From Vanrija pseudolonga (Eukaryota; Basidiomycota; Tremellomycetes; Trichosporonales; Trichosporonaceae), in NCBI RefSeq assembly GCF_020906515.1, contig NC_085853.1:2542001-2606000 (forward strand): 64,000 nucleotides of DNA. Reading direction: 5' to 3'. Both the position numbers and the translations under genes were made by a program. Positions within the stretch are counted from its first letter, which is position 1, and the number at the start of each line of letters is the position of its first letter. Below the pieces are notes generated by a model. The model had not been told where the DNA came from, made no database searches, and was given only the letters and a program-made list of their open reading frames with translations. This document shows, piece by piece, positions 1-64,000 of the stretch.

Positions 1-912
1 GGAAAGGCGCTTCAGTTTCTGGAGGTCATGTTGGAAGACAAACACATCGGGGACGAGGAACGATCCTGGTGGAAGAAAGAAGAGCGTCTCCTCAAAGAAC
101 GTCACCAAATGCTTCTGGGCCTGAACTTCAACCTTCCGTCAGGGGACGATAGTCCTTCACCAGGCGTTTCTGCTAACGGCCTTCACCTGGTTCGGCACAA
201 CCCTCGCCACATGCAACCAGCCCGTTCTGCCAACACCACATCGGCTCCACCTCTCTACTCACCGCCGTCGGTTCCAATTCCGAACTCTACCAGAATGCAG
301 CCTCATCCTCAGCCTCCAGTGGTCCCTCCGCCTGCCCCTCGGACGAACGCCTCTCCCCAGCCTGAAGTGGCAAGGCACAACGTCCTCGGGAGCGGAGGGC
401 AGCAGATCGGCCAGCTCACAGACTACCACGACCATCGCCGCGATACCGACGCCGCCAGCATGAGGACGGCCCCGCCAACGTACCAGACGTTCATCGAAAC
501 CCAGATCGAGAGGCCGGTGGATTCCTCATCTCAGCATCCGTCGGAGGCCGCCTCGGCGACGCCTATCGCGATCCCTTCCCCGAATGAGGTGGCAAGGCGC
601 GCCATCCTTGGCGGACGAGGACCACTGGTCGTCCAGAACCACAGCGACCCCCCCAGCCGGACTAACTCCGACGCCAGCAGGATTACGGCTCTGCCACCAT
701 ACGCTGAGGCCTCAAGGGCCATGGGTCCTCGGATGAAGAAAGCCAGCCGGACACAGGACACTGCGAGGCTTGAAAGTCGCATTCAGGAACTCGAGCGCCA
801 GATTGCTCAGCTGGCGGCACAACAGACGAACACGAACACGAACACGAACACGAAGAGGAACACGAATACGAACACGAACCTGCCCCCGCCCCAGCCCCCG
901 TCTGAGCAGTAG
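1..912 (+). CDS. PY-motif family member A, 3' part (5' end outside window)
   Basis: The frame is open from base 1 to a TAG at 910-912, so the start and probably the upstream exons lie outside the window. An ATG at 28 is possible, but residues before it fit the family pattern (FLEVMLED just upstream of EERLLKERHQML matches KLxxLE followed by the FxxVR helix). The protein then becomes Pro/Ser-rich and carries three related modules, each ending in a PY motif: SAPPLYS, TAPPTYQ and TALPPYA. The second and third modules both begin EVAR and share a DxDAS-like stretch before the PY motif, so they look like internal duplications. A coiled coil (RLESRIQELERQIAQL) and an Asn-Thr repeat close the protein. 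I do not recognise a known family. Role unknown; PPxY motifs suggest binding to WW domains (inference). Confidence 0.7.
   Translation, partial: GKALQFLEVMLEDKHIGDEERSWWKKEERLLKERHQMLLGLNFNLPSGDDSPSPGVSANGLHLVRHNPRHMQPARSANTTSAPPLYSPPSVPIPNSTRMQPHPQPPVVPPPAPRTNASPQPEVARHNVLGSGGQQIGQLTDYHDHRRDTDAASMRTAPPTYQTFIETQIERPVDSSSQHPSEAASATPIAIPSPNEVARRAILGGRGPLVVQNHSDPPSRTNSDASRITALPPYAEASRAMGPRMKKASRTQDTARLESRIQELERQIAQLAAQQTNTNTNTNTKRNTNTNTNLPPPQPPSEQ
826..879 (+). repeat. CGAACA hexanucleotide microsatellite in coding sequence
   Basis: Imperfect tandem CGAACA units, interrupted once by an AGG-containing unit, encode an alternating Asn-Thr tract near the C-terminus of member A. The unit length is a multiple of three, so length change would keep the frame. 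Confidence 0.9.
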
Positions 913-1371
913 AAGTAAGGGATGCAGTGCGCCGGGATATGAATGCCGAAGGTGTGCTACGTCGGAATTGGCGGCCGCCAGGGATGTGGCCGCCGACGGG
1001 GTGGTTGGTTTTTGTCAGGCACAAGCTGTGTGGCAGGACGCTGGCGGACAGGGCTCGCCTCCAGCACCGCCATGCCGACGGTATCGGAGCTCTCACTGAT
1101 AACAGCTGGACAAGATCCGACAATGCTTGGCAGCACACGAGGAGTGCGCCATGACGTACGTAGGGAACGTGCGTGCTACCTGGTCACCCTCGTCGAGTCG
1201 CGGGTTTGAGTCAGCCGTACCCGAGTCATCTGGCTCACTCCGACGGTATATGATCTTGCTCCCAGAAGGACGGTGGGCCACATAGCCATGCTGTCAGTCC
1301 ACACCAACTCTTCAGACCCGTACCGTCCCCCATGTTCATCACGAGCACGGATCGCCGAAACCAAAGCGACA
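913..1371. other. Intergenic, 459 bp
   Basis: Several short overlapping ORFs lie here, but none has family residues, splice signals or good coding character. An in-frame ATG at 1273 could extend the next gene upstream. Confidence 0.5.
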
Positions 1372-2676
1372 ATGACCGAATTCGACCCCCTTACATTTCT
1401 TCCCAATCACAGCTGCCTGGTGCACACCAACCGGAAGGTCGGTGGCGAGGCCGGCGGATTCACAGCTTACTTGTGAGCCCAAGACACCAGCACTCCTGAC
1501 CGTCCGTAGGGAGAGCCTGGCCTTCATCGAAGTGCCTATCGACGAGCGCTGCTCGCTGGCAATGACCACCGTGCACAGGTCCCGCGCGAATGTAAGTCGC
1601 CACTTCGTGTAGCTCGGGACCCACTGACTGACGTCCAGGTACTGGACCACCTGTACCGGGCAACAGTGGGGATCGAGTACATTGACAAAGAGTTTGAGCG
1701 AGAGATCCCATGGACCCTGTACAGGAGGCCGCTCCTCCCCAACACGCCCGACGATCAGATCTGCGCCTTCATCTACCAAACCTTTCGCAAGCCAGGCGCG
1801 TTCCAAACCATCATCAGTTTCCGTGAGCTCGTGAGTGAGAGAGAGCATTGTACCTGGGCTAAACGATAGCTGGTGCGCACGCAACAGGTCATGAGAGACC
1901 GTATCGCGTGGCTTGATGGAGTTCTGCGGACACCAAAGTACCCCGGGCAATCGGCAGACCACGTACTCGCCCCTCCTGCTCCAGTTCAGTCAACAGCCGC
2001 AGTGACAGTCCCAACACCTACTCCAACGAATGTTCAGCGCCCACCTCAAGTCAGTCGAACTATCGTTACCGATCAAAGGCAGAACCCCATCCCAGCAACT
2101 CCTCGCATCATCGATAGGCCGAGACCCGTGGCTCGAGCTGCAGTCCTTCGGACTATCAATCAGACGCAGAACCCTATCCAACCAACTCCTAGCATCATGA
2201 ACAGGCCGAGGCCCGCCAACCTCGGTCTGCAACGCACAGCAGCGACGCCGCTTCTGGAGCTCAGCCCCCCGGCTCGAACCGCCCCGGCTCAACGTCCTAC
2301 CGATCCAACGCCGGCGGCTCATGCCGTTCACACCCCTGCCGTTCATAGTCCCGCCGCTGATATCCCCGCCACTCGAAGCCCTGGGGCCGAGTCTGCCTTG
2401 GCCAACCCTCCACCTCCGTATGCCGGCGACAGCAGTCGAATTGGTGCGCTGACGCAGATCACTTACGAGGCCTTCGCGTCCCGTATCGCCGAGCTCCAGG
2501 CCGATGTCGCCCGCTCCAATCGGGCGAACTTTGCTGCGTGGGAGGAGGTGAAGGCTTCTCAGGCTGCGGTTGCCGAAGCTGAAGCGCGCCTGGCTGTTCT
2601 TGAACGGCGAGCAGAGCTGAAGGCGCACCGAAGGAGCTGGCAGTTCTGGAGGCGGGAAGAAACGGCCGGCGAGTGA
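1372..2676 (+). CDS. PY-motif family member B (four exons)
   Basis: Exons 1372-1472, 1510-1591, 1639-1830 and 1888-2676 join in frame to 387 residues. Introns are 37, 47 and 57 nt, with GTGAGC/GTAAGT/GTGAGT donors and, in the first two, a CTGAC branch site. The start at 1372 is preferred for its ACAATG context; 1273 is an in-frame alternative. The helical region (about 60-145) contains QICAFIYQTF and then, across the last intron, VMRDRIAWLDGVL. It aligns with member C2 (WQFIHAFISHHV, then LDRLRRKTERK), with two introns at equivalent places. A Pro-rich middle carries an 18-residue duplication (QxQNPIxxTPxIxxRPRP at about 188-205 and 217-234). PPPY lies at about 300-303 and is followed by a C-terminal coiled coil. 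Function unknown. Confidence 0.75.
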
Positions 2677-2765
2677 ATCTGCATCGAACTAGTATCTCGT
2701 CATTTGTTGTATGTAACTGATTAGACTGATGCTCGATGATCAGCCTGGGCATCTTCTATGTACGC

Positions 2766-3821
2766 TTACAGGTGCCATGAATGCCGCAGCAATGTTCTCA
2801 GGCCCTCGTCCACTGCGTTTGAACCCAGAGATGGGTCCAGGAGGTGCGAATCGATGTCGAATTGGCCCAGGTCGGCGTACTTGCCGTCTTTGTAGCATAG
2901 CATGCCCATGGTAACTCCCACATACACAACGCCGTAGATGTACCATTTGGCAGCTAACTCGTGGGGTCCGTTGGCGAAGGCTCGTCCGGTCTGAATTGTC
3001 CCGGCAACAAGCAGTCCACAAAGCCCGGCGATAGTGAAAAAGTACCCGATTTGCGGGAACGACTGGAGGTTGAGGGCGCCGTAGGACAAGAACGTGGAGC
3101 CACTGATGAAGAAGAATGTGAACCCCGTTCGAAGTATGAGAGACATTTCGGTTGCTCGTCGACCGAGTTGGAATGAAGTCGCGAAAGACGAAGGTGGTTG
3201 TTGATTGCTTTGCTCAATCACCGTGGGAAGTTGCTGTGTTGTTTGCACTCGTTGTCAAGGAACGGCCAAGGTTGCAACAGGAGCCTACCAAGGAACGAAT
3301 TGCTGTTGGAGGAAGGCGAGGGTCTGAAAGAGGCCCATGCCTAGAAACGCGCTGCCATAGATGTTGATGATCGATTCGACGTGGACGAACCGGAGGGTGG
3401 CCAAAGCAGCGATCAGGTAGAAAATGGCGATGGTTGTGCAACCCAACATGGCCCCGAAGGCAGGGTGTTGGGCAGCAGCGAATGGCGCGACATAGCGAAG
3501 GTACAATGCCCCCATGCAGTAGGGCCCGCCGAGGAAAGTGAACCTGTCGAAGAGAGACAGCTGCTCGTGTCTTGCAGGTGGTGGTCTTTCGTCCTGGTCG
3601 GACAGGGATAGAGCAAACACCGCGGCGAAGTACGCGCTGTAGAACGAGACGGAGGCAGCTAGCCAGAACAGCGGTGACCCGAAAGGCAGTGTGGCCTCTG
3701 CAGCGCCACTGGCCGCCGCGAGGGCTGCAGTGATGTAGGCGATCTTGGACATGCGCGGAGCTGAGATGGAGTGTGAGATGCAGAAGCCAGATTCAAGTTG
3801 TACATAACGCCCACTTGGCAC
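2766..3821 (-). CDS. Multi-span membrane protein of unknown family (one spliced gene or two tandem ORFs)
   Basis: Two minus-strand ORFs, 3821-3285 and 3248-2766, both encode strongly hydrophobic proteins. Reading 3821-3289 and joining to 3207-2766 over an 81-nt GT-AG intron gives one open frame of 324 residues (start at 3821; an in-frame ATG at 3752, MSKIAYI, may be the real start). The first half has about four membrane spans and the second about three. The halves look alike: each has a (R/G)FTF entry, a Gly-rich span, and a YG-containing span before a hydrophilic end, so an old internal duplication is possible. The intron has no clear CTGAC branch site, so two separate genes cannot be excluded. 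No PY motif or transporter signature recognised. Confidence 0.5.
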
Positions 3822-4246
3822 TGTAGTGTTTAGTTGGACACCCGCATGTTTCTGTTACGAGTGGGAACAAAAGGGACACAGGTACCGTACGAACTCAACT
3901 CGAATAAGGCAGGGGCAGGGGATGGACGACAACGGTTTCAAGTGACATGCTGCGTCATTGGGAGAGGGTACCAGTCACTCGAGAGGTGCCGCAGGGAGGA
4001 TGCATCCTCGTCTTACATACGCACGCCTATGGATCGATCGGCAAGGGGTACTGGGGCGGTGGATAGCTGGACGATCAATTACCGCCACTTTCGACCGGTA
4101 AACCAACCATGTCATGGGGGCCCCGCATCCGCGGACAGTTGGTTGACGTTGTTGCTAGACCGCTCTACTGTTGCAGCTATCATCGCCACCCATCTCACTC
4201 TCGCAACATATCCACGGCACGGTAACCACACCACAACGACATTCCC
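3822..4246. other. Intergenic between divergently transcribed genes
   Basis: A 425-bp spacer between the minus-strand membrane gene and plus-strand member C2. It probably holds both promoters. I see no clear TATA box or coding signal. Confidence 0.5.
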
Positions 4247-5033
4247 ATGCTGCCCCTGCCCCCCGAAGATTTCGGCGGAAACGAGAAGTTTAGACAAGTG
4301 TGGGGGGCCAGGGACGCCTATCACTCCAACAACAATACGCTGGAGACGCATCCGGGATACAAACTGTGGTTCCCTCAAGAGTCGGCCGAGGAACTGAACA
4401 GACTGACGGCGGATGAGAAGTATCGCAAGGTGAGAGTACGCAGACACGTCTCGATCTAATCCCAGTATCTCAACTGGCGCGCGCTGTACCTCACAGCCAT
4501 CGAGTATCTCGCCCAAGTCCGCGAGCTGTCGAAAGGGTCCCGGAGCGACCCGTACACCCGCGAACGGACGCACCTGGTGTCCAAGACGTGGGTACATGGC
4601 TCTTCCTCACAGCCAGCTGAACGAAAGGGTGGAATGGCAGTTCATCCACGCCTTCATCTCGCACCACGTCAATGACGGAGCCGTCCTCGCGGGGCTTGCG
4701 GACGAGGTGGGTGTCGAGTTTGGAAGGCGGTGCTGACTCCAGCTCGACCGTCTCAGGCGCAAAACGGAGCGCAAGATCGAGGACCTCGCGTCGGACAGGG
4801 GATACGCACGACACAGTATCACGTTGCCTGTCCCCCCGTCATACGATGCCCGCCAGCAGCTCCTGGATGAGACGCAGCAGCTTGTGCGAAGACTTGAGCT
4901 GCGAGTTGCCGCTCAGAAGGCTAGATCGCCCGGCCGGCCCAGGGTGACAGACGACCAGGCGAGGCTGTTCGCACTGCGCGAGCGGGCGGACGAGCTCGAG
5001 CAAGGACTGGACCTATGCTTTGGACGACAGTAG
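4247..5033 (+). CDS. PY-motif family member C2 (four exons)
   Basis: Exons 4247-4429, 4466-4587, 4628-4706 and 4743-5033 give 224 residues. The introns are only 36, 40 and 36 nt, all GT-AG; the third carries CTGAC. The N-terminus has ETHPGYKLWF, shared with member C3 (PSHPGYLRF). The helical region includes LYLTAIEYL, VEWQFIHAFISHHV and, after a conserved phase-0 intron, LDRLRRKTERKIEDLA. PPSY is at 159-162 and is followed directly by a coiled coil (QQLLDETQQLVRRLELRV) and a second heptad stretch near the C-terminus. With B it forms a distinct sub-branch of the family. No known domain recognised. Confidence 0.75.
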
Positions 5034-5391
5034 CTCCGGGTATAGATGCTCGACGAGAAGGTGTGGCTACAGGATACACGTACTTGGATGTGAAAGAGCC
5101 CTATTGCTACGGGAAGGATGTATTACAATTCATTGGACATGTACAACGAGGTGAAGGAGCCCTCCCAAACACCGACTCATCGCAGAAGCACCTGCTGCTC
5201 CAGATATCGCAGGCCCTCCTGCAAAGCTCGCAAATGGTTGAAAACCTGGAGTCTCCCTCAGCACCCTGTCAAGTCGACCAAACGTACGTGAACGTCATAA
5301 CCGCCCCACTCATAAGGGTACTGAGTGTTTTTGTCGATCCTAAGATTATCGAGAACAAGGGCAAGGTACTCGAGCTCGTCGCTTCTGTAAG
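5034..5391. other. Spacer between convergent family members C2 and C3
   Basis: A long plus-strand open frame crosses this stretch (5015-5602), but it lacks family residues and overlaps the minus-strand gene C3, so I treat it as chance. Confidence 0.45.
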
Positions 5392-5814
5392 CTACCCCGC
5401 CGACAGTCGGCCCGCGCACCTTGAGTTCAGGGGTAGGTATACGGAAATCTCACGACGTGGACCTTCGTGCTTCCACCTCAACTTGCACCCTTCCTCTGTC
5501 ACGATAAACACCTGTTGTATCACCCGGATCTGGTGCTCGAGCTACAGGCCGTCAGCCGCGCCGGGCGGAGTAACGTACCTCGGTGCGAAGGGCGTCAGCT
5601 AGCCCATCGCCCGGCACTTCGGCGAGGCAAGTGTCAATGAACGTCTTGGTGAAGTCTAGGTTCTCGCTGAGTGTTAGTCACGCCGCGGGAAGGTAACTTG
5701 CAAGCGGTGGAAACGGAGGTAGCCTGGGTGCGACGGGTAGGACGTCAAGTTGGTCATGTCCATACGTTTCTCCTTGCGGTACGCCGCTTCCCACTTGTAG
5801 TCGCGCGGGGCCAT
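5392..5814 (-). CDS. PY-family-related short member C3, lacking a PY motif
   Basis: The minus-strand model uses exons 5814-5702, 5666-5579 and 5541-5392, total 351 nt, 116 residues, in frame throughout. The first intron would be a 35-nt GC-AG intron (GCAAGT donor, CTAAC branch, CTCAG acceptor). The second is 37 nt, GT-AG, with CTGAC. PSHPGYLRF near the N-terminus matches ETHPGYKLWF of C2. FTKTFIDTCLAE and then LADALRTE, followed after a phase-0 intron by LEHQIRVIQQ, match the family helices. Compared with C2 it lacks the middle helices, the PPSY motif and the coiled coil, so it is either a compact member or a decayed copy. The GC-AG intron needs transcript support. Confidence 0.55.
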
Positions 5815-6717
5815 GGTCGCAAGTGACGGTGGTGTCAAAGAGCTGAGTGGCGAGGGGAAGAGGCAACCAAGTGGTCAACAATGTGGAGGTGGGGCAACGC
5901 GTCATGAGGGTAGTCGACTGTGGGCACGTCTAATGTCCGTCTTGTCGGGTCTCGTCTAGATCGGCTACGAGGATGAGCGACAAAATGATCCAATCAGCGA
6001 TGTGCGGGCCAAACGCACTGCGGATCATGAATAGAATCTGCTGCCGTATGCTTAAAGTGCCCGTGTCAGTCGAGGGTGAGTGCCTTTGGAGGTGACGGTG
6101 GGCACAGCCTCGAAGTGGTGCGTTTCACCGCACTCACCGCCCGATGCTGTCGGATGCGAGATAGGACAACGTCAACCTACCTCCCTTGCCTGGTGGGAAA
6201 CTTGGAGCGCGCTTGGCGGGATTGCAAGCCCGCTCGCCGAGGAGATGGAGCGGCTGGAGGCAGCAGAGTAAGGAGCCTTTGGTGCCTGCAGATCACCAAC
6301 AACCAATGACGTCTGGAGATGTCTCTCTCTGGCCAAGCAAGACTCGCCACTCAGCCTTGCTCACGTCTCACACGTCAACGACCAGTCGGTGCGGGCGGAA
6401 CATGACTCGCATCGCATCAAACGTGCGCTATGGAAGTAAATGTATGTGCGCGTAGTTCGGTGCCGACGAGCACGGCGAAACGTCACGTTTGGAGCGATAA
6501 CGGTCAAGCTGTGCTGCTGAAGGTACAGCCTCGCGGGGTATAAACAATAAGAGCCGGCGACGGGCATCGACCCCCTCCCACCTTCATTCCTCGACTCGAC
6601 TCCCCGTCCTCCCTCTTCCCACTCCCCCATTCTCAATGAACCAACGCGCAACAGCGTGCAAGTACACCCAACACACCAACACCGACACCTAAGCACACCA
6701 CCAGCTTCAACAGACAC
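5815..6717. other. Upstream region of C3 and D, possible relic exon ends
   Basis: A 900-bp spacer. A plus-strand stretch ending at 6271 reads LAEEMERLEAAE before a stop, resembling the coiled-coil end of a family member, but no upstream helical exons could be joined to it. The 3' part is the CT-rich promoter and leader of member D. Confidence 0.4.
6539..6544 (+). promoter_or_regulatory. TATA box of member D
   Basis: TATAAA about 175 nt upstream of the ATG at 6718, followed by a C/T-rich leader as in many fungal promoters. Confidence 0.6.
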
Positions 6718-7476
6718 ATGCCCCCCGAGGCCTGGGGACCGGGCCCGCCGACGCCCCCAGCTACACCGGACGCTACCCCGTTCCGCGTGCCCCCCTTTGC
6801 TGTCCGCGATGCGGACGTGAAGAAGATGTCCCGCGCCGCGGCGTTTGACGCCCGGCGCGAGATCGACAGCATCAAGACGTTCATCCAGACCCGCATGGCC
6901 GCTGGACACGGCGAGCGTGCCGTCCGTCGTGCGCTGCAGGCGATGCAGGCCGAGGTGGGTGACGTCGTAATAGCCAAGCTGACCCGCCAGATGATGGCCC
7001 GTGCGGCCGCCATCACCGACGCACTGGTGTGGATGGAGGAGCAGGCCGAGATCGCCGAGCTCGAGGAGGCGCAGGCCAAAGTGCCCGCCCCGCCGCCGCC
7101 GTACGTGGACAAGGCGCCGGGGTACGATGTGCCGTCTGCACCAGAGCCGGCGCCGGCGCCTGTACCCATCACAGCCCCCCAGATTGTGATCACGCCACCT
7201 GCGCCCACAGCCGAGGGACAGCAGGTCCCCGCGCGTGTCTCGGCCCACGCCCACGCTGAAGACGAGTTCGTCCGCGCCTCGGCCATGCGCGAGGTCGAAG
7301 CCCGTCTCGCGGACATGGAGATCCGCGAGCGCGCTATGGAGCGGCGTCTCGGCGCGCGCGCCTCAGATCCGCGCTTTGCCAAACTTCGTGAAGAGGTAGA
7401 AATGATAAAGGACCGCGTGGCGGAGATGGCTGCCAAGGAGAAGAAGCGGCGGTGGGGTCGAAGTCGTCGACCATGA
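6718..7476 (+). CDS. PY-motif family member D (intronless)
   Basis: A single exon of 252 residues. A Pro-rich N-terminus leads to a long helical stretch (about 48-122): IKTFIQTRMAAGHGERAVRR corresponds to the AVxxAYVxxK helix plus linker, and LQAMQAEV to KLxxLExx. PPPY stands at 126-129. A Pro-rich linker with further Pro-Ala repeats follows, then a coiled coil at about 195-245 (VEARLADMEIRERAMERRL). The C-terminus is basic (KKRRWGRSRRP). The family introns are absent, so this member may have arisen by retrocopying or intron loss. Homology rests on module order and pattern and is weaker than for members with introns. Confidence 0.7.
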   Translation: MPPEAWGPGPPTPPATPDATPFRVPPFAVRDADVKKMSRAAAFDARREIDSIKTFIQTRMAAGHGERAVRRALQAMQAEVGDVVIAKLTRQMMARAAAITDALVWMEEQAEIAELEEAQAKVPAPPPPYVDKAPGYDVPSAPEPAPAPVPITAPQIVITPPAPTAEGQQVPARVSAHAHAEDEFVRASAMREVEARLADMEIRERAMERRLGARASDPRFAKLREEVEMIKDRVAEMAAKEKKRRWGRSRRP

Positions 7477-8501
7477 GTAGGGGAGGGGGAGGGAGGGATG
7501 TAGGCGTCGTACCGCCGGAGTAGATGCAACGTTACAGTACGCTATCTGTGGTGCTCGGGCCGTGATGCGGTTCGTCTCTCTCTACCTCGATACAACTCCT
7601 CCGTTAGCTCCCTGTGCGAGCGCAGGCCGGGCGAGAGCGACGAGTCGCAGGACTCGACGAAAGCCAACCTGCAAGGGAAGCCGCGGGTTGCGATAGGCAG
7701 GAGCCGCCACAAGGCCTGCACGTACAACAGCAGTACCCGCACCCCCACGCCGGCCCCACCCTCAGCGGCGACGGCGACCATCTATGTATATGCCACTCCT
7801 CGAGCGGGCACGTCGCAATCCTCAGCTGCAGCCAATCGAGTCCGCCAAGCCACCCGCCACGGCCCCCGCCCGCCGCCCCTCGGCCCTCGGCCCTGGGTGC
7901 CCCGCGCCGCTGAGCGCCGCGTCCCCCACCCGACCCCGCTGCCCTGCGAGCAGAGCCGGGTTCGCCGGGCGTGTCGCCGACTGCAGGGGCTGTAGCAGGG
8001 CCGATACGGAGCAATGTACGGACATGCAGTCGGCAGTTTGTCGCATTAAGAGGCAGCAATACGTCGTATCGAGCTGGCTAATCTGGTAAATGTAATGAAG
8101 CTGACTGCCTGCTCCACCCAAAGCTGTGCGCGGTGCACAGTGTGCCGAGGCACCCAGCCTAGCCGGAATGTACTTACGATGGTCGAGTGGACAATGGCCG
8201 CAGCCCGCCGGCAATTGACGAGATGTGAGGTGATCTTGTTCCCGATTTATGCGCGGCGGCATGAAGAGACGACGACGACGTCGCTTGGCATTGTTGGGGC
8301 TTGCTGTGCACGTTTTCTCTTCTTGTTGCATACATCACCGCCGAGACATTGCAGGCGTGCACGCCGTCGCTGCCGTCGCCGTCGTCGTTGTCCCAAACGC
8401 GCAAACAGCGCCGTCTACCCCGCCGTCTACCCGCCAAACCGACTTTTCACCCCCCACCGACACAGCCCCACACCTCCACCCAACGAACCCTCTCGCCCAA
8501 G
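7477..8501. other. Intergenic, about 1 kb
   Basis: No convincing gene. Overlapping GC-rich ORFs on both strands lack splice logic or family motifs. A CGTCGCCGT-type low-complexity run lies near 8365-8395. Confidence 0.5.
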
Positions 8502-9162
8502 ATGATGACCCAGATCGAGTTCCGCGGCACGCGCATAAACGTGAGCAGTCCACTACGTACACGCGTCCACAGCGCTGACCCACGCCAGATCGGCGCAGTC
8601 GAGACGCAGGGCGACGTCGAGCGCGCGCTGAGGAGCCGCCTGGCCGCCGCGGCGCCAAAGTGAGTCGGCGTGTTACCCGGTTCCATCTAGGCCCCCACTC
8701 ACACCCTTCACCCAGATTCGCATCCGCCGTGCTCTGCGCGTACGTCGAGCACAAGTACAGCCGGGGCAAGGACGAGGCCGGCGTCGGGCGTAAGCTCGAG
8801 ACATTAGAAACGAGAGTGAGTCTGGCACTGGGAGATCGTCACTCACGCCTGCCTAGATGCCCCAGTTCGCAGTCACGTTCCGCTCCATAAGGAGACGGTA
8901 CTCGCTCGGCCCGAGCCGCGTCCTCGGGCCAGGGGACGACCGGGACCCCGTCGTGCGCACGGACGAGGGCGGAGATGGGGGGCGAGCACGCCCGCCAAGC
9001 TATGCGCGGGTCGACCCCGACCCCGTGTCCGTCGCGGCGGTCGCGCAGCTCGCGGCCGCTGCCGAGGCCGCGCTCGAGGACCTGCTGGCGGAAGAAGCGT
9101 GCCCCTCCTGGTCGCCTGCAGCTGTTATAGGCCGCGACGCGCCACCTGCGTTCGTGTCGTGA
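8502..9162 (+). CDS. PY-motif family member E (reference member, four exons)
   Basis: Exons 8502-8540, 8589-8659, 8716-8815 and 8857-9162 give 171 residues. Introns are 48, 56 and 41 nt. This is the clearest member. Exon 2 (71 nt) holds VETQGDVERAL. Exon 3 (100 nt, entered in phase 2 through a split Lys codon) holds FASAVLCAYVEHK and KLETLETR. Exon 4 starts MPQFAVTFRSIRRRYSLGPS. PPSY is at 116-119, followed by an Ala/Glu-rich helix (VAQLAAAAEAALEDLLAEE). A second ATG (8505) immediately follows the first. The same exon lengths and junctions recur in other members. Role unknown. Confidence 0.85.
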
Positions 9163-9793
9163 GCGCGTGTTGCGTACTGGACCGAGTCATGCGGCGTGCC
9201 CTGCGGCCTCGGAGCCCTCGGCATCGGTGCCCCCCGAGCACTGCACCCCTACATAGAGTATTTAGATTGGGACCGAGTCTAGGCAAACCTCCCGAAGAAC
9301 CGTCCGCGGTGCGGCGGGGCGCCTCGGCGCCGTGTACATGCTGCATGTTGCACGTTCGCGCCGAGTCCGACTCCGAAGCGGACGAGGGCCAAGAGGGCTT
9401 GCGTCGCTTGGCGCCAGGCAGGCGGCGGGTCGTTGACGTGATGTGACATGACACGGCCCGGTGTGCTCCGCCGTGTGGCTGCGACTTTTTAAAGTTGCAC
9501 TAGGAATCCGAGCCATGTGGTACGGAGAGCTGCTCCGGGTGGCGTACGGCGCCGCACGGCGTAGAGCAGCGCCGCAGCGGCGTTGTCGAGCGGCGCCCGT
9601 GAGACAATGCACACAACATGTACTTTATTGTTCAAGTGTAGCAGAGACTTGGTGTTGTACTGTCGTCGTGTCCCACTTGAGTGCATCTCTTGGCACGAAC
9701 GCCGCCCCACAGCTTGCTCCACTAAGCGACCCTTGACTCGCCAAGGCCCCACTTACCTCTCTTCACCACAACACACTTTCTCTCGCCACCACG
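9163..9793. other. Intergenic, about 630 bp
   Basis: Holds the 3' flank of E and the promoter of F. No TATAAA seen; a CTTTTTAAAG palindrome lies near 9484. No gene supported. Confidence 0.5.
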
Positions 9794-10450
9794 ATGGGCA
9801 AATGCACCTGCCCACACTCGCCAGCGTGCCGCGATATCGCGGGCACGAAGATGACCGCGCCAGAGGTCGTCTCGGCGCTGAATACACGCGCGTGCCGGCA
9901 GGACCTGGGGTGAGTCGGGTCGGGCGGGTGGTCACTTTTGTTTTCTTTCCTCCACTGACACGCTGCCCAGCCGCGCCCTCGCAGTCGTGTGCAGCTACGT
10001 CGAGCACAAGCTCGGCAAGAAATCCACCTCGGGCGTCGTGTTCAAGCTTGAGTCGCTCGAGCGCTGCGTGAGTTCGCGCCCCGTGCACCCCCTGCAGTTT
10101 GCTGCAGCCTGCTGACACCCCGCCAGCTCCCACAATACGCCGAGACGTTCCTCGCCATCCGCTCAGCCTACTCGCTCCCCCCATCACGCGTGCTCAAGGG
10201 CATGGGCGTGCGCTCGCATCGCCGCCGCCTAGAGCCCGCCGTCGCGGTCGTGCGCGTCGCGTCCGAGCGCGACCCCGAGCTGCCGGCCTACTCGTCCAAC
10301 GACCCAGATCCGCTCGCGACCGGCCGGCTGGTGGACGAGCTCGCGTTCTGGGCCGAGGTGGAGAGCTGGGGCGCGGTTCCGGCTGTTGTGGAGGAGAGCT
10401 GGGGCGCGCCGCCTGCGTTTGGCGCGCCGCCGTCGAGGGTGCTGGTGTAG
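9794..10450 (+). CDS. PY-motif family member F (three exons)
   Basis: Exons 9794-9909, 9971-10067 and 10127-10450 give 178 residues. Introns are 61 and 59 nt, with TGAC branch sites. Exon 1 begins with a Cys-rich MGKCTCPHSPAC and ends with PEVVSALNTR. The 97-nt core exon holds RALAVVCSYVEHKLGKK and KLESLERC. Exon 3 begins LPQYAETFLAIRSAYSLPPS. Later motifs are LPAY at 123-126 (an LPxY variant) and PPAF near the C-terminus. No long coiled coil. Closest in layout to E; both share the string AYSL/RYSL followed by SRVL. Confidence 0.85.
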
Positions 10451-11447
10451 AGGGGAGTGCCGAGGTGCGCAACTTTGACGCACGCGACGACGGCGAGGAG
10501 GCCTCGGCAAGCACTCGACGGCTCGCCTGTTGCCCGCGCCCCGCGACGCAAGCGATGCCCGCGAAGCGAGGCTGGCGCCGCCAGATATAGAGACAGAAGT
10601 CACACTAGATATAGACGACGAGATGGTTCATGTGCCGTTCTGGGCGCCGCGGGGCGGGTCGTTGCGCGCAGGCACGCGGGCAGGGCGAAGGGAAGGGGGG
10701 AGAGCGCAGGATCCATCCTCAGGATGGTCGGGCGAGTTATCAGATAATCGCCGCTGCCCACAGGGCGTCCATGCGCTGCAATGTGATGATGCGCGCGATG
10801 TCGACGCGACGCGTGACGCGCAGAGCGGATCAGATCAGATCAGGAATGGTTGACGGTGTGACGAGGACCCGCACGGCGGCACGGCAAGCCGAAGCTGCGC
10901 CCGAATCGGCCAGGTGCGAAGGCGCGACACGCGTAGTGCCGACCTCCGGGTCCGGCAGCTCACTGATGACTGGACTCTATCTATGCCGCTCGCCGCGTCA
11001 GTCGCGGAGCATGTGTCATGCCAAGCGAGTACCGAGTTGAGCGAGTGCATCGAGCGCAGCAGCAGCGTAAGCAACGCTGCCGCGTCCGACAGACATGTCA
11101 AGGCAGGTCACATTGCCCACGCGCCACCCCCGCGGGGCAATCGACTCAGCTCATCTCGGAGCGAGAGGCTAAGAGAAAAACCACGGCCGGCTCCCACATC
11201 CGAGTCGCTCCAAGGCAGGCATGACATGCTGAGTCATGCCAGAGGCGGGGACGCGCGACGCGACGTATCGCGGTGGGGTGCGAGTCGGCGTGCTTGGGTG
11301 AGTCAACGATGCGTCGCTGCCGTCCGCTGCGGTGGCTGTGGACGTCGTGTGGTGCATCACGAGCCTGAGGCTGGTATATAACAGTGCGATGCCTCGAGGC
11401 AGCAGGCTGCATCCAGCAACGACGCCGCTCGCCACTCGACCCGCACA
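10451..11447. other. Intergenic with promoter of member G
   Basis: About 1 kb with no supported gene. A triple GATCA run occurs near 10828. The TATA box of G lies at the 3' end. Confidence 0.5.
11375..11381 (+). promoter_or_regulatory. TATA box of member G
   Basis: TATATAA 67 nt upstream of the ATG of member G. Confidence 0.65.
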
Positions 11448-11852
11448 ATGCCAGCCGCAAACTCATTGCCAGCACCAAAGAACGCCGCGGGCCTGCTCGC
11501 CGCCCTCAACCCGAAACACGCCCTCAGCACCTCGGACGCAGCAGCCATCATCCGCGCGTACGCAGAACACAAGCTCCGCCGCCGTCGGCCCTCGACGCTC
11601 GCACAACTCACACACAAGCTCGACGTGCTGGAGCCGCGCACCTGTCCGTCCCACAAGCCAGCCTTCGCCGCCGTCCGCGCCGAGCTCCACCTCCCCGCCT
11701 GGACGGCAGTCTGCACCACGAAGAAACGCCAGGTCATGGGCATCGCCGCGCCGGAGCTGGCATATGTGAGCTATGTCGGCGGGGCGACGGAGCACGAGAC
11801 GGCGCGGCAGGAGTGGGTCGAGCTCTCGTTCGACTCGAGCGAGGAGGACTAG
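11448..11852 (+). CDS. PY-family member G (intronless, PY motif lost)
   Basis: A single exon of 134 residues. AAGLLAALNP fits the first helix, AAAIIRAYAEHKLRRRR the second and LTHKLDVLEPR the third; FAAVRAELHLPAW is the final helix. The site where most members have an intron (after LExR) is uninterrupted and reads TCPSHKPAF. No PPxY is present. ELAYVSY occupies the place where the PY motif is expected, and the C-terminus is acidic (SSEED). The ATG context is CACAATG. Confidence 0.75.
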   Translation: MPAANSLPAPKNAAGLLAALNPKHALSTSDAAAIIRAYAEHKLRRRRPSTLAQLTHKLDVLEPRTCPSHKPAFAAVRAELHLPAWTAVCTTKKRQVMGIAAPELAYVSYVGGATEHETARQEWVELSFDSSEED

Positions 11853-12834
11853 GCGTCGTGCGGCTGTGGCGACGACCCAAGATGTTCATTTCATTGCTTT
11901 CGAACTCGGCGACGTCACGGACCCTCCCAGCCGACCACGGTGCCGACGCCGAGCCGAGCTCGCTCCGACACGCCGCGCAGCACCAGCACCGCAGACCACG
12001 TAAATTTGCCTATAGAGATGTATATAATTGTCGTACATGCGTCGCAGCGCGGTAGTGGCGAGGGAGTGGCGGGCGGTGGACTGGGACTAGGACTCGACTT
12101 CGAGCTGCCTGCAAAATGACAAGTGAACAAACCACGCCGCCACGCCGGCGAGCGGCGACTCCGCTCGTAGTGACAGGAATAGCCACGACATGACATTGAA
12201 CGCAAGCACGCTGCATGCTGCCGAGCTTCCCCGCGCCCGCTGAGCCGCTGTCCCGTCACCGACAACGGGCGAGGCAGAGCAACGCGCGCGTACCAAACGC
12301 CGGGTCGCTCTTCACGGCGCCGGCAAGCCGGCGTGCACATGGGCGCACGGAATCCAGCAATGTGTCTTGTCTTGTTCGCTAGGACCCCGCATGCATCACG
12401 ATATCGCCCCAGCCCGCGCCACGGTCGCCACTGCCTAGGCAGCACGTTATCGCCATGGCCTCGCGGTGACGTGTGTCGGGGCTGGCCCGACCCGATCGTG
12501 TGTTATCACTGCTGATTGTCGGCCCACGTCCGCTGATTGTGGTGGTGGTGGTGGTGTGATTTCCAGTCCAGCTTCAGTCTAGTCAGCTACCGGGAGGGTA
12601 CTCTGCTGTTTGGTGTGCTGCTCAGCTCGTTGCACCATGTCATGTGCTTTGTTGTGCATCATGCGCAGTGGTGGGCGTCACGGTGAGGTAGGCGCTCCCT
12701 GCATGGGGCGCGCGTGCCGACGCTGTTGTCAGCTGCCGGCTGGGATCCGTCGCATTGGCTGCGACGGCGGGGTATAAAGCGCGCCGAGAACGCGTCGTGA
12801 CATGGTATCAACAAGCACCAGCAACGTCAACACA
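11853..12834. other. Intergenic with promoter of member H
   Basis: About 980 bp without a supported gene. A GTG/TGG trinucleotide run lies at about 12539-12557. Confidence 0.5.
12773..12778 (+). promoter_or_regulatory. TATA box of member H
   Basis: TATAAA 62 nt upstream of the ATG, in a GGGGTATAAAGCG context. Confidence 0.7.
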
Positions 12835-13195
12835 ATGCCCTTGCGATCCAAATCCCCCAACGCAGCCGTGAGTCCAAGTCAACCCACCCCGTCCCCCGCC
12901 ACTGACGCAGCGCCAGGTCGGAGCAATCACCAGCACCGAACGCGCGCTCACTGCCCTCTCGGACCGCGGCCGCGGAGGGCAAGCATACACCCAAGCCGTG
13001 CTCTCTGCGCTCGTGCTCTCCCTCCGGGCCCGGGGAGTGAGCGACGCGCAGGTCGACGCCGAGCTCGTGCAGATCCAGCGCGCGGGGCATGCCGCTGCTG
13101 TCGCCGAATTTAGGTTCGGCGGGGTGGGACTCGGGGGCGGGGCGAAGTTGAGGAGCGAGTCGAGGGAGACGCTGCCGCCTTATAGCTTGATGTGA
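12835..13195 (+). CDS. PY-motif family member H (minimal, two exons)
   Basis: Exons 12835-12867 and 12917-13195 give 103 residues, the shortest family member. The 49-nt intron is GT-AG with CTGAC. VGAITSTERALTAL matches the first helix, YTQAVLSALVLSLRARG the second and VDAELVQIQRA the third, with no intron between them. The fourth helix is shortened (HAAAVAEFRFGG) and Gly-rich. The protein stops three residues after LPPY, so it consists of the helical domain plus a C-terminal PY motif. Confidence 0.75.
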
Positions 13196-14138
13196 TGTTT
13201 GCCTGCTCACTGCGACTGAGGAGGCGAGTGTGAACGGTGGACCTGTTGCCACTGACTGACGAGGTGCCACCGATGTCATGAAACACCCCCTTCTGCTGCG
13301 GGCTTGTCGCCGAGCAAACCCGACTGACCACTCCCCACCCCGGAATGAGGGACCTTGTTCTGCCTGTACGATGCACGCACACCATTGCTCGCCGGGGACC
13401 TGCGCCGAGCTCGCTCGGGAGGGCAAGCTTGCGTGTACAGGTACAATTCATTACTGCCAGCTTGTTGCTGGCAGTAAGCGCAGCGGTGTCGGGTCGTCGC
13501 CGCCTTCGGCGATCCTGGTGGCGTCGGCACAGCTCTCAACCGCGGCAAGGAGCATCGGCGACCACCACGCCACGCCCATCGCATCGTGCACGTCCACGAC
13601 GATCATGTATTGAGCCCGAGACACCGAGATATGACAACGAGCATCGGCGTCGAGAGCCATCCATCGCAGCATCGAGGCTCGTCGGCGACACCCACCAACC
13701 ACTCACTCACCTCAGGCACCTTCATTCCGCCCACGGCTCCCCCTTGTAGTGATGCATGAGCTGAGCCGAGTCGAGCCTTAATTTCACGTGGGCAAGCATG
13801 AGGGCAGAGGGGAGGCAGTCGGCCTGCCATCCCTGGAGGTCTCGACCCGGCCATTTCTGCTGCATGTCGTGCCGATGGAGGGGACCCGAGTCTTTCAAAC
13901 CTCCTCGTCCTCTTCCCGCCATCGCGTCGGTCGCTGTAACCCGTGTGTGTATCCATAGTCGTGCTTACTCTTTCTTCCTCTCATCTGTACATTGTAACAG
14001 CCATCCCTCGGCGGGCGTCTCATCGCGAGGTCGCATAGACGTCGGCGCAGCGCCGCTCCACCCAACACAACTGCACATTTTCACACCGATCTCGGCCCTC
14101 ACGACGACAACAACAACCCGCCCCCCTCGCCTCCTGCC
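13196..14138. other. Intergenic, about 940 bp
   Basis: No gene supported; the 3' end is a C-rich leader before member I. Confidence 0.5.
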
Positions 14139-15629
14139 ATGTCGTCCCCGCAAAGCCCCGTCCAAGCCGCGCCGCCGCCCGCGTCCCCCTCCTTCGTGGG
14201 CGGCATCTCGAGCGGCATCACGAACCACGCCGCCGAGATCATCGGCACGTCGCCGCTGCTGTCCCGCCTGCCGGGCATGCAGCGCGTCGGGCGCCCGCCG
14301 CTCGTGTCGACCGGCTCGAGCGGCGCGCCGTCAACCACCACCACCAGCACCCCGCCGACGACGACAAGCCCGCGCATCCAGAGCCCGCGCAGCCCGCGCG
14401 CCCCGCCCGCACCTGTGCGCGCGATCACGAGCGCGTCGGGTGTGCTTGCTGCGCTGATGGACCCGGGCAGGAGCCACTCGGACCGGCAGTGAGTAACAGC
14501 GCAAATTGGGGAGGTCGCGTGCTGACAGACCCGCCCTACAGATACGCCGAGACCGTCGTTCGCGGCTACGTTCAGGCCAAGCTGTCCCGCAAGAAGGGCA
14601 AGGGCGACATCGCACCCAAGCTCGACGCGATCGAGCACAAGGTGGGTGGAGGAGTGGATGACCCGCGCTGACGCCCAGGTGCCGCAGTACAAGTCGGTGT
14701 TCCGGAGCGTGCGCAACGAGTTTGGCCTGCCGGCGTGCACGCCCGCGCCGGAGCGCGCTACCTCGCCCGGGCGCTCGCGCTCGCCTGCGGGCCGCTCGAC
14801 GTCGCCGGGCGCAAGCACGTCGCGCGTGCCGACGTCGCCCAACGTGCACCCCGCGCTGCTGTCGCGTCCCGGCGTGCACCGCGCCGACACGGAAAGCTCG
14901 GACGACTTCGACATGCCCCCTCGCTACGAGGACGCGGGGCGCGACACGCCCGTGTCCCCCGTCTCGCCAGGCATCACGATCACGGGCGGCTCGCCGCTGC
15001 CCTCCCCCGTGCCCCCGTTTGCGGCGCTCCCGCCGGCAGTGACCGCCTCGCCGCCAACGTCGCGTCCTGGCTCGCCGCCCAACCTCGCGCCGCCGCCCAA
15101 CCGGCCGGGCAGCCCGCCCGTCCGGCCAGGCGTGCAGCGTAACTCGTCCGGCCCGATCCAGACGACGATCGCAGTGCAGAGCCTGTTCCATCCGCCCATG
15201 GTGCGCCCCGGCCAGACTTCGCAGTCGCCCACGTCCCCGAACGACCTCGAAGCGCGCCTCGTGCAGGCCGAAGTCGTCCGTGCCCAGGCGGAGCGCGCGC
15301 GTCGGGACGGCGAGGCGGCGCGGCGCGAGGGCGAGATTGCCAAACGCGAGGCCGAGGCCGCGAGCCGTGAAGCCGAGGCTGCGCGCCGCGAGGCCGCACT
15401 CGCGGCAAGAGAGCGCGACCTCAGCCGCCACCTCGAGGAGGCGGAACAGGGGCGTCGCCGCGCTGAAGACGCGCGCCGGGACCTCGAGCGCCGCCTGGCG
15501 GATATGGAGTACGAGCTCAGTCTCCTCCGCCCGACTCAGCGGCGCGCCGTATCCGCGCCGAGCACGGAGTGGGCGGACTCGAGCCCCGAGGCCACGCCTG
15601 CTGCAGAGAAGACAGTCCACGAGGTGTAG
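14139..15629 (+). CDS. PY-motif family member I with long coiled coil (three exons)
   Basis: Exons 14139-14488, 14542-14641 and 14679-15629 give 466 residues. Introns are 53 and 37 nt. The N-terminal 115 residues are Pro/Ser/Thr-rich and end with SASGVLAALMDP. The core exon is exactly 100 nt and entered in phase 2, as in E and P. It holds YAETVVRGYVQAKLSRKKG and KLDAIEHK. The next exon begins VPQYKSVFRSVRNEFGLPA. PPRY is at 230-233. A long Pro-rich linker leads to a strongly charged coiled coil at about 365-460 rich in REAEAA-type heptads. The architecture matches the larger member N. Confidence 0.85.
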
Positions 15630-15900
15630 GCTGTGTATGAGCTCGCTCGAGTCGGATATCCATAACCCCCCTGCTACAGGCGCCAGACGCCGCTGTACAA
15701 CAAGGACACTGCTCTCAGAGCCCTATCCCGGACAATGACCCCCTCCCCCCCTCCCTTAGTTACCCACCGCTCCAACCACATCCCAACGCACACCTCTACA
15801 CTATGTACCACTACCCCACCCCCATCATCCCCCTCATATCCATTCCATAGCAGAGAGATGTACGAGTACTACTGTTGCAGTCGACCTCAGGCCTCGTTGT

Positions 15901-15906
15901 TATAAG
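15901..15906 (+). promoter_or_regulatory. Possible TATA box of member J
   Basis: TATAAG about 150 nt upstream of the ATG of J, followed by a C-rich leader. Confidence 0.45.
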
Positions 15907-16057
15907 TAGCCCCCTGTAGCTCTCGCTTACTGGCCCACCCGCCACTCGACCCAAACCCTGTTTATGCCAAGCCAACCTTACTTTGTTCGGCACGTCACAG
16001 CCCCACAACAAGTCTTGCTTTCTCAATCACACATACCCCTTCACAATCACACACACA

Positions 16058-16888
16058 ATGTCCATCCACGACAGGTTCAAGGACGACCGTAAGGGCGGCT
16101 CGGTCGGCGGCTTCTTCAAGGCCCTCGCAAGCGGCACCACCGCCTCAGGGCTGGGCAGGCGGGTGTACGACGCCGCCGAGTCGGGCAGTGGGACGGAGCA
16201 CCGCCAGACGCAGCAGGCGTGGCAGGCTGCTCAGGCGCAGCAGGGGCCTGGTGGGGTGAGTGGGAGCGTAGACGGGCTCGGCGCCACAGGCGACGAGCGC
16301 CGAGCGCGCCAGACTTGCCTGCTTGAGCAATGAGCGAAAGAATCGACACTGACGCCGTCTCCTCTCCCTTCGTCTCCTCGGATCACACACATCTCTCGGC
16401 CTCGAACGAACTCTCCTCGTCTCGCTACCGACCCGACCCACCTCGCACACCTCGCTCCGCTCGGCGTGCTCGGCGACACAGACCGGCCCCAAGCCCGCCC
16501 CGCCGCAGCTCCCGACCATCAACAACGCGTCCGACGTCGAGCGCGCCCTCTCGCCCAACACGCAGCAGTACGACCCCAACTACGCGAGCGCGGTGCTGCA
16601 GGCTTTTGTGCGCCAGCTGCTCGAGACGGGCACGGACGAGAAGAGCGTCGAGGGGGAGCTGGACGAGCTGGAGCGGAGGGTGAGTGGGCACGACAGCCCG
16701 AAGGGCTGGCGGGGGACGAGGGCGAGGGCGAGGACGAAGGCCGACGGACGGAGGAGGACGAGTGAGGTGACCGCGACACTGACGCCCCGCCCCAGCTCCC
16801 AGACTATTCCAACGCAGGCGTCTTCCGCCATGTGCGGGATACGTACCGCCTCGGCTCGGGCCTGCCGCCCGCGTTCAGCCAGCACTGA
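16058..16888 (+). CDS. PY-family member J (three exons, C-terminal PPAF)
   Basis: Exons 16058-16255, 16482-16679 and 16796-16888 give 162 residues. The introns, 226 and 116 nt, are long for this locus. Exon 1 encodes a Gly/Gln-rich N-terminus beginning MSIHDRFKDDRKGG. Exon 2 contains INNASDVERAL, the clearest match to the DVERAL helix of E, then YASAVLQAFVRQLLETG and ELDELERR. Exon 3 begins LPDYSN, continues VFRHVRDTYRLGSG and stops just after PPAF, a PY motif with Phe in place of Tyr. An ORF inside intron 1 is in another frame and is not needed by the model. Confidence 0.75.
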
Positions 16889-17043
16889 GAAGGAAGCAAC
16901 GACGGACAGACGGACATACACGACAGCCAGCTTGACTTGACTTGATGCAGCGATGAGTGATGGCGACAAGGGCTAACATGGTCTCTAACAGAGCAGCGCA
17001 GACTGATCTCCTTCCAGTGTCCTCGCCTTGCGTCTGTGTCACG

Positions 17044-17280
17044 TCATACCACGGCGAAGCGCTGCCGCCCCGGCGCAGCGGGCGGGTCATGCTCGTCTGG
17101 CTCGTGGCCGTGGGCTGCGTTATGCTCAGCAGCAGCAGCCGCCTCGGCCACGGCTTCCGCCCGGCGCTGCTCCCTCCAGCGCGCCCACAGCCCGCTGCGT
17201 CGCGGCGTCGGCGGCGGGTCGAACGGTGACGTGCTCGCGCATGCTGGGTTGAGGATGTTGCGCAGCCAGGCGGGGGGCAT
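17044..17280 (-). CDS. Candidate small protein 1 (78 aa)
   Basis: A minus-strand ORF beginning MPPAWLRNILNPACASTS, with a TATATA-like sequence about 35 nt upstream (near 17312-17317). Features: a short amphipathic N-terminus, CASxxPF, a Pro-rich stretch, a WARWREQRR basic helix and an Ala/Glu-rich helix. CASxxPF and the Trp/Arg block resemble the candidate exon at 18232-18384. Coding status is uncertain; it could be a microprotein family or chance. Confidence 0.35.
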   Translation of the reverse strand: MPPAWLRNILNPACASTSPFDPPPTPRRSGLWARWREQRRAEAVAEAAAAAEHNAAHGHEPDEHDPPAAPGRQRFAVV

Positions 17281-17431
17281 GGTTTGGTGGCGAGAAGGCG
17301 GGGCAAGGGAGTATATGTGCATGGCTACAGGGGTGGGGGGTACATCGTTGGGGCTGGGCAGGGGCGGCGCGTGCGGTGCTGCTGCTTCGTGCGTGGTACG
17401 ACTAGGCAAGCGCGAGCGGCCTGTCCCGAGC

Positions 17432-17659
17432 TCATGGTAACGTCGGGGTGTCTGGCGCCGAGGCGGCGCCAGTCGCCTTGGCCTGATGCTCTGACCACTT
17501 CCTGCCGAACCGCTTCGCGCGCAGAAAGTCGCGGTGCTGCGCGGCGCGTTGGCGCCGCGGCATGGGGGGAAGCTCCTCCCCGTCTGGGCCGGTTTGCGGG
17601 TACGTTGGCGGCCGGGTGCACGGGAGGTAGGCGAGGAAGATGTGCCAGAGGGACGTCAT
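17432..17659 (-). CDS. Candidate small protein 2 (75 aa)
   Basis: A minus-strand ORF starting at the internal ATG of a longer frame (MTSLWHIFLAYLPCTRPPTY). It has an aromatic N-terminus, one Cys, a PPTY motif and a basic helix (RDFLRAKRFGRKW). A TATATC sequence lies about 125 nt upstream and a poly-G/poly-C tract sits just upstream of the start. It resembles its neighbours in size and layout. Function unknown. Confidence 0.35.
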   Translation of the reverse strand: MTSLWHIFLAYLPCTRPPTYPQTGPDGEELPPMPRRQRAAQHRDFLRAKRFGRKWSEHQAKATGAASAPDTPTLP

Positions 17660-17689
17660 GGCGGCGGCGGCGGCGTGTCGGCGGCTGCC

Positions 17690-17705
17690 GGGGGGGGGGG
17701 GGGGG
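17690..17705. repeat. 16-nt poly-G tract
   Basis: Uninterrupted G run on the + strand, lying 31-46 bases upstream of the start of candidate small protein 2. Potential G-quadruplex or slippage site. Confidence 0.9.
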
Positions 17706-18231
17706 TGTCGGTGCTGCTGTCGAGAGAGGAGGCGGTGAGGTGGGAGGAGGGGGATACGAGGCAGGATAGTCGACGGGCGCGGGCGTGATATACGCGCCGG
17801 CGCGAGGGCTCGAGCTGCGTTAAACTGCGCTGAGTGAAGCACACATGCCGGGGCGAGAGCTTCTCGCTCCACGCTGTGCGCGATGCGCGTGGCGTCGGGC
17901 GTAGCATCTCGCGACATGGATGTCGTGGGGTGCGACGCAAAATCGCGCACAGCGACCATCGATCGTGATCAGTCGTGGCGATCGCGACTGTGCGAGCGAG
18001 GCGTCCACGACAGCGTGGCGTGAGGGAGCGAGCCAGTAACTGTCGAGGCTGAGCCGGAGAGAGTAGAGGGTGTGCAGGCCGTCGTTGTGGAGTGATCTGC
18101 GCCGCGCCGCGCCGTACCGCACCTCTCAATCCCGACGCCGGCGAAAGAGGAAGCGCAGGCGGAATCGGCGGCGCGGAGGACGCGGCACAGGCGCCGGATG
18201 CGCCGTGGCGGCTGAAGGTGGTCAGCTTACA

Positions 18232-18384
18232 CGTCGACGACCCTCCACGACGGCGCCACGCACCCCGCCACCACGCCCCAAATACCGTCGGGTGGGGGTC
18301 GTACCCGCCCGTAAAGTGCGGTGTGTTGAACGGGTCTGCGGACGCACACGAGTCGACAAAGGGCAGGCCGGTGGGCGTTGGCAT
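18232..18384 (-). CDS. Candidate first exon of small protein 3
   Basis: The minus-strand frame begins MPTPTGLPFVDSCASADPF and contains a Gly/Tyr/His loop and WWRGAWRRR, resembling small protein 1 (CASxxPF, then a Trp/Arg block). It stays open much further (to 17656) but loses coding character after about residue 51, where a GTAAGC donor occurs. I could not place the next exon. Confidence 0.3.
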
Positions 18385-19238
18385 TGCGTTGATGGGGGAT
18401 GTCGTCTGCGCTGCGCGGCGGGCTTAAGACAGCTCGTGCATGTCATTCCGGCTATGGTTGTTGTCCATCGGGCGTCGGTTCGGGGTACTCTTGTGCTGCG
18501 GTGCGTCGGGCTAGACACCCTTCTGGTGGGGAAGAAGCATTGTCGAGTGGCGCGTGCGGATCGATCGAGCCTTTGCGCGCAGGACCACTGGGGCAGGTCG
18601 TCATGTCCGACCGACTCTGACCTGCCTCCCATCGGCGCCCGCTGCCGTCAGAAATAAAGATCATGTCGAGTAGCATGAGTTCAAGTTGAAGGTTGGGGTT
18701 GCGGTTGATGTCAGCGTGGATTTGCAGTTTGACAGAGTGGCCGTCGGCCGGCCGGGGTGGGACCGTGTTGCGCTCGGGGGCAGCCGGACCTGTGCCCTAG
18801 CCCAAAGTTCTCTGCTCATTGTGGATCTCTGCGTGACGAGAATAAACTGCGCGTATCTTCGTCTTCTCAAGTTGACCCTTGTGGTTGGGGTGACAGTTTA
18901 GGTGAGTCAGGTCGTCGTTGGCGTTGGCGACAAGTCGAAGTGTCGTCAGCCTGCGGTCGGCGGGTCCACCCTCGTCACCGGCGCTCGCCGCCTGGTCGAT
19001 CACTCTGATTGCCGAGAAAATCCTCATGGCGTTAATCTCGGTGCGCCTCGCGCCTCTTGTTGTCGGATGCATCAGACAGTGGCCGGCGGAGAGGAGGGCA
19101 AAGCCAGCAGACTCGCCCCGGCGACCTCTTGATTGATGGCGGTGGCGCAAGCCGTCGACGGCGCCACAAACCGCCAACAACCACTCGCAACGATGCAAAA
19201 TATACATACCTGATGATGATACCCAAAGCATGCTGCTC
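18385..19238. other. Intergenic downstream of member K
   Basis: No supported gene in about 850 bp; only the 3' flank of minus-strand member K. Confidence 0.5.
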
Positions 19239-20509
19239 TCATTGTCCTTGTCCATAGCTCGTCTCGCCCCCACCCCCGCCATAGCTTTGCTCTCTTCCTC
19301 CCTCCCTCGACCCAGTGTCCGTTACTGGCCCGGCATCGTCGAGCATCTCGACATCGTCTCCCCTGCTCCTGCGGAACGCGTCCTCGATTACCTGGAGCCG
19401 CTCGTTCATCTCCGTCGGCGAGGTCGTGCTCGCTGGGGGGATGCCGAGGCCGAACACGCGCCCGCTCGCGGGCGGGAACGTTCGCGACATCTCCCCCTCG
19501 GTCTGAAGACTCAGCCGCGGGCGGCGGGCCGAGGTCGGCGGATACGGGAAATACCCCTCCCCTCTGTGCTCTGCTGCGGTCGACCGAGGCCGCTTGGTGG
19601 GGTGCGGTGCCTGTGGCGGGAACGTCCAGTGGCTCGGCATGATGTCTGTTTGTCGGCGCCGCGGCTGCGTGTGCGGTCTCGACGGCGGGCCCATGGTCGC
19701 GTGCGGCGGCTGGTGGTAGTGGTGGTGGTGGCTCTCGACTGGGGCGCTTGACGAGCGGCTGTACGGCTCTGGCAGCGCTGCATGCGTCGGGGACGGCGTG
19801 ACCTCTTCATCTGGGAAGAGGGGGGACGCCGGTAGGGAGTGTTCCTGCCGCACGGCTGCGAAGAGCGGCGCGAGGTTGGCCGACATCTGGGCGTGAGTCG
19901 AGAAGAAAAAAAAGTCGTTTGTACCACTTACTTCGGGAGAGTAGAGCACTTGCCGCTCAAGCACAGCCAGCCGGTCCGAGATGACGCCCGGATCGGTGGA
20001 TATTGTGAAGAGCTCGTCTACGTGAGCACGAATCACCGAGATGATGTATCTGACGGTTAGAGGGTGCAGTGGCCAGACGCACTTGTCGTCGTTGCCTTGT
20101 AACGCGTGCAGCGCGCCAACAATTTCTTCTAGGTCGTGGTGGACGTGGGGTGACTGCGTGGGTGTGAGCGTCTGCTGCTGTGCAGGCAGTGGGTACAAGC
20201 GGCACAGCAAGCTCGCTTTCTTGGTCGCTCGCTGGCTCGCTCGGTCACTCGCCCACTCACCCCGGCGCTCTGCGTGCTCGCGCTCGTGCCGCCGCCACTG
20301 ACCGCGAGCTGCTGCTGTTCGTCCGTGTCGTGTGCTGAGCGGGCCGAACGGGCCGAGCTCGTGCTGGGAATGCTGGCGCTCGCCCGGCTGGTCCCAGGAG
20401 CGTAGGGCCATGCTCCTCCGCCGGCGGCCATGTCAAGATGAGGGGGTGTGTGGACATGCGATTCGGTAATGAGTGACAGCGACGAGGCGGCGCCGTCTTC
20501 CAGCTCCAT
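19239..20509 (-). CDS. PY-family member K (four exons, minus strand)
   Basis: Exons 20509-20261, 20153-20083, 20049-19932 and 19886-19239 give 361 residues. Introns are 107, 33 and 45 nt. Exons 2 and 3 are 71 and 118 nt, exactly as in member M, and the split Lys codon at their junction matches E. Exon 2 holds HDLEEIVGALHALQ, exon 3 YIISVIRAHVDELF and RLAVLERQVLYSPE, and exon 4 starts MSANLAPLFAAVRQEHSLPA. Instead of PPxY there is LPEPY. The tail is His/Pro/Arg-rich, with a short heptad stretch (MNERLQVIEDAFRR) and a Gly-rich end. The longer unspliced minus-strand frame ignores these introns and is not the gene. Confidence 0.8.
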
Positions 20510-22146
20510 CGACCACTCGAGGGGTGCGGTTGTTGTTGTCACTGCCGACAGGGGGAGGACGATGCAGAGGCAGTCGACGGGCTTGTCCCCACAGTAGCAG
20601 ACCGCTGCTTCTGCTGCCAAATCGATGCTGTCGTGTCTTCGTTTGGTGCAATGTCGCCGCCGCCGTTGAGTTGGCGCTGCTGCTGGTGCTGCTGGCAGGG
20701 GCGAATTGGAGAGTGTTTCCGAACAATGGCCGTCCATGGCCGCTCTCCGCTCAGGACAAGTATCGACGGCGAGCTATCTAGTCTACGACCCCGGGTCCAA
20801 GCGACGACAACGACGGGGACAGGCGCCCGCAAGCCTTGCGCAAGCCATTCCAACGAGGCGAGGCGAATGCAGTGAGAAAAAAAAAGGCAGAAGCATACAT
20901 GTACGCGTGTGTGCCGCCGCGTCGGGCCAGGCGAGGCAGCGAGCCAGAGGGGCATCGGATCAACAACAACCTACAACCGTGTACAGCCGGGCGTGCGCGA
21001 CATTCATTACGTGCGACGCTCGTTGACGGGCACACGGGCGGGTTTCGCCCGACCCGCAAGCCCGGCGAGGCGAGCGATGCAGCGGGACGGCCGAGAGGCA
21101 GAGCCATGTTTGTTCGGCGGCGCCGCGGTCCCCAGCGTCGCCCCCCGTCGGGGGTTGTTGGGTTGGCCGTGCTCTGCTCTGCTCCACCCCTCCACCCTTC
21201 CACCCCGCTTGCCCTCCTGTCCCCCTACCCACCTACCTAGCTTACATTAGGCTATACCCAGCTGAGTCTGCAACGGAATGCATGCGTGCGTCAGAGGGTG
21301 TGACTGTGAGTGAGGCGGGGCGCCAAGTGGCACGTGAAAGGGGAAGAAGTGGGTCGGATGGTCGATCACGCCGTCTTGGCATCATCGCCGCCGTCGGGAA
21401 GTTGAGCCGCTCTAAGGCCGCTGTGCTGATCCCCCTGTACGTCGAGAGCTGTCAGTTCGGACGCAGACCTGACCGGAATGCAGACGACAATCTCGAGAGG
21501 CGTAAGAGGCGTACGAGGCGCACAGAGTCATGTACGAGGCGTCTTGCTACTCACCCCCTGGCAGATGCAATCGCACTATTGACGCTAGCTCATGCATACT
21601 ACTCGGATGCAAAGATCACTTTTGGGCCACTAGCTGCTAATCGTCGTAAGCCAGCGCACCATGGCACCACCCTTGACATCATACACGGCCATTTGGACAC
21701 CGCTTCGACGGGCATTCAGCGCCGTGTCAGCTTGACTGGGCGAGTCACGCGACGTGGTGCGGCCTCTCGCTCTGGTGCAGTTCTTGCACACAAAGTCGCC
21801 GCGGCTACGCGTCATCCACAGGCGACATGGGACATGCTTTGCCTCATAGTGGGTCGGGGAGGGGCATGTGATGTATGCGATTCCGTGGATCTGGGTTACT
21901 GGTCGCTATGCGTTATCTGCCGTGCATGTTCCAAGCGAGACACTACAGCGCACCACCGGGATGCGGTATCTTGGGAACAACATGTCCTCCACGAGCAAGT
22001 ACGTCAGTCGAAGCTGGCTGGCTCCAACGTCGATGACCTTCCACAATGGCTAGTATTTGTAACATTCACTATGCTTTACAACGTGCTCGCACATGGAAGT
22101 TCTAATCCATGTGCTTGCTCCGACACTGCACCACTCGACCTCACGC
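20510..22146. other. Intergenic, about 1.6 kb
   Basis: Upstream region of K and 3' flank of the dioxygenase gene. A long plus-strand ORF (21282-22250) has poor coding character and overlaps the dioxygenase on the opposite strand. Nothing else supported. Confidence 0.5.
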
Positions 22147-23300
22147 TCACGCAAGAGCCCTCGCACCGAGGTCGGCACGGCGGCTCTTGCTCGCGGGGTC
22201 AAAGTAGGGGCGCTCGCCAATCGACACGGAGCGGGTGCCCTCGCGCGTGACGCCGTCGACGTCCTGCGTGGCGGCGTGGAACGACGAGCGGTTGTCCCAG
22301 ATGGCGAGCGAGTTCTCCTCCCAGCGGAAGCGGACCTGGATGTCGTGGTTGGCCGCGACGTGGTCAAACAGGAACTCGAGGATGGCGTCCGACTCGGACG
22401 GCGAGAGCTCGACGATGCGCTTTGTGAAGCCGCGGTTGACGAACAGCCCCTTCCATCCCGTGACGGGGTTGGTGCGCACCACGGGGTGGATAGTCTCGAG
22501 GTCCTGCCCGATGTTCTGCGGCGAGCCGCGGTGCTCGCGCACCTCGACCTTGAGCTTGGACGCGAGGTCGAGGAACACCTGCCCCTTGTGCACGGCAGTC
22601 AGGCCCTCGAGGTACTTCTGCGTCGGGGCAGACAGGCGGTCGTACGCCTCGTAGGCTGACGCCCAGAGCGTGTCGCCGCCGACCTGGGGGAGGGTGCGGA
22701 TAACGAGCGACGCGTAGTCGGACGGCACGTTCTCGAAGGTGATGTCCGAGTGCTGCGCTACGTCAGCCAGTGCCCAACCACGACACTACACGCAAGTCTA
22801 CTCACCCACTGCTGCGCCCCACGCACGCGCTTGAGGGGCGTCTTCTCGTCGAGCTTGAACTTGCCGTCAAACACAAACTGGTTGGAGATGACCGAGATCT
22901 CGTCGCCGTGCTGCGATCCAGGCAGGGTAAGGGGGTGGATGTGGAGGGTCGAGTCGGCGGGCTTGCCGCCAAACTTGCCGAGCTTGTCGACGAGGACCTT
23001 TTGCTCGTCGGGCGTGATCTCGGCCTCGCGGAAGAAGACGACGCCGCGCTCCGACACGAGGCGGCCGAGCGCCTTGAGCTTGGCGTCGTCGGCGAGCACC
23101 TCCTTGATGGTGAGGGCTGGGCGGGTGTCGCCCTTGGTCGGCGCGACGCGGAACTCGGTGCCGGTAGCGGGCGTGTTGTTGAACTGGCCGTACACGCTCA
23201 GGTCGGCGGCCTCGACGCCGAGGTTGAGCGCGCCGACGCCGGCCTTGATGACGTCGACGGGGGTGGCCGTGGGGGTGGTAGCGACAGCAACAGGGGCCAT
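22147..23300 (-). CDS. TauD/TfdA-family 2-oxoglutarate-dependent dioxygenase (Jlp1-like sulfonate/taurine dioxygenase)
   Basis: Exons 23300-22806 and 22752-22147, joined across a 53-nt GT-AG intron with CTGAC, give 366 residues, a normal family length. These enzymes oxidise sulfonates such as taurine with 2-oxoglutarate, Fe(II) and O2, releasing sulfite. The iron site is visible: WHSDITF (His166, Asp168; the intron falls just before His166) and the distal His at about 324 in SSFHAATQD. Two Arg follow in VTREGTRSV, one of which should bind 2-oxoglutarate. No targeting signal, so probably cytosolic. It is divergently oriented to a Dal5-family permease 1.2 kb away. The exact substrate is not determined by sequence; related fungal enzymes also take alkylsulfates. 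Confidence 0.9.
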
Positions 23301-23371
23301 GGTGATAGTGAGTTGGTCAGTGGTGGTGGTGGTGATGGGGGGCCAGCTGACACGGCGGCACGATGCTGCTG

Positions 23372-23377
23372 TTTATA
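23372..23377 (-). promoter_or_regulatory. TATA box of the dioxygenase gene
   Basis: TATAAA on the minus strand, 72-77 nt upstream of the ATG at 23300. Confidence 0.65.
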
Positions 23378-23971
23378 GAGACGGCTGCTCATGTGGAGGC
23401 CATGGTCAGGCCAAGCTGCAAGACGTGACCACCAAGGCCTTGGGTTTGCCAACGACGTTGTGCGTGGCCTGGACTAGTCACGCCAGCGGTTGAGTGAGAT
23501 CCTGCTGCTTCAGCTGGCTGCGCACCCGTAGCCGTCCCGAGGTGTCTGACACGGCGGGGGACCGCATGCGCGGCCATGTCCGATCCTGGCGAGACAGTCG
23601 TGTCCACGGTGCGCGTGCGGTTGTGTGTGTGTGCTGGCAGGCAGCAGTGGGCAGCAAGAGCCGGTTGCAAACGCCAACGGCGAGTCTGGGCAGAGGCAAT
23701 GCACAGGTCGGGTGGGCCCCGATGTGCATGCCTGCCTGGCAAGCAGACAGCCAGCATTCAAGTTGGCAATGCCCTCCTGGTCTCTTGTGGATTGCGACGT
23801 GAGCAGCAATCAAACTAAAATGGCGTTATCATTTTACCGATCACGACATTTATCGCAAACGCCACGCGCCACGCGACCGTCACAATGTGGCACTCACTCA
23901 CTCTCTCCCCAGCCTTATCTCCGGCCACGACTCCGTCTCTACGGCAACAACTATTCGGAAATCTCACCATC

Positions 23972-24154
23972 ATGAGCACGAGTGACGCGTACGACTATGC
24001 GAGAGCTGCGTGGTCGCTCGGGTCGCCTAGCTCGCTGCCCGTGGCTGCTCTCGGCCTTGGCGAGCTGCTGCTGCTGTTCGTTTGGCTGACGCACAGAGCC
24101 ATTCTTAGTCCACCCAAGCCGGCCTTCAGGGCTCAAACCCCGCTGGCTGGCTGA
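23972..24154 (+). CDS. Candidate single-span microprotein (60 aa)
   Basis: MSTSDAYDYARAAW starts an ORF with one hydrophobic segment (VAALGLGELLLLFVWL) followed by a positive tail. It lies in the divergent promoter region between the dioxygenase and the permease and could be chance or a short membrane peptide. No homolog recognised. Confidence 0.25.
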   Translation: MSTSDAYDYARAAWSLGSPSSLPVAALGLGELLLLFVWLTHRAILSPPKPAFRAQTPLAG

Positions 24155-24413
24155 CCAGCTGCTGCCGACAATGCTATTGTATGCTATCTGTCGCTCTGGC
24201 GTTCGGGGCATTGTGACTGTACCGCCGCGGCCTGCCACTGGCGCGGCTGCGCTAGGTGGTATCAAGATCCAGCAGTATCGCGCCATGGACACGGGTTGGT
24301 GCTCATCGCTCCATCTGCCATGCGTGCTTGACACCTCAATCGACGACATGGCGGGCGGACGTGGTGTAGTCGGTGTCGCTTGGTGCGATGAGACGCATGT
24401 GAATGGAGCGGCT

Positions 24414-24419
24414 TATAAC
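24414..24419 (+). promoter_or_regulatory. TATA-like box of the permease gene
   Basis: TATAAC 51-56 nt upstream of the ATG at 24470. Confidence 0.55.
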
Positions 24420-24469
24420 CAGGCAGGTCGTAGTGGAATGCAAGTACCACACCCGCCCCCACCATCACC

Positions 24470-26326
24470 ATGGCCACGCCCGTTCTAGTCGACACACAGG
24501 GGTTCACGTCCGTCCGCGAGCCGGAGCGGCGCTCGCTGCAGGACGACGAGAAGTCGATCGACTCGTCTACGCAGTCGCCCAAGTCGGCCACGCGTAAGGG
24601 CGCCGTCTCCTCCGCCGACGAGCCCGACGTGCAGTACGGCACGCAGGAAGACAACCCGCACGGCCTCCACATCAAGGACCACCTGGGCCAGCCGACGGCC
24701 GCCGAGTCCGAGATCCTCGCGACGTTCTACGAGCCGCCGGACGAGTACGAGAACAAGCACCGCTGGGACCCGCGCGCGACGTGGACACCCGCCGAGCAGA
24801 AGGCGCTCCTGCACAAGCTCGACTTCCGCGTAGCCCTCGTCGCCTGTATCTGTTTCGCTGCGCTCCAGCTCGACCGCGGCAACATCTCCAACGCGCTCTC
24901 GGACAACATGCTCAAGGACCTCCACCTCACCACGGCGGATTACAACGTCGGCCAGACCATCTTCTACTGCTGCTTCCTGTTTGCCGAGCTGCCCTCGCAG
25001 ATGAGTAAGTGGTTGTTGTGGGGGGGGGGGGAGTGCAAGAGCTCACGCGACAACAGTCTCAAAGAAGCTCGGATCCGACGTCTGGATCCCGATCCAGATG
25101 ATGTCGTGGTCGGCCGTCGCGATCGCCCAGGTCGGTCTGACTGGCAAGACGTCCTTCTTCATCACGCGCGCGCTCCTCGGCCTCATTGAGGGTGGCTTCA
25201 TCGCCGACACGATCCTGTACCTGTCCTACTTCTACACCGCGGCCGAGCTCACCATCCGCCTGTCCTTCTTCTGGGTCTCGCTCACGCTCACTACGATCAT
25301 CGGCGCGTTCCTCGCAGCGGGCATCCTCAAGCTCCGCGAGCACACCCACCTCCCCGGCTGGCGCTGGCTCTTCGCCATCGAGGGCACGCTTACCTTCCTC
25401 GTCGGCGTGTTCGCGTACTTCTACCTCCCTCCCGGCCCGACGCAGACCCACAAGACGGTCATCAGCAAGCTGCGAGGGCACGGCTGGTTCACTGAGCGCG
25501 AGGAGACGATCATTGTCAACAAGGTCCTGCGTGATGACCCTACCAAGTCTTCCAGTACGTCTGACCCTGTCGCCTGCCTGCCTGCTCCCCGCTAACCCGC
25601 CCAGTGCACAACCGCGAGGGCCTTGGCTTGGACGACTTCTGGCGCTCCCTGTCCGATTACGACATGTGGCCGCTCTACATTCTCGGTCTAACGACCTTCA
25701 TTGGCCCCGGCACGGTCGGCGCGTACTTCACGCTCACGCTCAAGTCGCTCGGCTACTCGACCTTCCAGACCAACCTGCTCACGATCCCGTCTCAAGTGAT
25801 CCAGATCTTTGGCAACCTCGGCCTCGCGTTCCTCTCCAAGCGGATCAAGGAGCGTGTCCTCGTGTCGTCCATCGCGCCCATCTGGCTCTTCGTCATGTTC
25901 ATCGCCATCATCAGCATCCCCGACTCGACGTCCAAGTGGGGCCGCTGGGCGCTCCTCACGCTCGTGCAGGGATACCCGTACCCGCACCCCATCCTCGTGT
26001 CCCTCAACTCTATGAACGCCGGCTCGGTCCGCACGCGCACCGTCGCGTCGTCCCTGTACAACATGTTCGTGCAGGCCTCGTCGCTCATCGCGTCCAACAT
26101 CTACCAGCCCAAGGACGCGCCCTTCTACCACCGCGGTAACCGCGCCCTCCTTGGCATCATCTCCGCCAACCTGGTGCTGTTTTGGCTCGCGAAGGGGTGG
26201 TACATCTGGCGTAACAACCAGCGGGCGAAGAAGTGGAACAGCTGGACCCGCGAGGAGAAACAGCACTACATTGCCACCACCACGGACAAGGGCAACAAGC
26301 GTGTCGACTTCCGCTTCCTCCACTAG
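24470..26326 (+). CDS. MFS permease of the Dal5/allantoate (anion:cation symporter) family
   Basis: Exons 24470-25004, 25057-25554 and 25605-26326 (introns 52 and 50 nt) give 584 residues. A hydrophilic N-terminus of about 115 residues precedes about twelve membrane spans. LDFRVALVACICFAALQLDRGN starts the transporter core; the LDRGNISNAL string is typical of Dal5-like carriers, as is the later RALLGLIEGG. The central loop ends RDDPTKSS, also typical. Family members import allantoate, nicotinate and other anions; yeast Soa1, in the same subfamily, imports sulfate, thiosulfate and sulfonates. Divergent placement next to a sulfonate dioxygenase makes a sulfonate substrate plausible (inference). 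Plasma-membrane location expected. Confidence 0.88.
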
Positions 26327-28630
26327 TTGTCTCCTTTCATGTTGTCATCTCTCTCCGAAATGTGCCTAAGCACCGTATAGAGCGAGCCTCGCTCGCAGGG
26401 TCATCGTAGATATGTCTATAGCTGTATGGATGAATCTGGATTCTTGTTACTGTGCGGGGGTGGTTCACGGGCCGTAGTTGGTGCTCACCACCCACTCCTA
26501 CGCCGCTGGTAGTCATGCGGCCGTCAACTTCGCCTCCCCACCTCTTGGCTCAGGCCCAAAGCTCCCAAAACAGACATCCATGTAGCCGAGTCCACACAGG
26601 GAGTCCACGCAGGCCTTGGCAAGCAGGCCCAAGCTAACCCAACACACAGCAGCACCAAGCCCACCCAAAAACGGCCCCACACCGCCAGATCTTCAAACCA
26701 CCACCCACCCCGCCAATTCGCCACGTTCGCCACACCCACCAAAAGTGGCGTGCTCGCCATCAACAGTCACACCATCACCGCCGTTCGCTATCATTATCTA
26801 TTTGCCACCATGCATGGACGCTAGGGCGGGGCCTATCTGGAATAATGGGCCAGAATCTGGAATAATGAGCGTGAAGAAGCATCAGCACGCCGTCAAAGGC
26901 GAGTTGCTCGCCATTGTCGACGACGACAGCAACGTGTGTGATGGATGGTGTCGTGCGGATCAGAATCTGGAATACTTACAGCTCCACTTGCTCTTGGCCG
27001 TGGCCAACGCCGTCGCCATCGCCAGCGGACATGAGCGACAGGCGGTCACTGTGCATACCACTGCAGCCGGTGTCAGCGCCCCCGCGCGGCGTCTGACCCC
27101 GCGCCAACCGCGGCTGATGGCTAGCCCCGCGACGTCATCATGTGAGCTGAGCTGTGGATAATCTGGAATAGTTGCTCCTGTACTTGGTTAACGGCCGTGC
27201 GATCTCGCGACGATCTCGCGTCAGCCGTGCTAGTTGATGTGACAGATGCACGGTGCTGCGCTCGCTCGGAGTAGAGGAGTGGAACAGACTCGGCGTGCTC
27301 TGTGCAATAGGTTGTGCGATCTGTGAGTGGTGGGGGGCGACGGGGATGCAGTGGTCAGGTCACTGGGCAGGTAGGGTACGCCTTGTGTCTTGGTGAGGGT
27401 GACTCGACTCGTGTAGGTCTCGTGGAGTGGAGCGACAACGTGCTCGGACATGACCGAGAGGTGGCAGCTTCCTGCGAGAGACAATCGCCCTCCTGGTTCC
27501 CATCGCCGTTGTTCTCACTGCTCGTTGTTGTTCTCACTGCTTGTCCTTCCATCAGCATATACCTTGACAACATGTACAGCGGCACTCACTCACCATCACA
27601 TCCCGCCCCGACAGAGCGCCCGAGATAGGCCGGTGACTGCGTTACGGCGTTTGAGACAGGAGGAGACCGGAAGCGGGGTGAGTCGTGTGGGCCTCCACAC
27701 TGCACACAGTCGTCCATCCAGCGGTTGTCAGAACATGTCGTGAGCAGCCGTGTCAGAGTGGCCAAGGCGCATGTCAAGTCGACAAGAACAAGAATCAGTC
27801 AGAGCACAACGCCAACAAGCAGCAAGCTTCCGATGGTATCAGGTTTATCATGTCACCTCCCGCTCGGCTTTCCGAACCGGAGAGTCTTGTTGACACCCGG
27901 TGCGACCTTCCGATATCGCACTGGTCGTCGGCGTGCGACGACGTGCTGCGCGTTCCGCGCTACCGTGTGAGCTACTGTAGGCATGCAGCTCGTCGGCGAC
28001 TATTTGCGGGCGCTCGGCTGCCCGGTCGGTGGGTGTAGACGAGGGTGGGAGGTATTCCGGGACGCGCGGTGTGGCGTGAGGAGGGGCATGTGGGCCACCA
28101 CAGCAGGATGCCGAGCTGACTTGCCGGCCGGAGGATGTACTCATGTCTCAACTCATCATGTGTCAGAGGCGCAGGCATGCATCGTCGCGTACTCGCTGTC
28201 CCGCGGGGCCACTGGCATCTATTCCGAATGTCGCCAAGGTGGAGCGGGAGTGACGCTGGCTCGCCTGCCACTCGGCGTGCCGGCTATGCCGATGCCACCG
28301 ACGTCAGGCAAGGCCTGTGCGACTCTGCATAGCAGTATGAGCAGTATAGCTGCCTCCCTCCCAACGCACCACGCACAATGCCACGTTACGCTACTCACTC
28401 GTTGACGGCCCAGTGCGCGCATGTACACCGCCCGCCCCCCGCGCTGCGCAGACGGCCTAAGCCGACAATGGTTGGCAGCCATTGGCGTCCGTGAGCGGAG
28501 TGTCCCATTCACTGGAACGATGTTGGCGTGTTATCTCCTCCCACTCACTCGCAGCAACACAAGCGGGCAGTAGCCGCAGCTCACCGCGCGTCGGCGCCTC
28601 AAGACCGCCCCCAGCCGAGCTCTTGTCACA
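26327..28630. other. Large intergenic region, 2.3 kb
   Basis: No gene supported. An ORF at 26616-27161 is open by chance and spans four copies of a short direct motif (separate entry). The rest carries no family helices, tRNA or splice-consistent frames that I could find. Confidence 0.5.
26835..27170 (+). repeat. Four dispersed copies of ATCTGGAATA
   Basis: ATCTGGAATA occurs at 26835, 26855, 26965 and 27161; the second and third copies extend to CAGAATCTGGAATA. Spacings are 20, 110 and 196 nt. The motif is AT-rich against a GC-rich background, so four copies in 336 bp is unlikely by chance. Confidence 0.7.
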
Positions 28631-29455
28631 ATGTCCCACCCCCATCCCACCTCCCCGACCGAAGCCATGGCGCTCACCGCGCGCGGCCGCAGCGAGCCGT
28701 TCCATCTGAGCAAGTACATCGTCCCGCCCAACGACTCGAACCCCGAGGATCATCGGTACGCGTACGTTGACGGGCTGGGACGCCGCCAGAGCGGGCAGGT
28801 ACGTCGCACCTCCTGCATACCTCAAGCGCCCACGGCTCGCTGACGCTCGCCTCCCCAGGTGCCCGTGCTGCGCTTCGCGAGCGAGGTCGAGCAGTGGCTC
28901 GCAAAGGAAGAGGCCCTGTACGCGCCTTTTGCCGTGGCCGTGATCCGCGCGTATGTCGACTACAAGGCTCGGGGCGCCGCCGCCAGGGAGGTGGCGGAGA
29001 AGCTGCTCGCCCTCGAGCGGCAGGTTGTCGTCGCGCGCGGGGTGAGTAGTGGGCGTGCGTTAGTCGTGTTTTGCTGACGACACCAGCTGACACACACGGC
29101 CGACGCGTTCGCCCAGGTACGCCGCGAGCGTGGCCTCGGGCCGTCGAGCGTGCTCTCTGCCCTTGCGGACCGGCAACGGGTCGACCGCGACGCCGCGTCC
29201 GAGCGGGGCGAGCATGTGCCCCCTAGCTATGTGCAGGCTGTTGACGCTGCTGCTGCTGCTGCTGCTGCTGCTTCTGCTGCGCCTACACCTGCGCCGTCGG
29301 CGCTCGCGGACCAGGTGCGCGCGCTGGTTGGCCTCGTGGCGCGCCTCGAGTCGCGCGTCAAGGACCTCGAAGGCGCGCTTGGAGAGGAGAGGGAACGGCG
29401 GAGGGAGCTCGAGGGTGCGCTGGCCGTGCTCACTGCTGAGCGGGGGCTGAGATAG
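28631..29455 (+). CDS. PY-motif family member L (three exons)
   Basis: Exons 28631-28798, 28859-29041 and 29087-29455 (introns 60 and 45 nt) give 239 residues. Exon 2 contains FASEVEQWLAKEE, FAVAVIRAYVDYKARG and KLLALERQVVVARG. Exon 3 starts LTHTADAFAQVRRERGLGPS. The junction falls after a longer LERQVxxxx linker, a trait shared with K and M. PPSY is at 162-165, followed by an Ala tract encoded by a GCT repeat and a coiled coil (LVARLESRVKDLEGALGEER). PPSYVQA is identical to member O, suggesting a recent common origin. A second in-frame ATG lies at codon 13. Confidence 0.85.
29245..29280 (+). repeat. GCT trinucleotide repeat (poly-Ala)
   Basis: Near-perfect GCT units encode an Ala run between the PPSY motif and the coiled coil of member L. 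Confidence 0.85.
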
Positions 29456-29739
29456 GCGAGGCGAGGTGAGGCTTGGAATTCTGGGAGCGGCCTTGCCGCA
29501 GCTTTTGTTGTGTGATTCAGACCTTTTGTATTGTTTGTGCATTGTTGGGTTTTACACGCTAGTAGAGAGAAGAATGGTTGCATAGAAAGATAGTTGCACG
29601 CACGCACATGTAGAGCGGCGTCGGCCTGTGGCCAGAATCAATGTTACGTAAGGCTAGAATCCAACATGCATTGGAGGTATGTTGGGACTCAAGACAAAGT
29701 CAAGGATGACAGGAGGGTGTCCTGCAAAAACCGAAATTA

Positions 29740-29824
29740 CTGCCCCACACGGGCTCGAACCGTGGACCTCGGAGTTGTCAAGTTAATAACAGCTCCACGC
29801 GCTAGCCAACTGAGCCATAGGGCA
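29740..29824 (-). tRNA. tRNA-Asn (anticodon GTT) with 11-nt intron
   Basis: The minus strand folds as a cloverleaf. The acceptor arms TGCCCTA and TGGGGCA pair over 7 bp (one G-T), the D arm carries GGCTCAGTTGGCTAG (A box), and the anticodon stem TGGAG pairs with CTCCG. The T arm is CACGG-TTCGAGC-CCGTG (B box) and the discriminator is G. The 18 nt between the anticodon-stem arms are a 7-nt loop CT-GTT-A-A interrupted one base 3' of the anticodon by an 11-nt intron, the canonical nuclear position. CTGTTA matches fungal tRNA-Asn. Confidence 0.9.
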
Positions 29825-31367
29825 GAAGGATTTTCGGCGAAATCCGGCGGCGCGTATTGGTTTTAGCGACGCGAAGAGCACCCTGCACTTCCACCACAAT
29901 GCTCCTCCCACTGGTCCTCCCGATGCTACAGGATACCTCATCTACGCTTCTCGTCAATGGCGCCACCACCACCCACGACTAGTAGCCCGATCCCGACTTT
30001 GCCGACAATGACGCGGTGGCTGTATAGCGGGGTATGAGCCGGCCCCGTGGTCACATGTGTGTTTTGCTGACCACATGGGCGGTGGGTGGGCGGGAAGCAG
30101 ATTTGGGGCCACGGTGTGCGAGCTGCACTTGAATTGCATGCGAGCATTCCAACCAACCTTCCGGTATTACAAGCGCCCGAGTGACGCCGGAAGCTGTGTG
30201 CGGGGCCTGGGGCTGGAACGAGCCGTCGGAAACGGCGGCGAGGTACAGCTTGGGTCCCGAGACTCGCGCCGAGGATGATGCTCGGGGGAATACACGGCGA
30301 GCTTGTAGACACACGGCACGCGGGTGACTGCCCTCCAAGCAAGCAGACAAGTGCTTGCATGCCCGACCTCGACCTCGACCTCGCTTGCTAGAGTCAAGGC
30401 CCGAGGCACGTCCGTCTCAGCAGGGGCAGGCAGGGTTTGTTGTTGTGGAGCGCGCCGGCCAGTTAGCGCGCAAACTTGGTCGGAAAATGTCCATATGCAC
30501 AGCGTGCCCAGCGTGGCTCCTCGATGACGTCGCGACGTGGCAGTATATAGAAAATGATGCCAATGGCACGAGACGGCAACCCGCGGCGGCACACCCCACC
30601 CATCTTGCCTCTTAGTGCAGGGCGGGCGTGCATCGATGCCGACCCGGCAGAGCAGTCGTCGCACTCGCACTAGAGGCATGTCCGAGAGCGAGAATGGTGG
30701 ATGCAATATGGAATCTGATTCGTGGGACGGCCTCGGGAGCGCACTGGGGCAGAGGGGTGGGTGGGTGGCACGCCCCCGCGCGCTCCCCTATACCACTACG
30801 AGGCCTGGAAACGGGCGGTCGGCACGCATCCCGGAACGGCGCGGCGCGGCTGGTGCCGGTTAGTAGTGATTGCAAGTAGGTCGCCGCTGTGGAGCGCGCA
30901 CCCATCCCAAGCGATCTCTCTCTCGTCTGCAGAGCAGAGTAGACAGAGGCACAAGGCTCGCCTCGCCACCGTCTCGCCCGAGGTATACAGGCCCCCGCCA
31001 ACGACTCTCTGTTGCGGTGTATTCCACACAAACGACCTATTCTTGTCCTTGTTCCAAGCAATACACGTTACCCGCGTACAACCTTTGTAACTAACCTCTT
31101 TTGCCGAGGTTGACACCGGACTCCCGACTCCAGACTCCAGCGCTCCAGCGTCAGCATCGCAACAAACACCAACGCTCCTGCAAGGTTCCTTGGGACATCA
31201 CAGGCTCCTTCCTAGCTTCCTAGTCGGCTCGCGGCGGTTTAATAAACAGTGGCTCCTACTACTCCAACCTCTTACCGACCCGCACCACACCTCCCTCTAC
31301 CCACCCACCTACGCACACCTCCACGCACAACGCGACACTCGCCCGCCCGCCCGAGATAGGTTATGAC
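29825..31367. other. Intergenic, about 1.5 kb
   Basis: No gene supported. The 3' third is C-rich, as expected of a promoter and leader for member M. Confidence 0.5.
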
Positions 31368-32015
31368 ATGGGAGAGGAAAGGGCTGGACAGTCGACCACC
31401 ATGCCATTCACCGACCCCGACGAAGCTTGGAACTCCAAGTTTTTCGAGATTGACAACTGGCGGAGGAACAGCCCGCCCATGGTGAGTGCAGCAGGCAGTG
31501 GCTGGCTTGGCGTGTATCAGCCACCTGACGCGAGGCAGATGCAAATCCCGCCCATCCGCCACGGCAGAGACGTGTATGCCGCGCTCTCAGACCGGCCTTT
31601 GGACGTCGAGTAAGTGGACCCTGCCTGCGCTTATCGATCCATCAGCCGCTGACGTCCCCAGCTTTGCCGTCGCCGTCGTCAACGCGTACGTGTGGACCAA
31701 GCAGGTGGAGGGGCTCGACCGCGAGACAATACGCAAGCGGCTCGCGTTTGTCGAGCGCGAGGTGTTGATCATGAACGATGTGGGTAGTGGTGCGAGCGCA
31801 CGAACGCACGACCGCAGACTGACACTGCGCCCCAGCTCCGCTGTTGCGCACACGCGTTCGCCACCATCCGCGACGACCACGGCCTCGGATTCTCCCCCGT
31901 CCTCACGTACATTGTCGAGCGCGAGGGCGAGGGGAGCATCTCGCCCCCGCCCAGCAGGAGGGGGACGGCAGAGCTCGAGGTCACCCAGCCCCATCTGCTC
32001 GCCGCGTCGGATTAG
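31368..32015 (+). CDS. PY-family member M (four exons, no PY motif)
   Basis: Exons 31368-31481, 31539-31609, 31662-31779 and 31836-32015 give 160 residues (introns 57, 52 and 56 nt). An in-frame ATG at 31401 in CCACCATG context is an alternative start. Exons 2 and 3 are 71 and 118 nt, identical in length and phase to member K. Exon 2 has HGRDVYAALSD, exon 3 FAVAVVNAYVWTKQVEG and RLAFVEREVLIMND, and exon 4 starts LRCCAHAFATIRDDHGLGFS. FAVAV(V/I)xAYV is shared almost exactly with L. The short tail has SPPPSRRG but no PPxY and no coiled coil, so the member is essentially the helical domain alone. Confidence 0.8.
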
Positions 32016-33042
32016 TGCCCGCGCACCCTCAGGGGCTGTTTGCCTCGTCCTCGGATATCCGCCCTCGCCCTCCTTCTCTGCCTGCCCATGTGTGCCATCA
32101 TTTTGCTGTTGTAGTAGACACTGTAGACGTCTTTTTCTTCTGCTTATGCTCGCTTGTTACTGCTGTTGCGTGCTCGTTCCCCTCGCCTGTACATGCCTCG
32201 GCGTAATCAGCAAGAGAGACGACCGCCAGTCCGACGACCGACGAGCCATACGCCGGCCGGCCCCATTCCTCCGAATGGCGGCGTTCTAGCGAGATTTGTG
32301 TGGCGAGTTGATTTTAGCTCGCTCTCATTTCTCAAGCAAGTGATGCACCTGACCAGCCAGCTCCTCGTCATGGAGCGACCAAGTTCACGCGTTCTATGTC
32401 CGCTGGGTGTGTGGTGTGTGAGGTTACGGCACGCGCGCTCCAGACTTGCCTAGCTGAGGAGCTCCGGATGTATGTCTCCGAGCGCTGCTGGCTGGAGGGA
32501 TATCGCTGATACCTGCGACCAGAGGTGCACTCCACCATGCGCTTGCCTATGACGATGGCGGCGAGCTCGATCGGAACGACCCCACCCAAGCGAGCAGGAG
32601 GAGCACAAGGTTCAGCTAGCCCACTGACTGCAAGAGTTCGCAACTCGAGCGGAGCGAGCGGAGCACCAAGATGGCGGGGCCGACACGATCGTTCCTGTCC
32701 GATTCCGACGGCATCGGCAGTGGCCATGGTCATTCATTGCCACGAGATGGCCACGAGCAGCAGCGACGACGCTTCAACATCGTGCATCGAACTCACTCTA
32801 CCTCACAGGCATCGATTACATCGCAGCACTGCATCGTACACTGCCTCACTCACTCACTCGTGAGGCATCAAGGCCAGCCAAGACCACGCCCAGACACCAG
32901 GGGCACATCACAGCGGGCATGAGGCCATCATCCCCGCATCCCGTGACGACTGATCCAAGACAACACAGCTGACATCATTGACGCGACAACAACTGATATC
33001 AATGTCGTCGTTCTCTACGCGTCCACCGACGACGTCGACACG
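32016..33042. other. Intergenic, about 1 kb
   Basis: No gene supported; promoter region of the large helical-repeat gene. Confidence 0.5.
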
Positions 33043-36000
33043 ATGAAGCGCTTCAAGTCGGCGTTCAGGAAGGACGGGCGCGACGGCGCTTCCGGGCAGC
33101 AGGGGCAGCAGCAGCCGCAAGGATACCCCCTGTCTCCGCCGGGACAGCAGCAGCAGCACCCACCATGGCCTCCACAACCGCCGCCGCAACAGCAACAGCA
33201 GTTCTACGCCTCCCCGCCGCCGCAAGCATACCCAGCACAAACGTACGCACCGCCGCCACAGCAGCATAAGCAGGCATACCCCACCGTCCCTCCCGTGGCG
33301 CCGGGGCAGCATCATCAGCAACCCTCCCCTGCCGCCGCCCACGGACACAACATTGAAGAGAGCTACACCCACACGCACAGCCGCGCGACTCCGCCAGCGC
33401 CAGACCCGGTCCAGCTCGCGCTCCTCCACTCGCCGTCGCCGCTGCAGCTGTCGCCAGAGACGGGCGCCACCGATGCCAAGCCGCAGCAGTCGATCGCGCA
33501 GCGCCAGCAGGTGCCGGCGGCGGCGGCTCAGCCGGATCAGCAGCCCCAGTCCCAGTCCCAGTCCGAACCAGCCGCAGCCACGGCCACATCGAGAGCGTCG
33601 AGCGCCACCCTCGAGTCGCCGTCCCCCGCTGCCCGGGCACGCAGCACCGCGTCGCCGAGCACGACGCTGGCGTCGGCCTCCCCCGCCCCCGCGGCGCCCG
33701 CCCCCGCGCCCAATCCAAACTCCACGCGCATCGAACGCACCTCGCGCAGCGGGGCGGCGCTCCGCGCGGACCGGTTCGGCGCGGCGCAGCTCGTCGCCGC
33801 GCTAGAGGACATGGGGACCCCGGACGACGCATTCGACGCGGCGGGGGTCGCGGTCGGCGCGCGCCTCGTGCCCTGGGTGTCGGCGCACATTGCCGACCGG
33901 GACCCGCGCACCCAGGCATGTGCGCTGCGCGCGCTCGACGTCGTGAGCGACGCGGACGTGCTCGCCGCCTTCAAGGCCGGCGGTATGAGCCTCGATACGC
34001 GCCTGCGGCTCGCGCGCGCGCTGTCCGCCCCGACGCGCACGAGCGTGGTCGACACGCTCGTCGCCCTGCCCGTGGAGGAAGACCCGCCCGTCGCGGCCAC
34101 GCTGCTGCCCTACGCGTCTCGCGACGTCGAGGCCCGCTTCCTCCCCGCCCTGCTGGAGCGCGTCGGGCGGTGGAGCGCGCTCGCGAAGCGCCACCCGGGC
34201 GCGCTGCAAGCGTCGCTCGAGGGCGCCATGTCCCGCGAGGAGAAGTACGCCCTCCGTCCGCGGAGGTACCGGCTCGCGCTCGCGGCGCTCGTGAAGCGCG
34301 CGCCGCGCCTCGTGCCCTTCCTGTGGCCGCGGGCCGTGGCGCCGAGCACGCGCCCGTTCCTTACCGCGCTGGCGGACGTCATGCCCGGTGCGGCGCTGCT
34401 CGCGCTCAAGGAAAACGACTCGCTCGACCCCTCGCGCCGGCTGTTGCGGAGGCTCGGCCGCTCCGGCGCTCCCCAGGTGACAGACTACGCGGTGCACCTC
34501 GCCAAACGGGGCGAGACCGAAGTCCTGTCGGTGTTCCTGCGCGACATGCCGCCCACGCTGCGGTGTACAGTCGGCACGGCGTGCAAGGGCCGCGCTGTGC
34601 GCTGGGTGGACATTGTCAAGACGTTTTCGATGCGCGACGCCGAGCCGATCGCGGCGGCTGAGATGAAGTCGGAGCTGAGCTTCGAAGAGGAGATGGAGTG
34701 GGTGGCGCTGCTACCGCCCAACGACGGGAACGAGATCCTCTTCTCCACGATGAGCTGGCCCGAGACGAGCGCGCGCGCGTCCGCGGCGAGCGCGCTGATC
34801 CAGCTCAACGCGCGCATGGGCGTCCCGCAGCTCTTGGCCTTGACGGTCGCGGCCATGTCGCGGTTCGGCGTGACAGACCCCGAGGTCGCGTACGCGGTCG
34901 CCAAGTCGCTCGGCACGCTGCCGCCGCGTCTCATCCACCACGACATGATGCCGCTTCTCGAGCCTGTCGTTTTGTCGGCGCTCGAGGCGACCGACGCCCC
35001 GAGGCAAGTCTTGCTGGACCTCGTCTGCGGGGTTATCCAAGCCAAAGCCGACTCGAAGCCCCACGTCGACTTCTTCGTGCGCTGCTTCGCTGCGATCGTC
35101 GACAAGGCGGGAAGCGAGCTCGAGATCGACTTCCCCGTGTTGGTGCACCGCCGCGGACAGGAACGCAACATCTACTCGCTTTTTAAGCCGCACGTCGACG
35201 CCGAGCGCGCGCGCGGCAGCTTCTCGCTGCTTGGCTCGCTGCCCGCCGCGCTGCACCCGCACACGCGCGCCATACCAGCGCTGCACGACGACATTGGCGC
35301 GTTCCTCTTCTCCGAGCTCGCCGACACGCCACACTGGCGCACGCTCGTCCCGAACCTCGTGTACCACTACCTCCTTCCGCCTGCGACGCAGCGCGCCCGC
35401 CTCGAGAAGGTCCTCGCGCGCCATCCCTCCGTCGCAGGGCTGGACTTTGTCGCTGTCCATCTCGGGAAACGGTACACCGACCTCCTGGAGCCGTACATCT
35501 CCGCCCCGCTGCCCGGGTCCAGCGTGGACAAGCCGGAAGTCTTCATCCCGTTCCCCGACGGCCGGTGCACCGCTGCCTGGACTGCCGAGCAGGTCGACAC
35601 CCTCCTTCGCACGTATCGCCGCACACTCGCCAACCCGTTCGCGTCGCGCCGCGTGTGGCAGAGCATCTTCCGTGTCCTCTCCACCATCCGTGGCGGGAAC
35701 CGGATCGCAGAGGACTACATCGCGTCCGGGGACGCCGAGGTGTCGCGCTGGGCGTACTCTGCACTCGCGCGCTGCCCTTCGATCAAGCTGGGGCGGTGGC
35801 GCGATGGCTTCTACGGCATGTTCATGCTCGCGACCCAGCCGCCCGTCTACGACAAGGCAAAGGTAACCCAGGGCGAGCTCGATGCGTGGCTCGGCCGCTA
35901 CGTCCAGCCGTTCCACCTGCAGTGCATGTTCACCGCCAGCCGCTTCTCACTGCCCTCGAACATGGTCGAGATGCTGGTCAAGTTCTTTGCCGACACACGC

Positions 36001-37314
36001 TGGAGCGTGCACGAGCGGGCTGGTGTAGCCGCCTTCGCCATCGTCGCCTACCGCCTGCCTGCTACCCAGGTGCGCATGGAGCTCATCCACGGCCCCACCA
36101 TCGAAGCGATCGCCGTGACCCCACACGGCGCGCAAGAGAGGCTATACGCAATCGCGACTCGCCTCCTTAGTAAGGAGAAAAGTTCGGGCTGGGACCTGCT
36201 CGGCGATGCTCTCGAGTCGCCGCAGAGCTACCCGGCGTTGAGGTCACTCCGGCCGCAAGGCATCATCCTGTCGTACCGAGAGCACTTGGCGTCTCACCTC
36301 GGCACCTTGGCCCAGCACAACCTCAGCGACACGGCGTGTATCGAGTGCCTCGCCGCCCTCGTACCGTACCTAACACAGGACCACCAACGTGCGATGCTTC
36401 ACGTTCTCCGCGACCTGTTCTCCCTAGAACTGTCTACCGATCCCAAGACCTCGGCCCGCTCTCCGGGGCCGCTTGCGGCTGGTCGAGCTCTCTGCCGCCT
36501 CGCCAGAGACGACGTCTCCATCTACGTTCTCTGTGAAGCCGTCCAGAGACTCGTCCCCAAACCCGACCTTCCTCTTGACACCCAGAGCCGCCACTTTCGT
36601 GAGCGCGTGACGAAGAGCATCCTGCCCGAGTTTTACAGCCAGCGCAAAGACGCCAGTGCCGAGTTTGATGAGGAGCACGAAGGCGTTCGCGCGGTGGAGG
36701 CCATGCGCGCCGTGGCCGAGATACTGGGCAAGCATACTGCCGTGTTTCCAGAGGACGCGGCCCACCTGTACAACTACACGCTTAATGTCGATGCGCCTGC
36801 CGACGGCATTGTGGCACACATCCGCAAGTCGCCTCGCCTCGTGAAACAGGGCCCCAGGTGGCTCGGCGTGAGCCGGGTGCTGGAGGGCATGGAACGCACA
36901 GCGGAGCGACAGACCGAGTGGCTCAAGGTCGCGCAGGTGCTAGCCGACGACATCGACGAGTCTCTGGTCTTGACCGCGCTGGACATTGTCGAGCACCTCA
37001 CAGCTGACGGGTGCACGCCAGAGTGGCGCGCCCTGCTCGCCAAGCTCAGACGGAGCCGCTTCGGCGCGGTGCGCAAGGCGTCCACGACTGGAGCAGCGCG
37101 CTGGGATATGGCCGAGGTCAAGAGGCGCAAGGCAGAGGAGGCAGCGGCGGGGCCCAAGCAGCCATCAGCGCAGGCAGCAGCCATGAAAGCTGCAGCCGAC
37201 GCGGCATCCGCCAAGGCATTGGCGGACATGGGCGGCGTCATAGTCGGAGAACCTGCCCCGCGAGCACCAAGAGCCGCAGCGACAAGCCAGGCGGTCAAGG
37301 GGTACACTGTGTGA
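33043..37314 (+). CDS. Large helical-repeat (HEAT/ARM-like) protein, 1423 aa, intronless
   Basis: A single uninterrupted frame of 1423 residues, in contrast to the intron-rich neighbours. Residues 1-240 are disordered: a basic start (MKRFKSAFRKDGRDG), Gln/Pro tracts, then Ser/Ala/Pro-rich sequence. From about 245 to 1350 the protein is almost wholly helical with repeated pairs of amphipathic helices, for example TQACALRALDVVSDADVLAA and ASAASALIQLNARMG, as in HEAT or ARM solenoids. The tail is charged and Ala-rich (MAEVKRRKAEEAAAG). I do not recognise a named orthologue. A solenoid with a disordered N-terminus suggests a scaffold or trafficking factor (inference). Long antisense ORFs in this gene are shadows of its GC-rich codons. 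Confidence 0.85.
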   Translation: MKRFKSAFRKDGRDGASGQQGQQQPQGYPLSPPGQQQQHPPWPPQPPPQQQQQFYASPPPQAYPAQTYAPPPQQHKQAYPTVPPVAPGQHHQQPSPAAAHGHNIEESYTHTHSRATPPAPDPVQLALLHSPSPLQLSPETGATDAKPQQSIAQRQQVPAAAAQPDQQPQSQSQSEPAAATATSRASSATLESPSPAARARSTASPSTTLASASPAPAAPAPAPNPNSTRIERTSRSGAALRADRFGAAQLVAALEDMGTPDDAFDAAGVAVGARLVPWVSAHIADRDPRTQACALRALDVVSDADVLAAFKAGGMSLDTRLRLARALSAPTRTSVVDTLVALPVEEDPPVAATLLPYASRDVEARFLPALLERVGRWSALAKRHPGALQASLEGAMSREEKYALRPRRYRLALAALVKRAPRLVPFLWPRAVAPSTRPFLTALADVMPGAALLALKENDSLDPSRRLLRRLGRSGAPQVTDYAVHLAKRGETEVLSVFLRDMPPTLRCTVGTACKGRAVRWVDIVKTFSMRDAEPIAAAEMKSELSFEEEMEWVALLPPNDGNEILFSTMSWPETSARASAASALIQLNARMGVPQLLALTVAAMSRFGVTDPEVAYAVAKSLGTLPPRLIHHDMMPLLEPVVLSALEATDAPRQVLLDLVCGVIQAKADSKPHVDFFVRCFAAIVDKAGSELEIDFPVLVHRRGQERNIYSLFKPHVDAERARGSFSLLGSLPAALHPHTRAIPALHDDIGAFLFSELADTPHWRTLVPNLVYHYLLPPATQRARLEKVLARHPSVAGLDFVAVHLGKRYTDLLEPYISAPLPGSSVDKPEVFIPFPDGRCTAAWTAEQVDTLLRTYRRTLANPFASRRVWQSIFRVLSTIRGGNRIAEDYIASGDAEVSRWAYSALARCPSIKLGRWRDGFYGMFMLATQPPVYDKAKVTQGELDAWLGRYVQPFHLQCMFTASRFSLPSNMVEMLVKFFADTRWSVHERAGVAAFAIVAYRLPATQVRMELIHGPTIEAIAVTPHGAQERLYAIATRLLSKEKSSGWDLLGDALESPQSYPALRSLRPQGIILSYREHLASHLGTLAQHNLSDTACIECLAALVPYLTQDHQRAMLHVLRDLFSLELSTDPKTSARSPGPLAAGRALCRLARDDVSIYVLCEAVQRLVPKPDLPLDTQSRHFRERVTKSILPEFYSQRKDASAEFDEEHEGVRAVEAMRAVAEILGKHTAVFPEDAAHLYNYTLNVDAPADGIVAHIRKSPRLVKQGPRWLGVSRVLEGMERTAERQTEWLKVAQVLADDIDESLVLTALDIVEHLTADGCTPEWRALLAKLRRSRFGAVRKASTTGAARWDMAEVKRRKAEEAAAGPKQPSAQAAAMKAAADAASAKALADMGGVIVGEPAPRAPRAAATSQAVKGYTV

Positions 37315-37816
37315 GCACCGAGGCACAATGCATATAGCGTGTAGAGTAGCATGCATAAAGGACACAGTATGCCGCGTCGTGAGGGCGTGGGGGTGGTAGT
37401 GGAGGCAGTGGGGCCGCCAAGTGGCTTAGTGTCCTGCGGTGACGGCGGTGGCGGGCAAGCTGCAGACTACACCCTGCAATGCGTGCCGTCATCGGCGACG
37501 GCGACGGCGACGCGGGGATGGCGCTTGCGCTGCGCTCCTGCTACCTGCCAGGGTGGGTGCTGCGTCCCTGCTGCACTCCCTTGGCCCATGCAGCATTGCA
37601 TGACGAGGTTGGAGCAGCAAGGGAGCGAGGAGCAAACGATATACCCGTACTGACCACATTTGTAGCCGAGCAGGCGGCGACTCACACGAGCAAAAGGAGC
37701 CAAGACGGCGCAGCGCAGCTCGGACGAGCCGACGACAACGACAGCAACCACCTCCTCGACGACAACCCTCTTCACATCAATACCTCTTCAGCAACAACAA
37801 CAATAACCACAGCAAC
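37315..37816. other. Intergenic, about 500 bp
   Basis: 3' flank of the helical-repeat gene and leader of the next ORF (rich in CAACAA near the ATG). No gene supported. Confidence 0.5.
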
Positions 37817-38272
37817 ATGAGCCAGCAGCAACTGCCCAACATTGCCCCGCCCCTCCTCTCACCCATATCCCCGCTACCTCCTCCAAGCGCCGCCGCCCGC
37901 CCCCCACCACCCCCTCATCAAGCAACGGCGCAGACCCCCGCCGTCATCCTCGCGCCGCTGGCCCCGGCCCCACCGACGCCAGTAGCGCACACCCCGCCGC
38001 AGCGGCCCCCACTGGCAAAGTTCAGTACGCCGCAGCCACACGTGTACGCCGTGCCGGCGCTACCGCTCAAGCCGGCCCACTCGTCGGTGCCGGGCACGTC
38101 GACGGCGAGCCCGCGCCTCGCGGCACACCTTTCTCCGTCGCTCTCTGGCCGGCTCGAGCCGCTCCGCTCGCCCCAGCTCAGCCCGATCCCGCCGCTGCTC
38201 AGCCCGCTGCCGAGCCCGTATGTCGCGGCGCAGCTCGCCACGCCTAGCCCGCCGATGCGGCCCCTGGGCTAA
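37817..38272 (+). CDS. Small Pro/Ser-rich low-complexity protein (151 aa)
   Basis: An ORF starting MSQQQLPNIAPPLL and composed almost entirely of Pro, Ser, Ala, Leu and Thr, with repeated SPxLSP and LPPL elements towards the C-terminus. It has no helical domain or PPxY (it has SPYVAAQ). A clean AACATG start and a stop before a change in composition support coding, but there is no recognisable domain. It could be an unlinked disordered protein or the N-terminal type of region of a family member left without its domain. Confidence 0.5.
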   Translation: MSQQQLPNIAPPLLSPISPLPPPSAAARPPPPPHQATAQTPAVILAPLAPAPPTPVAHTPPQRPPLAKFSTPQPHVYAVPALPLKPAHSSVPGTSTASPRLAAHLSPSLSGRLEPLRSPQLSPIPPLLSPLPSPYVAAQLATPSPPMRPLG

Positions 38273-38814
38273 GGTGGTTGGGGCCCGGGGCCCTCGTTGG
38301 GCGTGGCGTGCGTGCACTGGCGCCTGTCCACCCCGAGGGCACTGGCGGTGCACGGATGGACTCGACTGTGCGTGTGCTTCTGTGAGTGACGAGCAGGGCG
38401 TGTGCTGCGTGAGATTGCCGGGCGTGGTTGCCGGTGGCGGCGTCGACGAAACCGACGACGCCGACGACGTCATGAAGGGCGGGTCTGGTGGTGACGCTGC
38501 ATCGCAAGCAGGCGTGACGGGCGTTTGAACTGTCAGTCAGTCGTGTGTCATGTAACAACATCATGCATGTATAGCAGTACTGCAGTGGGCAGTGGGTGGG
38601 CGAGGTCGCCTAGCTCTCGACTGCATGCACCGCAAAAAGTCGCCCGGGTGGATCAAACGCCAGGAGAGAGTGAACAGCAGCATGCCGTGACAATAACAAA
38701 CCAGAGCGGCCATTATGGCCATCACTCGTGTCTTACCATCTCTCCATCACACTCCTCTCCACATCACCATCGACCACGTACTGACGACGGCCACCACCTC
38801 CACCCTCCGCCGCA
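38273..38814. other. Intergenic, about 540 bp
   Basis: No gene supported; upstream region of member N. Confidence 0.5.
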
Positions 38815-41611
38815 ATGTCCTCGTGGGCACCCGATTCAAGCATGCGGCCCCCTCCTCCACAACAACACTTGAATCACCCCGGAGGCTTCGGCCAGCCCCC
38901 TCCACAACCAGCAGCGGGCATGATGGCCATCCCCGCCGCCGCTGCCGCCGCCCACGGAGCACAGCACCAGCGGCCACACAGCGTCGCGTTTGTGCCGCCG
39001 GGCCACTTGTCGCTGCCGCACATGCAGCACCACGCGCAAGACCGGGGCATGTTTGGGCGCGCGTCGGGCATCGCGCAGACACGGCCTGGCGACATGCGCT
39101 CGCGGCCAAATGTGAGCTTGAGTTGCTCCCTGTCGCCGCCGCTGACTCTGTCTAGCCGTCGAGCATCAGCACGTCGGACGACGCGATCGAGGCCCTCGCC
39201 CCGCCCGCGCCCTTTGACCCGCTGTATGCCGAGGCCGTGCTCCTCGCGTACGGGCGCGCGAAACGCGGCCGGTTCAAGGGCCGTAGTGATGACGAGGTCA
39301 ACGCCAAGCTCGACGCACTCGAGCAGCGGGTGAGTGAAGAGCCAAGGCCGCGCGCTGACGACAGTTACCGAGATACTATGCCGAGTCGTTTGGCAAGGTG
39401 CGCAACACGCTCGGCCTGCGCGGCGGCGCGTCAGAGTTGCGCGTCACGCCGTTCATGATCCCGCCACCGAGTCAGCCGCCCCAGCAGCAGCAACAGGCGG
39501 CGGCGCAACCGGCACCACCAACAGCTGGCCTCTCAACAGCGCCATCCATCAGAATCCCGGACACGACGAGCGGGCCAGCACAGAGCAGCCTGCAGGTGCC
39601 GGCAGGGCCTGACAACTTTCGACCGTCGTCAGCGCCGACGCGCACAGGCTCGTGGCCGAGGCGCCATGGCAACATCCTGCCCGTGTCGCCGCCCATCCCC
39701 GAGGCTGCAGCAGCAGGAACATCGACAGCAACAACCGCCCCAGCCCCCGGCCCATCACACCCGGTGCCACCAGCACAAGTCGAGTCGCCGCCCGTGCCCG
39801 CCCCGCCTGCAGCCACGCGCCCTCGCGTCCGCCGCAGGTCAACTGACATCGTCACTGACTTGCCACCCGCGTACGCGATGGTCGACCCAAGTGGGGAGGG
39901 ACGGCCGACGAGACCGGCTTCGATAACTTCTGCGCCCGTGGCAATCCCTGGACGGTCAGGATCGAGCGATGCGCGCGCAACGTCGCCGTCGAACCAGCAC
40001 CGCCTGTCCGTCACGCAGCTCGCGTCGTCGCCACCAGGGGTCGCGACGTCACCGACGGCGGGGCGGCATAGCGTCGGGACGCTAGAGTCTGCTGCCATGG
40101 CGTCTGCACGTGCCGAGCTCGAGTCGCTTGCGTTGCTTGAAGCGTCGCGCAGGAGGGAGCAGGAGGCTGCACGTCGCGAAGCGGAGCTCGCTCGGCGAGA
40201 AGAGGAGCGTGCAGCGGAGGATGCGCGGCGCGAGGCGGAGCGTGTGCAGCAGGAGGAGCAGCGCCGGGCCGAAACTGCGCGTCGTGAAGCCGAGCTGGCT
40301 CGCAGGGAGGAGGAGCGGGCGACGCAAGAGGCGATTCGGGAAGCCGAGCTCATGCGGCGAGAGGACGAACTGCGCAAGCGTGAAGAGCGCGCCGCCGAGC
40401 TCGCACGCCGCGAGGAGGAGTTGCGACGCCGCGAAGAGCGTGCGGAGGAGCGCGAGGTCCACCTCAAGATGATCGCCGAGGAGGCCAGTCGGGAGCGGTA
40501 CGAGCGTGAGCAGGAACGTGAGCGTGAACGCGAACGAGAACGAGAGCGCGAGGCGACGTCGTCACCGCCCGCCGTCGCGTCGTCGAGCTCAGGATTGCGT
40601 CGGATAACGACGAGCCCCGAACCCCCGACACCAAGCAGACAGACAACGGCGCCGGCGGCACCATGGGATCACGGTTCGCGCCAGTCATCCACTTCGACAT
40701 GGAGCAGACGCACGTCCGAGCCCGTCTCGCCGACGGTGTACGTCTCTGCGCCGGAGACGATGGTACCCCCGCCGCCTCCTCCCAGGCCGGCGCCTTCGGC
40801 ACTCGACCTCCCCGACACGCTGCAGCCCCGCATGAACTCGAGCTACATGCGCCCTGTGCTGCCTGCGAGACCGGTAGTGGCGAACGGTGCGTCGCCACCG
40901 CCAATCCCTGCACGGCCAGTGACGCACTACGTCGCTGAGCCCTCACCGCCCATCATGACCATGCCGGTGCCGATGCCGCATGTCTCGCCGCTGCCGTCGA
41001 CAATGCCGACGCCGCATCCGTATGTGTCCCCCACGCTGCAACACGCGACTCTGCCGGCGATGGTCTCACCGCCTCTCGCACCTCCAATGTCACCCACATT
41101 GCAACACGGGACCATGCCCTCGATCGTGTCGCCGCCGCTTCCGCCACGACCGACGACTCACCCCGCCATCAATATCCCCCAGCCGTCCGTCTCGCCGTCG
41201 CCGACACTACCCCCGCCGCCGTCGCACCCCGACACGAGACCACTCCCGCAGCCAGCGACGCTCGGCCCTGTGCTCCCACCGCCTAGCCATCCCGGCCGCG
41301 CGCCAGCCAGCCCTATCCGCAACGCACCCCCGCTGCCGCCGCCTAGATCGCCCAATCTCCCAGCGACGACAACAAGAGGGTTCGAGCCGCCGACCCCTGG
41401 GCCCAATGTCCCCGGGTCGTGGATCGATGGCCCGCCGCTCGAGCAGGTGCCGACGAGACCGCTCGAGGTGCAGGCTAGACCCCTACCCCCTCCGCCGCCT
41501 TCTCCTGGCGGAGCCGGTCCCGCCTCGGTGCCGTTGCTGCCGCCCAACCTCGGCCTCGGGAGCAAGGGCAAGGCGCGCGAGGCTGCGTTTCTGAAAGCGC
41601 TGTCAAAGTAG
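38815..41611 (+). CDS. PY-motif family member N, giant form (905 aa, three exons)
   Basis: Exons 38815-39111, 39156-39329 and 39365-41611 (introns 44 and 35 nt, both with CTGAC) give 905 residues. A Pro/His/Gln-rich N-terminus precedes the domain: ISTSDDAIEALAPP, YAEAVLLAYGRAKRGRFKG, VNAKLDALEQR, then after the phase-0 intron LPRYYAESFGKVRNTLGLRGG. PPAY is at about 324-327. A charged coiled coil of about 150 residues follows (about 405-555), built from REAELARREEE-like heptads. The last 350 residues are Pro-rich with repeated MSPTLQH and VSPPL units and SH3-type PxxP motifs. The overall plan equals member I, enlarged. Could act as a scaffold (inference). Confidence 0.85.
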
Positions 41612-41827
41612 TAGGCCAGCCAGCCCATGGGCATGTAGTACGTATCTAGACGTTATCATGTTGTAGGATGAAGTGATTGCATGCATCAGCGTCGACACAA
41701 GTCTCGGATATCTCCTCGGTCAGTGACCGCGGCGGGATGACGGATTTCATGACAAAGCAGGCATTGGGCGTGGACGGTGGAGGTGGACCACGCCGACGAC
41801 GACTGACGTGCTTGCTGGGGCGTGGTT

Positions 41828-41833
41828 TATAAG
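41828..41833 (+). promoter_or_regulatory. TATA-like box of the SDR gene
   Basis: TATAAG 52-57 nt upstream of the ATG at 41885. Confidence 0.6.
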
Positions 41834-41884
41834 GCTCGACAACGGCCACGAGAGCATGCATCCTCTCACACCATCATCATCACA

Positions 41885-42851
41885 ATGGCAGCAGCAGCGA
41901 AGCGTATTGCAGTCATCTGGGGTGCTGGCCCGGGCACCGGCGCGAGCATTGCGTGAGTCGCGATGGGCCTCCCTCTGCAACCACCCACCACCTCCCTGCC
42001 TCGTCTCTGCCGACCGGCGGTCCTCCTGCTCGCTCGCTGACGCTCGCTCGCCCCCAGCCGCGCCCTAGCAAAGACGCACCACCTCGTGCTCCTCAGCCGC
42101 TCCCTCCCCGGCTCCCTCCCCCTCCTCAAGCTCGACACGAAGCCCGAGGACCTCGTGGCGGCGACATACGACGGCAGCGCGGCGTCGATCGCTGCGGCCA
42201 TTGACGTGGGCAAGAAGAAGTGGCCTGGCGCGAGCATCGACGTCGGCATCGTGCATGCCTCTGCGCAGATGAAGCCTGGGAGCTTTTTGGACCACTCTGC
42301 CGAGGACTTTGCGACGAGCTTGAGCGCTGTGTGAGTGGAGCAGGTGCACGCGCAGCGTGCGCCTGGCGGTGGCGTGGCCGCGGACAGCTCGCTAACGCTC
42401 GCTCGTGTAGCGCCGGCGCATGGGACTTCTCGCAGGCCCTCATCCGCGACTTCCTCGCCAACGAGCACTTCCCCAAGGGAACGCTCCTGTTCTCCTCGGC
42501 GACCGGCGCATGGCGCGGCGGCGCGCGCTTCAGCGTTGTTAGTCCGGCAGTCTTTGCGCGCCGCTCGCTCTCGCAGAGCTTGTCGCGCGAGTTTGCCCCG
42601 CAGGGCATCCACGTCGCCAACGTCATTATCGACGGCGTGATTGATATCCCCCGCGTGCGCGAGCGCTGGGGCGAGCAGAAGGAGGAGGGCACGCGTCTCG
42701 ACCCCGAGGACATTGCCCAGGTCTACGTCGATCTGATCAACCAGAAGCCCACGGCGTGGACGCAGGAGCTCGACGTGCGGTGAGTTTGCGTTGGAGGGAG
42801 GTAGGGGGCATTGCTGACGCTGCGTGTAGCCCGTGGAAGGAGAAGTGGTAG
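41885..42851 (+). CDS. Short-chain dehydrogenase/reductase-like protein without the YxxxK motif
   Basis: Exons 41885-41952, 42058-42330, 42411-42779 and 42830-42851 (introns 105, 80 and 50 nt) give 243 residues, a normal SDR length. The cofactor loop reads GAGPGTGASIA (residues 13-23), close to the TGxxxGxG signature. The region before the catalytic helix reads LFSSATGAW, and FSVVSPAVFARRSLSQSLS stands where YxxxK...SLS is expected; Tyr and Lys are both replaced. It therefore looks like an SDR fold that has lost standard catalysis, or uses another mechanism. It sits between family members N and O. Substrate unknown. Confidence 0.8.
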
Positions 42852-43761
42852 TCGTGTTGTACTGTAGGATAGCGTTTGAAGTGATGATGAAGCGACTGCG
42901 TCGGCGCAGACCAGACTCCCGGCTGACTGACGTTACTTGCACACGACACGGTTGCCACCCCAGCGTGCAGCTGCTGGCTCGCGCGGCGCCGAGTCGGCGA
43001 ACGGCGAGCATATGAATCGCAACGACCAATGCTGCAGTCTCCCACCGCCCACATCGCCGAAACCCCCACCCCGTGCTGCCTCTTCCGCATCCCGCAACGC
43101 CAGGAGGAGGCAGGAGGTCGTGTCGCGCAGTTGTGACTACTGTGACGGCGGCATCGAGCCCCGTCGGCAGCAGCAGTAGCCCATAGTAGTCGTCGGGAGC
43201 AGCAGCCGCTCACTCGCTCGTGTCGGCTGCAGCGTTGCGTTTGAGCGAGAGTGCAAGGGGAAGCAGGGGCTCGTGTCGCCGGCTCGTCGCGCGGTGACAT
43301 GAACAGGACAGCCGCCGACCGACGTGACTGTGGAACGCGCCGCGTACCAGGGCCTCGTAATGTCGCTACCCCCAGTGATCCAGCTGGGGCATGCAGGACG
43401 AGTACAGGAACCAGGACGAGACGTCTTAGCCGCGTTACTTGCCCTACTCCTGTCGCCCACTGTCCACTGGAATACGGCCAATGTGGCCAGGCGGCCTGCA
43501 GGCCTCCCGCAACCTACCCGCGTTTCATTTCCGCCGGGCGTCTTTGGCATTCACATGGGCGTTCATCCTGTGGCCAGTGGGTTGTAGCATCGGTCGGTTG
43601 TTCATGCGTGCGAACGAGCGAGTGAGCGACATTGAGGGAGAGCGAGGACGCCGCAGTGGGCAGTGCGACAACGAGGGAGGGAGGGCGAGGACCTCGCTCG
43701 TCGTTCTTCTTCGACTTGTACTTATGCGCGACGTGTGTCTGCTAGCTGTCCGCCCACAACC
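42852..43761. other. Intergenic, about 900 bp
   Basis: No gene supported; promoter side of member O. Confidence 0.5.
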
Positions 43762-45230
43762 ATGAGCTACAGCACGACCTCGCAGCGTACCCCATCCCAC
43801 GCGCAACAGCGCCTGCCGCGCCCGCAGAGCCTCCCCCCGCCGGCGAGGGGCAGCTTTGCGGCGCTCGGCATGCGGTCGTTCAACAGCCTCGGCGCGCTGG
43901 CAGAGGAGCGCGCCATGCCGCCTCCGCCGCCGCATGGCCCCTCGACGCAGCAGGCGCACGCGCCGAGCCTCGCCGCGCTCATGGGCACCTCGACTGCGGC
44001 ACCTTCTACGCCGCCGAGCTTCCGGCGGTCGCTGCTCGGCTCGCCGCTTTCTGGGCGCTCGACACCCGGCCCGCAGACGCCTAGCACGCCCACCCGTCCA
44101 CAGGCGCACACGCAGGCTCCTGCTCCTCCTGCAGCCCCGGCCGAGTCAAGCGCCGCCGCGTCCCCGCGCGACCGGCGCCGCGAGAGCGGGCTCCGCGGCC
44201 TCGTTGCGCCGCTGCAGCGCGCGCTCGAGGGCCACCCGCCCTGGCCGTACACCTACATTGACGACGACTACGTGTGGTGCTCTTACGTGAGTGCGCGGGC
44301 GAGGGGTGGTTGGAGTGGCGCTGACGCCGCCCCCAGGTCAACCCCATGTTCACGTCGCAAGACGTCAAGGCCGCGCTGCACGCCGACGAGGCGTACGAGC
44401 GCCCGCAGTACCCCGTTGCCGTGCTCCGCTCGTACATCAGCTACAAGCTCGGGCGGGTCAAGTCCGCGGCGCTGGTCGTCGACAAGCTAAAGTACATCGA
44501 GCTGGACCTCGTCACCGACGGCGGGCTCGTGCACCTGTGCGGGGCGTTCGCTGCCATTCGGGACGAGTACATCCTGGGCTACTCGTCCGTGGCCGCCATC
44601 CGGCGGCTACAGCGCACGCCGGCGACGCTGCGGGCAATGGCGCGCTCTGGATCTCTCCCGTTCGGCGAGGACGAGTCGGAGGCGGCCCCGGCGTTCGACG
44701 ACGGCGCAGGGCTCGCGTTCGCCCCGCCGTCCTATGTGCAGGCGACGGACGCGGCGTCCGACGAGCGCAAGTACTGCCGGGCGAAGCGCGCCGCGCGCAG
44801 CTACGAGCGCCGGCTCGTCGAGAGCGAGGCGGCGCGCAGGACAGCAGAGGTCGCGTGGCGTGCTGCTGAAGAGGCGCGCGCCGAGGCCGAGGACGAGAAG
44901 GAGCGCCTCGCGGACCAGGTGCGCCGGCTCGAGGCGGTCGTTGCTGGCCGGAGAGCGTGGCCGCTCGCCGGCCACAACGAGAACGACGGGCGTAAGATGG
45001 ACATCGGGCAGATGGGGCTCTACAACGCCTGGACCGACGCTGACGCCGGTGGTGCCAGCGACGACGACGACGGGCTGGACGTGTTCGGCAGGGTCGAGGT
45101 GCCCGCCCCGCTCGTCGCCGTCGCCCCGCCGAAACCGCCCCGCTCGGTCCGCCGCAAGCCGGCGCCGAGCTTGATCCTGCCTAGCTTGCCGGCACTGGAC
45201 AACCTCTCCCTCCTGGCGAGGGACGAGTAG
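43762..45230 (+). CDS. PY-motif family member O (two exons)
   Basis: Exons 43762-44286 and 44337-45230 (intron 50 nt, CTGAC) give 472 residues. The Pro/Ser/Thr-rich N-terminus contains Pro runs. Exon 2 carries the whole domain without the usual second intron: FTSQDVKAALHADE, YPVAVLRSYISYKLGR, VVDKLKYIELDLVTDG, then FAAIRDEYILGYSS. PPSY is at 305-308, within APPSYVQATDAASDE; PPSYVQA is identical to member L. A coiled coil follows (about 315-372). The tail contains an acidic Asp run (SDDDDGLD) and Pro-rich PPKPPRSVRRKP. Intron loss at the LExx junction marks it as derived within the L/K/M sub-branch. Confidence 0.85.
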
Positions 45231-45384
45231 CATATGCATTGTGTGTGATTGCGGTGTTGGCGCCGAGTGTGGCGGTGCGCGGGTGTGGTGGTTGTCCTGA
45301 CTGGTGATGTGCGCCACGCCGCGCCGCCGACCCGCCCCCTCCGCGGCTGTCGGGATGACGTCGGGGATGCTAGTACATATTGTT

Positions 45385-45390
45385 TATAAG
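45385..45390 (+). promoter_or_regulatory. TATA-like box of member P
   Basis: TATAAG 50-55 nt upstream of the ATG at 45440. Confidence 0.6.
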
Positions 45391-45439
45391 CGCTGCTTGT
45401 ACTGGACGTCAACTGTTGAATGCTCCCCAACACACACAC

Positions 45440-46110
45440 ATGGCCGTCAACATCATGTTACCCCTCCTCCTAGCAGGCGAGCCCTCCCGCCGAGCATACC
45501 TCCCCAGGCCCGCGTCGCAAGACCTCCTCCGCCGCCTCGAGTCGGGCTCAGTCGGGCCACTGTAAGTCAACCCCCTTCCCTCTCCCCCTCGGCGCAGCTG
45601 ACGATGACAAGCAAAGCCGAGACACTACTAGGGAAGCACGTCACCTCGCTCGGCGAAGACGGCGAGCCGCTGTCCACCATCGCCAACGAGCTAGAATACA
45701 TGGAGATGCGGGTGAGCCATGCCCCACCACCAACGCGCTGACTGCAGATCGACCCGTCCCTTGCGCCTGCGTTCATCGCCGCACGCGAAGAACACGCCCT
45801 CGGCGAGTCGGAGGCGCTTGGCCGGCGCGGGCTGGTACACCAGGCGACCAAGAGCCTCGAGGCGAGCAGGAAGCGACGTGCCGACCAGCGAGCACCGCCC
45901 GCATATGTCGGCGATGGAGGAGCGCCGGCCGGGCCAGCCCCCGACGCCGCGACTACGCGCCTGCTGGCCCAGCTCCGTGCGGCCGAGGACGCGCGGAGGG
46001 CCGCGGTGGATATGTACCTCGCTGTCGAGGCGGAGCGGGCGCTGCTCGAGGCGCGGGTGCGGGAGGCAGAGGGCCGGCTGGCGGCGTGTACATGCTCTGC
46101 ATCGCGTTAG
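45440..46110 (+). CDS. PY-motif family member P (three exons)
   Basis: Exons 45440-45561, 45612-45711 and 45748-46110 (introns 50 and 36 nt) give 194 residues. The first acceptor is AAG; the nearby CAG would put a stop in frame, and CTGAC lies upstream. The core exon is 100 nt, entered in phase 2, as in E and I. The first helix reads PASQDLLRRLES. The second is diverged (AETLLGKHVTSLGE), the third clear (IANELEYMEMR), and exon 3 begins IDPSLAPAFIAAREEHALGES. PPAY is at 124-127, followed by a coiled coil to the C-terminus (LLEARVREAEGRL). Its exon structure identifies it as a member despite weak sequence in helix two. Confidence 0.8.
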
Positions 46111-46846
46111 CCTGCCAGATAGTTGGCATGAATGTCGATGCACAGCTGCCAAGCCAAGCCACTCGGCTCGGTCGCTGCTGGACCTGCTGAGGTGATCTTG
46201 CCGATCTTGCCGACTGCTGTTTGCGCTGCTCCGTTGTTTGCAGTGTTGTGATCCATCACTTGGGGCGAGGGAGGTGACTGTGATGAGGCGTAGCCTTGTT
46301 CGACACAACGCCGATCCGCCACAACTACACGTCACGGGTCATCTCGTCAGCCAGTCGGTCTGCTATACCATCATGACAATGTAAATGGCAGCATGGAGAG
46401 CTCAATAGCACACTCGAGGCACTCGCAGACAACGGCTCCGGGGCCCCAGCCGGGCCGACCGCCCCACCTGCGGCCGAATCGGCATCCCGAGTCGCAGAGC
46501 CTAGCAGGGCATGCATCCCATGCACGCCGTGTGCATCAAACGCCGACGTCGTAGCCTAAGCGCCGGGAACCGCTGGCTCCCGAGTGATGACAGCGCAAGG
46601 CATGGTGATAACCCGCGGCGACGCCGTTCGGTCAGGCCGCCGACGACGCAGGGAATTGGCAAATCGCGCGTTATCACGCCGCGTTGACGGAGCGACTTGA
46701 AGAGGGATAGAGTAAGCAGTCGGTCGACATCCACCACAAGAGCGGCATCGAGCACGACAACAGACGTCACGACACACGACTACTTAACGGCGCTCGCTCC
46801 TGTCAAAGCCCCTGCCCCACCCACCACCACCAACACACCACACACA
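46111..46846. other. Intergenic, about 740 bp
   Basis: No gene supported. It marks the end of the family array; no further helical-domain members are seen to its right. Confidence 0.5.
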
Positions 46847-47784
46847 ATGCCATCCCGCACAGTCGCTCTACTCGGCGCAACCGGCACCCTCGGCTCCAAC
46901 CTCCTCACGCAGCTCGCGGCCGCGCACGCGGCGGGCAAGCTTCGCCTCGTCGTCCTCCACCGTGCGAGCTCGGACACGAGCTCTGTACCTGCCGGCGTCG
47001 AGAAGCGAGTGCTCGACCCGGCTGCGGCGAGCGAGGCGGACGTGCATGCCGCTCTGAAGGGAGTCGAGGTGCTCGTGTGAGTCTGCTCCAGCGGCTCGGA
47101 AACACGCAATGCTCACGTCTCAGCGTCTCGACCCCCGGCACGGCGGCCGGCGAGCCCTTCCTCCGCGCCCTGGCTAGCCTCACGCCCGCACTCACGGCCT
47201 ACATCCCCTCGTGGTTCACTGCCAACTGGACGGCCGAGGAGGAGGTCGACCCGGCCAAGCAGTACATTGTCTCCAAGGCGGCCTTGCGGCGCAAGGCCGA
47301 GGACCTGGGACTGCCAGTCACGACCATCCGCAACGGCCTGTTCGAGGACTCGTTCTTTGGCGGGTTCGGCGTCAACGCCGTCGACAACAAGCTCACGCTG
47401 TACGGCGATGCCTTGAGCGCCAAGTTCTCCTTCTCGTCGCTGCCGTACATCGGCGCGGCGGTCGCGCAGATCGTCACCCTGCCCAAGCTCGAGAGCAAGT
47501 ACACTGTCGTCGAGGCGGAGTTTACTGGCGCGCAGCTGGCCGCCGCGCTCGAGAAGAAGCACGGCAAGGCGCCGACAGTGAGCAAGTTTACCGACGAGGA
47601 CGTGGCCGCTGCGGTCGCCAAGGGACCTGGGCCGGGCCTCGGCGCCGGCTGGAGGACGCACTGGGGCAAGGGACACTGGACGTCGCCTAACCGGTTCGAC
47701 CCCGAGGGCGTGGCCCCGCGTACTGTCGAGCAGGGCATCGAGCTGGCTATCGAGCAGAACTTGGGCGCAGGCGCGGCGTGGTAG
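46847..47784 (+). CDS. NmrA-like / isoflavone-reductase-like NAD(P)-binding protein
   Basis: Exons 46847-47076 and 47124-47784 (intron 47 nt) give 296 residues. The N-terminus carries the Rossmann signature LLGATGTLGSNLL (GxxGxxG, about residues 9-18). The remainder matches atypical SDRs of the NmrA/PCBER type: AALRRKAEDLGLPVTTIRNG, a surface-specificity loop with FGVNAVDNKLTLYGD, and an SLPYIGAAVAQIV helix. Members are NADPH-dependent reductases of small aromatic compounds or redox-sensing regulators; sequence does not decide which. It lies upstream of and parallel to an enoyl-CoA hydratase-like gene. Confidence 0.85.
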
Positions 47785-48069
47785 TGTTGTAGGGCAGCAG
47801 CATGCAGGATTTGAAGGCAGTGGGGGGGGGCACGGGTGGGGGGAGCGGGGCGGTGGGGGGTCAAGCCTCGTCACGTTCCTCTCGGCCCGAGCAGGCATGC
47901 ATCGATGCGAGGCATTCAAGAGAGAGCACTGTTTCATGCTGAATAAGCACATGTTCCGCTCGTCTCCGCTCGTCGTCGTCGGCCGCGGCTGTCGTCGCCG
48001 TCGCCGTTGATGCCTTGTCGGTGATGACTTCGGTCATCCGGCACCGGTCAGTCAGTCACAATGTCCGGT

Positions 48070-48075
48070 TATAAA
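48070..48075 (+). promoter_or_regulatory. TATA box of the enoyl-CoA hydratase/isomerase gene
   Basis: TATAAA about 160 nt upstream of the ATG at 48233, within the 448-bp spacer 47785-48232, which otherwise holds only G-rich low-complexity sequence near 47821-47860. Confidence 0.6.
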
Positions 48076-48232
48076 GCGGGCGGAGTCACCGACGACACTC
48101 GACTTCGACTTGACGTTCACACCATCCACCTCGTGCTCCGTCTTGCCGTCCTGCCGCTTCGACACGAAAGAGTACTTATCAAGAACGTCCACACGAAGTA
48201 ACGACAGCCCCACCCTCGACGCAGACGACACG

Positions 48233-49258
48233 ATGGCAGCCGCCCGTCTCCCGAAATTCACAGAGGTCCTCGCGACCGTCCACCGCTCCGGCGTCCTCGA
48301 GCTGCGGCTCAACACGCCCGAGAACCTCAACAGCATGACGGTGAAGAAGTGTGCGTAGTGTAACGCGCAGAGAGCGAGCGGAGCATGCCCGTTCTTTCCT
48401 TTCCTGCTCGTAGCGGCGCCTGCTCGTAGCGGCGTTTCCCGCAGTCCCCCGCTGACTCGACGCAGACCGCGACCTCGTCGACGGCCTCCACTTCGCCCGC
48501 GACGACAAGGACATCTCGGCCGTCGTGCTCACCGCCAACGGGCGCTTCTTTTCCTCTGGCGCCGTGCTCGCCGGCCCGGACCGCCTGGCACCCAACTCGC
48601 CCGGCCTGCTCGGCGCCAAGGAGTACATCTCGACGCTGATTGATTTCCCCAAGCTCATTGCGACGGCCCTTCAAGGTGAGTTGCGTGATGGATGGTCGGG
48701 TGTGGTACCTTGACACTGTTGCCCATGACCCCCGTCACCTTCCACACTCGCGTGCTCACGCCCACCCCAGGCCCCGCGTTCGGCATCGCCGTCACCACCC
48801 TCCCCTACTTTGACCTCGTGTACGCTGCGCCCGAGGCGACCTTCACGACGCCGTTCTCGCGCATCGGCGTCAACCTCGAAGCCTGCTCGTCGGTCACCTT
48901 CCCGCCCATCTTCGGCCCGTCAATGACCACCCGTCTACTGCAGCTCTCGCAGACCATCAGCCCCAAGGAGCTCGAGTACACTGGCCTGTTCCGCGAGATC
49001 CTGCCCAAGGAGGGCATCCAGGAGGCAGTTGTTGAAAAGGTCGCGCAGCAGATCGAAGGCCTCTCGCGCCAGTCGTTCGCGGTCTCCAAGAGCCTGCTCC
49101 GCTCGCCCGAGGTCCGCGCACACCTGCACTCGGTTAACGACAGGGAGATTTCCGTGATCAGCAAGACGATGGAGACGGACGAGCACAAAGAGTATCTCCA
49201 GAAGTTCTTTGACGCGCAGAAGGCCAAGTCGAAGAAGGCAAAGGAGGCAAAGTTGTAA
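48233..49258 (+). CDS. Peroxisomal enoyl-CoA hydratase/isomerase-family protein
   Basis: Exons 48233-48350, 48466-48675 and 48771-49258 (introns 115 and 95 nt) give 271 residues. The crotonase fold is marked by VLELRLNTPENLNSM, then SAVVLTANGRFFSSGAVL (first oxyanion-hole strand) and ATALQGPAFGIAVTTLPYFD (second oxyanion-hole helix), and by ATFTTPFSRIGVNLE. The protein ends KAKEAKL, a C-terminal AKL tripeptide of the PTS1 type, so import into peroxisomes is expected. Features agree with delta3,delta2-enoyl-CoA isomerases (Eci1-like), used in breakdown of unsaturated fatty acids, rather than a bifunctional hydratase-dehydrogenase. The catalytic acid was not assigned. Confidence 0.87.
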
Positions 49259-49290
49259 ACGCAGGCAATGCATAGTGTACAGGTTGTTGC

Positions 49291-51168
49291 TTACTGCGCG
49301 ACCTCGACCTCGGCCCCGCCAAGCCACGCCGGCGGGCGGACGTCGATCGTGCCCGAAACGGCCGCGTCGACACACGCCGCGAGGTTGGCAAGCAGCACCG
49401 GCCGGCCGAGGATACCTGGGCCGTAGTGCGCGTACTTGCCCGAGCTGGTGACGAGGAACTTGTCCTCGGCCGTGACCATGCGCGACTCGCCAGCATGCGG
49501 CGCCATGCACCAGCACATGTCGTAGACGATCTCGACGCCAAAGTCGTCCAGCGGCGCGAGATACCCTGCGTCCTTTGCCTGCTCGACGATCGCGCGGCCA
49601 GCAGTGATAGTAACGCGTGCTGTGCCCTTGCGGCCCTTCACCAGCTCGGCGAGCTGCTCGAACTCGTCGAGCGCAAAGTGGGGGTTGCCGAGCGCGACGA
49701 CGCTGATGGGCGTAGGGCCGTCAGCGCCGGTGTTGAGCGTGCGCCACGCGTCGCGCAGGTCATCGACGGTGATCTCGCGCGTGTCGCTCGGCGGGGGGAA
49801 CCGGCCCACAGGCGCTTCAGGCGTCACGCCCTCGATGTGGAACATGGGCGAGGACGACGTCGTGCCGAACGCCGCGGCAAACGCCTTGAGGTCCGACGTG
49901 CGCGGGCTCCGCCCGTCGAGGCCGTACACGATCGGCACGCGCGTGCCGGCCGACTTGCCGAGGTGGTAGCCTACCAGCGGCCAGAGGAGCTGGTCGTCGA
50001 CGTCCCTAACAGCGGGGGTGACGCGGAGCGCGAGCGTCGGCGCGCGGTTCGCCTCGATGTGCGCGCCAGCGAGGGGCGCGCGCCCTGTCAGCGCGATACA
50101 CAGGTCCAGGAGGTCGGGGTACTTCTGGGTGCGGGCGCCAAGGATGCTGTTGCAGAAGAGGACCGCGTTCGACTCGCCCCACGCGACTTGCTCGCCGACG
50201 CCAGGGGCAGAAGGTAGGAGGTACGGCGCGCACGTCATGCTGGCTGCGTCGCCGCCCATGGAGATGTACGCGTCGGCGAGTTTCGTGCCCTCCTCGCCTA
50301 AGGTCGTGTCGATGCCCAGCGCGCGCCAGTGGCGCAGGTCGACGCTGACGGCGTTGAGCGTCGTCGGGACCGCGACGCGCGCGCCAATCTTCTCAAAGTG
50401 TTGCACGAACAGCAGCGCCGCTGGCCCAGTGTAGAACACGCCGTCGAGGTGCACCTGCGTGATGTCGATGAACGACTCGGCGCCGTACAGCGCCGCGATG
50501 GCCTTGTTGATCGCCATGGCCTGCGCGACGCCCTCGCCATGCGAGCCGGCGAGCATCGCCTCGTCGGCAGGGGAGAGCTTGACGCCGTCCGTCGGCTGGC
50601 CAAGCGGGATGACTATGCGTCGGGGGCTGGAGCCTCCGCCGCCAGACTTGATGACGAGGCGGTTGTCGTCGATCTCGACGTCGCCCGTGCGCGGGAGCGT
50701 CGCGAAGCGTTCCCCCAGAACGGCTACGGGCACGCGCAGCCCGAAGATGGCCTCGGCGACAATCGCGCCCAGCGCGAGGATCTGGTCGGGCTCTTCGAGC
50801 AGCAGCGCGGCGGGTGCGACGCCCTTGATCACTAGCTCGAGGAGGACGAGGGAGCCAGAGCAGGAGCCGCGCCCGCGCGGGATGGCGAGCACGCTGCCCT
50901 CTAGCCTCTTGCCCCGGAGCGGGTGGGTCACGTCGATCACCTGCCCCGTGTGCGAGTTGATGCCGCCCCAGAAACTGATCGGGGTGTCCGAGTACAGGAG
51001 TGGCGCGGCCGCGCGCCCGGGCACGAGGAAGTAGGGATGGGAGGGGAGCGCGATGGGCCCGCGGGGCACGTCGCCCGCGTCCGTGGTTGCCGGGGCGGCG
51101 CTGCGACACGAGGTGGCCGTGGGGTCGGTGCAGGCCGAGGAGCAGGTCGCGTTGCAGGTCTGTGCCAT
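49291..51168 (-). CDS. Aconitase X (DUF126-DUF521 fusion), cis-3-hydroxy-L-proline dehydratase-like
   Basis: A single exon of 625 residues. Residues about 45-180 form the small swivelling domain (DUF126 type), marked by GGINSHTGQVIDVTHPLRG and the loop PRGRGSCSGSLVLLEL. Residues about 205-620 form the large aconitase-X domain (DUF521 type): LSPADEAMLAGSHGEGVAQA near its start, YISMGGDAASMTCAPYL, GESNAVLFCNSILGART and, near the end, YDMCWCMAP. Archaea and bacteria often encode these halves separately; here they are fused. Related enzymes dehydrate cis-3-hydroxy-L-proline or mevalonate 5-phosphate; the fused type is usually the hydroxyproline enzyme. The first 32 residues are Cys/Thr-rich and unlike the family, so the true start may be later. 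Confidence 0.88.
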   Translation of the reverse strand: MAQTCNATCSSACTDPTATSCRSAAPATTDAGDVPRGPIALPSHPYFLVPGRAAAPLLYSDTPISFWGGINSHTGQVIDVTHPLRGKRLEGSVLAIPRGRGSCSGSLVLLELVIKGVAPAALLLEEPDQILALGAIVAEAIFGLRVPVAVLGERFATLPRTGDVEIDDNRLVIKSGGGGSSPRRIVIPLGQPTDGVKLSPADEAMLAGSHGEGVAQAMAINKAIAALYGAESFIDITQVHLDGVFYTGPAALLFVQHFEKIGARVAVPTTLNAVSVDLRHWRALGIDTTLGEEGTKLADAYISMGGDAASMTCAPYLLPSAPGVGEQVAWGESNAVLFCNSILGARTQKYPDLLDLCIALTGRAPLAGAHIEANRAPTLALRVTPAVRDVDDQLLWPLVGYHLGKSAGTRVPIVYGLDGRSPRTSDLKAFAAAFGTTSSSPMFHIEGVTPEAPVGRFPPPSDTREITVDDLRDAWRTLNTGADGPTPISVVALGNPHFALDEFEQLAELVKGRKGTARVTITAGRAIVEQAKDAGYLAPLDDFGVEIVYDMCWCMAPHAGESRMVTAEDKFLVTSSGKYAHYGPGILGRPVLLANLAACVDAAVSGTIDVRPPAWLGGAEVEVAQ

Positions 51169-51216
51169 GTTGTCGTCGTTGGGGGTGCTGCTGCTGCGTC
51201 CATCGCAAGGCGCGTA

Positions 51217-51222
51217 CTTATA
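51217..51222 (-). promoter_or_regulatory. TATA-like box of the aconitase X gene
   Basis: TATAAG on the minus strand about 50 nt upstream of the ATG at 51168. Confidence 0.6.
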
Positions 51223-51837
51223 TCAACAGAGCAGTGGTTGCTTGTGGGGCCCGAGATGGCCAAGCAAAGCGACAGCCCGACGACCGACCCGGCCGCCGCG
51301 GCCAAGTTGTCGGTCGGCCAACTGGGTGGTGCGCGCGGCATCTTTCGGCTGCCAGCCGCCGGCATGTGACTGTCCCTGGGGTGGTGGTAAGCGCGCATCA
51401 TGGAAACATCCTTGACGAGTGCAATGCTCTGTGTGAGCGGGTACTGGACAGCTACACGCATGCGGGAGACGGAGATTGATAAGGCCATCGTCGATGCGGG
51501 CGCCAACATGCCGCGGATGTCTCCATGCGGCACCCAGCTAGCTGGTGGCATCTTTGTCCAATCGGCGCCACAGTGTTACAAGACACAGTGAGACTACCAA
51601 GCGGTTCGACCGCATCGATCGTGTCGAGTCGATGCCAGGCCATTACAAAGTGTCTCACCTTTTGCGGCCTCTTCCCCGCCCACGACTCCTCGAGCCCATA
51701 ACTCGAGTAGAGTACTCAAGTACGAGTTGTCACCAGGCCCGATTCAAACTTCCTCTGAGAGGAGGGACTGTATTCTGCATATCCCTCTTACCATCCCCTT
51801 GCTCAATACTGATCTACCCGCTACAGCACCAGCAGAG
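51223..51837. other. Intergenic between divergent genes
   Basis: About 615 bp between aconitase X (-) and the next plus-strand gene. No coding signal supported. Confidence 0.5.
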
Positions 51838-53019
51838 ATGTCCCAACGACGACCCATCACACCTCCCCCGCCATTCTCAGAAGACGACCTGCAATTCCCT
51901 CCCCCGGAAACTATTCCCAACCCGCTCCTCGCGCTCGTCCACGCCCGACTGAGCCGCAGAGGCCAACCCGGGGACTTGAGAGATGCCATCCCCGCGGAAG
52001 CGGCGTGCGTTTCTGCCGCGCTGCGCCTCGCGCTCGCGCTCATTCTCCACTCCCACGGCCTTGTGAGCGCCGCAAAGGCACTTTCGCCACAGCAGGCGAC
52101 GTCGGATACCCTCAACACTGTGCAGACAGCGATTCGAGTCGTCTTGTCGGCGACTAACTTCCTCGTCGTTATCACCAGGGAAATGTATGGGCTCCCAAAT
52201 GGCACATATGTGACCCCTGCCTTGCGAGTCATGTACGACTCTCAGGAGGCGAGGGCGGTGTACTGCCACTCTTGGTACGTCGACCGCCTGGTGGCGGCAG
52301 CTTCAGACTCGTCCAACCGATCTCAGTACAACTGCCATCTCCTCCTCCTCGCGACGGGCCTTGCGCATGAACTAATGGGTCTACTTCGATACGAGGTGCG
52401 TGTAGCCGTTAGCGCCCTTGCTCATAGAAGCTGTACCACCGGCTCCGGGGCATCGTGTGCCTCACGACTCCGCACGACGTCGACGGCGACGGCGGTCGCG
52501 CATGGGAGCGCATGCTGTTCGACGGCCACCTGCGCGGCATGTGGATCGCGATTGCCGCATCCCCACCTCACGTGCAGGGCCCGCTCCTCGCCGATATGGC
52601 TGAACTCGTGGCACAGATAGAACGCGAGTTTGGCACGGTTGTCGAGGCAGATGTGCAGCCCGTCTCGGACCCCGAACCGCCTTCAGATCGGAGGGTGCGT
52701 GCGGTTGTTTCGGCGAAGCTGACTTGCAGGGGTTACCGTTTGACAAGCTGGTCATTACACGCCTTCGGGTCCATTGCGAGGTTGATAATGAGTGGCTGCA
52801 GGGAGCGATTACCAGTGAGTTGGGGTAGGAGAGCAAGAGCTTGACTGACAAGAAGGATTTGAGCGGGATGACTTCGCGTCGGTAGAGATGCCGCCCAGGT
52901 TGACTGGTGCCCTGCCTCGACAGCCTTGTGAGCTGGCTCGCCTCGTGGCAAGCGACCAGACCACCGACATCATTCGACCCGACGAAGCGCGCATAAGATT
53001 CTGGCGCCCCTTGGTTTGA
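51838..53019 (+). CDS. Unknown fungal protein with a HELMG segment (four exons)
   Basis: Exons 51838-52395, 52428-52694, 52730-52814 and 52853-53019 (introns 32, 35 and 38 nt) give 358 residues in frame throughout. The first intron, 32 nt, is among the shortest in the window. The central region has an Ala/Leu-rich helix containing LATGLAHELMGLLRYE, then after the intron LYHRLRGIVCLTTPHD and GGRAWERMLFDGHLRGMW. That order (a HE-containing helix, a TP segment, then a WE..LF.G block) resembles basidiomycete hypothetical proteins with an HExxH helix, from my memory of such proteins. Here the second His is Gly, so zinc-protease activity is doubtful. The C-terminal part has MPPRLTGALPRQP. Function unknown. 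Confidence 0.7.
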
Positions 53020-54321
53020 CAAGTCGTCGAAGCAGTCACTGTATGTCGAGGTTTGGCTCCAGAGGTCCGACCCCTGGCTCGTCTTATGTACTATATAGCG
53101 CCCTTCTGTATCTACCACATTGCTCTATGTAGACGCCGTCTCTTCTCTATATAACTGTACTTAGCTGCTGGAGATTAAAAGTCAGTGTTTGTTTAGCGCC
53201 CAGGGTGGGTGCGTCACCCAAACACCACTAGAGATGGCTGGCTGGCTCGCAGCACTCAAACATCCACCCAACAATGCCAGCCCGCCGAAACATGCATGCA
53301 GCGCCCTATGTATGTGCGTCGTGCTCGCTCTCCGCTGAACGTCGCAGCGCTGCCCGTCCCCGAGATCCAGCGCTCATCCGCTTAATTATGACGCCTGTAG
53401 GGCGGCTTTGAGCCTCCCCAGGATCGCAGGCTGGATCCTAGGATCGGTTGCCCGCCATCGTCCATCAAGCTTGTTTTCGCGCTGGAACATGCCAATCGAC
53501 AGGAACTGGGCGTTGTGCGCGTGTGGGCACTGCTGTCTGACGTTAACAGCGAGTCACTGGTTCATGCAAGGTTTGGTCGCCGTGCTTCGTTGCCCAACTC
53601 GCGGGTCGCTGATAGCGATAGTTTCGTGATGCAATGTCGGCGATGCGAGATGCGCCTTGCGCGCACGCACGCTGCACGCATGGCCTCGTCGAGTGCCTGT
53701 TCTCTCCAGTCAGCGCACTGACAAAGCACCTCATACTGCGCAGCCTGTCCAAGGACAAAAGAACACCAGTTAGGGCAAACACCCCGTCCAGACGCCAAGT
53801 CGCCGCTGCTCTCCCGCGGGCACCACCCAGGGCGTGACTGACTTTTTTTTTTCCTGAGCCACCACCCCACCTTTTGCGCCATTGGCGCAAACTGACCGCC
53901 GCCATTGGGCTAAGCACTTCTAGCCATCTCACCTCAATGGTGCAGCGGCGTCCTGGATCCTGAGGACTTCATGTTGGCGCTGGGCGCAGTCGGGGAATGC
54001 GGGCTGGGCTACAGTGAACATGAGTGGCCAACAGTAAGCACCAGACTGCACCCCTAGTGGGCAGTGGCCACGGCACCACCGCCGCCGCTGGAACCACCAG
54101 CGAGCAGCAACAAAACTGACCCAACCCCCCTCCCCCTCTTCTCTTCTCCACCCACGATTCTCTGGAAGAGTCACAGTCACCTAGTCCCACCGAGCTGGCC
54201 TCGACGTTACGACCCCCCCGCCCCTCCCCACCTCTAATCCTCTACGAACGACCTTGACGACTCGCGAGCGATTCACTGACCCCAGCCTTTCCCCACCCAC
54301 AGCACCAACACCACCACCACG
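53020..54321. other. Intergenic, about 1.3 kb
   Basis: No gene supported. A T run near 53842-53851 and C/A-rich leader sequence before the LPMO-like gene. Confidence 0.5.
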
Positions 54322-55644
54322 ATGTTGTCCCTCACGACGCTGCTGGCAGCGTCGGCGCTCGCGGTCCCCGCCCTCGCCCACATGGAGATGCAGTACCCCG
54401 CGCCCTTCCTGTCCAAGTACAACCCGAACACGCAGCCGGCCAACATCGACTGGTCGATGACCAACCCGCTCGCGGCCGATGGCTCGAACTACCCGTGCAA
54501 GGGGTACAACCATGTGCTCGGCACGCCAGAAGGCGCAGTGACAGCGACGTTTGCCCAGGGCCACGCATACAACTTTACCATTGTCGGCACGGCGTTCCAC
54601 GGCGGCGGGTCGTGCCAGGCCTCGCTGAGCTACGACGGCGGCAAGACGTTCACCGTCGTCCAGAGCATCATCGGCAACTGCCCCGTGTTCGGCAGCGGCA
54701 ACTTTGACTTTACGGTGCCGGCCGACGCGCCGACCGGCGATGCCGTCTTCGCGTGGACGTGGTTCAACAATATCGGAAACCGCGAGATGTACATGAACTG
54801 CGCGGCCGTGACCATTACAGGCGGCGCAAGCCGCAAGCGCCGCATCGGAGAGTATGCCGAGCCGGCGTTGAAGCGCGATGTCGCGTACGGTGATGGTACC
54901 GTCGCCAAACGCGCCACGCCCTTCTCCGCCCGCCCGGCAAACTTTATCGCAAATGTCGGCAACGGCTGCAGCACGCTGCAGAACAAGGACGTCCTGTTCC
55001 CCAACCCCGGCCCGGATGTGCTCATGAACTCGGACAACACTGCGGCCGTCGTCGGTGTATGCCAGCCTATTGGCGGCGCGCCGTCGTCGGCACCATCGTC
55101 GTCGTCAGCCGCCCCTACCAGCTCGTCGACGACTTCGTCAGCCGCTCCGACGACGACAACGAGCAGTGCCGAGCCGACGACCACTGTCGAAGCGACTACG
55201 ATCGCCCCAACTTCGTCCGCCGCCTCCAGCTCCGAGTCGCACTCTTCTTCGTCAACCGAAGCTAGCCACTCAGCTTCATCAGAAGCGCCGTCGTCGTCGG
55301 CGTCGAGCTCGCAGGCCGAGCCGTCATCATCGAGCTCGCACTCCGAGCCCGCTTCGTCGACCTCCTCGCCGACATCGTCAGAGGCGCCTTCAACGACGCC
55401 CTCGCCGACACCCTCGACCTCACCCTCGACAACCCCCTCGCCGACCTCAACGCCGGCCTCATCAACATCCGCCCCGTCGTCTTCCCACTCTGAGGCGTCT
55501 TCCTCTGCCTCGTCATCGTCGTCGTCTCACGCGAGCCCGACCTCGACCGCGCCGCCGACAACGAGCTCGCCGTGCGCGTTCACCGTCCAGACCCGCGGCC
55601 TCCCCGGCCCAGGCAAGTTCCTTGTCCGCCGCCGCAGGTCGTAG
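54322..55644 (+). CDS. Secreted LPMO-like protein with Ser/Thr-rich tail
   Basis: A single exon of 440 residues. A signal peptide (residues 1-19, ending PALA) would leave His20 as the mature N-terminus, the hallmark of copper lytic polysaccharide monooxygenases. A second His (His93, in AFHGGGSCQASLSYDGG) is the likely partner in the histidine brace. The DGSNYPCKGY segment, SIIGNCP and FAWTWFNNIGNREMYMNC match fungal LPMO-like secreted proteins; conserved Cys suggest disulfides. A dibasic stretch follows (RKRRIG, about 172), then a low-complexity Ser/Thr/Pro region (about 250-415), probably O-glycosylated. There is no hydrophobic GPI tail; the end is basic (RRRRS), so an unrecognised 3' exon is possible. 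Activity and substrate unproven. Confidence 0.82.
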   Translation: MLSLTTLLAASALAVPALAHMEMQYPAPFLSKYNPNTQPANIDWSMTNPLAADGSNYPCKGYNHVLGTPEGAVTATFAQGHAYNFTIVGTAFHGGGSCQASLSYDGGKTFTVVQSIIGNCPVFGSGNFDFTVPADAPTGDAVFAWTWFNNIGNREMYMNCAAVTITGGASRKRRIGEYAEPALKRDVAYGDGTVAKRATPFSARPANFIANVGNGCSTLQNKDVLFPNPGPDVLMNSDNTAAVVGVCQPIGGAPSSAPSSSSAAPTSSSTTSSAAPTTTTSSAEPTTTVEATTIAPTSSAASSSESHSSSSTEASHSASSEAPSSSASSSQAEPSSSSSHSEPASSTSSPTSSEAPSTTPSPTPSTSPSTTPSPTSTPASSTSAPSSSHSEASSSASSSSSSHASPTSTAPPTTSSPCAFTVQTRGLPGPGKFLVRRRRS

Positions 55645-56751
55645 GCGTACATCAAGTAGACACCGGGCGCACGTGGCTGGCCCACCGCCCCGTAGACGAG
55701 CGAGAGCATTGTGCCGTGTCCTGCGGCCGCATTCAACCAACCCTTACGTACCGCATTTGGCTTTACATTGGCCGTAATTTTTCATAGTAGTCGTCACCCG
55801 GAGGGGTTATTGCATGCAGGAGATGTTGATGAGGTGGGGAGTCGAGACCGTGAAGTGTCCACAACCGATGTGTACTTGTACGGTGTCGCGGCCAGTGACT
55901 CCCGGTGAAGGATGTGCCAAGCGGCGGTTCGTGTCCGACCCCCGGCCGATGCAAACAACACCCAAACCTTGTCGGCTTGTTTTCATTAGGAACAGAAGGC
56001 ACTCCTTACAGCAGTGCGCGTCGAGGCGAGGTCGAGACCGCGACCTGACTCGACCTGACCTGACCCAGCTTTGCCAAGAGCATGCAAGGCGCGACGCGCG
56101 GCGAGCCAGTGACAGTTGTGGCTTAATTGGCATAAAGCCAGTCGCCATTCCACCCGCGCGGCCATGCCTCCCGCTATCTGGCGCCGGTTCCCCTGGCGCC
56201 ACGGGGTGTCAACAAGCCAGCTCGGAGCATATCCTCCGGGTCTCTTCGGCACGGCCCAGTGCCACCGTTTCACCCAAGGTCACCCGGGGCATGCACGGCA
56301 GTGCGAGGCCGTGCATGCAGGTGCAGGAGGTGCACAGGCTGCACAGGAGCTGCACCGGAAGCGTACTTTCTTTCTTCTGGGCAGGCACCTGCCGGTGGTG
56401 GGCACTGGCGCGCGTCTCGAGCCGTGCCCGGCGTGCCGCGACGACGCGAAGATCTCTCGACGCGCGTCAAGCGATCGGAGAGGACTCACCGCGACGGCCT
56501 GGTAGCCCCCCCGAACACACCCTCACCGCTTCCCCTAGTGAGAGTGACCCGCGGTAGGTGTCGTGCTCTGCTCGTCGTGCTCTCTAGCCAGCGCCACGGC
56601 AGCTGAGACGCCAGACGGCAGCTGCAAACAAGGCGTCTCGCTCGCGAGGGAGTTAAAAGGCGGCGAGGCGAGCCTTTGATAGACCAGACCCCCCACGTTC
56701 GACTCTATCCCAACTACCCACACTACTTCACCACCCACACTCGTTACTACC
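55645..56751. other. Intergenic, about 1.1 kb
   Basis: No gene supported. Promoter side of the first four-span gene. Confidence 0.5.
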
Positions 56752-57462
56752 ATGTCCCAGCAGCAGGCCCCCTACGCCGCGCCGTACGCTGCCCCCGCGC
56801 AGCCCGCCGCCCAGCCCTACGTCCAGCCGGTGTACCCCCAGGCCGGTGGCGCCGCGCCCGTGTTCCCGCCCGCGGCGGCGAGCACCACGCGTGCTTACGG
56901 CGAGGGCCTCACCCTTGCTGACAAGTGCCTGCACCCGTGAGTCACCGGCGTGGCGGCGACGTCTTGTGACTCAACTGACCCCCCCTTCAGCGTCCTCACG
57001 ACCATCATCGCCGTCCTCTACGTCGTGCTCGTCATCCTCGCTGGTACCGGCTTCGCCGCGTGGGCCGCGTACGACAACGGGTACTACTCCTACGGCAACT
57101 CTAGCCTCAACGCCTATATCGGCCTCCTCAAGGCGCTCGCCATCATCTCGCTCTTCCTCTCCCTCATCCTGGCCTTCCTCAGTGTCCTCGCGTCGGTCGC
57201 GACCATCCTGTACGCGCTCCACCGCCCCCTCCCCCTCAAGCCCATCTTCTACAACGTTGGCCGCATTCTCTTCCCCATCGTCGGCCTCATCAACATTGTC
57301 ATCTCCATCATCTCGGCCGTCAAGGGCGGCGGCGCCAGCGTCATCATCGGCATCATCTTCAACATCATCTTCACCTCCTACATGACGTACGTCTTCCACC
57401 TGCTCTACACCCGCAAGGTCCAGCAGGACAAGTACGGCGCCGGCGTCGGCTACGAGAAGTAA
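56752..57462 (+). CDS. Four-span membrane protein 1 (tandem paralog of the gene at 58368)
   Basis: Exons 56752-56936 and 56991-57462 (intron 54 nt) give 218 residues. The N-terminal 60 residues are Pro/Ala/Tyr/Gln-rich (AAPYAAPAQPAAQPY) and end LADKCLHP, where the intron interrupts a Pro codon. Four hydrophobic spans follow: TTIIAVLYVVLVILAGTGF, ISLFLSLILAFLSVLAS, IVGLINIVISIISAV and VIIGIIFNIIFTSYM. A cytosolic end follows (YVFHLLYTRKVQQDKYG). Topology resembles MARVEL-type or tetraspan fungal membrane proteins, but I recognise no named family. The paralog downstream shares the DKxxHP|xxTTI junction and the YVFHxxY ending. Confidence 0.8.
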
Positions 57463-58367
57463 AAGAGTTGATAGTGGCTCTGCATATGGATGGATGGACC
57501 TGTGGCGCGCTGATGTTTGTGGCGCGCGCAGCAACAGTGCCGCGATGGCCATGTCTGGAACCGAGCAGGCTGAGAGCCAAGCCAGACTAACTCTGTGCCA
57601 GCAGAGTGCCTACAGACTCAAGAGTCTAACAAACAACCGCGGCAGACGACCAGATCCACTAGCAGTTTCCGATCACAGTTGAAGCAAGCAACCTGCTATC
57701 TGAAGCGCGCAGGCAGTGCACCTAGACGCAACAGCACCGCCGTGCACCGACTCAAACTTATCTAGCCTCTCCGTCTTCTCGAAACACACTGCACAAAATA
57801 GACTCTGGCCGCGCGCGGATGGCGGCCAGATGTGCCCGCTGAGCAGATTGTGCCGTCACTGCTCCGCCGCCACAGCCCACCTTGGGCCAGGGACTATTTC
57901 CGCGCCCACCAGGCCTTGGCACCGGGTCTGCTCAATTGGCCTCGGGCGGTGCGGGTGGGTCTGGTGAGGCGCGACTAGCTAGGGGTACCCGCATCACTGT
58001 TCGGCGGCTCGGCTCCTGCGCAGTAAGTGCTGCAGGAGGTCGAGGCAAGTCGCCAGGTGTGCTGGACATCTGAAGGTACGATATGATCCAGCCTGAGCCA
58101 TTCTTAGCACTGGACACTGCCCATCGCGATGCAAGGCCGTGCAGGCTGCACTGCCGGAATGAGTCCAAGTGCCAACCCCATGCTCGGGCGGGTCTGGCCG
58201 TCCCACGTCCAAGTTCACTATGTACTAACCTCATCTCGTGCTACTGGCTGCTCGAGGTCAGATGATGTGTAGGATCGTCATGGGCGCTATGCTATAAGAA
58301 CTGACAGTCGTGAGAGCCTCGACGGGCATCTAAGCACACCCCCGCCGAGCTCTGAACACCACACACA
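57463..58367. other. Intergenic between tandem paralogs
   Basis: About 900 bp with no gene supported; TATA box of the downstream paralog at its end. Confidence 0.5.
58293..58298 (+). promoter_or_regulatory. TATA-like box of four-span protein 2
   Basis: TATAAG about 70-75 nt upstream of the ATG at 58368. Confidence 0.55.
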
Positions 58368-59138
58368 ATGGAGCAGTACCACCCCAACCCGACACGCAAG
58401 ATGTCCTGCATGGACAAGGGAGGGCACCCGTGAGAACTGCCACAGCTGGGCAAGAGCTAACCCGGCAGGACCTTTACCACCATCCTTGCCTTCCTCGCGC
58501 TCGTCGCCTGCGCGCTCGACGGCCTGGCGATCGGCATCGCGGCCGACTACGTCGGCATCCAGGCGGCGTACGGCGTCGGCCTCCTCCTCGACCTGTACAT
58601 GCTTTCCATTGCCATCGTCGCATCCTGGAGCACAATCACATACTCGGTCAAGGGCAGGTACCCGCTCAAGTCCAAGTCATACAACGTGCTGCAGTGGTGC
58701 GCACTCGTCGGCGCCATCCTCCGCCTCATCATCGCCATTGCCGGCGCGGCGCTGTTCCTCACCTACGGCGCCATTGTCGGCATCATTGTCGGCCTGTGCT
58801 ACTGCGTGAGTCGTCGTCCTGGCGGTCTTGGCAATATGCGCTAACCATGCCAGGGCTACTGGTTCTATGTCTTCCACATGATGTACCAGCGCACGGGCAA
58901 GAACCCCAACTACCACAGCGGCGAGGCGGCGGCTGGCCTGACCAACAACATGGCCCCGATGGGCGGGTACGCCCAGAAGCCATACTACGACGGCGGCCAC
59001 CCGTACGCTGCTGTCGGCTCCCAGACTGCTCCCCAGCTCCAGTATGCCGCACCCGCACCCTCACAGGCGCAGCAGCCGGCGCCGGGGCAGGGGTACCCGT
59101 ATCCCCAGGGCTACTACCAGGGGTCGTATGGGCGATGA
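58368..59138 (+). CDS. Four-span membrane protein 2 (tandem paralog)
   Basis: Exons 58368-58429, 58469-58805 and 58854-59138 (introns 39 and 48 nt) give 227 residues. The short N-terminus ends CMDKGGHP with the first intron inside the same Pro codon and in the same phase as in protein 1. Four spans follow (TILAFLALVACALDG, a span with LYMLSIAIVASWS, LVGAILRLIIAIAGAALFL and IVGIIVGLCYC). After a second intron, absent from protein 1, comes YWFYVFHMMYQRTG. The tail is Pro/Gln/Tyr/Ala-rich and resembles the N-terminal repeats of protein 1 (QLQYAAPAPSQAQQPAPG), so the low-complexity region is N-terminal in one paralog and C-terminal in the other. Confidence 0.8.
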
Positions 59139-59681
59139 GTGAGCGGCGAGCTGAGCGGAGCGGCAGAGTGCCGCCGGAGCCGGCTCGGGACATGAGGCCG
59201 GCCCAGGCAGCTAATGGACAATGCATCGTGTTGGACCATCTCGGCAAATTGTGCATGAGCTGATGATATTCACGGACATCGTGTACTGCGAGGCGGTCGT
59301 TGCTGCTCGGCGTCTCGGCGGGCGGAGTGCGGCTGCGGCGCGGTGCCACACGTTTTTTCGGATCCGAGCGTTATCGAGTAGAGACCGCCTTCCGAGGTGC
59401 GACCAAACTGCCAAGAAACAATAACGCTGCGTCTCTGACGGATATGGGACAGTCCGAGACGGAGAGCGTTGCAGACGTGTATGCAGCGGTGCGGGCAATG
59501 CTGCGGGTAAGCCTGTCTTGCGACTCGCAGGCTGACGAGAGTGGCACTTCGCGGAGCCGACGATCCGAGCTCAAACCACAAGTATTTAACAGCCACAACG
59601 CCGACCGACGTCTTGCTCACAACACTCATGACTTTGTGATACACTCTCATACCTCTTCTCAGTCTCATTGATACCCCATAG
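59139..59681. other. Intergenic, about 540 bp
   Basis: No gene supported; promoter of the MFS transporter gene. Confidence 0.5.
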
Positions 59682-61522
59682 ATGGAAAATAGCATCCAAC
59701 AAACGACAGTTTCGCCGGGCGGGCCGGGTAACGAGCCCGTTCACGACAACCCCGTCGCCGTCGAGCTGGGCATCGCGCCCAACCACGGCGGAGAGGTCGT
59801 GACCGAGTCCGCGTCGGCCACCAAGTTGACCCTCGACCTCGCTCAAGAGACCAACGAGCTCGCTGCACTCCCGAAGGGACGCAAGTCGGTCCTCCTCCTC
59901 TGCTTTGTACGCCTTCCAGTAGCCCAGCAAGACTGACCCCAGTGCCTGTCCATGTTCATCGACGCGTCCGGCGCGGCAGCGGGCCAGCTGCTCACCGAGC
60001 CGATCGCAAAGGACCTGCACATCAGCCTCGGGAACACGCCGTGGGTGATCGGAACGTACTCGCTCGCGTTTGCCAGCACGCTCCTGTTCGCTGGCCGTGT
60101 GGCGGACCTGTACTCCCCCGCCAGGCTGTACACTTTCGGCTTTCTCACCAGCGGGATCCTGTACCTCGCCATCTCGTTCGTGCACAACCAGTACGCTTTC
60201 TTCGTCCTTCGTGCGCTTAAGGGTGTGCTCGCGGTGCTTACCATCCCGTCGTCGATCAACATGATCAGTGGGTTGGCGGGGCTTGTGTGAGGATGAGGCT
60301 GATGGTAGTCCAAATGTACCCCGACCCCGAGGAGCAGGGCAAGAAGCTCGCACTCTTCGGCACGGCCGGCGCGCTTGCCAGTACCCTGTCCCTCATTATC
60401 GCGGGTGTCTTCATGCTCGCGTCGTGGCGCTGGTGGTTTAGATTGTATGTGGCGTGGCAGCCGTGAAACCTAACGTCCCAGCACCTCGTTCCTCGTCATC
60501 CCGTTCTCCATCCTCTCCTTCTGGCTGCTGCCCAAGACCCGCGCGGTCGCCGGTAACGTGTCGAGCGGGGACAAGTGGAAGCGCATGGACCTCGGCGGCG
60601 TGTTCCTCCTCGGCGGCATGCTCGTGTGCTTCATCCTCAGCTTCACCCAGGCCACGACGTTTGGCTGGTCGAGCGCTCAGTTCATCGCCCCGCTCGTCGT
60701 GTCGGCCGCGTTACTCCCCGTGTTTGTCGTGTACGAGCAGCGCATGCCGCGCGGGTACACGCTGCTGCCTCATGACATTTGGAACTTCCCCAACATTGGC
60801 CCTCTCATCTTGCAGGCGCTTGCTCCGTTCGGATGTAAGTGGCGTGGCGCACGACTCGAGTGCAGATCACCACTGACACCCCACCCCAGGGTTCACGTGC
60901 ATGCAGCTCGGCCTCGCAACGTACTGGCAAGACGTGCTGCACGAGTCGGCGATCCTCACGGCCGTACGCCTCCTGCCGTGGGGCATTTCGTCCACCGCCG
61001 TGGGCTTTGCCTCGCAGTTCATCCCAGCCATTATCGGCAAGCCGCGCCTCGCGCAGCCGATCGCCTCGCTGCTCGCGTTTGGCGGGAGCATGCTCGTCGC
61101 TTTCAGCGGCGGCGGCAAGGGCGTGGACTACTGGAAGTGTGCGTGACTTCGCTTGTTCTGGCTGACTGTAGTCATCTTCACGGGTGGCGTCATTGGTGCT
61201 GCCGGCTGCATGGTCGTCTTTGTCGGGATTAAGTAGGTCAGACGCGCGTACGCGACTGACCCCCAGCACGACTATGATCCAGTCGTTCCCTATCGAGTTT
61301 GCTGGCATTGGCGGCTCGTTCGCCAACGTCGTCTTCCAGGTCGGCGGCGTCGCGGCCATTGCTATCCAGAGTGGACTGCGCTCTGCCGGCGGCACCGAGG
61401 ACGACTGGAAGGGATACAAGTACGGGTACATCTTTGTGTCGTGCTTTATCCTCTTCACTGGGCTTGTGTTCGGCCTGTGGTTCCGGCCCGAGCAGCCCAA
61501 GCCGGCGGCGGAGGAGGCCTAG
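59682..61522 (+). CDS. MFS multidrug transporter (drug:H+ antiporter type, seven exons)
   Basis: Exons 59682-59906, 59943-60267, 60309-60444, 60482-60834, 60890-61138, 61172-61232 and 61267-61522 (introns 33-55 nt) give 534 residues. A 65-residue hydrophilic N-terminus precedes the first span (SVLLLCFCLSMFIDASGAA). GNTPWVIGTYSLAFAS and FAGRVADLYSPARLY correspond to the MFS signature and motif A (GRVAD). SINMIIQMYPDPEEQGKKLA, spanning an intron, is typical of fungal DHA2-like proteins. I count about 13-14 hydrophobic segments, which favours the 14-span DHA2 class. Substrate unknown; plasma or vacuolar membrane. The junctions are well supported because all phases agree. Confidence 0.88.
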
Positions 61523-62411
61523 GTGACGGCACAGGACGCTTCGGCGAGTCGTATTAGCTCCTCATCACTGCATACCACTGCATCTTAACTCCATACCCCC
61601 TCTAATACCATACCTCATAGACATGCATAGATGGTGTTACCAGGTGTGTGACTTGTACCTGCCAGCCGCCACTACCACGGCTGGCACAGCACGACAGCCC
61701 CGCCCCGTGGGATGAGCTACAACCGTCATGAGGGCAGCTTACCAGTTGGTAGCGTGATTCCTGCACAGCGGTGAGGGGGTGAGCAACCAAGAATGGCTGG
61801 GCGAGGCTGGACAGCAAAGCAACAACAAGGGCGGGAGAGCAGAGGAAAACCGAGGTGGTGACGGGTTGTGTTTCAGGACCTTGCCAACTTGTTCCGAACG
61901 CCTCGCCGTGTCCCTCGTCACCTTGTTTGTACCCAATCTCGACGCCACTTGCAATGTTGGGCCCTCGGCGAAACACACACTCGTGTGCATGCACACGACG
62001 AAAACCCTCCTACGCGTGCCCGCAGCTAGCTCCGACGCGTCGAGGCCTTTGCTGCCCGCTTAAGTTGACGCACAGTAGGAATGAGGGCCGAAAACGTGGC
62101 CCGATATGTTGCGTGAGACGGGACGTCAGGTCCCAGGGGAGGGGGGAGGGAGTGTCGGGGGTGGTTGTTGCCTGCCTGCCTGCCTCGGCTGGCTGGCTGG
62201 CAGTCAGCAAAGAAGTCCTTGACAACAACGACCTGCCTTGGCTGCTGGCTCGGCCTGCTTACGCTCTCGGGCCAGGCCCCTCCTCCCCCTTGCACAACAT
62301 GCATCCAACAGCAACACAGTTTACGCTTTACTTACTCATCTGTTCTCCAATGCGGAGGATTCGTCTACTACACGCCAACAACTGACTCGAGACGACACCG
62401 ACGACACCGAC
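61523..62411. other. Intergenic, about 890 bp
   Basis: No gene supported. A CCTGCCTGCCTG/GGCTGGCTGG low-complexity patch lies at about 62170-62203. Confidence 0.5.
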
Positions 62412-64000
62412 ATGAGAATACCAGCACCGCCGGCGGGAGCGGGGTGAGTAGGGCAGCGGCAGCGGAGCGTAGCGCAAAACCGGCTGACAATCTGCAGCAT
62501 TGCCGTTCCCGTCCTGACGCTGCTTGCGGCGTTCGTCGTCCTCATCTTTGGCTTTGCCGAGGCGTACTGGACCAACCATGCGAGCGACTGGGGTGCGTGG
62601 TGGCGTGTGGCGGGCGTATTGGAAGCGGTGCTGACGATCACAGACACCTACCGCATGTTCGAGTCGAGAGAGTACAAGAACTGGAGCACGCCAGTGGCCA
62701 TTTTTTTCATCGGCCTCGCGCTCATCGGCTTCGGCGTGGGGTGGTTTGGCCTCAAGGCGCGGCAGAGCGCCCGGGTGCGCCGCGTCGTCGTCTGCCTCGC
62801 GCTCGCGTCGGCCGCTGTGCCGCTGACCTTGCCGCTCGCCGTTATCAACATTGTGCGAAGATATGTCACCAAGGAGTTCATCGTCCACAACTGTGGCCTG
62901 CAGTGGATGGCGACGCACAAGGTCTCGTCGTCTTTCACGCTCGACCTGGAGAAGAGTAGGTCGCTGATGAAGGGCAGAGCTGACATTGCAGCGTGCGAGC
63001 CGCTCTGGAAGCGCGACACCAACCTGTGCATCACCGCTTCCGTCTTTCTCCTCCTGTACTCGGTCTGGCTTACCGTCTACGGCATCTGGGCGTACCGCCG
63101 CCTGTCGACGCCAGCACGCCCACGCATTTCCGCACCGCTGAGCTACATTGACGGTGGACCTCGCAAGTCCGAGGCCGACACGATCCGGAGCTTTGGCAGC
63201 GTCGTGAGCTTTGGCACCGGCGCACCAAGCATGTGGACTGCCGGGACGCACACCCTGCCCTCGACGCCGCAGAAGCTGCACAAGCTCGGCGACAGGACAG
63301 AAGTGCTCACGGAAGCGGAAGTCGACGGCGGGAGTGCTCTCCATGTGCCCGTGGACGAGGAGGAGGGCGACGACGTCTTCCTGGACAAGCCGCGCGCGCA
63401 CTTCCTCATGGCCGAGGGCTCCTCCCCACGCGGTTCGACCGAGAGCCAGCGGGACAGCTTCAAGACGGCGCCAGGGTCAGCACGTACCTCGCTCCAGGCA
63501 GCACGCGAGCTCGACAAGCGGCTTTCGGCACGGCCCATCCAATCGGCGCGTCAGTACTCCGTGTTTGAGACCGACTCGTCCGCGGACGGCGAGAGCAGGA
63601 AGAGCATGGCGACGAGCGTGGGTTCCCCTAGCCCGAAACGCAAGACGCTGCCCGCGCTGCCCCCAAGCGCGAGCGCACGGAGCAGCACGAAGGCGAATGA
63701 GCGGGCGGGCGGGGTATCCAGCGTCGCGAGTGGGCGGGACGGCAGGCTGAGCAGCCGCATCAGCGACATCCTGAGTGGCATGCCCCCTCCCCCACCGATC
63801 CCAGCAGGCGGGTTCGACCTCGGCCGGTGGGGCCAGGCGAACCGGGCTGCGACGCGGAGCACGACCGAGCTCACAGCGGCGGCCGCTGCCCTCTCGCCCC
63901 CGCCGCCAAGTTATGCCCCTGACCGCCGCTCGGCACGCAACTCGCGCCTCACGACGCGGACCACCGCAAGTGACAGGCTCACGAACCGCGGCAGCCATGT
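62412..64000 (+). CDS. Membrane protein with long disordered tail and PPSY motif (3' end outside window)
   Basis: Exons 62412-62443, 62498-62592, 62644-62955 and 62992 onward (introns 54, 51 and 36 nt) stay in frame to the window edge, with about 482 residues visible. A short N-terminus (MRIPAPPAGAG) leads into span 1 (PVLTLLAAFVVLIFGF). Further spans are VAIFFIGLALIGFGVGWF, VVVCLALASAAVPLTLPLAV and ITASVFLLLYSVWLTVY, with a soluble loop holding two Cys (HNCGLQW and LEKTCEPLW) between the last two. The remaining 300 residues are Ser/Arg/Pro-rich and probably cytosolic, with an acidic patch (VDEEEGDDVF), MPPPPPIP and, near the edge, SPPPPSYAPD. The PPSY is of the type found across the array, though the protein has no family helical domain. 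Arrangement resembles fungal sensor-type membrane proteins; function unknown. Confidence 0.75.

Follow-up and report, generated by a model that had tools for sequence, protein, structure and literature searches.

The array analysed here belongs to a gene family in Vanrija that comprises at least 55 loci and is built on a helical domain of ~70 residues. Judged by sequence comparison, this domain is absent from the domain libraries that we searched. The window, i.e. the whole stretch of 64,000 nucleotides under study, is part of contig C5 of Vanrija pseudolonga. The first-pass annotation listed 17 genes there, labelled A to Q in positional order, and 12 of them (F to Q) form one real gene family. 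From their sequences, the most likely candidate function is that its members are clients or adaptors of the Rsp5-like ligase of the genome.

A family of genes with a common helical domain

For 16 of the 17 genes in the list, gene models with uninterrupted reading frames were built; gene A is an open frame truncated at the edge of the window. The start of L is at 20431 instead of the listed 20509. The M model is identical to public protein P0001 from the second methionine of the model on, and the J and K models align lengthwise with Vanrija albida proteins, which supports the splicing. The probable or established members are as follows, in window coordinates.

E, 6718..7476, forward strand: probable distant member, intronless, with PPPPY and a charged tail.
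F, 8502..9162, forward: domain and PPSY; 72.4 bits held out; introns 8541-8588, 8660-8715 (phase 2, in domain) and 8816-8856 (phase 0, in domain).
G, 9794..10450, forward: domain and LPAY; 55.1 bits held out; introns 9910-9970 (phase 2) and 10068-10126 (phase 0).
H, 11448..11852, forward: domain within one exon, without PY motif; 41.3 bits held out.
I, 12835..13195, forward: short divergent domain, LPPY close to the C-terminus; 15.8 bits; intron 12868-12916.
J, 14139..15629, forward: domain, PPRY and charged helix-like tail; 57.4 bits; introns 14489-14541 (phase 2) and 14642-14678 (phase 0); orthologue Q8F55_008214.
K, 16058..16888, forward: domain, conserved LPPAF (PPxF) close to the end; 63.4 bits; introns 16256-16481 and 16680-16795 (phase 0); orthologue Q8F55_008215.
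L, 19239..20431, reverse: domain, without PPxY or LPxY; 36.7 bits; introns 20260-20154, 20082-20050 (phase 2) and 19931-19887 (phase 0); orthologue Q8F55_008218.
M (LOC62_05G007717), 28631..29455, forward: domain, PPSY and coiled-coil-like tail; 48.5 bits; introns 28799-28858 and 29042-29086 (phase 0); orthologue Q8F55_008221.
N, 31368..32015, forward: domain, without PY motif; 46.8 bits held out; introns 31482-31538, 31610-31661 (phase 2) and 31780-31835 (phase 0).
O, 38815..41611, forward: domain, PPAY, long charged helix-like stretch and Pro-rich tail; 42.9 bits; introns 39112-39155 and 39330-39364 (phase 0).
P, 43762..45230, forward: domain in one exon, PPSY and charged helix-like stretch; 46.4 bits; intron 44287-44336.
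Q, 45440..46110, forward: domain, PPAY and charged helix-like stretch; 24.9 bits held out; introns 45562-45611 (phase 2) and 45712-45747 (phase 0).

Scored with leave-one-out profiles, F to Q share the domain at 15.8-72.4 bits, while the best of 5100 shuffles reached 9.2-12.3 bits depending on the profile, and the best match in a reversed 250 kb control 10.2 bits. Intron positions are also common to members: F, G, J, L, N and Q have a phase 2 intron at profile column 16|17, whereas the phase 0 intron of F, G, J, K, M, N, O and Q lies at column 50|51 and that of L at 53|54. The splice models were drawn by eye while seeking the pattern, and thus the intron evidence is not blind. Because the held-out profiles outscore both controls and intron positions are shared, we reject a chance or low-complexity resemblance.

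The first-pass claim of 17 paralogues thus holds for the 12 genes F to Q. E is probably a distant member. Its held-out score is 9.5 bits, and only 2 of 5000 shuffles of its own sequence reached its score with a 52-member profile, although this score (8.5 bits) is below that of the best reversed-DNA control (9.4 bits). A dispersed C1 member matches E at an E value of 4.7e-4, in part through the PPPPY stretch of E. In contrast, A to D are not detectably related to the family, using three profiles and a profile-profile comparison. Their held-out scores are 5.9, 2.5, 6.8 and -1.6 bits, respectively, and with the 52-member profile 2, 128, 149 and 3464 of 5000 own shuffles reached the score. The profile match in A falls in its C-terminal coiled coil, and the profile-profile comparison of A, C and D with the family gave a probability of 0.7%. 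A, C and D look alike by eye. Two weak matches, of 11.4 and 8.5 bits, occur at C5:2534.5-2534.8 kb, where the best score of a reversed control was 9.8, and the whole of gene C as a query against the genome found no match except itself.

Searches of Pfam, NCBIfam and PDB sequences with the domain returned no significant match, in line with the earlier remark that no named domain fits. The best Pfam match was that of the I core to DUF6074 (E 0.00068; 20.2 bits for a cut-off of 27.2), with nothing above cut-off for the other 11 cores. The best NCBIfam match was to NF049876 (E 0.0083; 16.2 bits for a cut-off of 250). These sub-cut-off matches, together with DUF4597 in E (0.0028), were taken as chance. 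Limited searches found no relatives outside Vanrija among named organisms. The domain is predicted to fold as four helices. AlphaFold2 models of P0006 and of the V. albida K orthologue, which have alignment rows in common and are therefore not independent, show the same helix order, with domain pLDDT of 79-98 per ten-residue block. The PPPY motif of P0006 sits in a low-confidence linker of its model.

Extent of the array and conservation in Vanrija albida

The array far exceeds the window. Among the 55 loci counted, 51 are arranged as islands over 0.51 Mb of C5 (2.124-2.636 Mb), an interval that makes up 2.1% of the genome, and four are located elsewhere. Thirteen further array positions come from searches alone. 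The weakest loci retained consist of two adjacent exon pieces each, near control level: 2143.0 (12.5 and 12.7 bits), 2143.5 (12.1 and 9.0), 2287.6 (11.0 and 10.5) and 2410.5 (15.3 and 10.0). The count excludes a match at 2142.6 kb, with 6.0 bits, and one at 2630.1 kb, with no more than 8.9 bits. Six weak off-array matches, with E values of 0.02-5.6, were likewise found by search alone. Closeness along C5 correlates weakly with sequence similarity (Mantel r 0.22 for 46 members; 0 of 2000 permutations).

Five orthologues were found in V. albida. The four that were measured are 73-92% identical to their counterparts in the domain, versus at most 47% for the best paralogue compared. The J and K orthologues have 86 and 89% identity in the domain, respectively; among the four full-length pairs (J, K, L and M), K is conserved best (90%), and the L orthologue is 69% identical across the aligned full length. 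The locus numbers of the J, K, L and M orthologues follow the same order in V. albida. As the orthologues are far closer than the paralogues, the proposed rapid, lineage-specific birth of genes is unsupported where it can be tested.

PY motifs, VWA domains and a candidate ligase

A PPxY or LPxY motif usually follows the domain, as first noticed in the window, where it is found in 8 of the 12 members (not in H, K, L and N). Family-wide, 21 of 35 readable members have it, versus a mean of 2.97 and a maximum of 9 in 2000 shuffles, and the reversed motif follows the domain in only two. The 14 members without a PY motif include K, with its PPxF. The count omits x2136.8, which runs off, x2235.2 and x2628.2, for which only an exon is available, x2329.7, a set of 13 other loci, and the C3, C5:1211 and C5:2324 loci. 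It includes x2209.5, which runs off its locus with the motif visible, while x2204.9 (PPHY) was read afterwards. All three orthologue sets with such a motif (M/P0002, P0006/7/8 and J/P0009/P0010) retain it. PY motifs are present in A, B, C and E as well. The coiled coil described as frequent was recovered by a crude composition proxy in J, O, P and Q (4 of 12 window members), and not in the others; 7 of 35 tails passed a crude helix proxy. The M tail also looks coiled-coil-like by eye.

In four members, coordinates and open-frame length indicate that the frame of the helical domain apparently runs on into a VWA domain. PPxY lies between the two domains in all three of these genes that were read (PPAY in the C4 gene, PPPY in x2209.5 and PPHY in x2204.9), and the C4 gene exceeds the Pfam PF00092 cut-off (29.2 versus 23.8 bits). 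No VWA match was found in the window (eight candidates scored) or in the other proteins scanned with Pfam. Because four members appear to continue in frame into VWA, the founding plan may have been domain, PPxY and VWA, a model based on these four genes, all outside the window. Intracellular fungal VWA proteins share the VWA domain with these four members, but the N-terminal helical domain of the family is not in the libraries searched. VWA-Vint proteins are a separate VWA family with a Hint-type domain (PMC2362128). Member x2209.5 resembles Rpn10-type VWA and UIM proteins by its VWA domain and, by eye, a UIM-like stretch; a Pfam scan of 503 residues detected no UIM. To our knowledge, Rpn10 has neither PPxY nor a helical domain of this kind.

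One 720-residue frame (C3:1202489-1204192) carries a HECT domain together with three WW domains. As would be expected of Rsp5/NEDD4 PY adaptors, the motif occurs outside the folded domain above chance and the genome encodes a WW-HECT ligase. Rsp5 has three WW domains that recognize PPXY or LPXY, and several adaptors bear such motifs, according to PMC2810449. We propose, with a probability of about one half, that a dispersed founder with the domain, PPxY and VWA plan gave rise to the short forms by local duplication and VWA loss, and that PPxY would dock the members on the Rsp5/NEDD4-type ligase through its WW domains. The helical domain, with VWA or a coiled coil, would bind a partner, and members would deliver such partners to the ligase or would themselves be clients that it regulates. 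This mode would be like that of yeast PY adaptors, with an unrelated binding domain. The ARTs and Bul1/2 of Saccharomyces cerevisiae are likewise paralogous soluble proteins whose PPxY or LPxY motifs dock Rsp5 WW domains (PMC2810449), but they bind through an arrestin fold, whereas the Vanrija domain is predicted to be all-helical. Membership in the alpha-arrestin family was rejected, given the two all-helical models and the lack of any Pfam arrestin match in the 12 cores, in full-length F, G, L, N, P and Q, or in M, O, E, B, C, P0006 and the V. albida J and K proteins.

A bolder version, which we regard as doubtful, is that the array is the ligase-adaptor repertoire of this lineage: the helical domain, first combined with PPxY and VWA in a single dispersed gene, would have been copied ~50 times on one chromosome arm to yield many specificity subunits for a single WW-HECT ligase, in parallel with and unrelated to the arrestin adaptors. 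If true, adaptor repertoires of a yeast lineage can arise from a domain that has no relation to arrestins, and the known PY-motif adaptor classes would gain a new domain and a large gene family not described so far. The two Vanrija species, their conserved orthologues and the single candidate ligase make the prediction amenable to bench work with peptides and simple pull-downs.

The PY proteins might instead be substrates of the Rsp5-like ligase, themselves turned over rather than bringing cargo. The motif data suit substrates equally, and the scanned window members have no second recognizable Pfam domain. Nevertheless, we consider this rather unlikely: the domain is highly conserved between species while the linkers of M and x2288.6 diverge more, which suggests a partner-binding role, and the VWA-bearing members resemble multi-domain scaffolds. 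PPxY can serve WW proteins other than a ligase. That the family is a structural scaffold with no ubiquitin tie, using such a WW protein, appears improbable to us. Six of the nine WW matches over cut-off in the genome are outside the ligase frame, and some members have charged helix-like tails and Pro-rich linkers, but Prp40- and Pin1-type WW domains favour ligands other than PPxY. A duplication product with little constraint and no common function would explain the wide differences among members (median domain identity among paralogues of 34%) and the scattered PY motifs, VWA domains and tails, but we consider it very unlikely in view of the five V. albida orthologues, the collinear J to M loci and the PY motifs retained in all three orthologue sets that have one.

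Members of the family in the window

The first-pass annotation listed 17 genes of the window, A to Q, as paralogs built on one plan. We spliced them manually by donor, branch and acceptor signals and obtained clean frames for 16 of the 17, A being truncated by the window edge. A helical domain of about 70 residues is common to 12 of them, F to Q. When omitted from the profile, each of these scored 15.8-72.4 bits, the best of 5100 shuffled proteins reaching 9.2-12.3 bits. The corresponding scores were 5.9, 2.5, 6.8, -1.6 and 9.5 bits for A, B, C, D and E, respectively. With a 52-member profile, E was equalled by two of its own shuffles, A by two, B by 128, C by 149 and D by 3464 (n=5000 each); the match of A lies in its C-terminal coiled coil. 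E scored 8.5 bits with this profile, below the best reversed-DNA control (9.4 bits), and a dispersed family member on contig C1, used as a query, matches it at 4.7e-4, in part via PPPPY. We count F to Q as members and E as a probable one; membership of A to D is not supported. The domain is indeed undescribed in the libraries searched (Pfam, NCBIfam and PDB sequences). The initial observation was mostly right, and the array is larger than it had indicated.

Several introns occupy shared positions. A phase-2 intron falls between profile columns 16 and 17 in F, G, J, L, N and Q, and a phase-0 intron between columns 50 and 51 in F, G, J, K, M, N, O and Q; that of L, also phase 0, lies between columns 53 and 54. 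The domain is uninterrupted by introns in H, I and P. The M protein is LOC62_05G007717 of Vanrija pseudolonga, a basidiomycete of the order Trichosporonales. Its start codon is uncertain, as the public sequence begins 12 residues after the start of our model (window 28631).

A, C and D, together with two weak matches at C5:2534.5-2534.8 kb, resemble a separate small family with the pattern FIDxxV...LxxxLxxL (C5:2534500-2548000, window 1-5814). PY motifs (PPxY or LPxY) are also present in A, B and C, with three in A.

Extent and age of the array

The genome comprises 24,867,894 bases in 9 contigs, C5 accounting for 2,724,646, and the window corresponds to C5:2542001-2606000. Profile searches of fetched DNA identified 51 loci on C5 (12 in the window, 25 others, 13/13 chosen candidates and C5:2324 kb), of which four rest on pieces near control level. 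They span positions 2,124,182-2,635,932, or 2.1% of the genome. Four dispersed loci were also found:

C1:2146.5 kb, profile score 38.3 bits
C4:2937.3 kb, 41.4 bits
C3:3993.5 kb, 38.4 bits
C5:1211.6 kb, 37.8 bits

An array-derived query gave at least 50 matches, counted exon by exon, 48 of them inside the array. The dispersed C1 gene gave at least 29: two to itself, 26 in the array region and a weak one on C2. Both counts are lower bounds, with six weak off-array matches left unread. As the C1 query also lands mainly in the array region, the clustering is not merely an artefact of array queries.

The array is split into islands, and E excepted, the profile search found nothing above 7 bits at C5 2.45-2.55 Mb. 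Sequence similarity declines weakly with distance on C5 (n=46 members, Mantel r 0.22, 0/2000). TauD and AcnX genes are interspersed with the members. The window harbours an aconitase X gene (49294-51222, minus strand; AcnX and swivel domain in a single frame), a tRNA-Thr gene called by ARAGORN (29739-29825, minus strand) and a 1455-codon open frame that lacks Pfam matches and is Gln/Pro-rich at its start (32947-37314).

The rapid recent birth of genes proposed initially does not hold for the members that could be tested. The domains of J, K, M and the off-window member at C5:2288.6 kb (x2288.6) are 86, 89, 73 and 92% identical to their V. albida orthologues, respectively. In a comparison of 30 sequences, their identity to other paralogues does not exceed 40, 42, 47 and 47%. 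Over its aligned full length, L shares 69% identity with its orthologue. These genes thus most likely arose before the two species diverged. The closest array pair, at 2131.8 and 2136.8 kb, is 74% identical. The V. albida locus numbers of J, K, L and M (008214, 008215, 008218 and 008221) follow the order of the window. The x2288.6 orthologue (008350) is on the opposite side of J-M relative to V. pseudolonga, and thus the larger gene order has changed between the species. The public model of Q8F55_008218 apparently translates segments spliced out as introns in L, and its annotation may be off.

Members with a VWA domain

The dispersed C4 gene codes for the domain, PPAY and a VWA domain (PF00092, 29.2 bits), in that order. 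Using its VWA as a query, we found three others apparently in frame with the family domain:

C5:1210592-1211203, one 420-residue frame spanning both
C5:2203825-2204112 (x2204.9), one 372-residue frame spanning both
C5:2207241-2207624 (x2209.5), 892-residue frame, 399 bases from tail to VWA unread

Of the four VWA members, the three read past the domain all carry PPxY there; two members of the set lie dispersed in the genome. From these four members, we infer that domain, PPxY and VWA represent the older family plan. x2209.5 also harbours PPPPPY and, upstream of its VWA, a UIM-like stretch seen by eye; a Pfam scan of 503 residues did not report a UIM.

PY motifs and putative ligase docking

Excluding motifs within the domain, PPxY or LPxY follows it in 21 of 35 readable members (shuffled tails: mean 2.97, maximum 9 in 2000), and PPxY alone in 18/35 (mean 2.09, maximum 7); the reversed-motif control gave 2/35. 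Among all yeast proteins, PMC1557994 gives about 4% for PY and 7% for LPxY. The motif is kept in all three orthologue sets that have one, those of M, of x2288.6 (with P0007 and P0008) and of J (with P0009 and P0010).

A single genome frame combines a HECT domain with three WW domains, as Rsp5 does, whose adaptors are described in PMC2810449 as proteins carrying PPXY or LPXY motifs. These likenesses make docking to the WW-HECT ligase the most likely reading by analogy: members would dock the ligase, as putative adaptors or substrates, and the helical domain, together with the VWA or coiled coil where present, would bind a partner or cargo. Speculatively, members devoid of PY motifs might be partners of PY-bearing ones.

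LPPAF is conserved in K; according to PMC1557994, phenylalanine is tolerated in place of tyrosine by the WW domain of Yap65 and by several others of group I. Five array members at C5:2.13-2.21 Mb (L005, L014, L020, L022 and L051) share an extra conserved stretch after the domain, approximately VLxM[DE][WFY]PP by eye.
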